A stretch of 64,000 bases of DNA, from positions 1,900,001 through 1,964,000 of the forward strand of contig OZ025868.1 in NCBI GenBank assembly GCA_964019415.1. Direction: 5' to 3'. Each line of letters begins with the position of its first letter. Within the stretch, counting starts at the first letter, position 1. This DNA comes from Ianthella basta (Eukaryota > Porifera > Demospongiae > Verongiida > Ianthellidae). Under the pieces are notes generated by a model. It had not been told where the DNA came from. It searched no databases and saw nothing but the letters and a program-made list of their open reading frames with translations. The translations under genes and the position numbers were made by a program. Positions 1 to 64,000 of this stretch are shown here, in pieces.

Positions 1-1408
1 TTCTTCCTCTCCCTCTGCATCTTCCAGCCCATCCCCATCACCATCTCCAACAACTTCCTGTTCCTGTAATCGTTTCAGTATCTCCATCACCTTCTTCCTG
101 TCCTCGCTACTTCCTGTTTGCTGCTTCAATGAACCAACCACCTCCTCCTTGTAAAACTCCTCACTACATTGTAAGTGTTTCTATGACAACAGATGAGCCA
201 GAAACCATAGCTATATCACAAAACTATAAAACCGCAAGTTTTACAAGCGATACAGTGCACACCTATGGCAAGTGGAGTGAGGTAGCAGCAAAGCTCCCAA
301 CATGTACTGTATTTATGTATATAACCTCCTTCACATGTCCATGTTCAGTCTATGTACCATTGTGAGATAGTGCTACACTGGACCGATCTGTGTCCTAGCA
401 CCTTCTGGTGCAGTGCACTCTAATAATGATTGATTGATTGATTGATTGATTGTAAATATATGAATTCTGTATGGTGTATAATTATTCATCATGGCTAGCT
501 AGTGAAGTTTGATGACGGTACAGGCCTAGCCACAAAGGATTCAGACTATCGTCTGCCCAACATCAGACTGTGTCATTACATGTATGGTGACATATACTGT
601 ATGTTTGCAGATAGCAACAGCACACTACATTAAAGTGGACAGCAACAAAGCCCACCTGATGTTACCAGGCCCACAAGAGGAGGGCTTTTTATCATCCAAG
701 GCACAGCACAATCAATGTCCTATGTAGCTTTCAGGCTTCTTTGACTACAACACTGCCTTCCATAACTCATGCAGGGAAGGAGTAATCAACACCAAACTTC
801 GGAAGTGCATGTTAGGTCTCTATACCAACAACAAGGGTTGTTTCATTGAGCTGAAGTGGAAAATTAACTCTTCACACTGCACAGCGGTGAATATGACAGA
901 TGTATATGCAGTGCTATTGAGTGACTCTCTCACCAAGATAGCAGGCGTACCAGGTCAGGTCATCGGGAGACGTGTAGTTGAACGAATAATTTACAATGCA
1001 CTCAGGGCTAACAGAATATATAGGTGGAATAAGGTAAGAGTCCTTGTGTGAGTGCTAGCTACATTAGTTCTCACATCCGATCGGTAGCAGGAGAGGCTGC
1101 AGTACTTGAGTTGACATCTGGGGCAGGTGTAACGAGCAAACTGCTTCAGACAGCTGCAAGGTCAACAGAGAGAGAGAGTGACACTGTTACACATGCACAT
1201 TGTATATAGGGAAACATATCAGCACAATCATCTTTGACACACTGAGTGAGTGGTCCTCCCTCCCCCCCTCGATCCCCCCCTCATGTAACACGCCTAGAAG
1301 TGGTTTGGTTACTTACAGGTTGCACACAGAGTCTTCTTTGGACAATTGAGGTTCTTCTGGAGCCGTTTCGGACGACGTCGACGTCAGCACTACGCTACGT
1401 TCCGCCAT
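1..1408 (-). CDS. ZNHIT2: ZNHIT2, HIT-type zinc finger protein, 5' part (runs off window start)
   Basis: Three exons are visible on the minus strand. Exon 1 is 1408-1317 (ATG at 1408, donor gtaagt). Exon 2 is 1153-1075. Exon 3 starts at 180 and is open to base 1. Together they give about 117 residues. The spliced protein carries a zf-HIT module spanning the exon junctions: CNLC, then YTCPRC, then YCSLSCYR, then KHLQC, followed by CSEEFYKEEVV. The CSEEFYK stretch after the finger matches my knowledge of ZNHIT2, which acts with the R2TP/HSP90 system in assembling snRNP and polymerase complexes. Splice phases agree (2, 0). No stop interrupts exon 3, unlike the second copy near 3.7 kb, so this is likely the functional gene. 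Intron 2 (1074-181) holds an ATTG-tailed repeat. The C-terminal half lies outside the window. Other HIT-finger proteins are less likely. Confidence 0.8.
395..453 (+). mobile_element. 3' end of an ATTG-tailed retroelement fragment
   Basis: An approximately six-unit ATTG/TGAT run at 426-453 follows a short non-repetitive stretch inside intron 2 of ZNHIT2. The LINE copies ending near 30716 and 40592 have the same kind of tail, but their preceding 3' sequence differs. This is probably the tail of a different LINE or SINE. The 5' boundary is not visible. Confidence 0.35.
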
Positions 1409-2340
1409 TTGCAAAGCTGTTCACAAATAAATGTTCCCTCGGTGATTTCCCGCAGTCCCGATCGGGAAAATGGCCTCCAATAATACAAGCGCTACCGGTA
1501 GCTATTAGCTGCTATGCAGCATAATGCTAGTTCTATACAGTATAATTATACTGCCACTATGACTTGCCTAAAATGCATAATTATGATCTGCAAAATTGTT
1601 AACCAGCTGCAGCTAGCTATAGCTGTATTGGTAGGAATATGACTGGCTGCATTGGCTAGCTAGCAGTGTCAACATCGCTAGCTACTGCAGTACAGACTAT
1701 GCAACGTTTATCTAAGTCCATGTGCATGAATACATGCACGTGTTCTGCATGCATGGTCAGGGGTTCCACAAGAAGCCTGTGAGTGGAGTCTGTTTTTGTT
1801 GCCTGGACTGTTGTAGCTAGCTAGCTAGCTATATTCTAGCAAGCTATATAGCTTGCTAGCTACAACATGAACTGTAGCAGAACTCAGCAAGAATTTACAA
1901 ACGCTCCAATTAGCTAGCTGGACCAAGTGCAATATCCTTTTGTTGTACACAATGCTACTTATGTACCTAGCACTGGTATAGTACATGCAAAGTTGCCAGT
2001 TGTGCAAATTTAGCTACATACATAAATACAATATCATGTTGCTTTCAATAAATTTGTAATACTATAATAAGCAATCATGCATGAATGTAGGATGCATTCC
2101 TAATGACAAGTTAATATGTAATTTCACTGCATGATATTTGACCCTATACTTAAAAAACAATGTGAGGCAGTGTTTCTATAAAAAAACATAGGATGATCAT
2201 ATAATTTTTATGCATATGTGTACACTAAAACCTTATACTAACTAAACTATATATAGCTAAATGGTGTTGCAATGTGCACACATGCACAAACACTACGCAC
2301 AAACACCCCCTCACCCACCCACACATATACATACCCCTCA
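1409..2340. other. Intergenic, 5' flank of ZNHIT2
   Basis: This stretch is AT-rich with runs of the tetramer pattern gcta. I see no exon with convincing splice signals. The first 100 bases upstream of the ZNHIT2 ATG match the duplicated copy near 4.9-5.05 kb and probably contain the promoter. Confidence 0.4.
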
Positions 2341-2516
2341 CAGTGGCGGATCTAGAGGGGGACCCAGGGGTGCAAAGGAACCCCCTTTGCTAGTCTTATG
2401 TAGGATTTGGGCAGTTTTTAGACCAGAAAGAGATGTGGTGGTCATATATCAGGGGCACTGTGTGTGCACCTAACTACTTTAGAACCCCCCTTTTGGAAAT
2501 CCTAGATCCGCCACTG
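2341..2516. mobile_element. MITE with 15-bp TIRs (CAGTGGCGG type)
   Basis: The ends are perfect inverted repeats, CAGTGGCGGATCTAG at 2341 and its complement ending at 2516. The pentamer CCTCA flanks both sides (2336-2340 and 2517-2521) and looks like a target duplication. The interior (176 bp in total) has no coding potential. CAGTGGCGGATC-type ends are widespread on small DNA transposons in animals; the superfamily is not assigned here. Confidence 0.75.
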
Positions 2517-3012
2517 CCTCACACACCCACACATACACACACCCCTTACCCCACCCCACACACATGTAGCAGTGAGTCCTGTGAAGGTATGCCTTCACAA
2601 GAGAGGGTAAGCTGTTTGCAACTGCTGAGTCTTCTTCTGAAACCTTTGGAAGAGGAACCTGCAAAGTATGGAGTGAAATATGAGAAGTGAAGATGCGTAT
2701 CTTTCTATCTTCGCTTTTTCTTCAGACGTGTAGCCCGTGTAAGAGCCTGTGTTTCATTCCGACCTTCGCTTGCTCACCAGACACAAGAGCTTGCCTCACG
2801 AGTTCAACGAATTGTTCACGCCTTTTGTCTCCTTACTTGAGAGCGCGTCACACTTGAGCACAGGTCCTTCTCTCTGTACACATCAACAGCGGCATGTGGC
2901 GATTTTTTGAATGAAGGAATCAATGATAATGAGGAATACATAGGCAAACATTCGCACTGCCTGATAATTTGACAAAATAATGCGTACATTGCAGAAGTGT
3001 GTGTGTGCTTGT

Positions 3013-3140
<128 letters not shown>

Positions 3141-3154
3141 CCATAAGTGCCTAC

Positions 3155-4436
3155 CCTCCACCATGGAGTGTAGTCCTCGAACAGTCCCCCGAGGTGACTC
3201 TGAGACAAGAGACTCTTAAACTCTTTCCTCTCCCTCTCTGTCAACCTATCCCAGAGGTCTGCACTGTCCAAGGAAGGTGAGTCTAGTAGCACAAAGAGGA
3301 AAGTACACACTGAATAAAGCCCACGATGACAGAGTGATACATGTATAGGCTAGACAATGAAGATGATGGGTTATCAGATACTGTACCTGCTGCAATTATG
3401 GTACAAGTACATATACGTACACCTTCTAAAACCAGAATAGACCCTGTGCTTTTGGATGACAGTGGAGCTCTGAAATATTTACAACTTGGTTGCATGAATG
3501 TGATTATAATGCATTCAATTTAACGTCATTCTATTACAATTAAATCTATGAGTTATCACTCACGGATGTCCAGTCCCTCCAATCTCTCCTCCAGTCTCGG
3601 TTCTTCCTCTCCCTCTGCATCTTCCAACCCGTTCCCAACACCCTCACTAACAACTTCCTGTTCCTGTAATCATTTCAGTATCTCCACCACTTTCTTCCTG
3701 TCCTCGCTACTTCCTGTTTGCTGCTTAAGCGAACCAACCACCTCTTCCTTGTAAAACTCCTCACTACATTGCAAATGTTTCTACAGCAACAGAAGAGTCG
3801 GCACAGTCATGGGAGGCCTATATAGCAAAAAGGCTACACAAGTACAATGTGGAACAAGGGTATAGCTATACTCAGGGTATGAGTGCGGCTTCTAGTATAT
3901 ATACGTATATCAGCACTGACCTCTGATCTGTAGCAGGAGAGACTGCAGTACTTGAGCCTACATTGTGGACAGGTGTAGTGAGCAAACTGCTTTAAACAAC
4001 TTCATGGGAAACAATGACAGCATAGCACAGTCGCACTTAAATACAACTCGAGTGCAGTATACCCATTTTTGCAGCAGATAATGACAGATCAATACATACA
4101 CATGCTAAGACGTACATGCCTGGCAGAGCTGCCCAGGCTGCCCAGGCTGCCCAGGCCATGGAATGACTACATTTTAAGGGATGACAAATTGTTTATAGGT
4201 AAATTACTTCTTTGCCTACATACGTATGTGACTTTCTCAGAGACAGAAAACATTGTTTTTCCTCGGCCTATTCCCCCTTTGGAGTGCTTCCTCCAGGCCT
4301 GTAAGATATTCACACCTCAATGTGACATACTCATAGAATTGGTTTGTTTACTTACAGGTTGCACACAGAATCGAATCATTTATACGTGTAAAGGGACAGT
4401 TCAGCTTCTTCTGCACGGTACGGTAGTTCAGTAGAG
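3155..4436 (-). pseudogene. ZNHIT2: ZNHIT2 second copy, decayed
   Basis: Exons align one to one with the copy at the window start: an exon 1 remnant around 4436-4360, exon 2 at 3999-3921 (same 79-nt length), exon 3 at 3780-3564, and an exon 4 at 3282-3155. Exon 4 encodes LWDRLTERERKEF and ends near TPWW, typical of the middle of ZNHIT2. Two faults are visible. Exon 3 has an in-frame TGA at 3672-3670, where the other copy reads CGA. Exon 1 has lost its start and contains a TGA, and its upstream part is replaced by a minisatellite. Candidate C-terminal exons between 2600 and 2880 (VPLPKVSEEDS and others) are unproven. The sequence suggests a pseudogene, although splicing variants could rescue part of it. 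Confidence 0.75.
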
Positions 4437-4766
4437 AGCATTGGGGATGCATTGGTAGCATACAGAAAGCATTGGTAGCATACACAAAAGCATTGGTAGC
4501 ATAGGGTATGCATTGGTAGCATAGGGTATGCATTGGTAGCATAGGGTATATGCATTGATAGCATAGGGTATGCATTGGTAGCATAGGGTATGCATTGGTA
4601 GCATAGGGTATATGCATTGGTAGCATAGGGTATGCATTGGTAGCATAGGGTATGCATTGGTAGCATAGGGTATGCATTGGTAGCATAGGATATGCATTGG
4701 TAGCATAGGGTATGCATTGGTAGCATAGGGTATGCATTGGTAGCATAGGGTATGCATTGGTAGCAT
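4437..4766. repeat. 20-bp minisatellite, about 16 units
   Basis: Tandem units of GCATTGGTAGCATAGGGTAT, mostly 20 bp with a few 22-bp variants and two divergent units at the left edge. 20 is not a multiple of 3, yet the unit has no stop in several frames, so long cysteine/tyrosine-rich frames appear on the minus strand. They are not evidence of genes. Confidence 0.95.
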
Positions 4767-4861
4767 ATTAAGGGTATGCTACTGTGCTTGTAATATGTCT
4801 TATGTATGTTTCATATCATTATAATAATTATATATATACGCTCCTGTAGCTAATAACACAG

Positions 4862-4945
4862 TGTAGCAGCAGGAATACATCATACTGGAGCTCCCTTTGG
4901 ATTATGCAATGTAGCAGCAGGATTACATCATATTGGATCCCCCCT
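4862..4945. repeat. Two-copy tandem duplication (about 55-bp period)
   Basis: The motif GTAGCAGCAGGAATACATCA occurs twice with small differences, upstream of the ZNHIT2 pseudogene promoter remnant. Confidence 0.6.
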
Positions 4946-5059
4946 TATATGTGCTATCTACCGGTAGTTATGGCCCTGAGACGTTTTTGGTGACGTCAGC
5001 ACTCCGCCATTTTGTCAGCTCACTCGATAGGGCACTTCCCTGAATAGCCAGCTAACGTA

Positions 5060-5413
5060 TGAAGACTGACAATCATGCAATGCAGGAAACATTCCAAAGC
5101 TTACATAATTAAAATAAAACTGCTTTAAATCTGAAAAGTATCAAGTTACATGAGCCTGTAGTACAATCTATACTACTTAGATAGCTATAGCAATTGAATC
5201 AGTAGCTATAGCTAACTAGCTAGCTATAGTTACTGTATATAAAGCTTGCAGAGATTATGCAAAGCCTAGATACAAAGAATAATTGTAGAGCCTACAAAGA
5301 ATTATTCTAGAGTCTGTACACTAGCATTGCATCTTGGAATTAAAGGTAACTGTTCGATACTGTGTTTATAAAGCGCTACATTTCTGCAATGTTCTTGTAC
5401 TGTAGCTAACACT
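5060..5413. other. Intergenic, no feature seen
   Basis: AT-rich sequence between the ZNHIT2 duplication and the 3' end of the membrane protein gene at 5414. No exon or repeat is recognised. Confidence 0.4.
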
Positions 5414-6580
5414 TCACACAGATCTAGGCCTGTGATCATGACGAGACACAGCTGGAGGCAATGAATCTTGTGGCTGATCCATTTGAGGCTGCTGATCTGA
5501 TAATAGAGCATAATATTCCTTTTCTTCGCAATGTTTCTTCAGCTTCCATGAAATGACAATAAGCCCCACACTCAACGACGCTGGGAGGGTCCAGTATGAC
5601 ATCAGACTGTTCACCGAGATAAAAATTTGAGTTGCACATTGAGTATTACTAATACTGCAAGCATTTTTAAAGGAGACAATTAGGTCACAGATGGTTGCAA
5701 AGGCACTGATAGTAGCAATGATGCCTAAAATCAAAGTACCAATGTACTTGCAAAGGCGCTCACAAGTGAATGTGTTATTGCATCTGCAATTGTCTCTGTC
5801 GATCCCATTCTTGCAGTTCTTCAACATATATTCTACTATTCGGAAGCAGACTACTATAATTGCAACAGCAGTACTATAAATTGTCAATGCTGCAGCAAAA
5901 GCTATACCAATAATGTCTAGAGACAAAGCATAACAAGTGAATTCATCTTTGGCTCCTGTCTGATTGGCAAGATTGGTACAAGTTATGGGATAGTAACTTA
6001 TATTTGTATAACAAAAGAGAGGATGACTGCTATCGTCCTTCTCATGGCAGTCAGATCTAGTGGTGACAAGTGGAATACAACTGAAGAATCCCTGCACTGA
6101 TGCAAGAGCCACTGCAAGAGACATAAAGGAAAATATCTCCATAACTGTAGATTTGTAATTATCCTCTATTTTTCGATTCAAGAGGAGTGTAGATAGGTTA
6201 TCTGATGCTTGAGTCCTCTGTTTGCCTGTTGTAAAAAGACTTGAGAACATCCCCAGGGACAGAAATCTTCCTAATGAGAAGATCCAAAAGAGTATACGTG
6301 AGTTGAATTGCTTCCAAAGGCAATGTAGACTGCAGCCTGAATGCCAGTTGAAAGGCCGGTGACTGACATGGGTGCCAGAATTGCCACAACTGGTACGAAG
6401 TTTATGAATTGCCCAACGGAGTAGAGTTACAATGCCAGCTACTACAGTAGCACAAATGACAATCACAAGGCAAAGCAGAAGACCCGCAATAGGAAAATAC
6501 CGGATGTATTGCAAGCCCATGAAGAACAGTTTATGAGGGCCGCTACTGAGACTCAGTATACATTCAATCATGATTGGCAC
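5414..6580 (-). CDS. Five-helix membrane protein, divergent family member
   Basis: A single-exon frame of 388 codons with ATG at 6580. I do not recognise the family, but this copy aligns with the minus-strand array members between 13 and 57 kb. The predicted layout is helix 1 near residues 15-50, an LNRKIEDN motif near 133-140 (LDRKVEN in the others), helix 2 near 143-170, an extracellular loop with Cys and N-x-S/T sites, helix 3 near 215-250, helix 4 near 277-302 and helix 5 near 322-343. The signature HCEEKEY follows, then a polar Gln/Pro-rich tail. It is the outlier of the family and lies outside the main array, so it may be the older locus. Function is unknown: receptor, channel subunit or scaffold are all possible. 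The length and uninterrupted frame support a real gene. Confidence 0.75.
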   Translation of the reverse strand: MPIMIECILSLSSGPHKLFFMGLQYIRYFPIAGLLLCLVIVICATVVAGIVTLLRWAIHKLRTSCGNSGTHVSHRPFNWHSGCSLHCLWKQFNSRILFWIFSLGRFLSLGMFSSLFTTGKQRTQASDNLSTLLLNRKIEDNYKSTVMEIFSFMSLAVALASVQGFFSCIPLVTTRSDCHEKDDSSHPLFCYTNISYYPITCTNLANQTGAKDEFTCYALSLDIIGIAFAAALTIYSTAVAIIVVCFRIVEYMLKNCKNGIDRDNCRCNNTFTCERLCKYIGTLILGIIATISAFATICDLIVSFKNACSISNTQCATQIFISVNSLMSYWTLPASLSVGLIVISWKLKKHCEEKEYYALLSDQQPQMDQPQDSLPPAVSRHDHRPRSV

Positions 6581-6653
6581 TCAACGTATGATTGCTAGAC
6601 TGAACTTCAGCTGCTACAATACAGAACTGTTAGCTGCTTGAATGTTAAGCACC

Positions 6654-6935
6654 TTAGTCACCTTTCTTTTTCCGCACAAATGTAAAGGTCCAGATCTTGT
6701 GTGGTCCTCTATGAATAGACTTGACGCTTTCCAGGAAATACTTGTATTGAATATGTATCAGCAATGCATTGCCAATGAATAAACTTAAGAAGTGGATGTG
6801 CTGATCATGTCCACACAAACATACACAAGCATGGACATACTTACCTCCTCCTATTGTGCAAACTTCGTAGGGAATGATTACAGTATATTGGGCAAGATCT
6901 AGTGATCTGTGACGACAGTGGTGTGATGTTAGCAT
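6654..6935 (-). CDS. Hypothetical short reading frame, possibly terminal exon(s)
   Basis: An open frame of 93 codons ends in a basic tail (FVRKKKGD) and includes a hydrophobic stretch beginning FIGNALLIHIQYKYF. A good donor (gtaagt) near 6846-6841 could split it into two exons, but the phases do not fit a simple two-exon model. It is not recognised. It sits just upstream of the membrane gene at 5414-6580 on the same strand. Confidence 0.25.
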   Translation of the reverse strand: MLTSHHCRHRSLDLAQYTVIIPYEVCTIGGGKYVHACVCLCGHDQHIHFLSLFIGNALLIHIQYKYFLESVKSIHRGPHKIWTFTFVRKKKGD

Positions 6936-7090
6936 AAATTAACGCTTTTGCACACACATGCAGTCACAGCTAGCACACATAATGCACACTACACATTGTA
7001 CAATGTACCTAGGCTGATGCTGTAAAGGCCTGAGTGGCTAGGCAGATTCATGCTGATATTTCTAAAAGACACTAGCCAAAGGGGATCAGA

Positions 7091-7134
7091 TATCAGATGT
7101 TTCGGCAGCACTATGGCTGCCTTCATCAGTGATT
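7091..7134 (-). ncRNA. Hammerhead ribozyme motif (minimal, Penelope type)
   Basis: Read on the minus strand, stem I is AUCA (7133-7130) pairing with UGAU (7095-7092). The core CUGAUGA is at 7129-7123. Stem II pairs GGCAGC (7121-7116) with GCUGCC (7109-7104) around a 6-nt loop. GAAA is at 7103-7100 and CAUC at 7099-7096, placing the cleavage site after 7096. All core positions match the hammerhead consensus. Helix III is reduced to one or two pairs with no loop, as reported for Penelope-like elements, which suggests activity mainly as a dimer. Activity is inferred, not shown. Confidence 0.75.
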
Positions 7135-7189
7135 ATAATGACACTTACAAGCAGGTGTATAAATAGGGGGGTGGTCACGTGAGGCATTG

Positions 7190-7267
7190 GTGTTTACAGG
7201 AATAAGCATACATCATGCAATGTCTCTAGTGTTTACAGAAATAAGCATACATCATGCAATGTCTTTA
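7190..7267. repeat. Tandem duplication, 39-bp unit, two copies
   Basis: Units beginning GTGTTTACAG start at 7190 and 7229 and differ at a few positions. They lie within the Penelope-like relic. Confidence 0.85.
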
Positions 7268-7424
7268 ACCGGAACAGGGGTTAAAATAATAAGTGAAAAT
7301 GAAATAATACTAATAACAGATGGGCGGTTACATAAATCAATCTAGAAGGGTTGACAGGTCAGGTTGACCTGTCGAAGGCATCGGTGATTGACTACCATCC
7401 GCACACCCAGACCCAGACACCCCT

Positions 7425-8145
7425 CCGAATCTGCCGCTTGTCTGTCACAACAAGAAACTTAACACCTGCAGAGTACAAGGACCCACTCCAAAATGACACA
7501 TTCACATTCAAAGTCAAACTACATACATACACACACAGATGGACCACCATACACTCCTCTAATACTACAAACACCAGGCACTGTGCAATATTAGCACACA
7601 CACACATAATGTGTAATACTGCACAGACATACACTGGACAGAAGGCACACACATACATTTGATTACCTAATGTATGCATACTAACTAGTGATGTACAATA
7701 TTGCACGGACACACACACAACTGTATTAACGTTAAAGCCCAGTTGTAGGTACACTGACCGGTGAGTACTAGTGTCTGTTTGAGTGTTTTGTGGACAAGCT
7801 AAGAGTCTGCCTCCAGTAGCTGCACCCCTGAGGACCTCTCCACTGGAGACAACTTGGCTGAAATGGCATAATAATTATATTCTATGGCATGCAGTATAAG
7901 GAGGGATGTATGTGTATAATAAAGACTAGAGAACAACTTGCTCCAAGTACACCTTATTAGTGGAGTGAACCAAATTCATGATTAAGCATTCAATGATAAG
8001 CAAATCAAACACACATCGGTGGGAAACACAAACACATAGTGGTGGAAAACATTAACATTACACATATTTACAGGTAGATTATGTGTCTACATTGGAAATA
8101 TTGAGTCGGGGTGGACTGATAGTGGACAAATGGCTAAAAACTCAC
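7425..8145 (-). pseudogene. TRAPPC4: TRAPPC4 exon 3-4 relic (segmental duplicate)
   Basis: This block parallels 9840-10545, which contains exons 4 and 3 of TRAPPC4 and the intron between them. The start of exon 4 ([11 protein letters not shown]) is recognisable around 7425-7475, and exon 3 sequence (ending near NLAEMA on the other frame) around 7800-7875. Neither exon is intact, and exons 1, 2 and 5 are absent, so it cannot encode a TRAPPC4 protein. It lies downstream of the intact gene, in the same orientation. Confidence 0.75.
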
Positions 8146-8511
8146 TCCATGATCATGAGGTGTCACTCTTACTCCAGATCATGTACTCCAGGATTGCCTA
8201 CTTCATCTTAAACAGAGATAGAAGTGAGTTGGAACGTGCCTTGCCTTTCATGTATGATACTTCCCAGCTTTTCAATGAGTTAGCTACTGCCAATAACCCA
8301 TCACAGATAGTGTTCCACCTTGACCAAAGAACAGAGAAACAAATCAAAGGTCATATGCATGCATATCACTCAGTCACCTGGTGGGGCACTCATGGGAGTC
8401 AGTCTGTCTTACCATTGCCACAACAGCAGATGTGAATAACATTATAACACTATGAATTTCATAAAGCCTCACCTCCTAGAGCTCTTTCTATTATCTATGA
8501 ATATCCTCCTT

Positions 8512-8517
<6 letters not shown>

Positions 8518-8579
<62 letters not shown>
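8518..8579. repeat. (CA)n microsatellite
   Basis: A pure CA tract of about 31 units. Confidence 0.95.
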
Positions 8580-8581
<2 letters not shown>

Positions 8582-9147
8582 CACACAAGCACACACATAA
8601 TATTATGTACAAGCATATATGCATGTCGGAGAGAAAACACAAGATCATGGAACTTCTGGAAGAAAACTGCTATTTTAAGGTCTGGTTCAGCAGTGGTCAC
8701 ATTTACCTGTTTTGCTGCATGCAGGAACCAAAGAGATCTTCCTATAAGCCCTAACATGTGCTCCACAGTGTTTTGGTCATGCATGCAAATGATCAATCCA
8801 CACAGTACGTACCTTAAGGTACCACTCTGACTTCAGATCCTGCTGCTTCTGCTGCCTGCTTCACACACACACAATGAAGGAAATGCGGGCATAAGTGCTG
8901 TCATGCAATTGCAAATGATACATCCTGCAGTTTAGCAATAAAACAGACAATTTAATGTAGTGGTGTCCGGACTTATCTCACTGCTGCTGATGTGCACCTC
9001 CTTTGAAAGTTGAATTTAGAGAGGAGATGTAACAAGATCCTCAAGGCATGCAAGACATGCTACCTGCACCACTGTGACTGTCATTGCTGTTTACTGAGCT
9101 CTTCAAAAATACAACACAACAATATCTACACACGGTCATGTCTAAGG

Positions 9148-9636
9148 TTATGTGGTGGACTGTTCTAGTGTCTCTATCAGTTTTATTAAGTTGGTCTGGA
9201 AGAGGTCAGACCTACAGGGAAGATAGGAAGTTAACATTAATGAACCAAAACACGCACAGACAGACACACCTGCCCACACACACACACATGTACACACACA
9301 CACACATGTACACACACACACACAAACACACACGCACACACACACACACACACACGCACACACACTCTTGGGAGTCCTACTGGAGGAGTCTGTGCTACGT
9401 ACTTCTTGTTACATGAATATTCTGACATACACTGTCTTTGGGACTACACCCACATTTCCCATGTAAGGAAATATATGAATAACATCAACCCATTCTGGGA
9501 ATTGTCCACAACACACCACACACAAAGAATGTGGTTAATGTTTGCAACAACATTTGGGATTCCTGTAGCCATCACATGCTTATATGAATGTTCTTGGTCC
9601 TTTTCCAGGAAATAAACACTATGCGGTGTACACACC

Positions 9637-9687
<51 letters not shown>

Positions 9688-11378
9688 CCACGCAGCCATG
9701 TACACACGTACACACATACACACACACAACACACGCACAACACATACTCACTTTACAGGCATGTCCATTGCGTAGAAAGGGCTCTTCAGTACAAAGTCAG
9801 AATACAACTCATACATCTTCTGGAAGAACTCCTCCATCCGAGTCTGCCGCTTGTCTGTCACAACAAGAAACTTAACACCTGCAGAGTACAAGGACCCACT
9901 CCAAAATGACAAATTCAAACTCAAAGACAAGCTACATACACACACAGATCGACCACCATACACTCCAATACTACAAACACCAGGCACTGTGCAATATTAT
10001 ACTAGCACACACACATATAAATGTGTGCTACAGCACAGACATACGCTGAACAGAAGGCACACGCATACATTTGATTGCCTAATGTATGCATACTAACTAG
10101 TGATGTACAATATTGCACACACGCACACACAACTGGACACACTGTATTAACGTTAAAGCCCAGTGTGTAGGTACACTGACCGGTGAGTGTTTGTCTGCAG
10201 TGGACGAGGTAAGAGTCTGCCTCCAGTAGCTGCACACCTGAGGAGCCCTCCACTGGGGACAACTTGGCTGAAATGGCATATATCCTACACCATGTGCAGT
10301 AGAAGGAGAGATGGATGAGTATAACAAAGACCAGAGAACAATTTGCTCAAAGTACACCTTCTACAGTATCAATAGAGTGTACCAAGATTTAATGATAAAC
10401 AAAACAAACACACATCGGTGGTAAACACAAACACATAGTGGTGGAAAACAACAGAAGTATTTACAAGTAAACAAGGTATAGCCTATATTGGAGATAATGG
10501 GTCAGAATGGGCTGATAGCACAAAAATGACTAAAAACCTCACTCTGGGCGTACTGACCAATGGTATTGCTATCTGCACAGATGTTAAATAGCATGTTGCC
10601 AAAAACATGCTTACAAATACATGTTGACAAAACATACGCTGACAAAAACATGTTGACAAGCACATGTTGACGTTGACAAACACAACTAGTACAAATAGCT
10701 CAGTACAATAGTACAGAATAAGAGAAGTTTATGTGCATAAAGATGCCTCCCGCCCCTCACACTCACGAGTGGAACATTGAAAGTAGCATCAGTCTCTCGT
10801 TGACGGCTGCCCTCTGGTGGGCAAATGTCAACGAAACAGGGTAGTTGTCAGGCTTTGACAGGAACTCCAGAGCACTTCGTCCATCAGGCAGCTTCCGATT
10901 GGTGACAGCCTGTCCATTGATTGTCAGCAAGGTATGACCAACTACCACAATAAAGAGAGACAGAAAGAAGCAATTGTGATTACACTGTGAATGTACTGGG
11001 TGGCTTGAGCTGCTACACACTAAGCCAAATTACATGCATGTATAAATTAAACACAATACATACACACATTCAGTGACATAAATACACACACCTGCATACC
11101 ACAGAAGTGCATGTGAGTGCACCAACACACGCCACTGTACTACAATACATCAAGTGGATTCTAATCTAGCAACACGCGAACGTGTCTGTACGTATATTTA
11201 TACCTTTCACTCCTCCTTCTTCTCCAAACTTGACCATGACGCCCCTGTCTCCCTCCTCCAGCACAAAGCTTGGCGGGTACTTGCAGAGCAGCTGGACCTC
11301 TGTTGGCGGCTTCTGATTGTCCAGGGAATAGATCAGCCCACCGGCTTTGCTGATAATGTAAACGGCATAAACACCCAT
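9148..11378 (-). CDS. TRAPPC4: TRAPPC4 (synbindin), TRAPP complex subunit 4
   Basis: Five exons on the minus strand are joined by GT-AG introns with consistent phases: 11378-11204, 10941-10767, 10284-10181, 9878-9752 and 9211-9148 (stop TAA). They give 645 nt, 214 residues; the human protein is about 219. The N-terminus [17 protein letters not shown], the PDZ-like segment with [57 protein letters not shown] and [14 protein letters not shown] all match TRAPPC4. The protein is a core subunit of the TRAPP tethering complexes that activate Rab1 in ER-Golgi traffic. The start is set by the conserved N-terminus. CA microsatellites lie in introns 3 and 4. The gene is head to head with UROS at 85 bp. 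A relic of exons 3-4 lies at 7425-8145. The identification is firm. Confidence 0.93.
9650..9683. repeat. (CA)n tract in TRAPPC4 intron 4
   Basis: A short CA microsatellite. Others lie at 9280-9365 in the same intron. Confidence 0.9.
10592..10682. repeat. Imperfect short tandem repeat
   Basis: Several degenerate units resembling ACATGTTGACAAA lie within TRAPPC4 intron 2. They are too irregular to be a CRISPR array. Confidence 0.6.
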
Positions 11379-11463
11379 TTTGTGGTGCGGGTGAAGGGGA
11401 AGTCCCTTTGTATGTGAGCCGAATTTCCCTAGTCACGCCCACAGAGCTCGCCTTGTGAATGCA
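11379..11463. promoter_or_regulatory. Shared bidirectional promoter, TRAPPC4/UROS
   Basis: Only 85 bp separate the TRAPPC4 ATG (minus, 11378) from the UROS ATG (plus, 11464). The interval is GC-richer than its surroundings and includes CACGCCCAC, a GC/KLF-like box, with no TATA box. Both 5' UTRs and the core promoter must lie in this gap or overlap the partner's first exon. That it is bidirectional is an inference from spacing. Confidence 0.6.
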
Positions 11464-12019
11464 ATGAGCAAACTGGTCCTCGTCCTGAAGGCGGAGAACA
11501 ACTCTAAAGGAGTTGACCCTTACAAGAAGGTAGACCACCATTGTGTGTGCCAGGAGAGTGCAGTCACTGAGCACCCCTTGACTGTCTGAGCAGCTGTTTT
11601 CTGCTCTTGTCTTTGGGTCTGTTCGTCCTTGCATATGATGGCCACAGCATAAGAGCCCAGTAGACAGAGCTACTGTAATAGTGTGACTAATGTATGATGA
11701 CTATATCCCCCTCTGGTAGCATCATACGGCATACGTATACACTTACATGATATGTGTATTATATGACATTGTATAGCTACTCCACACCTGCCCTCCACTC
11801 ATTGTACACATGCAGTCTCTGCTGGAGGCAGGCTATGAGTGTGTGTTTGTTGAGGTACTGAGTTTCAAGTTTGTCAACACTGTCCAGCTGGTGGGTGTGT
11901 TGGGGAGAGGGGAGGGGCACTCAGGGATGGTGTTTACTAGTCAGACGGCAGTCAGCGCTCTGTCACAGTGTGTCAGTGAAGGTGTGTGTGTTGTTTGTGT
12001 GTGTGTTTGTGTGTGTGAT

Positions 12020-12060
<41 letters not shown>

Positions 12061-13048
12061 GTGTGTGTGTGTTGTGTGTGTGTGTGTGTGTGTGGGTGTG
12101 TGTGTGTGTGTGTGTGTGGGTGTGTGTGTGTATGCTGTTGTGTGAGTGTGTGTATTTGGTCACTAGTCAGCCAGCAGTTGAATCGTGACTCAATCTCCAT
12201 CACATTGTTATAGGATTATTGACTAAGGATGCTTTATGTGAGCAGTGGGGAAAGAAGCCAGTCTATGTTGTGGGTGGAGCTACAGCAAATGCTGTTCGAT
12301 CACTAGGGTTATCCCCTCAGGGGGAGGAGACTGGACAAGCAGACAAGCTGGCTGACCTCATTATCCAATCAGGTACACATCTTGCAGAAACTTAGGGTTA
12401 AGGTTACACAGATTGCTCAAATGTGCATACTGTGGAGTAGATGAAATTCCCTTAAACTCGCTCTTACAATAGCACAGCAAGTGCAGTGACTTTATACACA
12501 CATTATATACACGCAGCATGCACATGCATATCCAAACACACATCAACGCACTCACATGCAAGCATGCACACATTATATGATCCAATACGTAAGTAGCTAA
12601 ACAATATTTGCGTGTTTGTATGCTGATGCTTGTCACGAGTCAGCATGTCCTCTACCCCAAATAGTCCCCACCCCTCCTGACCTCCCTTTGTTGTTCCCGT
12701 GTGGAAGCATTAGAAAAGATACCCTCCCTGTGAAACTAAAGTCACAGGGATTTTCCCTCAGTGAGGTTGTTTGTTATGAAACATGTGCAGCAGCGGACAT
12801 TGGACAGAGACTCACTTCCATCGCGAAAGAGAAAGTGAGAATGGGAATGTATTTGGTAGATCTGGTTAACTGTATTCATTAGCTAAGCATTCACTCATTG
12901 TGTTGTATGCAATTTAATGCACTCTGAATATTCAATATCTCACTGCAGGGTTGTCCCGAGTGGACTGTGTTGTTCTCACCATCTGGAGTGAAGTATGTAA
13001 GTGAGGCACTTCCTGACTTTCTACAAGACACTAAGGTGTGTGTGTGCA

Positions 13049-13081
<33 letters not shown>

Positions 13082-13238
13082 CAACCCTCCCCTCTTACAC
13101 ATGCAGATTGCTGCAATTGGCCCTACCACATCTGAGGCAGTGCAGACGTCTGGTCTGACAGTGACTGTCTGCCCGTCTGCCCCCCGACCAGACAGACTAG
13201 TGGAAGCTATAATGGAGGTGGACTCAGTGAAAAGCTGA
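11464..13238 (+). CDS. UROS: Uroporphyrinogen-III synthase
   Basis: Six exons were read by hand with matching phases: 11464-11529, 11816-11981, 12214-12372, 12665-12834, 12949-13035 and 13107-13238 (TGA). They sum to 780 nt, 259 residues; human UROS is about 265. The motifs in order are an N-terminal LVLVLKAEN with DPY, VEVLSFKFV, MVFTSQTAVSAL, VYVVGGATANAV, FPCGSIRKDTLP, VVCYET, VLFSPSGVKYV and AAIGPTTSEAV. The enzyme closes hydroxymethylbilane to uroporphyrinogen III with inversion of ring D in cytosolic haem synthesis. All introns begin GT and end AG, and the second is TG-rich. Its last exon is the source of at least nine degenerate copies scattered through the array to the right. The gene shares a promoter region with TRAPPC4 and runs tail to tail with the membrane pseudogene at 13388. 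Confidence 0.92.
12026..12131. repeat. (TG)n tract in UROS intron 2
   Basis: A TG-rich tract with TTG and GGG interruptions, directly after the exon 2 donor, which is itself GTGTGTGTG. Confidence 0.9.
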
Positions 13239-13387
13239 CTAAACATTCATGAATTACAACTGATAGCACCAAGTGCACTCATCAATGTTATCATACAGCT
13301 ATGTGAAACACAAGAGTAACATGATGTGTTAAAGGCTGCACTACAACACAATTAGAATGGTGTATCGTGTGTGTATAAAGTAGGTTA

Positions 13388-14596
13388 CTAGATACATGTT
13401 GCACCATATTTGTTTCCACCGTCTGGGTCAAGGGCCTGGATTTCAGGGCATTCTTTACCTGCATCTGCCTCACTTTTGTCTGCTCTGACTCCATTGCAGT
13501 GCTCCTCATCACGGTCGTTTGCAGAAGAAGGCTGCATATGTTCGCAACAGTTGATGTACTCCTCTCTCTTGCAGTGTTCCCTGAGATTGGACATGACAAT
13601 GAATAAAGAGGGAATCAACACCAGAGGTAGGATGCCATATGCGAAATGAACTCGGTCTGATAGTTCACTTGCAGCTGTGTTTGAGTGGTTCTCTTTGATA
13701 ATCATAACCACAACGCAAGATGCAACGTCAATGATGCCCAGTAGTAGAAGAGTGAGTGAAAGATATGGAATATTACAGTGCTTTGCACATTTACCCAAGC
13801 ATGTCGTCTCCTTGCTCTTCACAATAATAGCTTTGTTCATCTTAATGTACAAGCTAATCCCCACTGCGGCCAATTTAGCTAATCCAATTGCAGCCGCGAC
13901 GGCAAGGCCCAGATCGAATAGTGATATGGCATAGCACACAAAATCCATGTCGTCCAACTCAGTGTCATTGTAGGCATCGCAGTCTGTGGGCCTGGTACTC
14001 CCGTTTGTGTAGCAGAAGAGATCTCGAAGCTGGTCGTCCTGTTAGAGGCACTGCCCGCTGATGTTAACCGGAATGTAGCGGAAAAATACCAGCAGGGCTG
14101 TAGCAAATATGGTGAGTGCCATTAAATAAAAAGCAAAAACTAGTTTGCGATTGTCCTCGACTTTTCTGTCCAAGAAGACCATGAACTTTCTTGTACCAGA
14201 TCCGTTCACACGTCGCATCTTGAGTTCTTTAAAGAGCCCTGGGAATGTAATCACATTGAGTTTTCTGGCCAGCAGAAGGAGTAAACTGCGGCAATCGTCA
14301 GTAAAACATTTGTAACAACAATTTCCTTTGAAACTCTTCCAACATCCTTTCACTCTGCCGCTGAGACATGAGTCATCGAAGCCCGCAATGTTATCTTCAA
14401 GTAACTGATGACGTCGTTTACGTAAATACGGCTGACAAATACACCAAGCCACAAAGACGCAAAGATAGTAGAAAAGTGCGAGTAATCCAATGACAATGAG
14501 TAGTAAATACGCCACTTACTCTCCAAAGTAGTCCATTAACCTGAACAGATACAGCGGGGCGGGCCACCCTGTCACCGGCAACGTTGGTACGGTCAT
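13388..14596 (-). pseudogene. Membrane protein family copy with two in-frame stops
   Basis: Starting at the conserved MTVPTLP (ATG 14596), the frame runs to TGA-flanked sequence at 13388 but is broken by TAA at 14518-14516 and TAA at 14044-14042. The paralogue at 51-52.6 kb has GAA at both positions. Between and after the stops the family features persist: FMVFLDRKVEDN, the outer loop ending near ELDDMDFVCYA, helix 3, GKCAKHCN, helix 4, helix 5 and HCKREEY, then an acidic tail. A conserved region upstream (14597-14816) is shared with the 52-kb copy but is in another frame, and I treat it as 5' flank. Its 3' end faces UROS, 149 bp away. The rest of the frame is well kept, which suggests recent loss. 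Confidence 0.75.
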
Positions 14597-14829
14597 TTCG
14601 GGCCTGTTTTCTAAAAGGTCGCTGACACAATTGGAGGAAATCCGAGACAGCTGAGGACAATGCACCACTCTTCCACGTGGAACCTGCACCGTTCAACTGG
14701 TCGACGTGGACAACCTGACCACAGCCCACAATAAAATTACAGATGCCCGTACCATACAAGGCCTCGGTGCAGATGAGGTTTCTGTACGAACATGAGATGC
14801 TCAGCACTATTCCCATGCAGTATCCCTCC

Positions 14830-15600
14830 TTTCCCTCAGTCGGCTAAGTAAGTACGGGCTGACAGTTAAAGAAGGAGCTGGGCGTTCACTGCGTAGCTAA
14901 AGCCCGTGGGTGCCGTCGCTGCGCTTGCTAGAAGCGTCGTGCGTAGAAGAGCGCGCGTCTTTCGCGCGTGTACGCGATGGGGCAGCTAACTAAATATAAA
15001 ATAGCGCACTGTGCGTGGAGAACCCAGGGCTGGCAGACCTTTCTCTGGACACGCCCCCAGGTGATAGCCCTGTATATAGGCAATTGCTACATTAGCAAAC
15101 TATACTGTAATAATAGTGTCTCCAATAAGCATCCACCCTGCAACTTGCATTAAAATAAGCAACAGAGAGTGTACGTAGCTAGCTATGGGAGCCGCATTGC
15201 TCGCCACTCTATAGCCAAAGGAATCAACCCTTGTATTAATTGGAAGAAGGTACGTAGATAGATAGCTACATGAGTGTATACTATGTGCATGTGGCTACTG
15301 TATTAAATATGAATTAATGGCATATTGTTAATAGTAGCTACGTATAATAATATCTGGTTAATTACTTGTGATTACTTAAGTTTAACTAGGTATTCAATAT
15401 GCCATGTATTGCTCACTCAATAATTACAGCAAGCTGTCCTCAGTGGGCTGTGCATGTGTTTCATCGGTCAGGAGTGAAGTGCAGTATTAATACTGCACTA
15501 GCTATTACTACTACTACGAATATACTAGTACTAATGTGTGTGCATGCATGTGTCTGTGTGTGCATGCGTCCATGTGTGTATGCATATCCACCTCCCACTC
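14830..15600. other. Spacer between two family copies
   Basis: No gene seen. The sequence is closely repeated at 55750-56510, showing that 13.4-17.5 kb and 51.4-57.3 kb are duplicates. Confidence 0.5.
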
Positions 15601-15611
15601 AGTCTCCTATT

Positions 15612-15750
15612 ATGCAGATTGTCCCACTAAATCTGAAGCATTGCAGACATCTGTCAATGCACGTGCACATTCCCATCTGCTCCCCAGCCAGCCAACTAGC
15701 GGAAGCTACACATAATAGCTGGAGTTCGAGTTGGACTCAGCCAATGGACA
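15612..15750 (+). pseudogene. UROS: UROS last-exon relic
   Basis: The segment aligns with UROS exon 6 and its acceptor: ATGCAGATTG, then CTGAAGCATTGCAGACATCT, then TAGCGGAAGCTA and GTTGGACTCAG. It contains frame-breaking differences and has no upstream exons. It lies just before the 3' end of the next membrane gene copy, as the real exon 6 does. Confidence 0.65.
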
Positions 15751-15954
15751 AAGAAGCTTCATACTATCTGAGAGCATACCAAGTACAGTTTCAGTGTTAG
15801 CATACAGTAATGTGCACATATATTGGTGTGTACAATACAATAGTACCTAATATGTATGCATGTGTAATTAAAGTGTGCACGTGCATGTGTGTACTGAATT
15901 GGTTCTTTCATAATTACAGTTTGATTCACACTAAACTGCATAACTGTTGCTTTC

Positions 15955-17223
15955 TTAGGTTTGAATTGCATCATATGCACATGGAGTGTTATCACATGTT
16001 TGAAGAAGTGGTACTTCCGTTGTATCATTAGTAGCCACATCACTGTCGCTATGACTCCCTCCCCATGCATCTTCAGTATTTGAGATGTCAACAGTTCCAG
16101 CACTCATGTCTACACTGACTCTTAATACACTTGATTTGGCGGAAGGTTCTTCATCACGGCAATCCACTCTAGAAGGTTCCTGATCTTTACTTAAAGTAAT
16201 GTACTCCTCTCGGTCGCAGTGTTTGCCAAGATTGCACACAACAATGATTAGAGCGGGGATTAACACCGGGGGTAGGATGCCGTATGCAACGTATACACGA
16301 AATGATAGCTTTCCCTCAGCCGTGGCCAAGCGACTCTGCCTGATAACTGCAACCACAAGGCAAGATACAATGGCAATGATGACCAATAGTCCAACAGTGA
16401 GCCCAAGACAGGGATAGTAAGCATATTTTGCACATTTGCCTAAAGGTGTACTTTCTTTGCTCTGCTCGTAAATAACCTTGATCAATACAATGTAGATTGA
16501 AATGCACCTTACAGCGACTTTAGCTAGTCCAAGAGAAGCTGCAGCTGCTAAGCCAAACTGTAGTATAGATATAGCATAGCACTCAAATTGTAGTTCTTCC
16601 AGCTCAGTGCTGGTGTAAGTAGCACAGTCCACAGGCAAACTAGCTGCAGTACTTCCATTTGTGTAGCAGAAGAGGATTCGACCCTTGGCATCTGTTTCGT
16701 AGCATTCCCCCGAGATTGCAACTGGGATGTAACGGAAAAATACCAACAGTGCTGCACTAAGTATGGTCAGTGCCAGCAAGTAGAAAGCAAATATGATGTG
16801 GAAACTGTCCTCCACCTTTCTGTCCAAGAACAACATAAACCTTCTTGTACCAAGACTATTCACACGTCTTACTTTCAGTTCTTTGAAAAGGGTCGGAAAT
16901 GTACTCACATTAAGTTTCCTGGCCAGCAAAAGAAGCAGATCTTTACAGCAATCAATGAAGCACTTACAGGTGCAACAGCCGCAGAATTTACACTGTTCAC
17001 AGCAATTTCTAATATACCATTTACGGTATTCTCTGTCCAATTGTTGGCAAAATTTAGGTTTACGAATGCACCAAACCACTAAGGCACAAAAGTAGTAAGA
17101 AAGCGCAATGAAGGCAAGAATAGCAAGTAAGAGATAAACCATCCATTCACCAGTGTTATTCATAATAACAAACAGAGCTTTAGGTGCTTTCCAGTGTGTT
17201 AGTGGTAGTGTTGGCACAGTCAT
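15955..17223 (-). CDS. Five-helix membrane protein, array copy with intact frame
   Basis: The frame is open from at least 17277. I place the start at 17223 (MTVPTLP), which is conserved in other copies, giving 422 residues. Features are helix 1 (about 28-52), a cytosolic Cys cluster (74-93, many CC and CxC), LPxLFKELK-like FPTLFKELK (109-117), FLDRKVED (132-139), helix 2 (143-164), an outer loop with conserved cysteines and PVDC (about 170-213), helix 3 (215-246), helix 4 (270-294), helix 5 (310-330), HCDREEY (335-341) and a long Ser/Asp-rich tail. There are no introns. It is the longest member. I do not recognise the family; a lineage-specific receptor or regulatory membrane protein is possible. 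The intact frame beside broken neighbours supports function. Confidence 0.8.
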   Translation of the reverse strand: MTVPTLPLTHWKAPKALFVIMNNTGEWMVYLLLAILAFIALSYYFCALVVWCIRKPKFCQQLDREYRKWYIRNCCEQCKFCGCCTCKCFIDCCKDLLLLLARKLNVSTFPTLFKELKVRRVNSLGTRRFMLFLDRKVEDSFHIIFAFYLLALTILSAALLVFFRYIPVAISGECYETDAKGRILFCYTNGSTAASLPVDCATYTSTELEELQFECYAISILQFGLAAAASLGLAKVAVRCISIYIVLIKVIYEQSKESTPLGKCAKYAYYPCLGLTVGLLVIIAIVSCLVVAVIRQSRLATAEGKLSFRVYVAYGILPPVLIPALIIVVCNLGKHCDREEYITLSKDQEPSRVDCRDEEPSAKSSVLRVSVDMSAGTVDISNTEDAWGGSHSDSDVATNDTTEVPLLQTCDNTPCAYDAIQT

Positions 17224-17623
17224 CTTCTGGTGTCTTGTCAGATCTTCCCTACTAGTAGTCACTGACTTTAGCTGCAATCTACATAGGACAGCAGGCTACT
17301 CTGCTTTCTGAACAGGAGACGGAATCTTATCCAGCCAGGTCAGCTGCTGCTGCAGGTGAAGAACCACAGAGGTTGGGTTAGGCTGAATGACTGTGTTACA
17401 ATAGTCTACTATATTTGGCCATCTAAGACACACCCACACACAGCCAGTCTACACCACAGCAAATGTGAGTATGACTATTATGGGCATCATTAATTCCATT
17501 AGCCTGTGTATATTGGACTCCTGTCTCTATGGGAGCCAAATATTCTGTGAATGTCCTTACTCTGTTCCAGGAACTGATACATACAGTATGCACGCACACA
17601 CACGCATGCACATGCACACGCAT

Positions 17624-17629
<6 letters not shown>

Positions 17630-17695
<66 letters not shown>

Positions 17696-17703
17696 ACACA
17701 CAC
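17630..17703. repeat. (CA)n microsatellite
   Basis: A CA tract preceded by ATGCAC variants. It lies upstream of the membrane gene at 17223. Confidence 0.95.
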
Positions 17704-17719
17704 AATATGTAACAAAAGC

Positions 17720-18440
17720 CATGAATACTGTACGTAGGTGAGTCCATGGGAACAATAGTGTTTGTCCAGGCGAATGTGGGTGAGTACGCCTTGTTGTGAT
17801 AACAAGTATAATATATTGGGGATGTGGGGAACTTGTTAGTTTAGGTTGGAGTCTGAGGTGCAGGGATGTTTGTGTAGGTGTGTGTGTGTGTGCGTATGTG
17901 TGGTGTGTGTGTAGGAGTAGTGTGTACGCAGGTAGTTGTATAGGTCCTGTAAAGTCCTGTATAAGTGCTACAGTACATGTGATGGTATAACAAATGAGAA
18001 GAAACATGTGCTCTCACTTTCTTATGTACATTGTCATGTGTTGAACAATGCACCTGTCAGTCATTAGCATGTACGCTCACATCAACTAGTACAACACAGA
18101 CACATGCACACATGAATCCCCAGCAAGATGACAATGCTTGCCTCCATTATTTGGATACAAGTCATATGTACATGGCCAAAATTTCCAAAGTCTCACTTTG
18201 AGTTCAACCAACCCATCCCTAACCCAACTGCAACACCCTAACTCTAGCTCTATCCTGGTTTCACCAAAATGAAACTGTCATAATTTCATGTGCCATAGGC
18301 ATATTTGTATGGGCGGTATATAGTGTCACTGTGAGTTGTTTTGAACTAAACTCTGTTTTGAACTGAAACTGTAGATAACAAAGATCTGGTCTGAGATTCT
18401 GAGAGTGTGACAATCGAAACCACACATAGCAATGATTGAA
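17720..18440. other. Intergenic, no gene seen
   Basis: Mixed-composition sequence with short TG runs. No exon or element boundary is recognised. Confidence 0.4.
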
Positions 18441-18530
18441 TAACAAGATGATGGATGTTTCAACCATGAAGCCTTCATCAACCATGAAACAGTATTGCGC
18501 CTGACGATGCTTGTGATCAAGATGTCAACT
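18440..18530. mobile_element. Degenerate Penelope-like terminal sequence
   Basis: The minus strand contains TTGATGAAGGCTTC followed by GAAACATCCATC, which resembles the hammerhead core with weakened stem II. The plus strand shows a partial CTGACGA core at 18502. This looks like a decayed inverted pair. Evidence is weak. Confidence 0.3.
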
Positions 18531-18532
<2 letters not shown>

Positions 18533-18600
<68 letters not shown>

Positions 18601-18716
18601 GCACGCACGCACGCACACACACACGCACGCACACACACACACACGCACACACACGCACGGACACACACACACACACACACACGCGCGCACGCACACACAC
18701 ACACACACGCACACAC
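18533..18716. repeat. (CA)n with CG interruptions
   Basis: A compound CA tract with repeated ACGC variants in its right half. Confidence 0.95.
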
Positions 18717-18779
18717 ACTGTTCAGTGCATCATAGGAAGCTCCTGCACATGTAAATGTACATGTGGTATGTAGAGTCAA

Positions 18780-19660
18780 GTTTAACAGTATAAGTTTAGA
18801 ATCTGCAGAATACTTGCTGCCTCCTCAATGTTACCACTCCAGGAAATGCCATCTGACACCCACATACGTACGTACCACACAAGCACAACTGGTCCCCACA
18901 ACAGTAATTATTCATGAGAAGGGACAAACAAATCAACCATCATGTGACACTCTAGTCTCAAACAACCGGCTGGTAAGGCATACATAGGAACAATCTCCAC
19001 GTTTAAACTAGGGGCTATATATGGACCTACAGTGCATAGACAGTCTGCAGGTAAGCATAGCAGCATTAAATATAATTACAGTGCAATGAACTTCTGATGT
19101 TGAGAGGTAATATCCAGTGACTAGCCCTTGTTCAACTTCATACGTAACCTCCCAACAAACAGTCACATGAGTGACAAAAGTACTGTAGGTGGTCAACTGA
19201 CCTGTCTAAATACGGTAAATCCAGAGGAAATGATGCAGTAGGCTGACTGTAACAGCTATGAATATTTAAAGCATTGCAAGGCACTTGCATGGGGAGTGAG
19301 AGGACAACAGGACATTGCTACAACCATGAATATTGTTATGTCACATGATTTCTCTCTTACAGTTCAGAGCCATTTCACATCCCATCCTGTGAGCATGTGA
19401 TAGTCATGTCTATCATTATGAAGATGAACCCACCTTACTGGTACAGTAACTGTAAGTGGTCAGTGATTGCGATTCATCCTCCATGTACGTATATACACTA
19501 ATGTTACCATCTGGAGTGTAACAGAGAAGTGAGCACTCCTCACAGTCATGTACACTCTGCAAGTGTGTAGTGTGTGTGTCTGTGTGTGTGTGCATGTGCA
19601 TGCATGTCTGTGTGTGTGTGTGTGTGTGTGTGCATACATGTACACCGCTTCAGTTGCTTA
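18780..19660. other. Array module: repeated non-coding block
   Basis: The part around 19180-19500 (GGTGGTCAACTGACCT, then GAACCCACCTTACTGG) recurs near 22030-22350, 33870-34160, 41820-42050 and 46820-47170. No protein is seen. It marks the module boundary upstream of each UROS exon relic. Confidence 0.6.
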
Positions 19661-19663
19661 CAC

Positions 19664-19760
19664 ATGCAGATTGCCACATCTGGGAAAGTGCAAATAGATT
19701 GAGAGTGGATGTCGGCCATCTGCTCCTAATGGTCGACCATGACAACTCTTTCAATACAGC
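19664..19760 (+). pseudogene. UROS: UROS last-exon relic
   Basis: It begins CACATGCAGATTGCC and keeps fragments such as ACATCTG and the CATCTGCTCC region of exon 6. It is heavily deleted and precedes the membrane copy at 20328. Confidence 0.5.
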
Positions 19761-20078
19761 ATACATCAAATCATGAAATACAAGAGCAACACAATGTGTT
19801 AATGGGTTCACTACAATGATGTGTGTATAGTTCAGTAATAGTCTTTAACTAAGAGAATACAGTACATAAGAATAATAGTACCAAATGTATACAGTTTTAG
19901 TGATAGAATACAACAGTACATGATGTACATTACAAGAGTAACATGATGTTATGAGGTGGGCACTACAGTGATGTGTCTGTATGCAAGTACAGTACCAAAT
20001 GTATGCAGTTCCAATGTCAGCATATGACCATACATGAAACACTAGAGTAGCATGTTGTGGTATGAGGTGGGCACTATG

Positions 20079-20252
<174 letters not shown>

Positions 20253-20327
20253 ATGCGTGCAATCCAGTTACTACTGTCCTCTTGTGCTCAAAGTGTATAC
20301 CACAACTTGTGTTCTTAGGCACACGAT

Positions 20328-21464
20328 TTAATTGCTGGTTAGAAGAGGCTGTGTTTTCTCCATCACCATTGCCGCTACATCATGCTCATTATGATGCTCT
20401 CCCAGTGCTTGCTCACTTTCATCCTGTTGTTCTTCAGCCAGTGATGACTCAGACCCGACATCAATATCCCAGTCACGTGGGTCAGGAGGCCTCTGTTCTG
20501 ATGCAAAACTTACATATTCTCCTTGCTCGCAATGACCCACAAGGAATGCCATAATTATGCTCAGTTGTACTGACAGTAGTAAAGGTAATATAATATACGC
20601 TATTTGATAACTTTCAAGAGATACGTCCAGCTGCCCCACCTTATTCAGTATGACTATGGTCAAAGAGACAGCCGCAATGACGTGTGCCACTAAAGTGATC
20701 ACGACCAAGGTCGAGACAATGTAGACATTGTTAGCACATTTTCTGCTGTAACGACAGCAGCACCATCGTGGTATGCAACGAGACAGACACATTTTCAGCT
20801 TCTGTGGAGGATTCTTGGTCATCTTGAAAAAGCCATCAGTTACCTTAACATAAACCGTGACACTCACAATGACCACTTTAGTAAGTGCCATTGCAGCTGC
20901 AAGTGCTATGCCAATATCGGTCACTGTTATGGCATAACACCGAAAATGTAATGCCCGTCATTCAGTATGATTGAAGTCCAAACAGTCTATGGGAAGGCTT
21001 GGTGTCATGCTTGAAGCACTGTAGCAGTAGAGTGATCGTCCGTGATGGTCTCTTTCAAGGCATTCCTCACTTGCTTCCACAGGAAAGTAGTGAAAGAAGC
21101 TTATTGCAGATAGGCTGATAGTTGTAAATGCCAAAGACCAAAATGAAAAGATGATCCCTGCATTGTTCTCCACTTTTCTGTCCAGGAACACCAAGAACTC
21201 CCTCGTTGATTGCTTACCAGGATCATTGCGTGTTTTGAGTACCTTGAACAGAGCTGGGAAAACGCTCGGGAAAAGCTTCCTTCCCGCAAATGAGAGCGCA
21301 CTCCCCATCCATTTGCATGAACTCTTCTTCAGGGCCACAAAAGGTAAGACAAAGGGGAACAGGACGGTGTATAGGAGGGGCACCATATAGCATAACAGCA
21401 TGAGTACTACTTTCAGTATCACCAGACTTTCAAAGAATATAGGGGGAGGAATCCAATCAGCCAT
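20328..21464 (-). pseudogene. Membrane protein family copy, single nonsense change
   Basis: The frame from MADWIPP (ATG 21464) to the shared C-terminus EKTQPLLTSN is 379 codons in one frame, broken only by TGA at 20960-20958 after the outer-loop sequon NHTE. The paralogue at 32 kb reads CGA there, so this is a CpG transition. The family features are otherwise complete: FLVFLDRKVENN, PIDC, helix 3, the Cys-rich MCLSRC/CCCR region, helices 4 and 5 and HCEQGEY. It was probably lost recently; stop readthrough or a polymorphic allele cannot be excluded. Confidence 0.8.
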
Positions 21465-22464
21465 AATGTCGGTACTGCTACGTATATACTGCACACTAGT
21501 TTTGCTGGTTGTTCTGCCACACAACTGTGCTGCGTACTGATTTCAGACTGGCCCAACTTATATGATTATACTATTAGTTTAACAACAGGATGTGCTGTGA
21601 ACACTGCATGCAGGGATCTAGAGGTGTTAATGTTGTGTAGGCATGTGTGGGAGTAGAAGGGCTTGTGCGATAAGGGTACATGTAGACTGGCATGTGCGGT
21701 ATTGTGTGATTGTGAGTGGGTCGGATGTACCTTAGACAGAACTGCTATACCACATACATATACAATGTGACAGCATGCAGCTGTTTTGTGATGCTCTGTA
21801 CTCCAGTGACCACGATCGGTATAAGATAATATTCTTGGACGCATTCATGCTTGGCAAATACTGAATATGTACATAGTTCACAGATGACCTGCACTCAATT
21901 AATGTGCACGAGGCCTTGGCACCCTGAACTGACTATTTGGATATATACATGCAAATATGTGACCATTTTAGCAACACATGGTTACTAAACTCACTTGGCA
22001 ATAAACACACACACACACACACACACACACAATAGGTGGTCAACTGACCTATCTAAATATAGCAACACCAGAGAAAATGATGCAGCAGGTAGACTGTAAA
22101 GGCTATGACTATTAAAGCATTACACAATGTACAGCATGGACTAATTATGCACACTTGAGGAGGGGACTAGAGGAAACGTGACATTTATATGAATATAGTT
22201 ATGCCACATGATTTCCGCCATTTTCACATTCCATCCATTCATGAGTGGTTGAGATACAGATGAATGAGACATCATGTAATATTGATGAAAATGAACCCAC
22301 CTTACTGGTGAGAAGTGTTTGCTGGTTGCTCCATGTACTTCAGTTGCCATCTGGAGTGCAACAGAAAATTCAACACTTCATCATAATCATTTACCTTGTG
22401 CAAGTATTTGGCATGTGAGTGTGTGTGTCTGCAGTGTATGTAATCTCTCTCACATTGTCTTCTT

Positions 22465-22532
22465 TCTGTTACAGATATATATGATTCTGCAGTTCGTCAT
22501 ACTACACCTGATGAGGCAGTACGGTGCGTAAG
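22465..22532 (+). pseudogene. UROS: UROS last-exon relic
   Basis: CTGCAGTTCGTCATACTAC and CTGATGAGGCAGTACG align with the exon 6 start (GCTGCAATTGGCCCTACCAC, CTGAGGCAGTGCAG). The same sequence recurs at 34278-34345. Confidence 0.5.
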
Positions 22533-22539
22533 TACTTTA

Positions 22540-23800
22540 CGTCTGGTCCAGCATGCAATGGTTGTCCTCCAGTCAGCTCTGTGACCACACATGCAGTCAA
22601 TAGCTAGTGGGATTAAGCCATGGGATGGAGTACAGCTCACAAGCGTATTCACACAACCACAAGGACAGGTGACAATATAAGGAGGTTAACTTTCCTAGTA
22701 TAATACATTACACATGGGTGAAGATCTAAAATAAAGTACTAGTAAGTCTGAATAAAGTACATACACATTATGGACAAATGTGTACAGTTGGGCTATGTAA
22801 TGCAGTAGCTACTGTTTGATTAAGCAAAAATTCAATTACACACTATAGCTACACTGTGTCATAATCACTTGCAGCTGTTTCTTGCACAAAGTACGCAATG
22901 TACGTAACAGGAAACAAGTACAAATTTGTACCAGTTATACAACAAATGGCCAATAGTTCGAACAGCTGCTAAATACATATAGCAGGCCTTGGTCTTCTTC
23001 TGATGGATGGCGCAAACGACTGATCTAGTTGTGACACACAAACATGTGATGTAGCACGGTTCAACACCATATTGCATGGATGATGAACTGTTCTAACATG
23101 GTTGATTTATAGGGCATATGTACATAGGATGGGAGGTGGGCTCAGGTGACATGTCCCAGGTCCATAGTGTGATGAGTCGACTCAAGAAGCTGAGAAAGTG
23201 GTGAACATCACTGCCACATGCTGTGATGATCACCTACCACAGCAAAGGATGTATGGAAGATGATACGTACACACTGTAGGACACACGATGGTGTGACCAG
23301 TACTTGCCATGACAGAACCCTGAGAGTTGAGATCACCGAATCAACTGCATCTTGTGGTCCTAATTTGAAGGTAGTCTGTCCACAAAGCCTGCCATGTGCA
23401 TCCTTTAGTCATAGGAATGATGACTAAGTACCTATAGTTCGTAGGTGGTCTGATGTAACAGATTCCACTCATGTACAGAAAGATGCTCCCCATAGGTAGA
23501 CCCAGAATACATTGTATAAATACATAACTTTGATAAACATTACACTGCTATGCTAGTATGGCTACATGTTTCTGACCATTCATATAATGGCTTGTCTAGT
23601 ACCAGGGTAACTTTGGTGAACCCAAACATGTGATATTGTACTGCAAGTCCCCATTCCAATTGATGGATTGATTGACTGTGTGTAATGAATACATTAAAAT
23701 TTGTGCTTGTGCTTTTAATTGATACAGTATAGCAAGAACGTGTAGCAACGGTGAACAATGATATGTAGGAACACCTATCCTGTATGTCTGTGTATGTGTG
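22540..23800. other. Array spacer
   Basis: No gene seen. The 23110-23670 part recurs near 31010-31560, 34760-35320 and 36920-37340. It is a repeated non-coding module. Confidence 0.55.
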
Positions 23801-23809
23801 TTTACATGT

Positions 23810-23812
<3 letters not shown>

Positions 23813-23875
<63 letters not shown>
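23813..23875. repeat. (TG)n microsatellite
   Basis: A TG tract at the right edge of the left duplicated block, followed by a 65-bp LINE fragment. Confidence 0.95.
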
Positions 23876-23878
<3 letters not shown>

Positions 23879-23948
23879 CAGGTGGTAGGAGAGATGCAGA
23901 GGTACAAGGTCTATATAGGTGCCTTACAGGAGACCAAATGGTGTGTGT

Positions 23949-26498
23949 GTGTGTGTGTGTGTTGTCAAAATGGCGGAATGGCGGGAAAACGTGCTGCAGA
24001 GTTGTTGAAAAGTCCAACTGCTGAAGAGGCGCTGCGAGGATACGGAGACGTTTTCTGACTGGGGTATATTGTCCAGACCACAGCTGCGCGAGGTATGTTC
24101 GTAGTAGCAACGCGATCGGCGCAGGTTGCATCTATGAAGGTGAGAGCCCCTTACCCCACTGCACACCGCACACTGGGTCCAGGATCCCTCAACGCCTGGT
24201 TTTGTTGACGCCGCCTGTGGGGAGCGCTGTGTACTGAGAACAGGACGGCGAGTGATGCCATCACTCAGTACACACCCCGCAGGCCCACCCGCGGAGGTTT
24301 CGCACACTTCCCGGGCGCCATCTTTTATCGCGCGAAGCTCGAAGCGAAGGCAAAATCTAGCGTGGAACTTGGCTACTTGGAACGTTAGGTCAGTACTAGA
24401 CGTTGAGGGATCAATAGAGACGGTTAGGCAGGGTAGAGAGGTATCCTATTCAGAAGACAGGAAGATAGACCGGGTGGTAGGAGAGATGCAGAGGTACAAG
24501 GTCTATATAGGTGCCTTACAGGAGACCAAATAGTTTGGTAGTGAGAGCTACAAAGTGGGTGACAGCATAGTGTTAACATCTGGCAGACCAACACCTCAAC
24601 CAGGGCAATCAGGACAGAGAGGTGAAGGTGTCGCTTTGGTTCTTAGTGGCCCAGCGATAGATGCGTGGAAAGCAGGAGGACAGCAGTGGAGATCTTGGAA
24701 TTCAAGATTGATCAGTGCTGCATTTGGTAAACTTGGTAGTGGGTCTGACCGTCTGCATGTGCTGTCATGTTATGCACCGACATTTGCGGCTAGTAGAGTA
24801 GAGAAAGACCAGTTCTTTTACAGCCTTCAGCAAGCCTTGGATGACGTGCCACCATCTGAATGTTATGTGGTGCTTGGTGACTTCAACGCCTGTGTCAGAT
24901 CTAGAGTGGATGTAGGTGAAGACTGGGAAGGTGTGAGAGGTCCACATGGGTTTGGAGATGTTAATGAGACTGGTAAGGAATTGCTGACCTTCCTTTCTCT
25001 TAATGAAGCTACTGTGTATAACACTTGGTTTGAGAAGAAGCAAATACACAAACAAACCTGGCAGCATCCAAAGTCAAAGAGGTGGCATTGTATTGACTAT
25101 GCCATCACTAGACAGGTGGATAACAACAGATGTCTGGATGCTGCAGTGAAGCATGGTGCCGAGTGTAACACTGACCATCAAATGTTGCAAGTTAGGTTGA
25201 AGATGACAAAGCAGATGAAGCATCGTAAAGGAGGCAAGCAATCAGAGGAGTTACGTAGATTTGATGTGTCAAAGTTGCATGGCAGAAGGATGGATGAAAA
25301 TGGTAAGATCACTACCAGGGGCTGTTTTCAAGATGGGGTTTGCACCAAAGTAAAAGAGTTGTGGAAAAATGAAGGCACGGTGGAAGAGAAGTGGACAACA
25401 ATAAGATCTGCTCTAACTGAGACAGCACAGTCTGTACTTGGAAAAGAGAACAGAAGACACCCTGACTGGTTTAAGGAGAGTGCAGGCGAATTGAAGCCAT
25501 TCTTTGATCGTAGAAATGATTTGTACAACAAGTGGCTTAGCTCAGGGAAGGAAGAAGACCGTCTGAAATTTGCTAAAGCCAGAAATGATGCCAAAAGGAA
25601 CACTCGGAAAGCCAAAAACAAGTGGTTCCAACAGAAATCCACAGAGGCCCAAAGTGGTAGATCTGGTGGAAAGCTGGTGTGGCGTTGTATACGGGACATG
25701 CAGTGTGGCAGAAGAGGCTTAGTGCCAGTGAAATCAGCTGTGATTCGTGACGAGACTGGACATCCATGTAGAACACCACAGTCAACGCAGCAGAGATGGA
25801 GAAGACATTTCGAGGAAGTTCTGAACATGCATAGCCAGTTTAATGTTGCAGAAATGGAGCAGGTCAGACAAAGACCATCGAGACCGCACATGGCTGAGCC
25901 ACCATCTAAGGAGGAATTATTGAAGGCAGTAGGGAAGTTGCAGAATGGTAAGGCAGGTGGATGTTCTGGCATCCTGCCAGAAATGATGAAAGCAATGTGC
26001 TGTGTAGATGACTTCTTAGAAGTGTTGTTGAATTTGGTTCACACTGTATGGAGAAACAGTACTGTTCCAAAAGATTGGGTTGATGCAGTTTTGGTACCCC
26101 TTCCCAAAAAGGGGGATTTGAGCAACTGCAACAGTTGGCCACATGTGGGACAACCTGGCGAGCAATCTATCGCTCTGGCATAGCCAACCGACAGCAAGCG
26201 CAGGATGACATCTTGAAATCACAAGCAAACCAAGTGGAATGTAAACAGTGCTTAAGGAAGTTCAGAAGAGAAAGTGACAGGAAGAGGCATAAATGTGTAG
26301 CTGAAAGATCAAAGCCAATAAATGAACAGACCAGTGCTGTACAGTGCCCATCATGTAGCAGGTGGTTTTACAGTCGTGGAGGACTAGCAAAGCATAGATG
26401 TAGACCAAGATCAGCAAACAACTGACAGCCTGAGCTCAATTTTGACCCCTTCTAGGGGAAGCGTGGCCGTTGACGGCAGCTTTTCAACAGGACAGGAC

Positions 26499-26500
<2 letters not shown>
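23949..26500 (+). mobile_element. APE-type non-LTR retrotransposon lacking most of its RT
   Basis: The element runs from a GC-richer 5' region after a TG tract to a short 3' UTR ending in ACAGGACAGGACAGG, followed by another TG tract. It encodes an endonuclease, a linker, the very start of RT, then directly a zinc-finger C-terminus, so most of RT is deleted. A 65-bp piece of its endonuclease region is also present upstream at 23876-23940. No target duplication was identified. Confidence 0.75.
24336..26425 (+). pseudogene. LINE ORF2: APE endonuclease, RT deleted, C2HC fingers
   Basis: The endonuclease domain starts with LATWNVRS near 24370 and continues through GALQETK, where TAG at 24531-24533 replaces the tryptophan codon still present in the 23.9-kb fragment. 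In the same frame it continues with LSCYAPT, VVLGDFNACV and the catalytic-type NTDHQML. The frame then enters RT region 0/1 (VLVPLPKKGDLSNCN) and breaks near 26133. Resuming in another frame are TWRAIYRSGIANRQQAQDD and two CxxC-H-C fingers (CKQC...RHKC and CPSC...KHRC). The order is that of an APE-type LINE, possibly RTE-like. The clade needs a tree. Confidence 0.7.
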
Positions 26501-26502
<2 letters not shown>

Positions 26503-26546
<44 letters not shown>

Positions 26547-26591
26547 GCGTGTGCGTGTGTGTGTGTGTGTGTATGTGTGTGTGTGTGTGTT
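26503..26591. repeat. (TG)n microsatellite
   Basis: A TG tract with GC and TA interruptions, between the LINE end and the next module. Confidence 0.95.
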
Positions 26592-26619
26592 TGTACACCT
26601 TCCGTCATTGCACAGTCAT

Positions 26620-26705
26620 GCAGATTGTCACACACAGCTCTATCACATTTGAGGCAGTGCAGACATCTGCCACCAGTTTGCTCCCAGACCAAATGGCAAC
26701 ATTTT
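26620..26705 (+). pseudogene. UROS: UROS last-exon relic
   Basis: CATGCAGATTGTCACAC, then TTTGAGGCAGTGCAGACATC, align with UROS exon 6. It is followed by non-homologous sequence and then the 3' end of the membrane gene at 27007. Confidence 0.6.
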
Positions 26706-27006
26706 AAATGCTAACATACAACCATAGCTACTGTGTACATGAAGTACAAGAGTAACATGATGTGTGCTATACTGTAATTGGGCACTATACAATGACATGT
26801 GTCCGTAATTTCGTCTTTAACTAAGAGTATGGTACCAAAATGTATACACTTTCAATGCTAACATACAACCATAGCTACGTACATAGTACACAAGTAAATG
26901 ATGTGTTATGAGATGGGCACTACAATGATGTGTGTACATGAGTGGGTGTGCAATCCATTTATTGCTCAGTGTATACCAAAACTTGTGTTCTCATTAGGCA
27001 CACGGG

Positions 27007-28167
27007 TTAATTGCTGGTTAGAAGAGGTAGTGTTTTCTCCATTGCCATTGCCGCTACATCACGCTCATTACGATGCTCTCCCAATGCTTGCTCACTTTCA
27101 TCCTGTTGTTCTTCAGCCAGTGATGACTCAGACCCCACATCAATATGCCAGTCAGGTGGGTCTAGAGGCCTCTGTTCTGATGTTAAACTGACATATTCTC
27201 CTTGTTCACAATGGCCTTCAGACAGCACCACAATAAAGACCAGGGGTATCCACACTAGAAAAGGCAAGGTCGCATAAGACAAATAATATGCTTTATTTGT
27301 TACCCCAACTGCCAAATTGAGCATGTTTATGGAAAAGTAGACTGCTATAATAGCTACTGCCACTAAACCAAGCACAGCCAGGCTTGAGACAATGTAGACT
27401 TTGTTAGCACATTTTCTGTTGCAATGACAGCAGCACCATCGTGGTATGCAACAAGAAAAACACATTTTCAGCTTCTGCGGAGGATCCTTGGTCATCTTGA
27501 AAAAGCCTTCAGTTGCTCTAATATAGACAGTGATGCCCACTACGGCCATTTTAGCAATTGCAAGTGCGGCAGCAAGTCCTATACCAAAGCCAGGCACAGC
27601 TATGGCATAGCACCGAAAATGTAATTCTCGTATCTCAGTAAAATTGTATTGCAAACAGTCCACGGGAGGGCTTGAGATTCTTGAGTCGATGCTCGAGGTA
27701 GTGTAGCAGAAGAGAGTTCGTCCATAGTGGTCTTCCTCAAGACATTCCCTGCTCACAGCCACAGGAAAGTATTGAAAGAACCCCATTGCAGACAGGCTGA
27801 TAGTAGCATATGCCAAAGAGCAAAATGAGAAGACGATCCCTGCATTGTTCTCCACTTTTCTGTCCAGGAACACCAAGAACTCCCTTGTTGATTGTGTGCC
27901 AGAATCACTGTGTGTTTTGTGCACCTTGAACAGAGCTGGGAAAACACTCAAGCAAAGCTTCCTTCCCACAAACAGGAGCACACTCCTTATCCTTTTGCAC
28001 AGACGAGGCGGCCTCCGGGCACAGGGAAATGCACATGGGAATATCATCAAACAATACCCCAAGGGCACGTACAAACATACTCCCATAATCGCTAAGCTCA
28101 GCATCTCCAGATTATAAAAGAACACAATGGAAGGTGCCCCCATCATCCATAAAGTTGGTACTGCCAT
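27007..28167 (-). CDS. Five-helix membrane protein, array copy with intact frame
   Basis: A single exon of 386 codons from MAVPTLW (ATG 28167) to PLLTSN. Predicted features are helix 1 (about 20-46), FPALFK (76-81), TREFLVFLDRKVENN (94-108), helix 2 (109-137), an outer loop with C142, C154 and C171 plus the sequon NFT (175-177), helix 3 (187-216), a Cys-rich segment (236-253, including CCCHC), helix 4 (257-280), helix 5 (297-316), HCEQGEY (319-325) and an acidic tail with DESEQAL. If the outer loop is extracellular, the Cys-rich segment and tail are cytosolic. It is a close paralogue of 48090-49241. The family is not recognised and no function is proposed. Confidence 0.8.
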   Translation of the reverse strand: MAVPTLWMMGAPSIVFFYNLEMLSLAIMGVCLYVPLGYCLMIFPCAFPCARRPPRLCKRIRSVLLFVGRKLCLSVFPALFKVHKTHSDSGTQSTREFLVFLDRKVENNAGIVFSFCSLAYATISLSAMGFFQYFPVAVSRECLEEDHYGRTLFCYTTSSIDSRISSPPVDCLQYNFTEIRELHFRCYAIAVPGFGIGLAAALAIAKMAVVGITVYIRATEGFFKMTKDPPQKLKMCFSCCIPRWCCCHCNRKCANKVYIVSSLAVLGLVAVAIIAVYFSINMLNLAVGVTNKAYYLSYATLPFLVWIPLVFIVVLSEGHCEQGEYVSLTSEQRPLDPPDWHIDVGSESSLAEEQQDESEQALGEHRNERDVAAMAMEKTLPLLTSN

Positions 28168-28281
28168 AGCGATCGAGCGCTAGCGCTAGTTCTGTTGTCT
28201 GTTTCTGCTGCACAACTGCATGTGATATCGCTGATTACTAACAGGCCCAATGCACCTTATATATAGTAAGTTACAGTATGT

Positions 28282-28400
28282 GGCACAACAACAACAGAAA
28301 CAGAATCTTATCTGTATTCAAAACATGTCTGTTATCACGCATAGCATTGTTATATTGTTAATGTTTTGCACACAGTTTCTGTTTCTGTTGTTGTTGTGCC
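28282..28400. mobile_element. Small foldback element upstream of the membrane gene
   Basis: Perfect 22-bp inverted repeats with GGCACAACAACAACAG at 28282 and its complement ending at 28400. A related copy is at 49354-49470, in the same position relative to its gene. Confidence 0.7.
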
Positions 28401-28692
28401 TCGTGAAAGGTTCATGCTGCTGCTAAATATCACAATATATTCTTTACATAATTATTTCAAATAATCATACACATCATCAATATTAATCTCATAACAGTAT
28501 TATTGCATATAAAGGTCTGTACTACGTATGTATAAGTTGACAATATTATATGGTGCTAGCCCACAGTAGCTACCCCACAGCAGGACATTCATTGTATGTA
28601 CGTACATGCTACAAATATTGAATTTCCTTCGCCTGACCAATTTTAAAATATTGTTTCCTCCAAGTCAGTGGTGTGGTGGTAATGCTATCAAT

Positions 28693-28873
28693 TACAGTGA
28701 AACCCTGCTAAACGACCACCTTTATAAAGCAACCACCTTAGAAATAAGACTGCTTTGGTTTAGTCCCAAATCCATGTGTATATATGTACAATGGTTCTCA
28801 GAATTAAGACCACCTCAGAAATAAGACCACTTTGCATGGCTCGGATGGTTATCTTATTTCTGAGGTTCCACTT
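28693..28873. mobile_element. MITE with CAGTGRAACC ends
   Basis: The left end is TACAGTGAAACCCTGCTAAA and the right end is GAGGTTCCACT. The interior has GACCACC and AAATAAGAC repeats. A fuller relative is at 47455-47631. TA flanks on the better copy suggest a Tc1/mariner/pogo-type origin. Confidence 0.65.
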
Positions 28874-29103
28874 TAGCTATAATTATGCTAGGTACCAGCA
28901 TAGATACTCGACCCTAAACCTATGGTACCAGCTATAGCTAGTATGGCTCATGATTTAATTAGCATCTCAGTTGTGAAATCATATGAAATCCATAACATCC
29001 AATGAAATCCCAGGAATCTCATAACATCTTTGAGATTTCAAAATCCGTACACAATTTTTGACAGTAGATAACCCCTCGTTTCGCCCCTTGCACATGCACA
29101 TGT

Positions 29104-29355
<252 letters not shown>

Positions 29356-29359
29356 TCAT

Positions 29360-29958
29360 ACTATAAGCTTTTAGGAATGTTACCTGCAACCTACTGGACA
29401 AAGTCACGAATGTTTAGCTAAGGGTACTGTACTACACTAGGCAGTGATTGCTACACCTTACACACCCACATATACAACACACCCACAACACACCTAGTTA
29501 ACATGTGTTGTTGTGTACGTATGTACTTTGCATCCCTTCAGGGAGCAGTCACTATGAAAGGGGTAGGCTACTGTACAAGGTGACCTCATGATATCAATGT
29601 CACACACATACATACGCAGCTTCACGTATACTCACAAGTGATACAACGCACTACATTGCACATGTATGTACAAGATTAATTGGATTAAAGGAGAATCGTG
29701 ACAGTAGCACATAACTCATTGCTGCCGTTCTCTTACTGCTTCACATCAATTATTCATGTACCACTTACAGTATAATACAGTACAGACTTATACAGTGAGG
29801 ACAAACATGTACAGTTGAGCTACATGATGTAATAGCTATTGTTTGAACTCTAAACACGAATGCAATTATACAACACTATACGTAGCTACACTTTGTGTCA
29901 CAGCTGTTACTGGCACAAAGTACACAAAATAGCACACAAGTACAAATTTGAAGGAAGA
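29360..29958. other. Array spacer
   Basis: No gene seen. It is repeated near 35975-36460 and 50040-50500. Confidence 0.5.
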
Positions 29959-29970
29959 AATTCTTAGGCA

Positions 29971-30716
29971 GCAGGTACTGAGTGAGGCAATGGTTAGATG
30001 GGACTTGAAGGTAAATTGGAGGAAGACAAAAGTGATGAAGGTAGCAAGGGAGAGAGGTGACTGTGAAGTAAGAGTTGGTGACCAGGCAATTGAGCAGGTA
30101 GATGAAATGAAATATTTAGGGGTGATGTTAAGTAGTGATGGTAGGATACAGAAGGAATTGGAGGCAAGAATTGGGAGTGCTACGAGAATGATTGGAGGAA
30201 TGAGTGAGGCAGTATTGAGGAGGAGAGAGTTAAGTAAGGGCACAAAGTTGAAAGTAGTCAATGCCACAATGATGCCATCGTTGTTGTATGGGGGTGAGGC
30301 GTGGAGCTTGACAAAGCAGCAGCAGTCGAAAGTGCTGGCAACGCAAATGAATGTTTTAAGAAGAGTACAAGGAGTAAGTAGAATGGAGAGAATAAGGAGT
30401 GAACACATTAGACAGCATCTTGGGCAGGAAAGTGTATTAGATGTGATAAGGAGAAGGCAGGAAAATTGGAAGGGCAAATTGAATGAGATGAGCAGCGACA
30501 GAGTGACAAGGAAGGTGTATGTAGGAGAGATGGAAGGAAGAAGGCCGAGAGGTAGACCAAGGATGAGATGGAGTGATAATTTTAAGTGATTTATGTACTG
30601 GTATGTAATGTTCAGACTGATATATGTTGCCTTAAGACAGCTTTTTTAGGGATGACCTCCAGAAACTGGAGATATGTATCCTTCATGATTATTGATTGAT
30701 TGATTTGATTGATTGG
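29971..30716 (+). mobile_element. 5'-truncated LINE copy with 12-bp target duplication
   Basis: AATTCTTAGGCA occurs at 29959-29970 and again at 30717-30728, bracketing the insert exactly. The insert encodes the last roughly 205 residues of the LINE at 37984-40592, from VLSEAMVRWDLK to MRWSDNFK. It then has the same 3' UTR (GATGACCTCCAGAAACTGGA) and an ATTG-type tail. 5' truncation and a tailed 3' end are expected for target-primed reverse transcription. The C-terminal frame is uninterrupted. Confidence 0.9.
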
Positions 30717-31671
30717 AATTCTTAGGCATAAACACAACTGGGTCGTTGGAAGAGGGCCACATGAGATTACAGGCACGATAGAAGAAGGTTAAGTTTGAAG
30801 ACCTCGTGGCAACGCGTCGACAAGACACAATCGGTGTCTATACTGTCCGTAGACCTTTGAAACGACATAGGGCTGGAAAGAAAGTGGCGCCGCCAGGAAT
30901 TGAACCCACTGATGGCCTAAGTGATTGTGTTCTGATGCACAAACATGTAGCGATGAACTGTTCTAATATGGTTGATCTACAGGTATTTATATATACATAA
31001 GATGGGAGGCGGCATGTCCCGGGCCCACAGTGCCATGGGTCAGTTCAGAAGTGGAGAAAGTGGTGAACATCACTTCTACTAGTCTAGTTGCTACTGACAG
31101 TGATCTTCCCTTACCACAGCAAAGGATTAACAATAGGACACACCATGATGGTGTGACCGGACTTGCTATGATAGCTAGAAAGCCTAAGAATTAAGACCAC
31201 CAGCTAAACTGCCCCAAGTGGTTCTAATTTGAAGGTAGTCCGTCGACAAAGGCCATTGTGCATCCTTTACGTGATCATGCTGTAGGTATAGTGACTAAGT
31301 GCCCATAGTTGTTAGGTGGTCTGAAGTAACAGGTTCCAGTTACAGGAAGATGCTCCCATAGGGTGACCTAGATTACATTGTATAAATAACTTTGAATAAC
31401 ATTACACTGCTAAGCTAGTAGTTACATGCTTCTGACCATTCATTCAATGGTTTGTCTTGTACCTGGGTAACCTTGGTGCACCCTAACAGGTGATACAGTA
31501 CTGCAAGTCCCCCTTTCTAATTGATTGCTTGATTGACTGTGTGTAAAACGTACGTTAATTATAGCATGCGCATGACGCTATATAACAAGAATCAACCGTG
31601 TAGCAATCTGTAAAAAGGAATATAGTGAACACCTGTCCTGTATGTACGTACATGCATGTGTGTGCACTTGT

Positions 31672-31710
<39 letters not shown>

Positions 31711-31858
31711 GTGTGTGTGTGCGTGTTGTGTGAATGTACGTGCGCATGTGTGCAGTGTATGTGTGTGTGTGTGTGTGTTTGTGTGTGTGTGCATATATAC
31801 GCGAGTCTGTGCATGTGTGTGTGTGTGAATGAGCGCGCGCGCGTGTGTGTCGTGTGTG

Positions 31859-31970
<112 letters not shown>

Positions 31971-32037
31971 AATCCAGTTACTACTTTACTCTTGTGTTCA
32001 CAGTGTATACCACAACTTGTGTTCTTAGGCACACGAT

Positions 32038-33174
32038 TTAATTGCTGGTTAGAAGAGGCTGTGTTTTCTCCATTGCCATTGCCGCTACATCACGCTCATT
32101 ATGATGCTCTCCCAATGCTTGCTCACTTTCATCCTGTTCTTCTTCAGCCAGTGATGACTCAGACCCGACATCAATATCCCAGTCACGTGGGTCTGGAGGC
32201 CTCTGTTCTGATGCAAAGCTGACATATTCTCCTTGCTCGCAATGGCCCACAAGAAATGCCATAATTAAGCTCAGTTGTATTGACAGTAGAAAAGGTAATA
32301 CAATATACGCTGCATGATAACTTGCAAGAGATACGTCCAGCTTCCCCACCAAATTTGGTATGACTTTGGTCAAAAAGACAGCCATAATGACGTGTGCCAC
32401 TAAAGTGATCACAACCAGGGTTGAGACAAGGTAAACTATGATAGCACGTTTTCTGCTGTAACGACAGCAACACCATCGTGGCATACAACGAGACAGACAC
32501 ATTTTCAGCTTCTGTGGGGGATTCTTGGTCATCTTGAAAAAGCCATCAGTTACCTTAACATAAACCGTGACACTCACAATGACCACTTTAGTAAGTGCCA
32601 TTGCAGCTGCAAGTGCTATGCCAATATTGGTCACTGTTATGGCATAACACCGAAAATGTATTGCCCGTCGTTCAGTATGATTGAAGTCCAAACAGTCTAT
32701 GGGAAGGCTTGGTGTCAAGCTTGAAGCACTGTAGCAGTAGAGTGATCGTCCGTGATGGTCTCTTTCAAGGGATTCCTCACTTGCTTCCACAGGAAAGTAG
32801 TGAAAGAAGCTTATTGCAGATAGGCTGATAGTTGTAAATACCAAAGACCAAAATTAAAAGATGATCCCTGCATTGTTCTCCACTTTTCTGTCCAGGAACA
32901 CCAAGAACTCCCTCGTTGATTGCTTACCAGGATCATTGCGTGTTTTGAGTACCTTGAACAGAGCTGGGAAAACGCTCGGGAAAAGCTTCCTTCCCGCAAA
33001 TGAGAGCGCACTCCCCATCCATTTGCATGAACTCTTCTTCAGGGCCACAAAAGGTAAGACAAAGGAGAACAGGACGGTGTATAGGGAGGGCACCATATAG
33101 CATAACAGCATGAGTACTACTTTCAGTATCACCAGACTTTCAAAGAACATAGGGGAAGGAATCCAATCAGCCAT
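32038..33174 (-). pseudogene. Membrane protein family copy, single nonsense change
   Basis: Same length and frame as the 20-kb copy (379 codons from MADWIPS, ATG 33174), but broken at a different place: TAA at 32856-32854 inside helix 2, where the partner has TCA (Ser). The partner's stop codon is CGA here. Downstream features (helices 3-5, HCEQGEY, acidic tail) are intact. The two copies therefore lost their frames independently after duplication. Confidence 0.8.
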
Positions 33175-33747
33175 AATGTCGGTACTGCTACGTATATACT
33201 GCACACTAGTGTTGCTAGTTGTTCTGCCGCACAACTGTGCTGTGTACTGATTTCAGACTAGCCCAACTTATATGATTATACTATTAGTTTAACAACAGGA
33301 TGTGCTGTGAACACTGCATGCAGAGATCTAGAGGTGTTAATGTTGTGTAGGCATGTGTGGGAGTAGAAGGGCTTGTGTGATAAGGGTACATGTAGACTGG
33401 CATGTGTGGCATTGTGTGATTGTGAGTGGGTCGGATGTGCATATGCACTGAACTTGCTATGTACCTTAGACAGAAGAGCTATACGTACCACATACATATA
33501 CAATGTGACAGCATGCAGCTGTTTTGTGATGCTCTGTACTCCAGTGACCACGATCGGTATAAGATAATATTCTTGGACGCATTCATGCTTGACAAATATT
33601 GAATATGTACGTAGTTCACAGATGACCTGCACTCAATTAATGTGCACGAGGCCTTGGCACCCTGAACCGACTATTTGGATATATACAGTACATGCAAATA
33701 TGTGACCTTTTCAGCAGCACATGGTTACTAAACTCACTTGGCAATAA

Positions 33748-33866
<119 letters not shown>

Positions 33867-34277
33867 AGGTGGTCAACTAACCTACTGTATCTAAATATAG
33901 CAACACCAGAGAAATGATGCAGCAGGTATATTGTAAAGGCTATGACTATTAAAGCATTACACAATGCACAGGATGGACTAATTATGCACACTTGAGGAGG
34001 GGACTAGAGGAAACGTGACATCTATATGAATATAGTTATGCCACATGATTTCCGCCATTTTCACATCCCATCATGTAAGCATGTAATATTTATGAAAATG
34101 AACCCACCTTACTGGCTACAAGTGTTTGTTGGTTGCTCCATGTACTTCAGTTGCCATCTGGAGTGCAACAGAAAATTCAACACTTCATCATAATCATTTA
34201 CCTTGTGCAAGCAGTTGGCATGTGAGTGTGTGTGTCTGCAGTGTATGTAATCTCTCTCACATTGTCTTCTTTCTGTT

Positions 34278-34345
34278 ACAGATATATATGATTCTGCAGT
34301 TCGTCATACTACACCTGATGAGGCAGTACGGTGCGTAAGTACTTT
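34278..34345 (+). pseudogene. UROS: UROS last-exon relic
   Basis: Duplicate of the relic at 22465-22532. Confidence 0.5.
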
Positions 34346-34349
34346 ACGT

Positions 34350-35410
34350 CTGGTCCAGCATGCAATGGTTGTCCTCCAGTCAGCTCTGTGACCACACATG
34401 CAGTCAATAGCTAGTGGGATTAAGCCATGGGATGGAGTACAGCTCACAAGCGTATTCACACAACCACACGGACAGGTGACAATATAAGGAGGTTAACTTT
34501 CCTAGTATAATACATTACACATGGGTGAAGATCTAAAATAAAGTACTAGTAAGTCTGAATAAAGTACATACACATTATGGACAGTTATACAACAAATGGC
34601 CAATAGTTCGAACAACTGCTAAATACGTATAGCAGGCCTTGGTCTTCTTCTGATGGATGGCGCAAACGACTGATCTAGTTGTGACACACAAACATGTGAT
34701 GTAGCACGGTTCAACACCATATTGCATGGATGATGAACTGTTCTAACATGGTTGATTTATAGGGCATATGTACATAGGATGGGAGGTGGGCTCAGGTGAC
34801 ATGTCCCAGGTCCATAGTGTGATGAGTCGACTCAAGAAGCTGAGAAAGTGGTGAACATCACTGCCACATGCTGTGATGATCACCTACCACAGCAAAGGAT
34901 GTATGGAAGATGATACGTACACACTGTAGGACACACGATGGTGTGACCAGTACTTGCCATGACAGAACCCTGAGAGTTGAGATCACTGAATCAACTGCAT
35001 CTTGTGGTCCTAATTTGAAGGTAGTCTGTCCACAAAGCCTGCCATGTGCTTCCTTTAGTCATAGGAATGATGACTAAGTACCTATAGTTCGTAGGTGGTC
35101 TGATGTAACAGATTCCACTCATGTACAGAAAGATGCTCCCCATAGGTAGACCCAGACTACACTGTATAAATAACTTTGATAAACACTACACTGCTAAGCT
35201 AGTATGGCTACATGTTTCTGACCATTCATATAATGGTTTGTCTTGTACCTGGGTAACCTTGGTGAACCCTAACAGGTGATACAGTACTGCAAGTCCCCTT
35301 TCCAATTGATGGATTGATTGACTGTGTGTAATGAATACATTAAAATTTGTGCTTTTAATTGATACAGTATAGCAAGAACGCGTAGCAACGGTGAACAATG
35401 ATATGTAGGA
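34350..35410. other. Array spacer
   Basis: Duplicate of the spacer at 22540-23760. No gene seen. Confidence 0.5.
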
Positions 35411-35490
35411 ACACCTATCCTGTATGTCTGTGTATGTGTGTTTATATACATGTGGTGTGTGTATGAGGTGTGTGCGTGTGTGTGTGTGCA

Positions 35491-35902
<412 letters not shown>

Positions 35903-35974
35903 CACTCAGACATACTGTCATTGCATCAAAGGGCTCTTGCACAAAGTCATCTCAGTACATTTAGCGTACAGTCC

Positions 35975-37340
35975 AAATGTTTCATACTATAAGCTTTTAG
36001 GAATGTTACCTGCAACCTACTGGACCAAGTCATGCATGTTTAGCTAAGGGTACTGCACTACACTAGGCAGTGATTGCTACACACCCTACACACCCACATA
36101 TACAACACACCCACAACACACCTAGTTAACATGTGTTGTTGTGTACGTATGTACTTTGCATCCCTTCAGGGAGCAATCACTATGAAAGGAGTAGGCTACA
36201 GTACACAGTGACCTAATGATATCAATGTCACACACATACATACGCAGCTTCACATACTCACAAGTGACACAACACACTACATTGCACAAGTACTGTACAA
36301 GATTTAATGAATTAAAGGAGAATCGTGACAGTAGCACATAACTCATTGCTGCCATTCTCTTACTGCTTCACATCAATTATTCATGTACCACTTACAGTAT
36401 AATACAATACAGACTTATACAGTGAGGACAAACATGTACAGTTGGGCTATATGTAGTAGCTACTGTTTGAACTTTATGAAATCAATGTCACACATACACA
36501 GCTTCACATGTACACACAAGTGACACAACACGCTACATTGCACATGTATGTACAAGATTAAATGGATTAAAGGAGAATTATGACAGTAGCACATACTGTA
36601 ACTCATTGCTGCCATTCTCTTATTGTGTGCTTCACATCAATTATCCGTGTGCAATTATACAACACTATACATTTTCTGTCACTTGCAGCTGTTACTTGTA
36701 CAAAGTACACAAAATAACACACAAGTACAAATTTGTACAAACTATATAACAAACAAATGCAAATGACTCATGCAGTACTGTAGTTTGGACAGCTGCTAAA
36801 TATGATTTAAACATGTTATAGCAGATATGTATTTATGATTAATCTTTTAATGACTAAGATGTAACACACAACATGTAGCATGGCTCAACACCATATTGCA
36901 GAGATGATGAACTGTTCTAACATGGTTGATCTACAGGGTATTCATATCAACGTAGGATAGGAGGTGGCATGTCCCGGGCCCACTGTGCCATGGGTCAGCT
37001 CAGAAGTGGAGAAAGTGGTGAACATCACTTCTACTAGTCTAGTTGCCACTGACAGTGATCTTCCCTTACCACAGCAAAGGATTAACAATAGGACGTACAC
37101 ACCATGACGGTGTGACCAGACTTGCTATGAAAGAAAGCCTGAGAATTAAAACCACCAGCTGAACTGCCCCAAATGGTTCTAATTTGAAGGTAGTCTGTCT
37201 ACAAAGGCCATTGTGTGTCCTTTAGTCACGCTGTAGGTATGGTGACTAAGTGCCCATAGTTGTTAGGTGGTCTGAAGTAACAGGTTCTAGCTACAGGAAG
37301 ATGCCCCCAAAGGAGACCCAGATGATGTTGTATAAATACC
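35975..37340. other. Array spacer with two repeated modules
   Basis: 35975-36460 matches 29360-29850, and 36460-36620 partly repeats it. 36920-37340 matches 31010-31400. No gene seen. Confidence 0.5.
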
Positions 37341-37365
37341 TTACCTGCTGTGATGTGTATGTTTG

Positions 37366-37508
<143 letters not shown>

Positions 37509-37544
37509 TGCGTGTGTGCATGTGCGTGTGCACCTCTCTGGTCG

Positions 37545-37650
37545 TTTACATACGCAAATTGCCACAATTGGGCCCATCACATCTAAGGAAGGTCATGATC
37601 AGACAGTAGGCGTTGGCTTTCTGCTCCCAACGGTCACGAGTACACTTTCA
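37545..37650 (+). pseudogene. UROS: UROS last-exon relic
   Basis: ATTGCCACAATTGGGCCCAT and CACATCTAAGG align with exon 6 (ATTGCTGCAATTGGCCCTAC, CACATCTGAGG). Frameshifts follow. Confidence 0.6.
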
Positions 37651-37983
37651 AATATAGCATACAACAATTCATGAAACACTAGAGTAACAGGATGTGTTGT
37701 GAGAATGTATACACTTTCAATGCTAAGATACAACAATATATGAAATATTAGAGCAACATGATGTGTTATTGGTGCACTACAATAATGTGTGTGTGATTAG
37801 TGATAGAATACCACAGCACATGATGCACATGCAGTACAAGAATAATATGATGTGTTATGAAGTGAGCACTACAATGATGTGTGTGTATGTGTGTGTGCAA
37901 TCCAGTTACTACTGCACTGTTCAAAGTGTATACCACAATTTGTGTTATTAGAGTCATGAGTTAATTGCTGGTTAGAAGAGGCT

Positions 37984-40471
37984 ATGCACCAACAGAAGAT
38001 AGAAGTCAGGATGTTAAAGATGAGTTCTATGCAAAGTTGCAAGACGCTGTTGGGGGAGTAGCACGAAGGGACCTGCTGATTGTGATGGGAGATCTGAATG
38101 CCAGGGTGGGCAATGAGACAGACATTTGGGGGGAGGTCCTTGGGAGGCATGGTGAACAGTTATGCAATGAGAATGGGAGCAGGTTGCTACAGTTTAGTAG
38201 TGAACACAACCTACTGATTGCCAACACATGGTTTCCTCATAAGAGAATACACATGTTCACATGGGAATGTAGAGGAAGGGGTCTCAGGTCACTTATTGAT
38301 TACTTCCTGATTGGTAAGGAGTTTAGAAGCAGGTGGTCGATGTAAGGGTTGTGAGAGGGGCAGAAATGGGGAGTGATCACTACCTGGTGTTGTTGAAGCT
38401 TAAGTTGAAGGTGGAGAGAAGGGGTTTACGTGTGGATAGAAGGGGAAGACAGCGAATCAAAATTGACAAGATGAAGGAGTATGAAGTGAGGAGAGAATAT
38501 CAGGAGAGATTGGGTGAACTGTATGAGGTGCATAAGGTGAAGAGGTATTGGATGGAGGGAGATGTTGAATTGGCATGGAATAAGTTGAAAGAAGGTATTG
38601 TAGGGACAGCTAAGAACTTATGTGGAGTAGTCAAGGGGAGAAAAGGGAGTGAGAAACATACAAGGTGGTGGAATGATCAGGTGAAGGTTGCAGTGAGGCG
38701 GAAAAAAGTTATGTACAGAAGGTTACTGAATTTAGGCACTGAAGAAGCTAAGGAGAAATACAAGGAGGCAAAGATAGAGGCAAATAGGGTGGTGAGAAGA
38801 GCTAAGAATGAGGAATGGGTTCAATTTGGACGAGAAATGGAGAAGGATGTGAGTGCCAATCCACGGAGATTTTGGGCCAGAGTCAATAGCAGAAATCCAA
38901 AGGACAGTATGAACCACATCCGTGATGAGAATGGCCAGGTTTTGGTTGATGAGGCGGATGTTATTGAGAGATGGAAGGAGCATTTTAAGGGGCTGTTTGG
39001 GGTTGAGGAAGGGTCTGGCCAGGACATGCGGTATAGTGAGGTAGTAACAGATGATGACAGAGAAATAACGTTGGAGGAGGTGAGAAAGGGAGTAAAGAAG
39101 TTAAAGTTGAGGAAGGCACCTGGGGTGTGTGGGGTGTTGCCAGAGATGTTAAAAACCGGAGGAGAAGTGGTAATGAAATGGTTGGTATTGTTATTCAATA
39201 TGGTATGGAGAGTCGGTGTAGCCCCAGCAGACTGGAGAAAAGCACAGATCATCCCCATTTTCAAGAAGGGTAGTAGGCTGGAATGCTCGAATTACAGAGG
39301 GATAAGCCTTTTGAGTGTGGTTGGTAAGGTGTATGCAGGAGTACTAAATGACAGGGTGAAGTTGATAACGGCAAAAAAAGTAATGGATGAGCAAGGAGGT
39401 TTTAGGGCTGGTAGGGGTTGTAATGATCAGATCTTTACAGTGAGGCAGATTATGGAGAAGACCATTGAAAAGGACAAGGTGGTGTATATGGCATTTGTAG
39501 ATTTAGAGAAGGCGTATGATAAAGTGAAAAGGGAAAAGCTATGGAGAGTGCTGGAAGAATATGGTGTTGAGGGAAGATTATTACTAGCAATTCAGTCGCT
39601 GTATGAGGGTGGGAAGGCAAGTGTGAGGATTGGAGATAAAGAGTCAGAGTGGTTTAGGGTGAATAGGGGTGTGAGACAAGGCTGCACACTATCACCATGG
39701 TTGTTTAATGTATTTGTGGATAAGGTGACAAGGGAAGCAAGAGGAGGGTTTGTGAGAGAGGTGAAGCTGTCTACAGGTGAGGTGGGAGTGCTACTCTATG
39801 CAGATGACATGGTGTTGATGGCAGAGTCGGAAGAGGGGCTGCAGAGCAATTTGCAGGTACTAAGTGAGGCAATGGTTAGATGGGACTTGAAGGTTAATTG
39901 GAGGAAGACAAAAGTGATGAAGGTAGCAAGGGAGAGAGGTGACTGTGAAGTAAGAGTTGGTGATCAGGCTATTGAGCAGGTAGATGAAATGAAATATTTG
40001 GGGGTGATGTTAAGCAGTGATGGTAGGATGCAGAAGGAAATGGAGGCAAGAATTGGGAGTGCTACGAGAATGATTGGAGGAATGAGTGAGGCAGTATTGA
40101 GGAGGAGAGAGTTAAGTAAGTGCACAAAGTTGAAAGTAGTCAATGCCACAATGATGCCATCTTTGTTGTATGGGTGTGAGGCATGGAGCTTGACAAAGCA
40201 GCAGCAGTCGAAAGTGCAGGCAACACAAATGAATGTTTTGAGAAGAGTACAAGGAGTAAGTAGAATGGAGAGAATAAGGAGTGAACACATTAGACAGCAT
40301 CTTGGGCAGGAAAGTGTATTAGAGGTGATAAGGAGAAGGCAGGAAAATTGGAAGGGCAAACTGAATGAGATGAGCAGCGACAGAGTGACAAAGAAGGTGT
40401 ATGTAGGAGAGATTGAAGGAAGAAGGCCGAGAGGTAGACCAAGGATGAGATGGAGTGATAATTTTAAGTGA
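37984..40471 (+). pseudogene. LINE ORF2: endonuclease (partial) and reverse transcriptase
   Basis: The first part encodes YAPTEDRS, then VMGDLNARVG and SLIDYFLIG. A one-base frameshift near 38330 moves to the frame continuing GSDHYLVLL, the catalytic His region of the APE domain. The RT follows: IIPIFKKGSRLECSNYRGIS, GFRAGRGCNDQIF, FVDLEKAYDKV, RQGCTLSPWLFN and the catalytic YADDMVLM (near 39797), then KYLGVMLSSDG. It ends RGRPRMRWSDNFK. RT is uninterrupted for 712 codons. The motifs resemble the RTE/BovB-like group as I know it, but the clade needs a tree. Confidence 0.8.
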
Positions 40472-40592
40472 TTTATGTACTGGTATGTAATGTTCAGACT
40501 GATGTATGTTGCCTTAAGACAGCTTGTTTTTTAGGGATGACCTCCAGAAACTGGAGATATGTATCCTTCATGATCATTGATTGATTGATTGA
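37984..40592 (+). mobile_element. APE-type LINE inserted in a membrane gene copy, 12-bp target duplication
   Basis: TTAGAAGAGGCT occurs at 37972-37983 and 40593-40604, exactly flanking the insert. The same motif is the 3' end of the membrane coding sequence in other copies, so the LINE landed in that gene's last codons. The element is 5'-truncated within its endonuclease domain and ends in a 3' UTR with an ATTG-type tail. Confidence 0.92.
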
Positions 40593-41708
40593 TTAGAAGA
40601 GGCTGCGTTTTCTCTGTTGCCATTACTACTACATCACCCTCGTTATGATGCTCTCCCAATGCTTGCTCACTTTCATCCTGCTGTTCCTCACCCAGTGATG
40701 ACTCAGACCCCACACCAATATCCCAGTCACGAGGGTCTGGAGGCCTCTGTTCTGATGCAAAACTGACATATTCTCCTTGCTCGCAATGATCTATCATCAG
40801 TAACACAATAACACCCAGGGGTATCCATGACATTAAAGGGAAGATTATATAGGACACATAATAAAATGGAAATTGTACTTCTAGCTGACCTGCCCGAATT
40901 ATTGCAAACACAGTAAAATAGAAAGCAAGAAAAACAACTACCACTGAACCAATCAATTCCCATCCCAACAATTGTGGTATACGAGAAAAACATATCTTCA
41001 GCTTCTTATTATTATTCTTATTATTCTTATGTGGGGGTATTTGGTCATCTTGAAAATCTTGGTCATCTTGAAAATGCCTTGAGTTATCTTAATATACACA
41101 GTGATGCCCAGTATGGCCACTTTAGCAATTGCCAGTGCAGCTGTAAGTGCTATACCAAAACCAGGCACAGCTATGGCATAGCACCGAAAGCGTATTTCCT
41201 GTAATTCAGTAAAATTGTATTGTGAACAGTCCATGGGAAGGCTTGGATTGCTGTTTGAGTTGCTGTAGCAGAAGAGAGTTCGCTTGTGGTGGTCTTTCTT
41301 AACACATACCTCACTCGATTCCACAGGAAAGTAGTGAAAGAACCCAATTGCAGACAGGCTGATAATAGTACATGCCAAAGAGCAAAATGAAACGATGATC
41401 CCTAAACTGTTCTCCACTTTTCTGTCCAGGAAAACCATGAACTCCCTTATTGATTGCTTGCCAGGATCACTGCGTGTTTTGTGCACCTTAAACAGAGCTG
41501 GGAATACACTCGGGCAAAGCTTCCTTCCCAAAAACCAGAGCACACTCTCCATCCATTTGCACAGACGAGGCGGCCTCAGGGCACAGCAAAGTACATAGCC
41601 GAATATCAAGATGTATACTGTGGGAACTAGATAGCAAAATAGCATAATTACCGATTTCAGTATCTCCAGACGTTCAAAGAGCACAACAGGAGGCTTCCAA
41701 TCAGCCAT
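40531..41708 (-). pseudogene. Membrane protein family copy, frameshifted, LINE-altered C-terminus
   Basis: From MADWKPP (ATG 41708) the family features run through FMVFLDRKVEN, PMDC, the sequon NFTE and helix 3. At about 41000-41080 a local duplication of TTCAAGATGACCAA and an AT-rich expansion replace the Cys-rich segment and shift the frame into a stop near 40998. Helices 4 and 5, HCEQGEY and the acidic tail follow in another frame. The last three codons are replaced by LINE sequence, so that frame ends at 40531 inside the LINE 3' UTR. Confidence 0.8.
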
Positions 41709-42075
41709 TATGATGTATACGTATTACTAAAATAGTGCACACTAGTGCTGCTGTCGATTTCTGCCACACAACTGTGCTGCGATTTCAGACTGGCCCAATC
41801 AACTTATAGAGAGAGGACATGTACAACAGGACATTCCTACAACTATGAATATTGTTATGTCACAGGATTTCGGTCTTACACTTCAGAGCCATTCCATATC
41901 CCATCCTGTGAGCATGTGATAGTCATGTCTGTCATTATGAAGATGAACCCACCTTACTGGTACAGTGCCTGTAAGTGTTCAGTGGTTGCAACTCATCCTC
42001 CATGTATGTATATATACTGATGTTACCATCTGGAGTGTAACAGAGAAGCGAGCACACCTCACAGTCATGCACCCT

Positions 42076-42080
<5 letters not shown>

Positions 42081-42147
<67 letters not shown>
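42081..42147. repeat. (TG)n microsatellite
   Basis: The first of three TG tracts (others at 42246-42299 and 42440-42547) in a roughly 480-bp TG-rich region. Confidence 0.95.
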
Positions 42148-42150
<3 letters not shown>

Positions 42151-42243
42151 TTTCGAATGGACTGGCTTCCGAAACAGGTCCCCAGGCCTTTGGCCTGGGA
42201 CCTGCCCTATGTCCTTTATGGACAAGGCGAACAGAGGAGGAGG

Positions 42244-42560
<317 letters not shown>

Positions 42561-42587
42561 TGTACTGTACACCTCTCAGGCTGTTTG

Positions 42588-42691
42588 CACATGCAGATTA
42601 CCACAATTAATTGACCCTACCACAACTAAGGAAGTGCAGACATGTGGTCAGACAGTGAGTGTCAGCCATCTGCTCCCAATGGTCATGGCAA
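42588..42691 (+). pseudogene. UROS: UROS last-exon relic
   Basis: CACATGCAGATTACCACAAT, then GACCCTACCACAACTAAGG and GTGCAGACATGTGGTCAGAC, align with exon 6, including the second half (GTCTGGTCTGACAGTGACTG). It ends at the target site of the Penelope-like element. Confidence 0.7.
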
Positions 42692-42752
42692 CACTTTTAA
42701 TATCTAGCAAATAATTAGATGAGCAGTACTGCAGCTTGAAGAAAGGAGGGTC

Positions 42753-42788
42753 GCAGGACGTTTCGGTTCGAGAGCCTTTGTCAACTGC
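42753..42788 (-). ncRNA. Hammerhead-like motif, left repeat (antisense)
   Basis: The same layout as the right-repeat motif, read on the minus strand. Stem II has a C-A mismatch (AACC instead of AGCC on the 3' side), so this copy is probably weaker. Confidence 0.5.
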
Positions 42789-42861
42789 TTACAGTGGGGA
42801 CTGAAGTGAGTGACTGGCTTATATACAAAACAGATGATAGTAGGTGACAGGTGTTGAAGTG

Positions 42862-44611
42862 AAGGCCAACTCCCAACGTAAACTAGACTCCAGGAAACTA
42901 GTACTCAACTTCAGCTTCAGACAGCTGTCCCCACAAGAGGAAGATGTCCTAGCCTTAGGGTTGTCCTTTGCAGTAGCACCTCGACAGGTTCCAGTCCAGG
43001 AGATTGTTGCAGCCACCGAAGCATTGGCACACAACCTGGACCAAACCTCAGCAGATCTTCTGAGACTCCAAGTCAGTGGAGTCCTACACCAGACAAAACC
43101 TCCCAAACCCAATCTTACCCCACTTCAAAAGCAAGCTCTGTGCACCCTCCGCGAAGACCCCAACATTGTCATCACCCCAGCGGACAAAGGCAGGGCTACA
43201 GTCCTATTGAACAAGGAGGAGTACATCCAGAAGATGGAAGCAATTGTCAATGATGAGACCAAGTACCGTGTGGTTAAATGTGATCCAACCACAAAAACGG
43301 AGAACAAGATTACAGATGCCATGAAGGGCCTACGAAGCCAAGGATACATCAACGACAAGATGTACGACTGCCTTGCCCCCCGCTACACCAACCCCCCACA
43401 GCTCTATGGCCTACCTAAGGTTCATAAAGACGGAGTGCCGATGCGACCTATTGTATCAGCAATAGGATCCCCTTGCTACAACCTTGCTAAGGAATTGGCA
43501 AGAATCCTAACCCCCTTGGCTGGGCACAATGGGTACAGTGAGAAGAACTCAGCATCCTTTGTCCAAACAGTACGAGAGACCAGAATAACTGCCATGGATC
43601 ACCTTGTTAGCTTTGATGTCACAAACCTGTTTACCCAGGTTTCCATTGATGATGCTCTCCGGGTAATTGAACAGAAGCTCTCTCAGGACCACTCCCTACT
43701 GGACAGAACTGCTATTCCAGTCCCCCAATTGGTAGAGCTGACAGAACTGTGTCTAGGCTCTTCGTACTTCCAGTTTCAGGACAAGTACTATGAACAGATT
43801 GAAGGGGCTGCCATGGGTTCCCCCTTGTCGCCCATTGTAGCCAACTTGTTCATGGAGAACCTGGAAGAAGAAGCCATCCGATCATCCCCACTCCAGCCCA
43901 AACTGTGGCGCCGGTACGTTGATGATACCTTCGTTATCTGGCCACATGGGCAAGAGGAGCTACAGAGATTCCACCAACACCTAAACGGCATCCACCCAAG
44001 CATCCACTTCACCATGGAGGAAGAGAAGGAATGCACACTGCCATTCCTGGATGTTCTGGTTTCCCGAGGACACGATAAGCTACTCACATCAGTTTATCGT
44101 AAACCGACTCATACCGAGAGGTACATCCGATTGAGCTCACACCACCCCCACAAGACCATCACGGGAGTGTTGAGGTGCATGAAGGATCGGGCAGACAACA
44201 TCTGTGGCCCAGAAACCAGAGCAGAGGAGCTACGTCACCTCGAAGACGTGTTCCAAGCGAATGGCTTCCCTGCTACTCTCGTGAAGAAAACCCTGTCAGC
44301 ACCACCCAGAGTACCTCGTCCACCACCTTCACCCACTCAGCCATCACAGAAGACCCTATGTACCCCATATGTTTGCGGAGTGAGCGAGAAGTTGAAGAGA
44401 ATCTGCACAAGACTGAACATTCGTACAGTCTTCACACCTGCACACACATTGAAGAAGACACTGATGATTGTGAAGAACCGGGTACCGGAGGAGAAGAAGA
44501 AGGCTGTGGTTTACCAGGTGCCATGTAAGGACTGCCACCAACTCTACACGGGTGAATCCAAGAGGACGCTTAAGGTCAGACTGACCGAACACAGAAGAGC
44601 AGTACAAAAAG
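42862..44611 (+). CDS. Penelope-like RT with C-terminal GIY-YIG endonuclease
   Basis: The frame is open from 42844 to 44614 but has no ATG before about 43234, so the true start is lost or lies elsewhere. Counting from 42844, motifs are LYGLPKVHKDG and RPIVS near residues 190-205, SFDVTNLFTQV near 257, GAAMGSPLSPIVANLFME near 321, RYVDDTF at 358, PFLDVLV near 400 and YRKPTHTERY near 418. A GIY-YIG module near 555-585 reads VVYQVPCKDCHQLYTGESKR with RLTEHRRA. One extra A in the AAAAA run near 44606 ends the frame; the next frame continues GIAVHVANTSHSIDW to about 44800. The element class uses this pair for target-primed copying, often near telomeres. Confidence 0.88.
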
Positions 44612-45015
44612 AGTGATGTAAACAATGGAATTGCGGTGCATGTGGCCAACACCAGCCACAGTATTGATTGGCAGAATGCACGAGTGGTGAAGACAGTACC
44701 AGGATACTGGGAGAGGAGAACTACAGAGGCCATACTGATTAGGAAGAGCCAGGAGCCCATGAACCTGGACAATGGACTCCTACTCCCCAGTGTTTGGAAC
44801 CCTATATTACTAAACACACCTCCATGATGTCACTAATAGATTTGTTCAGTTTCCCCTTCCTGTTTATTCAATTAATTATTTGGAGTGCCTCATGTTTATT
44901 CAATCAATCTTTCAGTGACTCATGTTTATTTAATTACTTTGCCACTTCAACACCTGTCACCTACTATCATCTGTTTTGTATATAAGCCAGTCACTCACTT
45001 CAGTCCTCACTGTAA

Positions 45016-45051
45016 GCAGTTGACAAAGGCTCTCGAGCCGAAACGTCCTGC
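45016..45051 (+). ncRNA. Hammerhead-like ribozyme motif with U3/A8 core pair
   Basis: Stem I is GCAG (45016-45019) pairing with CUGC (45048-45051). The core strand is UUGACAA (45020-45026), where the consensus is CUGANGA. Stem II is GGCU/AGCC (45028-45031 and 45036-45039) with loop CUCG. GAAA is at 45040-45043 and CGUC at 45044-45047. C3 to U and G8 to A change together and keep a Watson-Crick pair. Helix III is minimal. It is on the sense strand of the element. Confidence 0.6.
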
Positions 45052-45411
45052 GACCCTCCTTTCTTCAAGCTGCAGTATAGCTCATCTAATTATTTGCTAA
45101 ATCTACAATCGCAGCTATGAGCCTCTACCGAATCACTTTTAATATCAGCATAGTTACAACAATTCATGAAATACTTAAGTAACATGATGTGCTATGGGGT
45201 GCAGTACAACGATGTGTGTATAATGTAGTTCAGTCATACTAAATGCAATTTCAATATTAGCATACAACAATACATGAAATACTAGAGCTACATGATGCAT
45301 TCCGGTGAGCACTATAACAATGGTGTGTGTAATGTAGTTCAGTCATTACTACACTGTTGTGTTAAAAGTGTATACCACAACTTGCGTTCTGAGACATACT
45401 GTATATGAGTC

Positions 45412-45515
45412 TTAATTGCTGGTTAGAAGAGGCTGTGTTTTCTCCATTGCCATTGACACTACTTCACGCTCATTATGATGCCCTCCCAATGCTGGCTCAC
45501 TTTCATCCTGGACTA
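45412..45515 (-). pseudogene. Membrane family C-terminal fragment
   Basis: Only the last roughly 34 codons remain (QDESEPALGGHHNE to EKTQPLLTSN). They are joined directly to a Ty3 pol fragment. Confidence 0.75.
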
Positions 45516-45529
45516 CTACTATTACTGTC

Positions 45530-46135
45530 AACAACCAGTCTATGACCTTCAAGCTAGACACAGGAGCTGAAGTCACTGCCATCACAGAGCCAGCCTCCCT
45601 ACAAGTGCCAACCCAAGACCCTACATGGGCCAGATCATCAACCACTAAAGGTCTTGGGCCAGGTCAGCGTCACCCTGTCTTCAAAGGGAAAGGTCTCCAG
45701 CCAGCAAGTCTATGTGGTCAGAGGGCTGGAGCAGAACCTATTAGGACTACCAGCCATTGAGGAACTCAACCTCTTGGCAAAGGTTGCTGAGGTCAGATGG
45801 ACCTGAGCCGATGACTGACACTACCCAATTTCCTGCCTTAATTTCAGGCCTAGGGACTCTCGATGGTGATTTTCAAATCAACCTCAAGCCAGATGTCACA
45901 CCCTTTGCCCTACACACTCCCAGGAATGTCCCACTACCACTTCGCAAGAAAGTGAAGGAGGAACTGTCCCGTATGAAATCCCTAGGTATCATCTCCAAGG
46001 TAGATGTACCTACACCCCGGTGTGCTGGGATGATGGTCATTCCCAAGCAGAATGGGACAGTCCGGATCTGTGTCGACTTGAAACCCCTCAACACAGCATG
46101 TCAGTTTACCATTCCCCAGTCAGTGCAAAAGCCAA
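45530..46135 (+). mobile_element. Ty3/mdg4-type pol fragment
   Basis: An aspartic protease motif (FKLDTGAEVTAI, from 45548) is followed, after a frameshift near 45757, by the RT start: PLPLRKKVKEELSRMKSLG, PTPRCAGMMVIPKQNG and VRICVDLKPLN. It breaks off before the catalytic domain. No LTRs are seen. The frames are damaged. Confidence 0.8.
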
Positions 46136-46139
46136 GGAA

Positions 46140-47180
46140 GATTACGCATAGGTATACATAACTGTAACAGTTTTCGTTGGAGACTGGTAAAGCACCTGAC
46201 TCAGAAAGACCCATTCCACATGCATTATAATTACTTCCTTGTAGTTTATACTCAGACATAATTAAATAGGCCGTAGTAAGGTACATACAGATATACCACA
46301 TTGCAATTTGAATGACCCATCACATTATCCCGTGTGCCTTACGTAGTACACAGTGAATGTCCATAGGACAAAACTGTGAAATGTACACTACTACATTAAC
46401 AAGGACATAGGCTAAACCATCAAATATGGCAAACACACTAACAAACACACACGAGAGACACATACACAAAGACAAACACACTCACATACAGTACACACAT
46501 ATATACCCATGCACCCCCCCCCCACACACATGCATGTGACTGAACAATAATGGTATGTAGAGTGAAGTTAAACATTATACCTGCAACCTCCTGCATTTGT
46601 GTGGTTCATTCCAAGAAATGCCATCTAAATACCCACAGTACAACACACCCACAAGTGGCACACAACATTAATTATGCTGAGAAGGGACAAACAAATCAAG
46701 CATCATGTGACACTCTGATGTAGCTGGAGACAATAAGTTGCAATTGTTGTGAATCTTATTACGTATGTGTATTACAATGAATTTCATTTGTAAGCTCCCA
46801 ATAAACAGTCACATGAGTAATAAACATAGGTGGTCAACTGACGTGTCTAAATATGGTAAGACCAAAGGAACTGATGCAGCTGGCTGACTGTAAAGGCTAT
46901 GAATATTAAAGCATTACAGCCACAGCCTGGACTAATTATGCACACATGGGGAGAGGACAGCAGGACATTGCTACGACTATGAATATTGTTATGTCACATA
47001 ATTTTTGTCTTACACTTCAGAGTCATTTCACACCCCATGCATCCTGTGAGCATGTGATAATCATGTCTGTCATTATGAAGATGAACCCACCTTACTGGTA
47101 CAGTGCCTGTAAGTGGTCACTGCTTGCAATTCATCCTCCATGTACGTATATATACTGATGTCACCATCTGGAGTGTAACA
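46140..47180. other. Array spacer
   Basis: 46560-47170 parallels 18780-19500. 46520-46527 is a short C run. No gene seen. Confidence 0.5.
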
Positions 47181-47293
47181 GAGTCATGCACACTCTGCAA
47201 GCATGTGCAGTAGTGTGTGTGCGTGAGTGTGTGTGTGTACATGAGTGTGTGCATGTGCATGTGTGTGTGTGTGCGTGTGTGTGTGAGTGTGCA

Positions 47294-47299
<6 letters not shown>

Positions 47300-47365
<66 letters not shown>
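47300..47365. repeat. (TG)n microsatellite
   Basis: A TG tract preceding a UROS relic that is interrupted by a MITE. Confidence 0.95.
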
Positions 47366-47373
<8 letters not shown>

Positions 47374-47423
47374 GTGTATGTGCTGGTCTGCAACGTATGC
47401 CTCAACATTATCTCCTTCCTTTC

Positions 47424-47453
47424 ACAGATATCTACAATTGGTCATACTACTGT
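47424..47453 (+). pseudogene. UROS: UROS last-exon relic, 5' part, cut by MITE
   Basis: TTCACAGATATCTACAATTG matches the start of the exon 6 relic series and stops at the MITE boundary. Confidence 0.4.
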
Positions 47454-47454
47454 A

Positions 47455-47631
47455 CGGTGGAACCTCAGAAATAAAACCACCATCTGGGCCATGAAAAGTG
47501 GTCATATTTTCGAGGTGGTCTCAAATCTGAGAACCTTAATTCATGTATACATGGATTTGGGACTAAATCAAAGTAGTCTTATTTCTAAGGTGGTCGTTTT
47601 ATAGAGGTGGTCGTTTAGCGGGATTCCACTG
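47455..47631. mobile_element. MITE with CAGTGGAA-type ends and TA flanks
   Basis: The left end is CGGTGGAACCTCAGAAATAA, the right end complement starts CAGTGGAATCCCGC, and TA is on both sides (47453-47454 and 47632-47633). The interior has paired GGTGGTC motifs. It is related to 28693-28873. Confidence 0.75.
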
Positions 47632-47849
47632 TACGTACATCTTAGGCAGTACATATTTACGCATGTACAACTGGTTTGGGTATATATGCAGCGGTGTACC
47701 TTTAACCTCAGTATAGCTGAAGAGAATGTTCACACGACCATATTGTACAAACTTCAGCCAGTATTAGAAGGTTCCTAATGTACAGTATACAGTACATGGG
47801 TGAAGATCACTCTATACCTACTGTAGTTGAAGTACAAACTTATACAGGA

Positions 47850-47930
47850 AGCACAGCTCTATCACGTTTGAGGCAGTGCAGACATCTGTCACCAGTTTCC
47901 TCCCCAGCCAAATGGCAACACTTTCAATGC
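47850..47930 (+). pseudogene. UROS: UROS last-exon relic, 3' part
   Basis: TTTGAGGCAGTGCAGACATC and CCCCAGCCAAATGG match the relic at 26650-26700. Confidence 0.5.
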
Positions 47931-48089
47931 TAACATACAACCATAGCTACATGAAGTACAAGAGTAACATGATGTGTTATGAGATGGGCACTACAGTGAT
48001 GTGTGTACATGTGTGGGTGTACAATCCAGTTAATACTACAATAATGTGCTCAAAGTGTATACCACAACTTGTGTTCTTAGGCACATGGG

Positions 48090-49241
48090 TTAATTGCTGG
48101 TTAGAAGAGGTAGTGTTTTCTCCACTACCACTGCCACTAGATCACGCTCATTTTGGTGCTCTCTCAATGCTTGCTCACTTTCATCCTGTTGTTCTTCTGC
48201 CATTGATGACCCAGACTCCACATCAATGCTCCAGTCATGTGGGTCTGGAGGCCTCTGTTCTGCTGCTAAACTGGTGAATTCTCCTTGTTCACAATGGCCT
48301 TCAGACAGTGCCACAATAAAGACCAGGGGTAGCCACACTAGTATAGGCAAGGCTGCATAAGACCCATAATAGCTTTTTACCCCCAACTGCCTAGACAAAT
48401 TGAGTACAGGTAAGGAAAGGTAGACAGCTATAATAGCTACTGCCAATAAACCAATCACAGCCAGGCTTGAGACAATGTAGACTTTGTTAGCACATTTTCT
48501 GTTGCAATGACAGCAGCACCATCGTGGTATGCAACGAGAAAAACACATTTTCAGCTTCTGTGGGGGATTCTTGGTCATCTTGAAGAAGCCTGCAGTTGCT
48601 TTAACATAGACAGTGATGCCCACTACGGCCACTTTAGCAATTGCAAGTGCGGCAGCAATTCCTATACCAAAGCCAGACACAGCTATGGCATAGCACCGAA
48701 AACGTAATTCTCGTATTTCTGTAAAATTGTATTGCAAACAGTCCACGGGAAGGCTTGAGTTGATGCTCGAGGTAGTGTAGCAGAAGACAGTTCGTCCATG
48801 TTGGTCCTCCTCAAGACATTCTCTGCTCACAGCCACAGGAAAGTATTGAAAAAACCCAATTGCAGACAGGCTGAAAATAGTATATGCCAAAGAGCAAAAT
48901 GAAAAGATGATCCCTGCATTGTTCTCTACATTTCTGTCCAGGAACACCAAGAACTCCCTTGTTGATTGCCTGCCAGGATCACTGCGTGTTTTGTGCACCT
49001 TAAACAGAGCTGGGAATACACTCGGGCAAAGCTTCCTTCCCACAAACAAGAGCACACTTCTTATCCTTTTGCACAGATGAGGCGACCTCAGGGCACAGGG
49101 AAATGCACATGGGAATATCATCAAACAATACCCCAAGGGCATGTAGAAACATATCGTCATAATTGCTGAGCTCAGTATCTGCAGACCATAAAAGAACACA
49201 AAGGGAGGTACCCCAATCATTCATAAAGTTGGTACTGCCAT
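48090..49241 (-). CDS. Five-helix membrane protein, array copy with early stop and adjacent restart ATG
   Basis: The conserved start MAVPTL is at 49241, but codon 7 is TGA (TGG in the 27-kb paralogue). The next codon is ATG (49220), which opens 376 codons to PLLTSN. The 376-residue frame has all family features: FLVFLDRNVENN (R-N rather than R-K), helix 2, an outer loop with PVDC and NFTE, helix 3, MCFSRC/CCCHC, helices 4 and 5, HCEQGEF (F replaces Y) and an acidic tail. Translation from the second ATG would lose only seven residues ahead of helix 1, so it may still be functional. Confidence 0.7.
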
Positions 49242-49353
49242 AGCGATCGAGCGCTAGCGCTAGTTCTGTTGTCTGTTTCTGCTGTACAACTGCATGTGAT
49301 GTCGTACTGATTACAGACAAGCCCAATGCACCTAATTATATAATAAGTCATTT

Positions 49354-49470
49354 GGCACAACAACAGAAACAGAATCTTTATCTGTATTCAAAACATGTCT
49401 GTTATCATGCATAGCATTGATGTATTGTTAATGTTTTGAACGCAGTTTCTGTTTCTGTTGTTGTTGTGCC
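49354..49470. mobile_element. Small foldback element, second copy
   Basis: GGCACAACAACAGAAACAG at 49354 pairs with the complement ending at 49470, with one 3-bp length difference. It is orthologous in position to 28282-28400. Confidence 0.7.
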
Positions 49471-49849
49471 TCGTGAAAGGTTCATGCTGCTGCTAAACAT
49501 CACAATAATTCTTACATAATTATCTCAAATAATCGTACACATCATCAAAATTAATCTCATAACAGTATTATTGCATTTAAAGGTCTGTACTACATAAGAA
49601 TATGTTGACAATATCATATATGGTGCATAGCCCACAGTAGCTACCCCACAGCATAAGGTCATTCATTGTATGTACGTACATGCTACAAATATTGAATTTC
49701 CTTGGCCTGACCAATTTTAAAATATTGTTTCCTCCAAGTCAGTGGTGCGGTGGTAATGCTATCAATTACAGTGAAACCCCGCTAAATCCATACACAATTT
49801 TTGACAGTACTGTAGATGATCCCTTGCCTCACCCCTTGCATACACACAT

Positions 49850-49850
<1 letters not shown>

Positions 49851-49934
<84 letters not shown>
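49851..49934. repeat. (CA)n microsatellite
   Basis: A pure CA tract upstream of a TRAPPC4 exon 4 relic at 49970-50040. Confidence 0.95.
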
Positions 49935-49938
<4 letters not shown>

Positions 49939-50506
49939 GACACACACACACACACGTGTACACTCAGACATACTGTCGTTGCATCAAAGGGCTCTTGCAC
50001 AAAGTCATGTGAGAACATTTGGCATACAGTCCAAACGTTCTACTGTATATTATAAGCTTTTGGGAATGTTACCTGCAACCTATACCGGACAAAGTCATGC
50101 ATGTTTAGCTAAGGGTACTGTACTACACTAGGCAGTGATTGCTACACACCCTACACACCCACATATACAACACACCCACAACACACCTAGTTAACATGTG
50201 TTGTTGTGTACGTATGTACTTTGCATCCCTTCAGGGAGCAGTTACTATGAAAGGGATAGGCTACTGTACACAGTGACCTAATGATATCAATGTCACACAC
50301 ATACATACGCAGCTTCACACGTACACACAAGTGACACAACACACTACATTGCACATGTACGTACAAGATTAAATGGATTAAGGAAGAATCGTGACAGTAG
50401 CACATAACTCATTGCTGCCATTCTCTTACTGCTTCACATCAATTATTCATGCTACAGTACCAATTACAGTATAATACAGTACAGACTTATACAACGAGGA
50501 CAAACA

Positions 50507-52669
50507 AGGCTCTCTTGCAGTGTTCACCGAGATTGCATATGACAATGCAGGGCTGGGGGAAGGTTGGCTCATTTGCTCAGGCCATTCAGAATGCCAAGGC
50601 ATTGCTTAAGCAATACTAGCTAGCTAATCACCCCTGAATCTTGATGGTGTAGCTACACAACAGACAGAATTTTAGCAAGCCAGGATAGAAAAAAGGGGAA
50701 GGGGAGCCAGTACATAGCTCAAATTTGTGGCCCTAGGAAAATTATGGGTTTTAGGTCCTCCAAGATTGATTCTGGTGCACTCTGTGAGGTCCAAAAGCAC
50801 ATTTCTGTCACACATTAACTGCGCTTTAATGTCACATTTTAACTGGAAGTGGCAAACATTGGGGGATATGGGGGGGGGGGGGGGGGGGGAGCTTAAATGC
50901 TTGTAGGGGAGCTTAAATGCTTGTAGGGAAGCTTTCCTCCCCCATTTTTATGCCCTTCAGGGCTACAATTTTTCGCAAATTGTAAAGAATTTAAGCTTAG
51001 AAAATCCTAGGTGCTAAACAAACATCCAAAACGTTCTAAGATAATGGAGAACGACCCAGAAAGTGTCCTCCTAGTATATAGGGCACCCTTCCTTTCAATC
51101 TTTTCGAGTTATCCTTGGTTTTACGCTTCTTCTGTCGTGGCGGCAGCCATATTGTTCTCTAATCACGTCATAGTTCATCAACAAAATGGCGACGTCGATC
51201 TCGCAACTTAGTTGTGCCCGCAACTCGCTTGAATACTAGCCAATTGCCAAAGTGGTTACTCACTGTAATTGGAGGTAGTTAAAGTCTTCATTTCAGTATC
51301 TCTTTGATAACTAATAATAAGTTTCTGATGGCTAACATTAATTTCAGCTCTAGCTGACAATTTCCTAGCTGCTGGCTCCCAAAACTTTGGTGCGGCCATG
51401 GCCGGAGTGGCCGGAGCGGTTCCCCCGGCCCTGCAATGAATAAAGAGGGAATCAACACCAGAGGTAGGATGCCGTATGCGAAATGAACTTGATCTGATAG
51501 TTCACTTGCAGCTGTGTTTGAGTGGTTCTCTTTGATAATCACGACCACAACGCAAGATGCAACGCCAATGATGCCCAGTAACAGAAGACTTAGAGTGAGT
51601 GAAAGATATGGAATATAACAGTGCTTTGCACATTTACCCAAGCACGTTGTCTCCTTGCTCTTTGCAATAATAGCATTGGTCATCTTTTAATGTACAAGCT
51701 AATGCCCATTTCGGCCAGTTTAGCTAATCCGAGTGCAGCCGCGACGGCAAGGCCCAGATCGAGTAGTGATATAGTATAGCACACAAAATTTATGTCGTCC
51801 AACTCATTGTCATTGTAGGCATCGCAGTCTGTGGGCCAGGTACTCTCGCTTGTGTAGCAGAAGAGATCTCGAAGCAGGTCGTCCTGTTCAAGGCATTGCC
51901 CGTTGATGTTAACCGGAATGTAGCGGGAAAATGCCAGCAAGGCTGTAGCAAATATGGACAATGCCATTAAATAGAAGGCAAAAATTAGCTTGCAATTGTC
52001 CTCGACGTTTCTGTCCAAGAGGACCATGAACTTTCTTGTACCAGGTCGGTTCTCATGTCGCACCTTGAGTTCTTTAAAGAGCCCTGGAAATGTAATCACA
52101 TTGAGTTTTCTGGCCAGCAGAAGGAGTAAACTGTGGCACTTGTCAGTAAAACGTTTGCAACAATTTCCTTTGAAACTCTCCCAACATCCTTTCACTCTGC
52201 GGCTGAGACATGAATCATCGAAGCCCGCAATGTTGTCTTCAAGTAACTGGTTACGTCGTTGACATAAATACGGCCGACGAATACGAAAACACCAAGCCAC
52301 AAAGACGCAAAGATAGTAGAAAAGTGCGACTAATCCAATGACAATGAGTAGTGAATACGCCACTTCTTCTCCAAAGTAGTCCATTAACCTGAATAGATAC
52401 AGCGGGGCGGCCCACCCTGTCACCGGCAACGTTGGCACGGTAATTTCGGGCCTGTTTTCTAAAAGGTCGCAGACACAATTGGAGGAAATCCGAGACAGCT
52501 GAGGACAATGCACCACTCTTCCACGTGAACCTGCACCGGTACCGTTCAACCAGTTGACGTGGACAACTTGAACACAACCCACAATAAAATTACAGATGCC
52601 CGTACCATGCAAGGCCTCGGTGCAGATGAGGTTTCTGTACGAACATGAGATGCTTAACACTATTCCCAT
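50507..52669 (-). pseudogene. Membrane family copy, multiply broken, split by a DNA transposon
   Basis: It pairs with the copy at 13388-14596. The conserved start reads ITVPTLP (ATT instead of ATG). The frame then runs through helix 1, FMVLLDRNVEDN, helix 2, a loop with PTDC, and helix 3 until a 2-bp insertion in an A run near 51684. Helix 4 resumes in another frame (GKCAKHCY). At 51433 an 886-bp element interrupts helix 5. A short continuation (50507-50547) lies beyond it, and the rest is lost at the junction with the neighbouring spacer. Confidence 0.8.
50548..51433. mobile_element. 886-bp TIR element with 5-bp target duplication
   Basis: The ends are CAGGGCTGGGGGAA and the complement of TTCCCCCGGCCCTG. 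CAATG flanks both sides (50543-50547 and 51434-51438), and the uninterrupted paralogue at 13.59 kb has a single CAATG. Inside are a run of about 19 G near 50871-50889, a 20-bp duplication (AGCTTAAATGCTTGTAGGG) and no transposase. CAGGG ends recall hAT-like elements, but a 5-bp duplication is not the usual 8. Confidence 0.75.
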
Positions 52670-52787
52670 GCAGCATCCCCCTCTTCCCTCAGACGGCTAA
52701 GTAAGTACGGGTTGACAGTTACGTAAAAGAAGGAACTGAGCTTTCACTGCGTAGCTAAAGCCCGTGGGTGCCGTCGCTGCGCTTGCT

Positions 52788-55747
52788 ATAATTATACGTA
52801 CGTAACTTTCGTGTGTCTTTCTATTACCCTTTGGAAAAGTGTCTAAGGCCTTTGTACAAGAAGTAGCTGACCTAATGCAAGCTTTTGCGCAGAAGACCAG
52901 CTTGAAATGCATTGCTCTGAAAGCGTGCTTCCTAATGCAAACCCTGCTTTTGCAAAAGCCCGGTGCAAAGAGTAAGGCCAAAGACCATGTTAACCATCTA
53001 AAAAGACGGTTTGAAAGCTGGAAAGAGGGAGACATTGAAGCCCTACTTGCAGAAGGAAGATGCATTCAAGCCCACCTCCCAAGGAGAACTCCCTCACCAG
53101 AAGATGAATCTGTCTCCCGCACGTTCAGTAAGATGATGTTTGCTGGGAATGTACATGGAGCTCTCAATTACCTGTCGCGGAAATCCACTGGCTCCCCTTT
53201 GAAAATCGATGATGTCATAACTATCAGCAATGGAAGTTCTGTCACCGTTGAAGAGGCTCTTTTGTCCCTCCATCCTGAAGCCAAGTCAGTTGATAGTGCT
53301 GCCTTATTGGAGAATACTTTAGAAAATGCACTTCCAGTTGACCCAGTCATGTTTACATCCATCAATGGTCTCATGATTAAGGACATTGCTTTGCATTCAA
53401 CTGGAACAGCTGGACCGTCGGGCATTGACGCAGCTGCTTGGCGCAAGATGTGCTCGTCGTTCAAAGAGGCTTCCTCTAATCTGTGTGATGCCATTGCAGG
53501 AGTTGCCAGGAGGATGTGTACTGCTCGTGTTGCTCCCGAGGCTTTGAGTGCCCTACTAGCCTGTCGACTAGTTCCACTCAACAAAAACCCAGGGGTTCGC
53601 CCAATTGGGGTTGGGGAAGTTGTGAGACGCATCATCGGCAAAGCTGTTATGAAAGTACTGAAGAAGGATGTCATGCTTGCAGCTGGTCCTCTGCAGACAT
53701 GCTCTGGCATTCCTAGTGGGGGTGAAGCAGCAGTTCATGCAGTGAGAGAGACTTGGGAGAGACCTGACATGGAAGGTGTTCTCTTAGTAGATGCCTCAAA
53801 TGCCTTTAACTCCCTGAATAGGAAGGTCGCTCTCCTGAATATGAAGCATGTCTGCCCTGCTCTGGAAGTGGCACTAACTAACTGCTATCAAAACCCATCA
53901 CGCTTGTTTGTGTCCGGAGGAGGAGAGATTCTCTCAAGAGAGGGAACCACTCAAGGGGACCCTTTAGGCATGGCCATGTTCTCACTTGCTATGGTCCCTC
54001 TCATAATCAAGCTAATGGAGCAATCTGAATCTACCGTTCAAGCTTGGTTTGCAGATGATGCAACAGGTGTGGGGTCGCTCCAGAACCTCAAACAATGGTG
54101 GGATGGCCTGTCTACCATTGGTCCACTCTTCGGATACTATCCGAATGCAGCCAAGACTTGCCTGGTAGTGCGGGATGAGCAAGAAGAGGTGGCTAGGCAA
54201 ATCTTTGACAACACAGATGTCGTCATTACCACAGAAGGAAAGAAGCATCTGGGGGCTGCAATAGGGTCACCAACCTTTGTTGAAGACTTCTTTTCACTCA
54301 AGGTGAAAGAATGGACAGATGAAGTGGAGAAGCTAGCTGCCGTGGCTGGAAGTCAACCTCAGGCTGCCTATGCAGCCTTTGTACATGGCACCAAACACAA
54401 GTGGAACTACTTATGCAGAACCACTCCCAATTGCAGCCATCTGCTGCAGCCACTGGAAGATGCCATCCACCGGAAGCTGATTCCTGCCATTTCCGGTAGA
54501 CCGTCATGCTCGCAGGTTGAGAGAGGTCTACTAGCGCTCCCAGCAAAGCTTGGCGGACTGAGCTTATCAAATCCAACTACTGCAGCCCAATCAGAGTTTG
54601 AGGCTTCAAAGAAGATAACAGCATCCTTGGTGCAGTCGATTATCCAACAAAGAACATCCTTTGAGAATGATCCCACTCAGGCGAACCCCAGTGTGAATGT
54701 TGTGAAGAAAAGAAAAGTGGAAGAACAGAAACGAAACCATGAGGAGATTCGCAACGAGCTTGAACCCTCAAGCCAGAGGCTGATCGACTGCGCATCAGAA
54801 CCTGGAGCTTCAGCATGGCTCACGGCGCTACCTCTGGAGGAGCATGGCTTCTGCCTCTCTAAGGGATCCTTCAGAGATTCACTATGCCTGAGATATGGAT
54901 GGCCTATCGTCGATGTCAGCTCGAGGTGTGCCTGTGGCACAGCTTTCTCGGTGGAGCATGCTATGACATGTCATAAAGGTGGTATACCCACCTTAAGGCA
55001 CAACGAGATCCGTGACCTGACAGCTGAGTTATTGAAAGAGCAAGCATCAAATGTCTCAACCGAGCCAAGACTACAGCCACTACATGATGAGAGATTCCAG
55101 TTCAGGTCAGCAAATAGAGAGGATGAAGCAAGACTTGATGTGAGAGCAAGTGACTTCTGGTGTAAGGGACAGGAGGCCTTTTTTGACATTAGGGTTTTCT
55201 ACCCAATTGCCCCCTCTTATCGCCAGAAGGATCTTACTGCTCTGTACCGCATGCATGAGCAAGAGAAGAAGAGACAATATGCTGAAAGGGTGAGAGAAGT
55301 CGAACACGGAGTCTTCACACCTTTGGTCTTTGCTTCCACTGGAGGTATGGCAAGGGAGTGTACCATCTTTTTCAAAAGAATTGCCGATACTCTCTCTGAC
55401 AAGAAACAGATCCCTTTTTCACAGATCATGTACCTGATTAGGTGCCGCATCTCATTTGCCCTCTTACGTTCTGCAGTCAGGGCAATCAGAGGATCGAGAT
55501 CATCCAGACGGCCAGATGACTGTGGCATTGATTTTGACCGTGCCATCACGGAAGGCCAACTGTGATATAGCCAATGTGTGTGTGACTGCAGTAACATAAT
55601 TATGTATTTAGGCAATGCAACTTGTTGTAAATTTAGTATTATATGACCTTTTGTTTCCTTTTTCCTTTTTTTTTCTCATTGTACATTTCCCTTCCAAGGC
55701 AGTGCGCATGTGTGCCTTATGTAATAATATTAATTGGTGTCATTTGT
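52788..55747 (+). mobile_element. LINE-like retroelement with restriction-like endonuclease signature
   Basis: Comparison of 14930-14945 with 52780-55760 shows about 2.96 kb of extra sequence carrying one large ORF and a 3' UTR with a T-rich stretch near 55660. No clear target duplication is visible. The ORF opens without ATG, suggesting 5' truncation. Confidence 0.7.
52806..55565 (+). CDS. Reverse transcriptase with CCHC and restriction-like endonuclease motifs
   Basis: About 919 codons are open from 52806 (stop at 55563-55565), with no frameshift or stop. The first ATG is near 52875. In order there are GPSGIDAAAWRKM near 53410, ACRLVPLNKNPGVRPIGVGE near 53560, the RT palm LLVDASNAFNSLNR near 53790, TTQGDPLGMAMFSLAM near 53950 and catalytic FADDA near 54050. 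A CxC-x-H-x4-C cluster (CACGTAFSVEHAMTC) lies near 54930, then RLDVRASDF and FFDIRVFYP near 55130-55200. That C-terminal order resembles the CCHC plus restriction-like endonuclease of R2-type lineages. The family is not named. The intact frame suggests a recent insertion. Confidence 0.75.
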   Translation, partial: LSCVFLLPFGKVSKAFVQEVADLMQAFAQKTSLKCIALKACFLMQTLLLQKPGAKSKAKDHVNHLKRRFESWKEGDIEALLAEGRCIQAHLPRRTPSPEDESVSRTFSKMMFAGNVHGALNYLSRKSTGSPLKIDDVITISNGSSVTVEEALLSLHPEAKSVDSAALLENTLENALPVDPVMFTSINGLMIKDIALHSTGTAGPSGIDAAAWRKMCSSFKEASSNLCDAIAGVARRMCTARVAPEALSALLACRLVPLNKNPGVRPIGVGEVVRRIIGKAVMKVLKKDVMLAAGPLQTCSGIPSGGEAAVHAVRETWERPDMEGVLLVDASNAFNSLNRKVALLNMKHVCPALEVALTNCYQNPSRLFVSGGGEILSREGTTQGDPLGMAMFSLAMVPLIIKLMEQSESTVQAWFADDATGVGSLQNLKQWWDGLSTIGPLFGYYPNAAKTCLVVRDEQEEVARQIFDNTDVVITTEGKKHLGAAIGSPTFVEDFFSLKVKEWTDEVEKLAAVAGSQPQAAYAAFVHGTKHKWNYLCRTTPNCSHLLQPLEDAIHRKLIPAISGRPSCSQVERGLLALPAKLGGLSLSNPTTAAQSEFEASKKITASLVQSIIQQRTSFENDPTQANPSVNVVKKRKVEEQKRNHEEIRNELEPSSQRLIDCASEPGASAWLTALPLEEHGFCLSKGSFRDSLCLRYGWPIVDVSSRCACGTAFSVEHAMTCHKGGIPTLRHNEIRDLTAELLKEQASNVSTEPRLQPLHDERFQFRSANREDEARLDVRASDFWCKGQEAFFDIRVFYPIAPSYRQKDLTALYRMHEQEKKRQYAERVREVEHGVFTPLVFASTGGMARECTIFFKRIADTLSDKKQIPFSQIMYLIRCRISFALLRSAVRAIRGSRSSRRPDDCGIDFDRAITEGQL

Positions 55748-56281
55748 GTGTAGAAGAGCGCGCGTCTTTCGCGTGTACGCGATGGGGCAGCTATACTAAA
55801 ATAGCGCACTTTGCGTGGGGGAACCCATTTGCTGGCAGACCTTTCCCTGGACACGCCCCCAGGTGATAGCCCTGTATATATACAATTGCTACATTACCTA
55901 ACTATACTGTAATAATAGTGTCTCCAATAAGCATCCACCCTGCAACTTGCATTAAAATAAGCAACAGAGAGTGTAGCTAGCTATGGGAGCCGCATTGCTC
56001 GCCACTTTAGCTATAGCCAAAGGAATCAACCCTTGTATTAATTGGAAGAAGGTACGTAGATAGCTAGCTACATGAGTGTAGCTATGTGCATGTGGCTACT
56101 GTATTAAATGTGAATGGCATATTGTTAATAGTAGCTATAATAATATCTGGTTAATTACTTTTGATTACTTAAGTAATATGCCATGTATTGCTCACTCAAT
56201 AATTACAGCAAGCTGTCCTCAGTGGGCCGTGTGTTTCATCGGTCAGGAGTGAATAATACTGCACTAGCTACTACTACTACT

Positions 56282-56406
56282 AAAGTGAGGGCTTCTCAGC
56301 TGGCTCAGGCATCAGAAAGGGTTGGTTCTCTAATACCAGCTTCACAACAGGGTTGAAAACCTCGCCGACGTTTCGACCAGATGCTCTAGAGAACCAACCC
56401 TTTCTG
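56282..56406. mobile_element. Palindromic insertion with perfect 20-bp inverted repeats
   Basis: CAGAAAGGGTTGGTTCTCTA (56313-56332) has its exact complement at 56387-56406. The paralogous site at 15.51 kb lacks the insert, which is flanked by ACTACTACTA. The minus strand contains GGTCGAAACGTCGG, which resembles part of a hammerhead core, without the CUGANGA strand. Confidence 0.7.
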
Positions 56407-56515
56407 ACTACTACTACTATGAATATACTAGTACTAATGTGTGTGCATGCATGTGTGTGTGTGTGCATACGTCCCTGTGTGTATGCATATCCATCTCCCA
56501 CTCTGTCTCCTATTA

Positions 56516-56556
56516 TGCAGATTGTCCTACTAAATCTGAAGCATTGCAGACATCTG
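56516..56556 (+). pseudogene. UROS: UROS last-exon relic, truncated
   Basis: ATGCAGATTGTCCTACTAAA and GAAGCATTGCAGACATCTG match 15612-15650, then join the middle of the membrane gene. Confidence 0.6.
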
Positions 56557-56872
56557 CAAGAAGAAGCAGATCTTTACAACAATCAATGGAGCACTTATAA
56601 GCTTACAGATGCAACAGCCACAGAATATACACTGTCCATAGCCATTTCCAGTATACCTCTTACAGTATATTTCTCTGCCCAATGCTTTGCAAAATTTAAG
56701 TTTACGAATGCACCAAAACACTAAGGCACAAAAAGAGTAACAAAGCGCAACTAAGGCAAGAAAAGCAAGTAAGAGATAAACCATCCATTCACCAGTGTTA
56801 TCCATTATAATAAACAGATATTTGAGTGCTTTCGAATTTCCAGTGTGTTAGTGGCAGTGTTGGCACGGTCAT
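56556..56872 (-). pseudogene. Membrane family N-terminal remnant
   Basis: MTVPTLPLTHWK at 56872 is followed by a 5-bp insertion and frameshift, then helix 1 (EWMVYLLLAFLALVALCYSF) and the start of the Cys cluster. The sequence stops at the deletion junction. Closest relative is 15955-17223. Confidence 0.75.
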
Positions 56873-57701
56873 GATCATCTTCTGGTTTCTTATCAGATCT
56901 TCCCTACTACTAGTAGTAGTCACTGAATTTAGCTACAATCTAGGACAGCAAGCTACTCTACTTTCTGAACAGGAGACAAAATCTTATCCAACCAGATGCA
57001 GGCGAAGAACCACAGAGGTTGGGGAGGCTGATAATATGACTGTCTTACAATAATCTACTATATTTGGCCATCTAGGACACACCCACATACGTACAGCTGC
57101 AGCTGCCCAGGCTTTGATATCCTGCCACACTATTATACTATTATAGCTACATAGCTAGTCATATTTTGGGTGGCCAATCTACACCACAGCAAATGTGAAT
57201 ACAATTATTATGGGCATGTTTGAGATTCCCGTCTCTATGGGAACCAGGAATAAATTATATGATCTGTGAATGTCGTAACTCTGTTCTAGGAAATGCACAC
57301 GCACAAACACACACACACACAGGTCATGGACAATGCGTGTGAGTGCAGGTTGATGTTTGGACAAGGAATTGTCATGAGCTGCAAAATATGTTTTGCCAGA
57401 TGATGCATGAAGACCGTTGTGATCAAAGCATACTACTAATCTTGGTGTTCAATCATTGCTGTGTGTACGTTTTTGATATCCACGTTCCTTAATAACGTCT
57501 TTGGCACCTACAGTACCAGACAATATTCTCATTACCACTGATTACGGAGTGAGTATGGAGTTTGGATCATTATAATAAAACTCATGATCAGTCTCTACTG
57601 TATAATACCTTCTTTAGGCTTACACCAAATAGACAAAATTATGCATATGACTGAGATTGATCAGTATATACACAGGGCTGGTTTAATGATTCTAGATCTA
57701 T

Positions 57702-57737
57702 TACAGTGGAACCTCAGAAATAAGGCCACCATCCACC
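57702..57737. mobile_element. One end of a CAGTGGAACC MITE
   Basis: TTACAGTGGAACCTCAGAAA plus AAGGCCACC matches the left end at 47455. The right end is not found. Confidence 0.5.
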
Positions 57738-57936
57738 ACCCCGAGTGCAAGTAGAGTGTTTGCGCTAGTTGATGAAAGGGAAAACGTACACCACCAGTGC
57801 ATGCAAGTTGCTTAATGTGAGGGGGACTGGGCACCTGCATCAATTGGCATGCAGTGGGGGATCACTATGAATGCAAGTACAGTGTTGGTGCTAGTCAAAC
57901 GACACAAGTTGGAGCAGAATGCAGCAACAGGTATGC

Positions 57937-57984
57937 AACTTGCACTTGGGCAGACATGGTTCACATAGTGCCCAAGTGCAAGTT
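57937..57984. repeat. Hairpin, perfect 16-bp arms
   Basis: AACTTGCACTTGGGCA (57937-57952) and its complement (57969-57984) enclose 16 nt. Partial repeats of the arm lie at 57745 and 57870, so this may be the end of a small element. Confidence 0.7.
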
Positions 57985-57989
57985 GGAAA

Positions 57990-58494
57990 GCTGTTGCAAT
58001 CATGTACGTATAATATTATGGACAATGTTGAAACCTGTGAGTTAGTGTTGCTTACTGAAGGTAGTTACATTGAGCAATAGTGCAGCCGCTGTAGATTACA
58101 AACGATCAGTCTTTGATCTTCTTCAACTGGTTTAATATTAAACTAGCATTGCTTGTGAGGAGCTTGAGGGGGGTGGGAGGGGATTTCACATTTTTTATAA
58201 TAAATAATTTATTAGATATAATTATGCCCTTTCTGAGCTGTAGAGAATGTGCTTACAACTATTTAATGACATTGGACATGCATGCATGCTCCAGCCATTT
58301 GTTCACACATGCACATGTGGATATTATATGGATTATATGCATAGCACAAATGGCGATCTCTTCTTTATAATATTATATATATATATAAAATTACATAATA
58401 CCTCAAAATTCATTATAGGGCTAGGAATAATGACAAATCTCCATTCAGAGAAATAGGCATGTTACATGCCTTCTAAAATAAGCATGAATAACTA
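57990..58494. other. Intergenic, 3' flank of the receptor gene
   Basis: AT-rich, with a TATA run at 58370-58390. No gene seen. Confidence 0.4.
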
Positions 58495-61194
58495 TTACCC
58501 CAGTCCCACATTTTCGTAATTTATCACTCCAGATCTTTCCACTCCTCCCCCTCCTCCCTGTATTGCTGGTACCACTGACATGTAGGATGGGTTGGTCTCC
58601 ATCTCGATATCTTCCTCATTTGGCAGTTCCTTCACTGTACAGAGTACAACTATGCAGTGCTTAATTAATAAAACTTGCTCAATTAGCTATAATATAGTCA
58701 CCTCTCATACTAATGTTGTTAGAGATTATGAGTGTTGAAATGTGTATGATGTGTATTGCGTGCATTGCATGTGTGTGTACATGTAGATGGGCTCATTGCA
58801 GTGTGAATACATATTGACACAATGTTATCTGCTAGATTTGGGTAACAAACATGCTCTGACCTTGTTTCTTCAGACAATGAATCCTGACACACAGTGTCAT
58901 ACTTACTAACATAGTCACAACCATTGTCACTACAACTACCAAAGAAAGAGCAGGTGAGATGAAGGGAGAGCATGCATGTGCACATTACCCACTTGTTACT
59001 TCCATGACGTTAAAAGTGCGGATATCAGTGTTACACACATAATGCATTACTTTCATGCAGCAATGATGTATAGGTCTGCAGCGGAGGTTTAAATACCCAT
59101 GCACCAAGTGATGCAAAAGCTAATATAGAATGACATTATGCATGCAGTGTGGCTCACCTGCTGATGCTACAGTACTAGTGCTAACAATAATGCCATCACA
59201 GCATCCACCACAGTCCTGGTCACTCATAGGTTCACCAGTACGAGTGTTGTCTACAAAATAGAAGCAGGGTATTACTGTATAGACACATGCTATACACACT
59301 GTCACAACATTATTGCAAAGTGACTAATAACAATTTCATTGACAGGGTAGCATAGATAGTATGCAAATCCTACAGATCTGCATACGCACCTGAACAGCTG
59401 GGTGATCTAGATGGCCATGCTTAATTTGACTTACAACTGTCCTATTCACAGTAGACATATATATAAATTATGCACACTAACTACAGATGCCATATTGTGC
59501 TCCACATGACTAGTTAGAGTGGCTCACATTCCCATATGATGAAAGTTAACCTGAAATTACAATTTTATGGCCAAAAACATGTGGTTGGGGACGGTAAACT
59601 GGGAGTTGACATGTCTGGCATAACATACCTACACAGGTCCACAAACCAAACTCATCTTGTGAGCATAATTATACCTTGAGTCATAATCCTTACAGTCACT
59701 GGTTCACTGAACACTTGTGGACTAGTTGAGGTGAACCCAACAATCTCCACTTGGTAGCTAGTGTTGGGCAGCAGGTTGGTGATGACATACCAGATGGTGC
59801 CCTCAGTGTTGCGATTGCTGACTATAGTACTTTCAGCAGACTCCATCTGTCCAGTCCCACCCACCACAGGGTACCAGGTGATGTTGTAGGAGAAGGTGAG
59901 GTTGGCGAAGCAGGGTCCTTGGTCAGTGTGGTTCCATTGGAACAGGACAAATTTAGCAACATGAACAGGACTATCAACAGCAGGTGGAGGGGCAGATTCT
60001 ACAAAGGTAGTATAGAAAAGTACACTTAATTCATATGTCATTATGCATTGCATAATACGTATGTCAAGAAATAATATAAGGAATCAATTGAAAATACATT
60101 GAAAATGCATTTCCTTTTATGCACATATGCATATAGCATCGTGAAACTGATTATACTATATCATTCAATGCATAATTATATTATTATTGCCTGTATAATA
60201 CAATTTTCATTTTCCATTAGCTATACTACATGGGCCATGCATTCACAACCATACAATTATGGCTCATGATCAGCACATGCACATGCATGCAAGCATGTCA
60301 GTGTGTTAACTCATCATGCTTACCTACATAAAGCAATTTTGTATACGTATGCTTGTATACAATAGCAGCTGGCAATTGGCTATCAACACAGTACATATAT
60401 ACACAGTTATAGTTGCAATACTAGCACGATCAAACAGATTCATGTCACATGCATTAAAGTACTCTATGTGTGCATATATATTACTATAGCTGTATATTAT
60501 AATTACACAAGTAGCAATGCTTATGTGGACTATATACAGGTATGTAATTAATCCAAGTATAAAGGCTGCATGCAACATACCTTGTGCATCCACCTCAGTG
60601 CTACCTCTGTCCTCTCCTCCACCAGTCAATGGTAGGAAGCAAGTGAAGGAGACAGGGTCACCAGTGAAGATGGCTGGGTCAATCCTCACTCTGAGTCTTG
60701 TGGCTGTCATATTAATGTGGTCTTGATCAAAAGCATCCTCATCAGGGTACAGTATTTCTCCATTCTTTCTCCAGTTGGGTATGGTTGCAGTGTACTTGTA
60801 TACTCCATTCACCCTCTCCGTCACATCAGGGTAGGAGCAGATGAGGTCAACAGTGTCACCAAAACAAGGAGTGGTGGTGTTGGAGGAGAGGAACACTCGC
60901 TGGGCAACACCTGTACAACAGTCATCACCATGAAGTTGTAATTGATGCCTCTCTATAATACTCCGATACAAAATTGCCTACCAATCCAGTATAATAAATT
61001 AATGTATAGATGCACTCTTACATATACGCAAGACTGTGCACATTTTATAGTGACTGTACAATTTATGACACCCATGCACATGACTGCAATCATGTCACGC
61101 CGATATATATACCTTGTCCAGTCACACAAAGAACACTCCCTACAATGATAATAATCCTAACAATGTAAGACTTCTTGGTCTGTTCGATAGCCAT
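58495..61194 (-). CDS. Ig-FN3 single-pass membrane protein, receptor-like
   Basis: Six exons with GT-AG borders and consistent phases: 61194-61113, 60910-60581, 59998-59675, 59250-59158, 58935-58903 and 58634-58495. They give 1002 nt and 333 residues. Exon 1 encodes a signal peptide (MAIEQTKKSY then IVRIIIIVGSVLCVTG). Exon 2 is an Ig-like domain (residues about 28-137; CFGDTVDLICSYPD ... VSFTCFLP cysteine pair). Exon 3 is a fibronectin III domain (about 138-245; WNHTDQGPC, ITWYPVVGG, NLLPNTSYQVEIVGF). Exon 4 is a short linker with a Cys cluster (CGGCC). Exon 5 completes a hydrophobic segment (VVVTMVVTMLVM). The tail has PSYMSV and NYENV. Ig and FN3 exons are both phase 1-1, typical of shuffled modules. 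N-x-S/T sites are frequent. A surface adhesion or signalling receptor is inferred. The exon 5 donor is the least certain splice site. Confidence 0.75.
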
Positions 61195-62215
61195 GTTGTT
61201 ACTTCTCAGTCATGTATAAATTAATGTACATGTGTACTTTTATTATAGCAGTTCTGAAATTGATAATATTATATGAATGCATGCACATATCTTCATTTTC
61301 CATTATATTAGATACGTACATTTGCATGTCACTGCATCAGTTATAATCAGTAAACATGCATTATAAAGGTTATGATGCAAGTGTGTGTGCATGGAGCAGA
61401 AGAGCAGTACAGTAACTTGATCATGCAAGAATAATATTATTGCTACGCGCTCCATGTTTGTCACATGTGTCATGCATGTCACTGTGTAACCATTAATTTT
61501 GCAGGAATGATCAATTTTATAATTATTATTAAACCATGAATTCCGACAGCAAAAAGTGGGAAGTGGTGTAAGCATAATTATAATACAAGGAGTTCTAAGA
61601 TTACATGCATGTGTATGTGCATGTGATAACTATAGTTAGCTGGCTGACTGTTACATTATCAGTCACGCAACCATGCACTCTTCAATTTCTCTCTTGGGTA
61701 TCCGACCTGCAATTAGGCAAAGTGGACAAACTGTGTTACAAAGGCAAAAGCACTAATACTGTATAATTATGCATAATTGTATAGACAGGTTGTACATACA
61801 ACTCAATTTTCTATAATATGACTGAGGTGGATGAGCTAAAATCAGAGACTAGACATTATAAGCACATTTTGTCCTCTGAAAACTCCCTAGCACTGTTCCT
61901 TGTGACATGCACTAGTACCATTGGTCAAACAAAGCACATTCCTTATTCTCTTGTCATTGTTGGCTGACTGTATTAAGTAATTATACTGGGAATAATTGGT
62001 GGGCACAAAATTTGGTATAGCTTCCATCACAGGATAGTTAACTTATAACTAGAAGCCTCAAGTATGGGTGCAATCTTAGCTCTGTCTTCAGGGTTCACTC
62101 TCTCTTCAATACTGCATGTACTTATATAATAGCCAATATCAGTGCTGCTAGTCGCACTGCACTTATTTCCTGCTTAAATTGCATCCTCAGCAAGCACAAG
62201 AGCTCATCCCTCGCG
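61195..62215. other. 5' flank of the receptor gene
   Basis: AT-rich sequence with no clear exon. Confidence 0.4.
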
Positions 62216-62221
62216 ACACAC

Positions 62222-62570
62222 ATGTTGTACACCTACAGTGTCTCCTCCTCTGCAGACCTGCAGGCTGCGTGGATAGAAAATGGGCCAAGGAGGCTTTATG
62301 TCCAGCCAAAGTTGAACTCATGCAATACTATGATGAGTGTTATTGAGCAGCAGTCAACTGAGCTGTACGTTACTACATGCAGGTATGAAAAGAAAACAGA
62401 GAATGACAATTTCATGAATCTAATGCATATTGTTTTCAGTGGCAGGTGGTCCAGTAACTCATCCTGTGCTGTGGGGGAGGGGGGTCTTCCAAAACCCCAA
62501 CACCCCCAACCTACAGGCCAACTCTGAGAGAATGCTGCACTTGACCTTGGCTCCTTTCCTCTGTACAGTT
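62222..62570 (+). other. Possible exons of an unidentified gene
   Basis: An open stretch 62222-62383 (SSSADLQAAWIENGPRRLY) ends at a donor-like CAG/GTATG. A second stretch 62440-62570 after TTTTCAG can read GGPVTHPVLWGRGVFQNPN. The two phases do not match simply. Not recognised; this may be part of a gene or a relic. Confidence 0.25.
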
Positions 62571-62579
62571 ACTCAGGTC

Positions 62580-63430
62580 CATGTCCATTGCAAAAGTTTA
62601 CATGCATTTACTGCCATGTAACTGATTTCAGGTACATCCTATATGCATACTTTGCACACGAATGGAAGTGTTAGCAAGGAGTTAATTATGGAATTTCCAA
62701 AATCCACCACAATGCCAAATTTAATACCCATCAATATTTCTGTTCGGTCACAGCAAAATGCAGAGTATAACCAAACATAAATTCAATCTGATCCAGCACA
62801 TAGTATAGGCTTTCAATTACACTAGGAAGGAAAGTGGTCCAGATTTATCAGCTGTACAGAATAGACCCTATGTGACGTGCAATATGAGCTTAACATGTAG
62901 TTCAATACAACATTTCACTGCATGATAAGCGCATGCAGTTATCTATCTTCATGCAAAGTAAAAAAATCAGGAAAGCAAGTTAAGTTCACTAAAGGTGTAG
63001 AGAAGAAGTTAAGGAATGAACAAAACCCAGCTTTGGATATATATGTACTTCATGTACAAATGCGTTATGTCAATGGCAACCACAGTGTCAAACATAATAT
63101 TATTATGATCACGTGTTGTCCAGCCATTTGTGATGTCATTCAAGGCTATCTGCATGCCCTTAATATACATAATATTATGTAACCTAAATTTGTGCCTACA
63201 CTGTGCATTATCAGACAGCACATGGTGGTTGTGCCAGTGGGCCGTCATTTTAATTACTATGCGGTAGTTCTGATGGACGTTTCTGAGTTCATGCGGAGCC
63301 TAGGTTCTAGCTAGCACTGCCATTTCGGTTCCGTAAATACATGAGGGCCATACACCAGCATTTCTGTCCTGAGGGTGTGGCAATGTATCATATCTTAGCT
63401 TATGCACCATAATAAGTGCAGAAACTATAT
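62580..63430. other. Intergenic, no feature seen
   Basis: AT-rich sequence without recognisable exon or repeat boundaries. Confidence 0.4.
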
Positions 63431-63433
63431 AGA

Positions 63434-63696
63434 GAGAATAAAACTTTTCTACAAAAACTACTAAAGATGTAGGGCTGGCATAAAAAGTACAGAAACAAGA
63501 AAAGGCTACTACACAGTGGAGCATTCACCATTGTCCCTACATGCAAGAGTGTAGTTCTCTAATAACGGTGCAACACTCTTCAAAGTAGGAACAATGGCTA
63601 ATGCTTCACTGCGTAGTAGCCTTTTTCTGTTTCTGTACTTTTTATGCCATCCCTATAACTTTAGTAGTTGTTTTTTTTAGAAAATTTTTATTCTTT
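63434..63696. mobile_element. Long inverted-repeat (foldback) element
   Basis: The left arm (about 63434-63540) is complementary to the right arm (about 63585-63696), including GGCATAAAAAGTACAGAAAC and GTAGTAGCC. The loop is about 44 nt. No coding sequence. Probably a MITE; the ends and target duplication are unclear. Confidence 0.75.
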
Positions 63697-64000
63697 CCAG
63701 TAGATCTTTTACTATAGTGTATGCTGTAGGTTGTGTACTCTACACAAAAACAATACGCATACAGACACAAACAATACACTGAATGTTTCATAGAAACTTC
63801 AATGCAGGGTGATTTTGTCAGCAAGAGTATACATCACATCAGTGAACATTTCACTGTCAAAATGATGACAGGGATTCTCAGGCAACCATGTATATGACAT
63901 AATAATAATGCATGTCTTGTACATGTACGTGTACTGTATGCCTACGTACATGGTGTGGCTGTTAAACAACAGAAACGTGCATCCATTATGAACATTGAAA

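Follow-up and report, generated by a model that had tools for sequence, protein, structure and literature searches.

Eleven loci of an orphan family of predicted five-helix membrane proteins, part of a larger family with strong turnover in a sponge genome

The window, a 64-kb stretch of DNA analysed at its full length (bases 1900001–1964000 of contig C1, which is 16.6 Mb long, in an assembly of 209 Mb and 96 contigs), contains 11 loci of one protein family, all 11 on the minus strand (Table 1). The loci were defined by tblastn with copies A–D as queries and a cut-off of E ≤ 1e-3. This search bears out the eleven minus-strand loci of the preliminary description of this DNA, and its counts of three intact copies (A, B, and C), one copy with a restart (D), and seven that are broken or fragmentary are correct. 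Matches between C or D and C, D, F, and G have tblastn E-values of about 1e-138 to 0, and copy A matches the other large copies at about 1e-9 to 1e-21; because of these values, the family likeness is beyond chance. Open frames of retro-elements occur between the family copies.

Table 1. Loci of the family in the window (position 1 is the first base of the window)
Locus	Position	Strand	State
Copy A	5414..6580	-	Open, most divergent copy; ATG at 6571
Copy E	13388..14596	-	Broken; in-frame TAA at 14042-14044 and 14516-14518
Copy B	15955..17223	-	Intact, 422 aa
Copy F	20328..21464	-	Broken; TGA at 20958-20960
Copy C	27007..28167	-	Intact, 386 aa; source of the reference residue numbering
Copy G	32038..33174	-	Broken; TAA at 32854-32856
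Copy H	40585..41708	-	Broken; frame change and short internal duplication after helix 3
C-tail fragment	45412..45510	-	Found by tblastn
Copy D	48090..49241	-	Ancestral ATG 49239-49241; TGA at codon 7 (49221-49223)
Copy I	51288..52444	-	Broken; start ATG changed to ATT; frame change near 51683
N-terminal fragment, kin of copy B	56558..56872	-	Found by tblastn

Several copies depart from the family pattern in ways specific to them. Copy A lacks the MxVPTL start motif and retains the four outer-loop Cys and the HC-EEKEY sequence; the LDRKVE motif, which had been described ahead of helix 2 and is indeed present there, takes the form LNRKIE in this copy. In copy D, codon 8 (49218-49220) is a restart ATG, followed by 376 open aa (48090-49220). 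Ser replaces the outer-loop Cys 142 in copy G, the C-terminal frame of copy H extends into repeat-like sequence as far as 40531, and the C-terminus of copy I differs from that of the family. Recoding of stop codons was considered for the broken copies and rejected: two TAA codons are found in E, a TGA in F, and a TAA in G, all at differing positions, and H and I have frame changes.

The array in the window belongs to a far larger family. When the whole genome was searched, copy C gave 52 matches and the distant copy L028 gave 55, all on the same contig, and these match counts are lower bounds. We merged the two match lists and the window loci by coordinate and called a copy intact if a single unbroken frame begins at the start motif, or at the first Met, and includes the HC motif. 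This yields about 50 family places on the contig, a count from which relatives near copy A may be missing since C and L028 were the queries: 21 are intact, one is the restart copy D, 27 are broken or partial (a figure that depends on the merging and includes several short scraps adjoining other copies), and one, L030, is cut short by a run of N. Within 1.88–2.18 Mb lie 36 of the 50 places, including 16 intact copies, and the rest are at 2.4–3.5, 10.3, and 12.4 Mb. The L030 locus is interrupted by an assembly gap (1428 of its 3855 bases are N), and its open frame of 6195 aa, considered as a giant fusion, is an artefact of the N run. Past that run, 1771 aligned bases are 100% identical to L063. 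L030 may thus be an assembly duplicate of L063, and we left it out of the independent copies.

Duplicated blocks are evident: the upstream flanks of copies C and D are 91.5% identical over 555 bases, and E/I and F/G are further duplicate pairs. A tree was built from 22 copies, comprising the 18 of our alignment (17 open copies from the genome search, including B and C, plus copy A) together with L061, L063, L064, and D. It gives good support for the three copies at 3.4 Mb, the C group, the B group, and the L013 group. Tree and position do not agree cleanly, as the copies at 1.88–2.18 Mb require three changes: L025, L063, and L064 are closer to the 3.4 Mb copies, and L012 (12.4 Mb) falls within the C side. 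With tandem duplicates, intact and broken copies side by side, and clade structure, this is a birth-and-death multigene family, and the strong turnover noted earlier in the window extends to the genome, where 27 of 50 places are broken or partial. According to PMC11526382, multigene families in general are expected to show drift and birth-and-death, a point against the receptor reading given below.

The intact proteins are 323–434 aa long, and the coding region is one exon, as had been described. The predicted chain would open on the outer side with a short, conserved N-terminal stretch (M-x-V-P-T-L in most copies), followed by helix 1 and then by a basic, often Cys-rich segment that is predicted to be cytosolic and to end in a conserved beta hairpin, FPxLFKxHK..TRxFxxFLDRKVE. 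Helix 2, an outer loop that is putatively glycosylated and carries four invariant Cys, and a helix 3 rich in small residues would come next, and after these a basic cytosolic loop and helices 4 and 5, which would be linked by a short variable outer loop. The acidic C-tail, presumed to be inside the cell, opens with H-C-x3-E-Y-x-[ST]-[LFY] or a near form.

Outer loop 1 carries four invariant Cys (C142, C154, C171, and C186 in the numbering of copy C) in 22/22 open copies, and all 22 have an N-glycosylation sequon (N-x-S/T) in this loop; sequons elsewhere are found in inner loop 1 (8/22), inner loop 2 (4/22), and the tail (7/22). Across the 22 copies, outer loop 1 has four to five Cys and outer loop 2 a mean of 0.1 (range 0–2), while cytosolic loop 1 has a mean of 4.0 (0–10) and cytosolic loop 2 a mean of 3.5 (1–8). 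The residues invariant in all 22 copies include, besides these Cys, F17, F80, L101, R103, F115, P135, Y187, A199, A200, H319, C320, and P334; the 18-copy alignment has 23 invariant columns. The H-C after helix 5 is invariant (22/22), and the fifth residue past that Cys is Y in 20 copies and F in two. Beyond the HC and near the membrane lies a YxxPhi-like motif, [YF]-x-[STNA]-[LFYS], that is non-canonical in eight of the 22, with F for Y in two, and with Y in five and S in one at the last position. Three motifs of the preliminary description are thus amended: its PVDC-like sequence is found in many copies, but the outer loop has four invariant Cys and not three; in its HC-x3-EY the HC holds throughout and the Y in all but two copies; and its Cys-rich cytosolic segment is variable in Cys content.

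The 18-copy alignment has five hydrophobic peaks in hydropathy plots. On average over 22 copies, the two inner loops have K+R/D+E contents of 13.4/5.4 and 6.1/2.0, against 2.8/8.0 for outer loop 1; since the inner loops are basic and outer loop 1 is acidic with a sequon in every copy, the topology is likely N-out, C-in. The four invariant Cys probably form two disulfides, and this predicted pairing, together with the predicted glycosylation site, would give outer loop 1 the features expected of a surface recognition receptor. Structure prediction, which had been proposed as a check, was run for C and B, whose proteins are 33% identical. The plan of helices agrees between the two models and confidence in the fold is poor (pLDDT 53.5 and pTM 0.41 for C, pLDDT 51.8 and pTM 0.42 for B). 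In both of these low-confidence models there are five long helices and one further helix on the cytosolic side; helix 2 is preceded by a cytosolic beta hairpin, and outer loop 1 contains short strands. Peaks and models together are consistent with the five-helix membrane protein described at the outset, as a prediction.

No established relative emerged from database searches. None of four members matched Pfam at E ≤ 1, and searches with 12 and with 18 members at E ≤ 1 or 5 returned only matches of single members, which we take as chance; the best were L6_membrane (E 0.0053, one of 12 members) and Orf78 (E 0.0078, one of 18), and the others were weaker. PDB sequences contained no relative; alignment A1 alone drew a match there, at E 2.4. 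Prokaryotic genomes, viral contigs, plasmids, and phages likewise yielded none when searched with short conserved patterns followed by tblastn confirmation and, by tblastn, with copy C only. At the level of titles and the openings of abstracts, we did not find the family named in the published literature. The family is therefore provisionally an orphan, as had been supposed, and would be novel relative to Pfam, PDB sequences, and the viral, plasmid, phage, and prokaryotic collections.

The proteins change unusually fast, in keeping with the rapid evolution suggested for them. All dN/dS and omega estimates given here come from models without gene conversion between copies. Pairwise dN/dS is 0.81 for C/D and 0.79–1.49 in the B clade; for the broken pairs F/G and E/I it is 0.65 and 0.49, not less constrained than the intact pair C/D, and for B against its distant relatives E and I it is 0.23 and 0.26. 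Pooled dN/dS in four clades is 0.63, 1.16, 0.71, and 0.63, in a run where the segment labelled 'ECL1' takes in helix 2 in clade g1. Differences within clades are highest in helix 1 (mean 0.47) and outer loop 2 (mean 0.41) and lowest in the HC-EY segment (0.09), the N-terminus (0.10), and the cytosolic hairpin (0.12). Taken as wholes, helices 4 and 5 (0.26 and 0.28) are no more variable than helix 2 (0.27) or the tail (0.26), and only their outer ends, adjoining outer loop 2, stand out as variable.

We also estimated omega by segment, using codon likelihoods on a coarse grid with two kappa values and an assumed IQ-TREE GY parameter order. The best omega for helix 1 is 1.5 in three clades and 0.7 in the fourth, and for helix 4 through helix 5 with the intervening loop it is 1 to 1.5 in all four. 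For the core, the best omega is 0.5 in g1 and 0.35 in g4 (2dlnL for constraint 11.7 and 13.9) and about 1 in g2, where the 134 codons of the core take in part of cytosolic loop 1, and in g3. The contrast between core and sensor is thus shown in two of four clades only. The strongest case for omega above 1, the combined variable segments of g4 (2dlnL 4.2 against omega 1), is one of 20 segment-clade tests and is uncorrected; allowing for 20 tests, omega above 1 is not secure for any segment.

A dN/dS near 1 combined with a lack of expression in the intact copies had been proposed as refuting evidence; on the dN/dS half of this, the close pairs do approach 1. The retained frames argue against decay. 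In a neutral simulation from copy C, stop-free runs made up 13%, 1.9%, and 0.45% at 0.05, 0.10, and 0.15 changes per site, and 21 copies hold full frames of 323–434 codons. As neutral change would break frames fast, our reading is that selection has preserved the intact copies in the long run; the low dN/dS of B against E and I and the 23 invariant columns of the 18-copy alignment also speak for long-term constraint.

The existence of the family is well supported. For its role, we infer from analogy in turnover, topology, and pattern of variation that it is a tandem birth-and-death family whose membrane proteins act at the cell surface, sensing or recognising something external, a reading that we place somewhat short of even odds (about 0.45). 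The core of helix 2, outer loop 1, and helix 3 would be a common scaffold, the rapidly changing parts, helix 1 and the outer ends of helices 4 and 5, could be where variable ligands are met, and the Y-x-x-Phi-like motif next to the membrane might govern trafficking or signalling. Surface expression of the intact copies would make this an expanded family of receptors, so far undescribed, in a sponge. It would then have a bearing on the ways in which an animal of this kind diversifies its chemical or non-self sense, and the 21 intact genes on one contig, with their defined core and variable segments, would be ready targets. A bolder version, which we think rather unlikely, is that they form a lineage-private class of receptors or receptor-channels, unrelated to GPCRs, ionotropic, or insect-type receptors and with a fold not yet described, in which the constant core would carry a variable sensor made up of helix 1 and the outer ends of helices 4 and 5, and so provide a diversified chemical or non-self sense.

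Vertebrate OR and V1R, insect OR and GR, and nematode chemoreceptors, as well as GPCRs, have seven helices, whereas in the family here five helices are predicted, the outer loop has four Cys, and Pfam gives no match. The chemoreceptor families (see PMC11526382) resemble it in their tandem arrays with many broken copies, in clade-specific expansions, and in having a fast-changing portion of the protein. The Botryllus fuhc and fester allorecognition genes are alike in being described as fast-evolving or polymorphic recognition genes; their domain make-up differs. It is possible that mating or self/non-self matching, not environmental chemicals, drives the fast change and that these are gamete or allorecognition proteins. 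The evidence from turnover and variation is identical to that for a surface receptor, but we found no feature specific to reproduction or self recognition and regard the idea as improbable. Sorting to endosomes or lysosomes via the tyrosine motif next to helix 5, which we take to be a potential sorting signal, is consistent with the invariant HC and the motif that follows it near the membrane. Against such endosomal or lysosomal membrane proteins stand the copies with Y or S at the last position or with F in place of Y, and we know of no such families with comparable turnover; we consider this very unlikely.

The remaining possibilities concern shape and decay. Innexins and pannexins have four membrane helices, with Cys pairs in both outer loops. 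The order of helices 2–5 and the outer-loop Cys recall innexin/pannexin and LRRC8, and these proteins also appear among weak structural matches to one poor model: the best for the model of C are to pannexin-1, lie within the noise of the tool, and do not recur with the model of B. The copies could be channel subunits of this shape in which helices 2–5 are the four channel helices and helix 1 is an N-terminal addition. However, the family has five predicted helices, its conserved Cys are confined to one outer loop, and no profile matches; at E ≤ 1 the Innexin profile (PF00876) hits none of the 18 members tried. Comparing profiles with the innexin-like genes of the host itself, a weak test in that it rests on two sequences, was also negative. 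We think channel subunits improbable as well. The Innexin profile does match two other genes of the same genome, and pannexins are reported in PMC6391747 as not found in Porifera.

Also very unlikely in our estimate is an adhesion or scaffold role like that of claudin/TARP, tetraspanin, or Tweety proteins. Tweety proteins (TTYH) have five helices and are N-out, C-in, as is predicted here, yet the Tweety profile (PF04906) matches none of 18 members at E ≤ 1, and a structural match to Tweety occurs for one poor model only. Claudins and TARPs have four helices and a W-GLW-C-C motif in outer loop 1, and tetraspanins have CCG in the large outer loop. The family shares with claudin/TARP a first outer loop with Cys and predicted strands and a short second outer loop, but in the 18 aligned copies outer loop 1 contains neither W-GLW-C-C nor an invariant Trp nor CCG (the Cys spacing in copy C is 11, 16, and 14 residues). 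No member of the 18 has a Pfam match to such families, and none of these proteins is among the 50 structural matches listed for the model of B. Finally, the copies may be mostly non-functional relics spread by segmental duplication through a repeat-rich region, consistent with the share of broken or partial places, dN/dS near 1 in the B clade, broken pairs as constrained as C/D, and the retro-element frames between copies. Were the genes silent, the locus would be a clear case of a large family dying out in such a region. The persistence of 21 full frames and of the invariant columns, the few stop-free frames left by neutral simulation, and the constraint on the core in g1 and g4 make this a poor prospect.

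By eye, a pyrimidine-rich stretch and an AG lie just upstream of the ATG in L021, L023, L028, L025, L063, and L064, and we suspect that they are the 3' end of an intron in the 5' UTR, which they resemble.

Within the window, a stretch related to the surroundings of the approximately 2.95-kb retro-element occurs at 14933-14939 without a retro-element there; this uninterrupted stretch is an empty site and therefore provides the ends of the element. Its RVT_1 match scores 29.1 bits, slightly below the cut-off of 29.6 bits. Three more retro-element frames lie in the gaps separating copies of the five-helix membrane protein family.

In six genome copies of this family (L021, L023, L025, L028, L063, and L064), inspection by eye identified a sequence resembling a 3' splice site shortly 5' of the ATG, which suggests that these copies may contain an intron in the 5' UTR. 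One of them, L063, shares 1771 identical bases with L030/L037, alongside a run of Ns and at a separation of about 51 kb; based on this identity, the two are perhaps an assembly duplicate.

Two frames in the window, matching HemD (uroporphyrinogen-III synthase) and fibronectin type III, respectively, are probably exons. On another contig, L067 and L068 are adjacent innexin-like host genes, whose Pfam Innexin matches (29.0 and 29.7 bits, respectively; cut-off 25 bits) span only about 100 residues.

Features by window position, or by contig of this genome (G000; C1 holds the window)
Feature	Position	Strand	Details
HemD match	12189-12392		frame, 28.6 bits
Retro-element frame, endonuclease-like	24534-26183		25.2 bits, below cut-off
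Retro-element frame, RVT_1	38327-40471		142 bits
Retro-element frame, RVT_1	42844-44616		38.7 bits
Retro-element	52792-55745		919-aa frame
Fibronectin type III match	59655-60083		frame, 26.9 bits
Imperfect palindrome	63432-63697		266 bases
L030/L037	G000:C1:2077570-2078460		adjoins N run
L063	G000:C1:2128434-2129489
L067	G000:C10:4951318-4951626	-	open frame 456 aa
L068	G000:C10:4966959-4967231	-	open frame 434 aa

Long CA/TG dinucleotide tracts occur at many positions in the window (e.g., 20074-20379) and account for long false open frames in its ORF list. The palindrome and its reverse complement share 81% identity.
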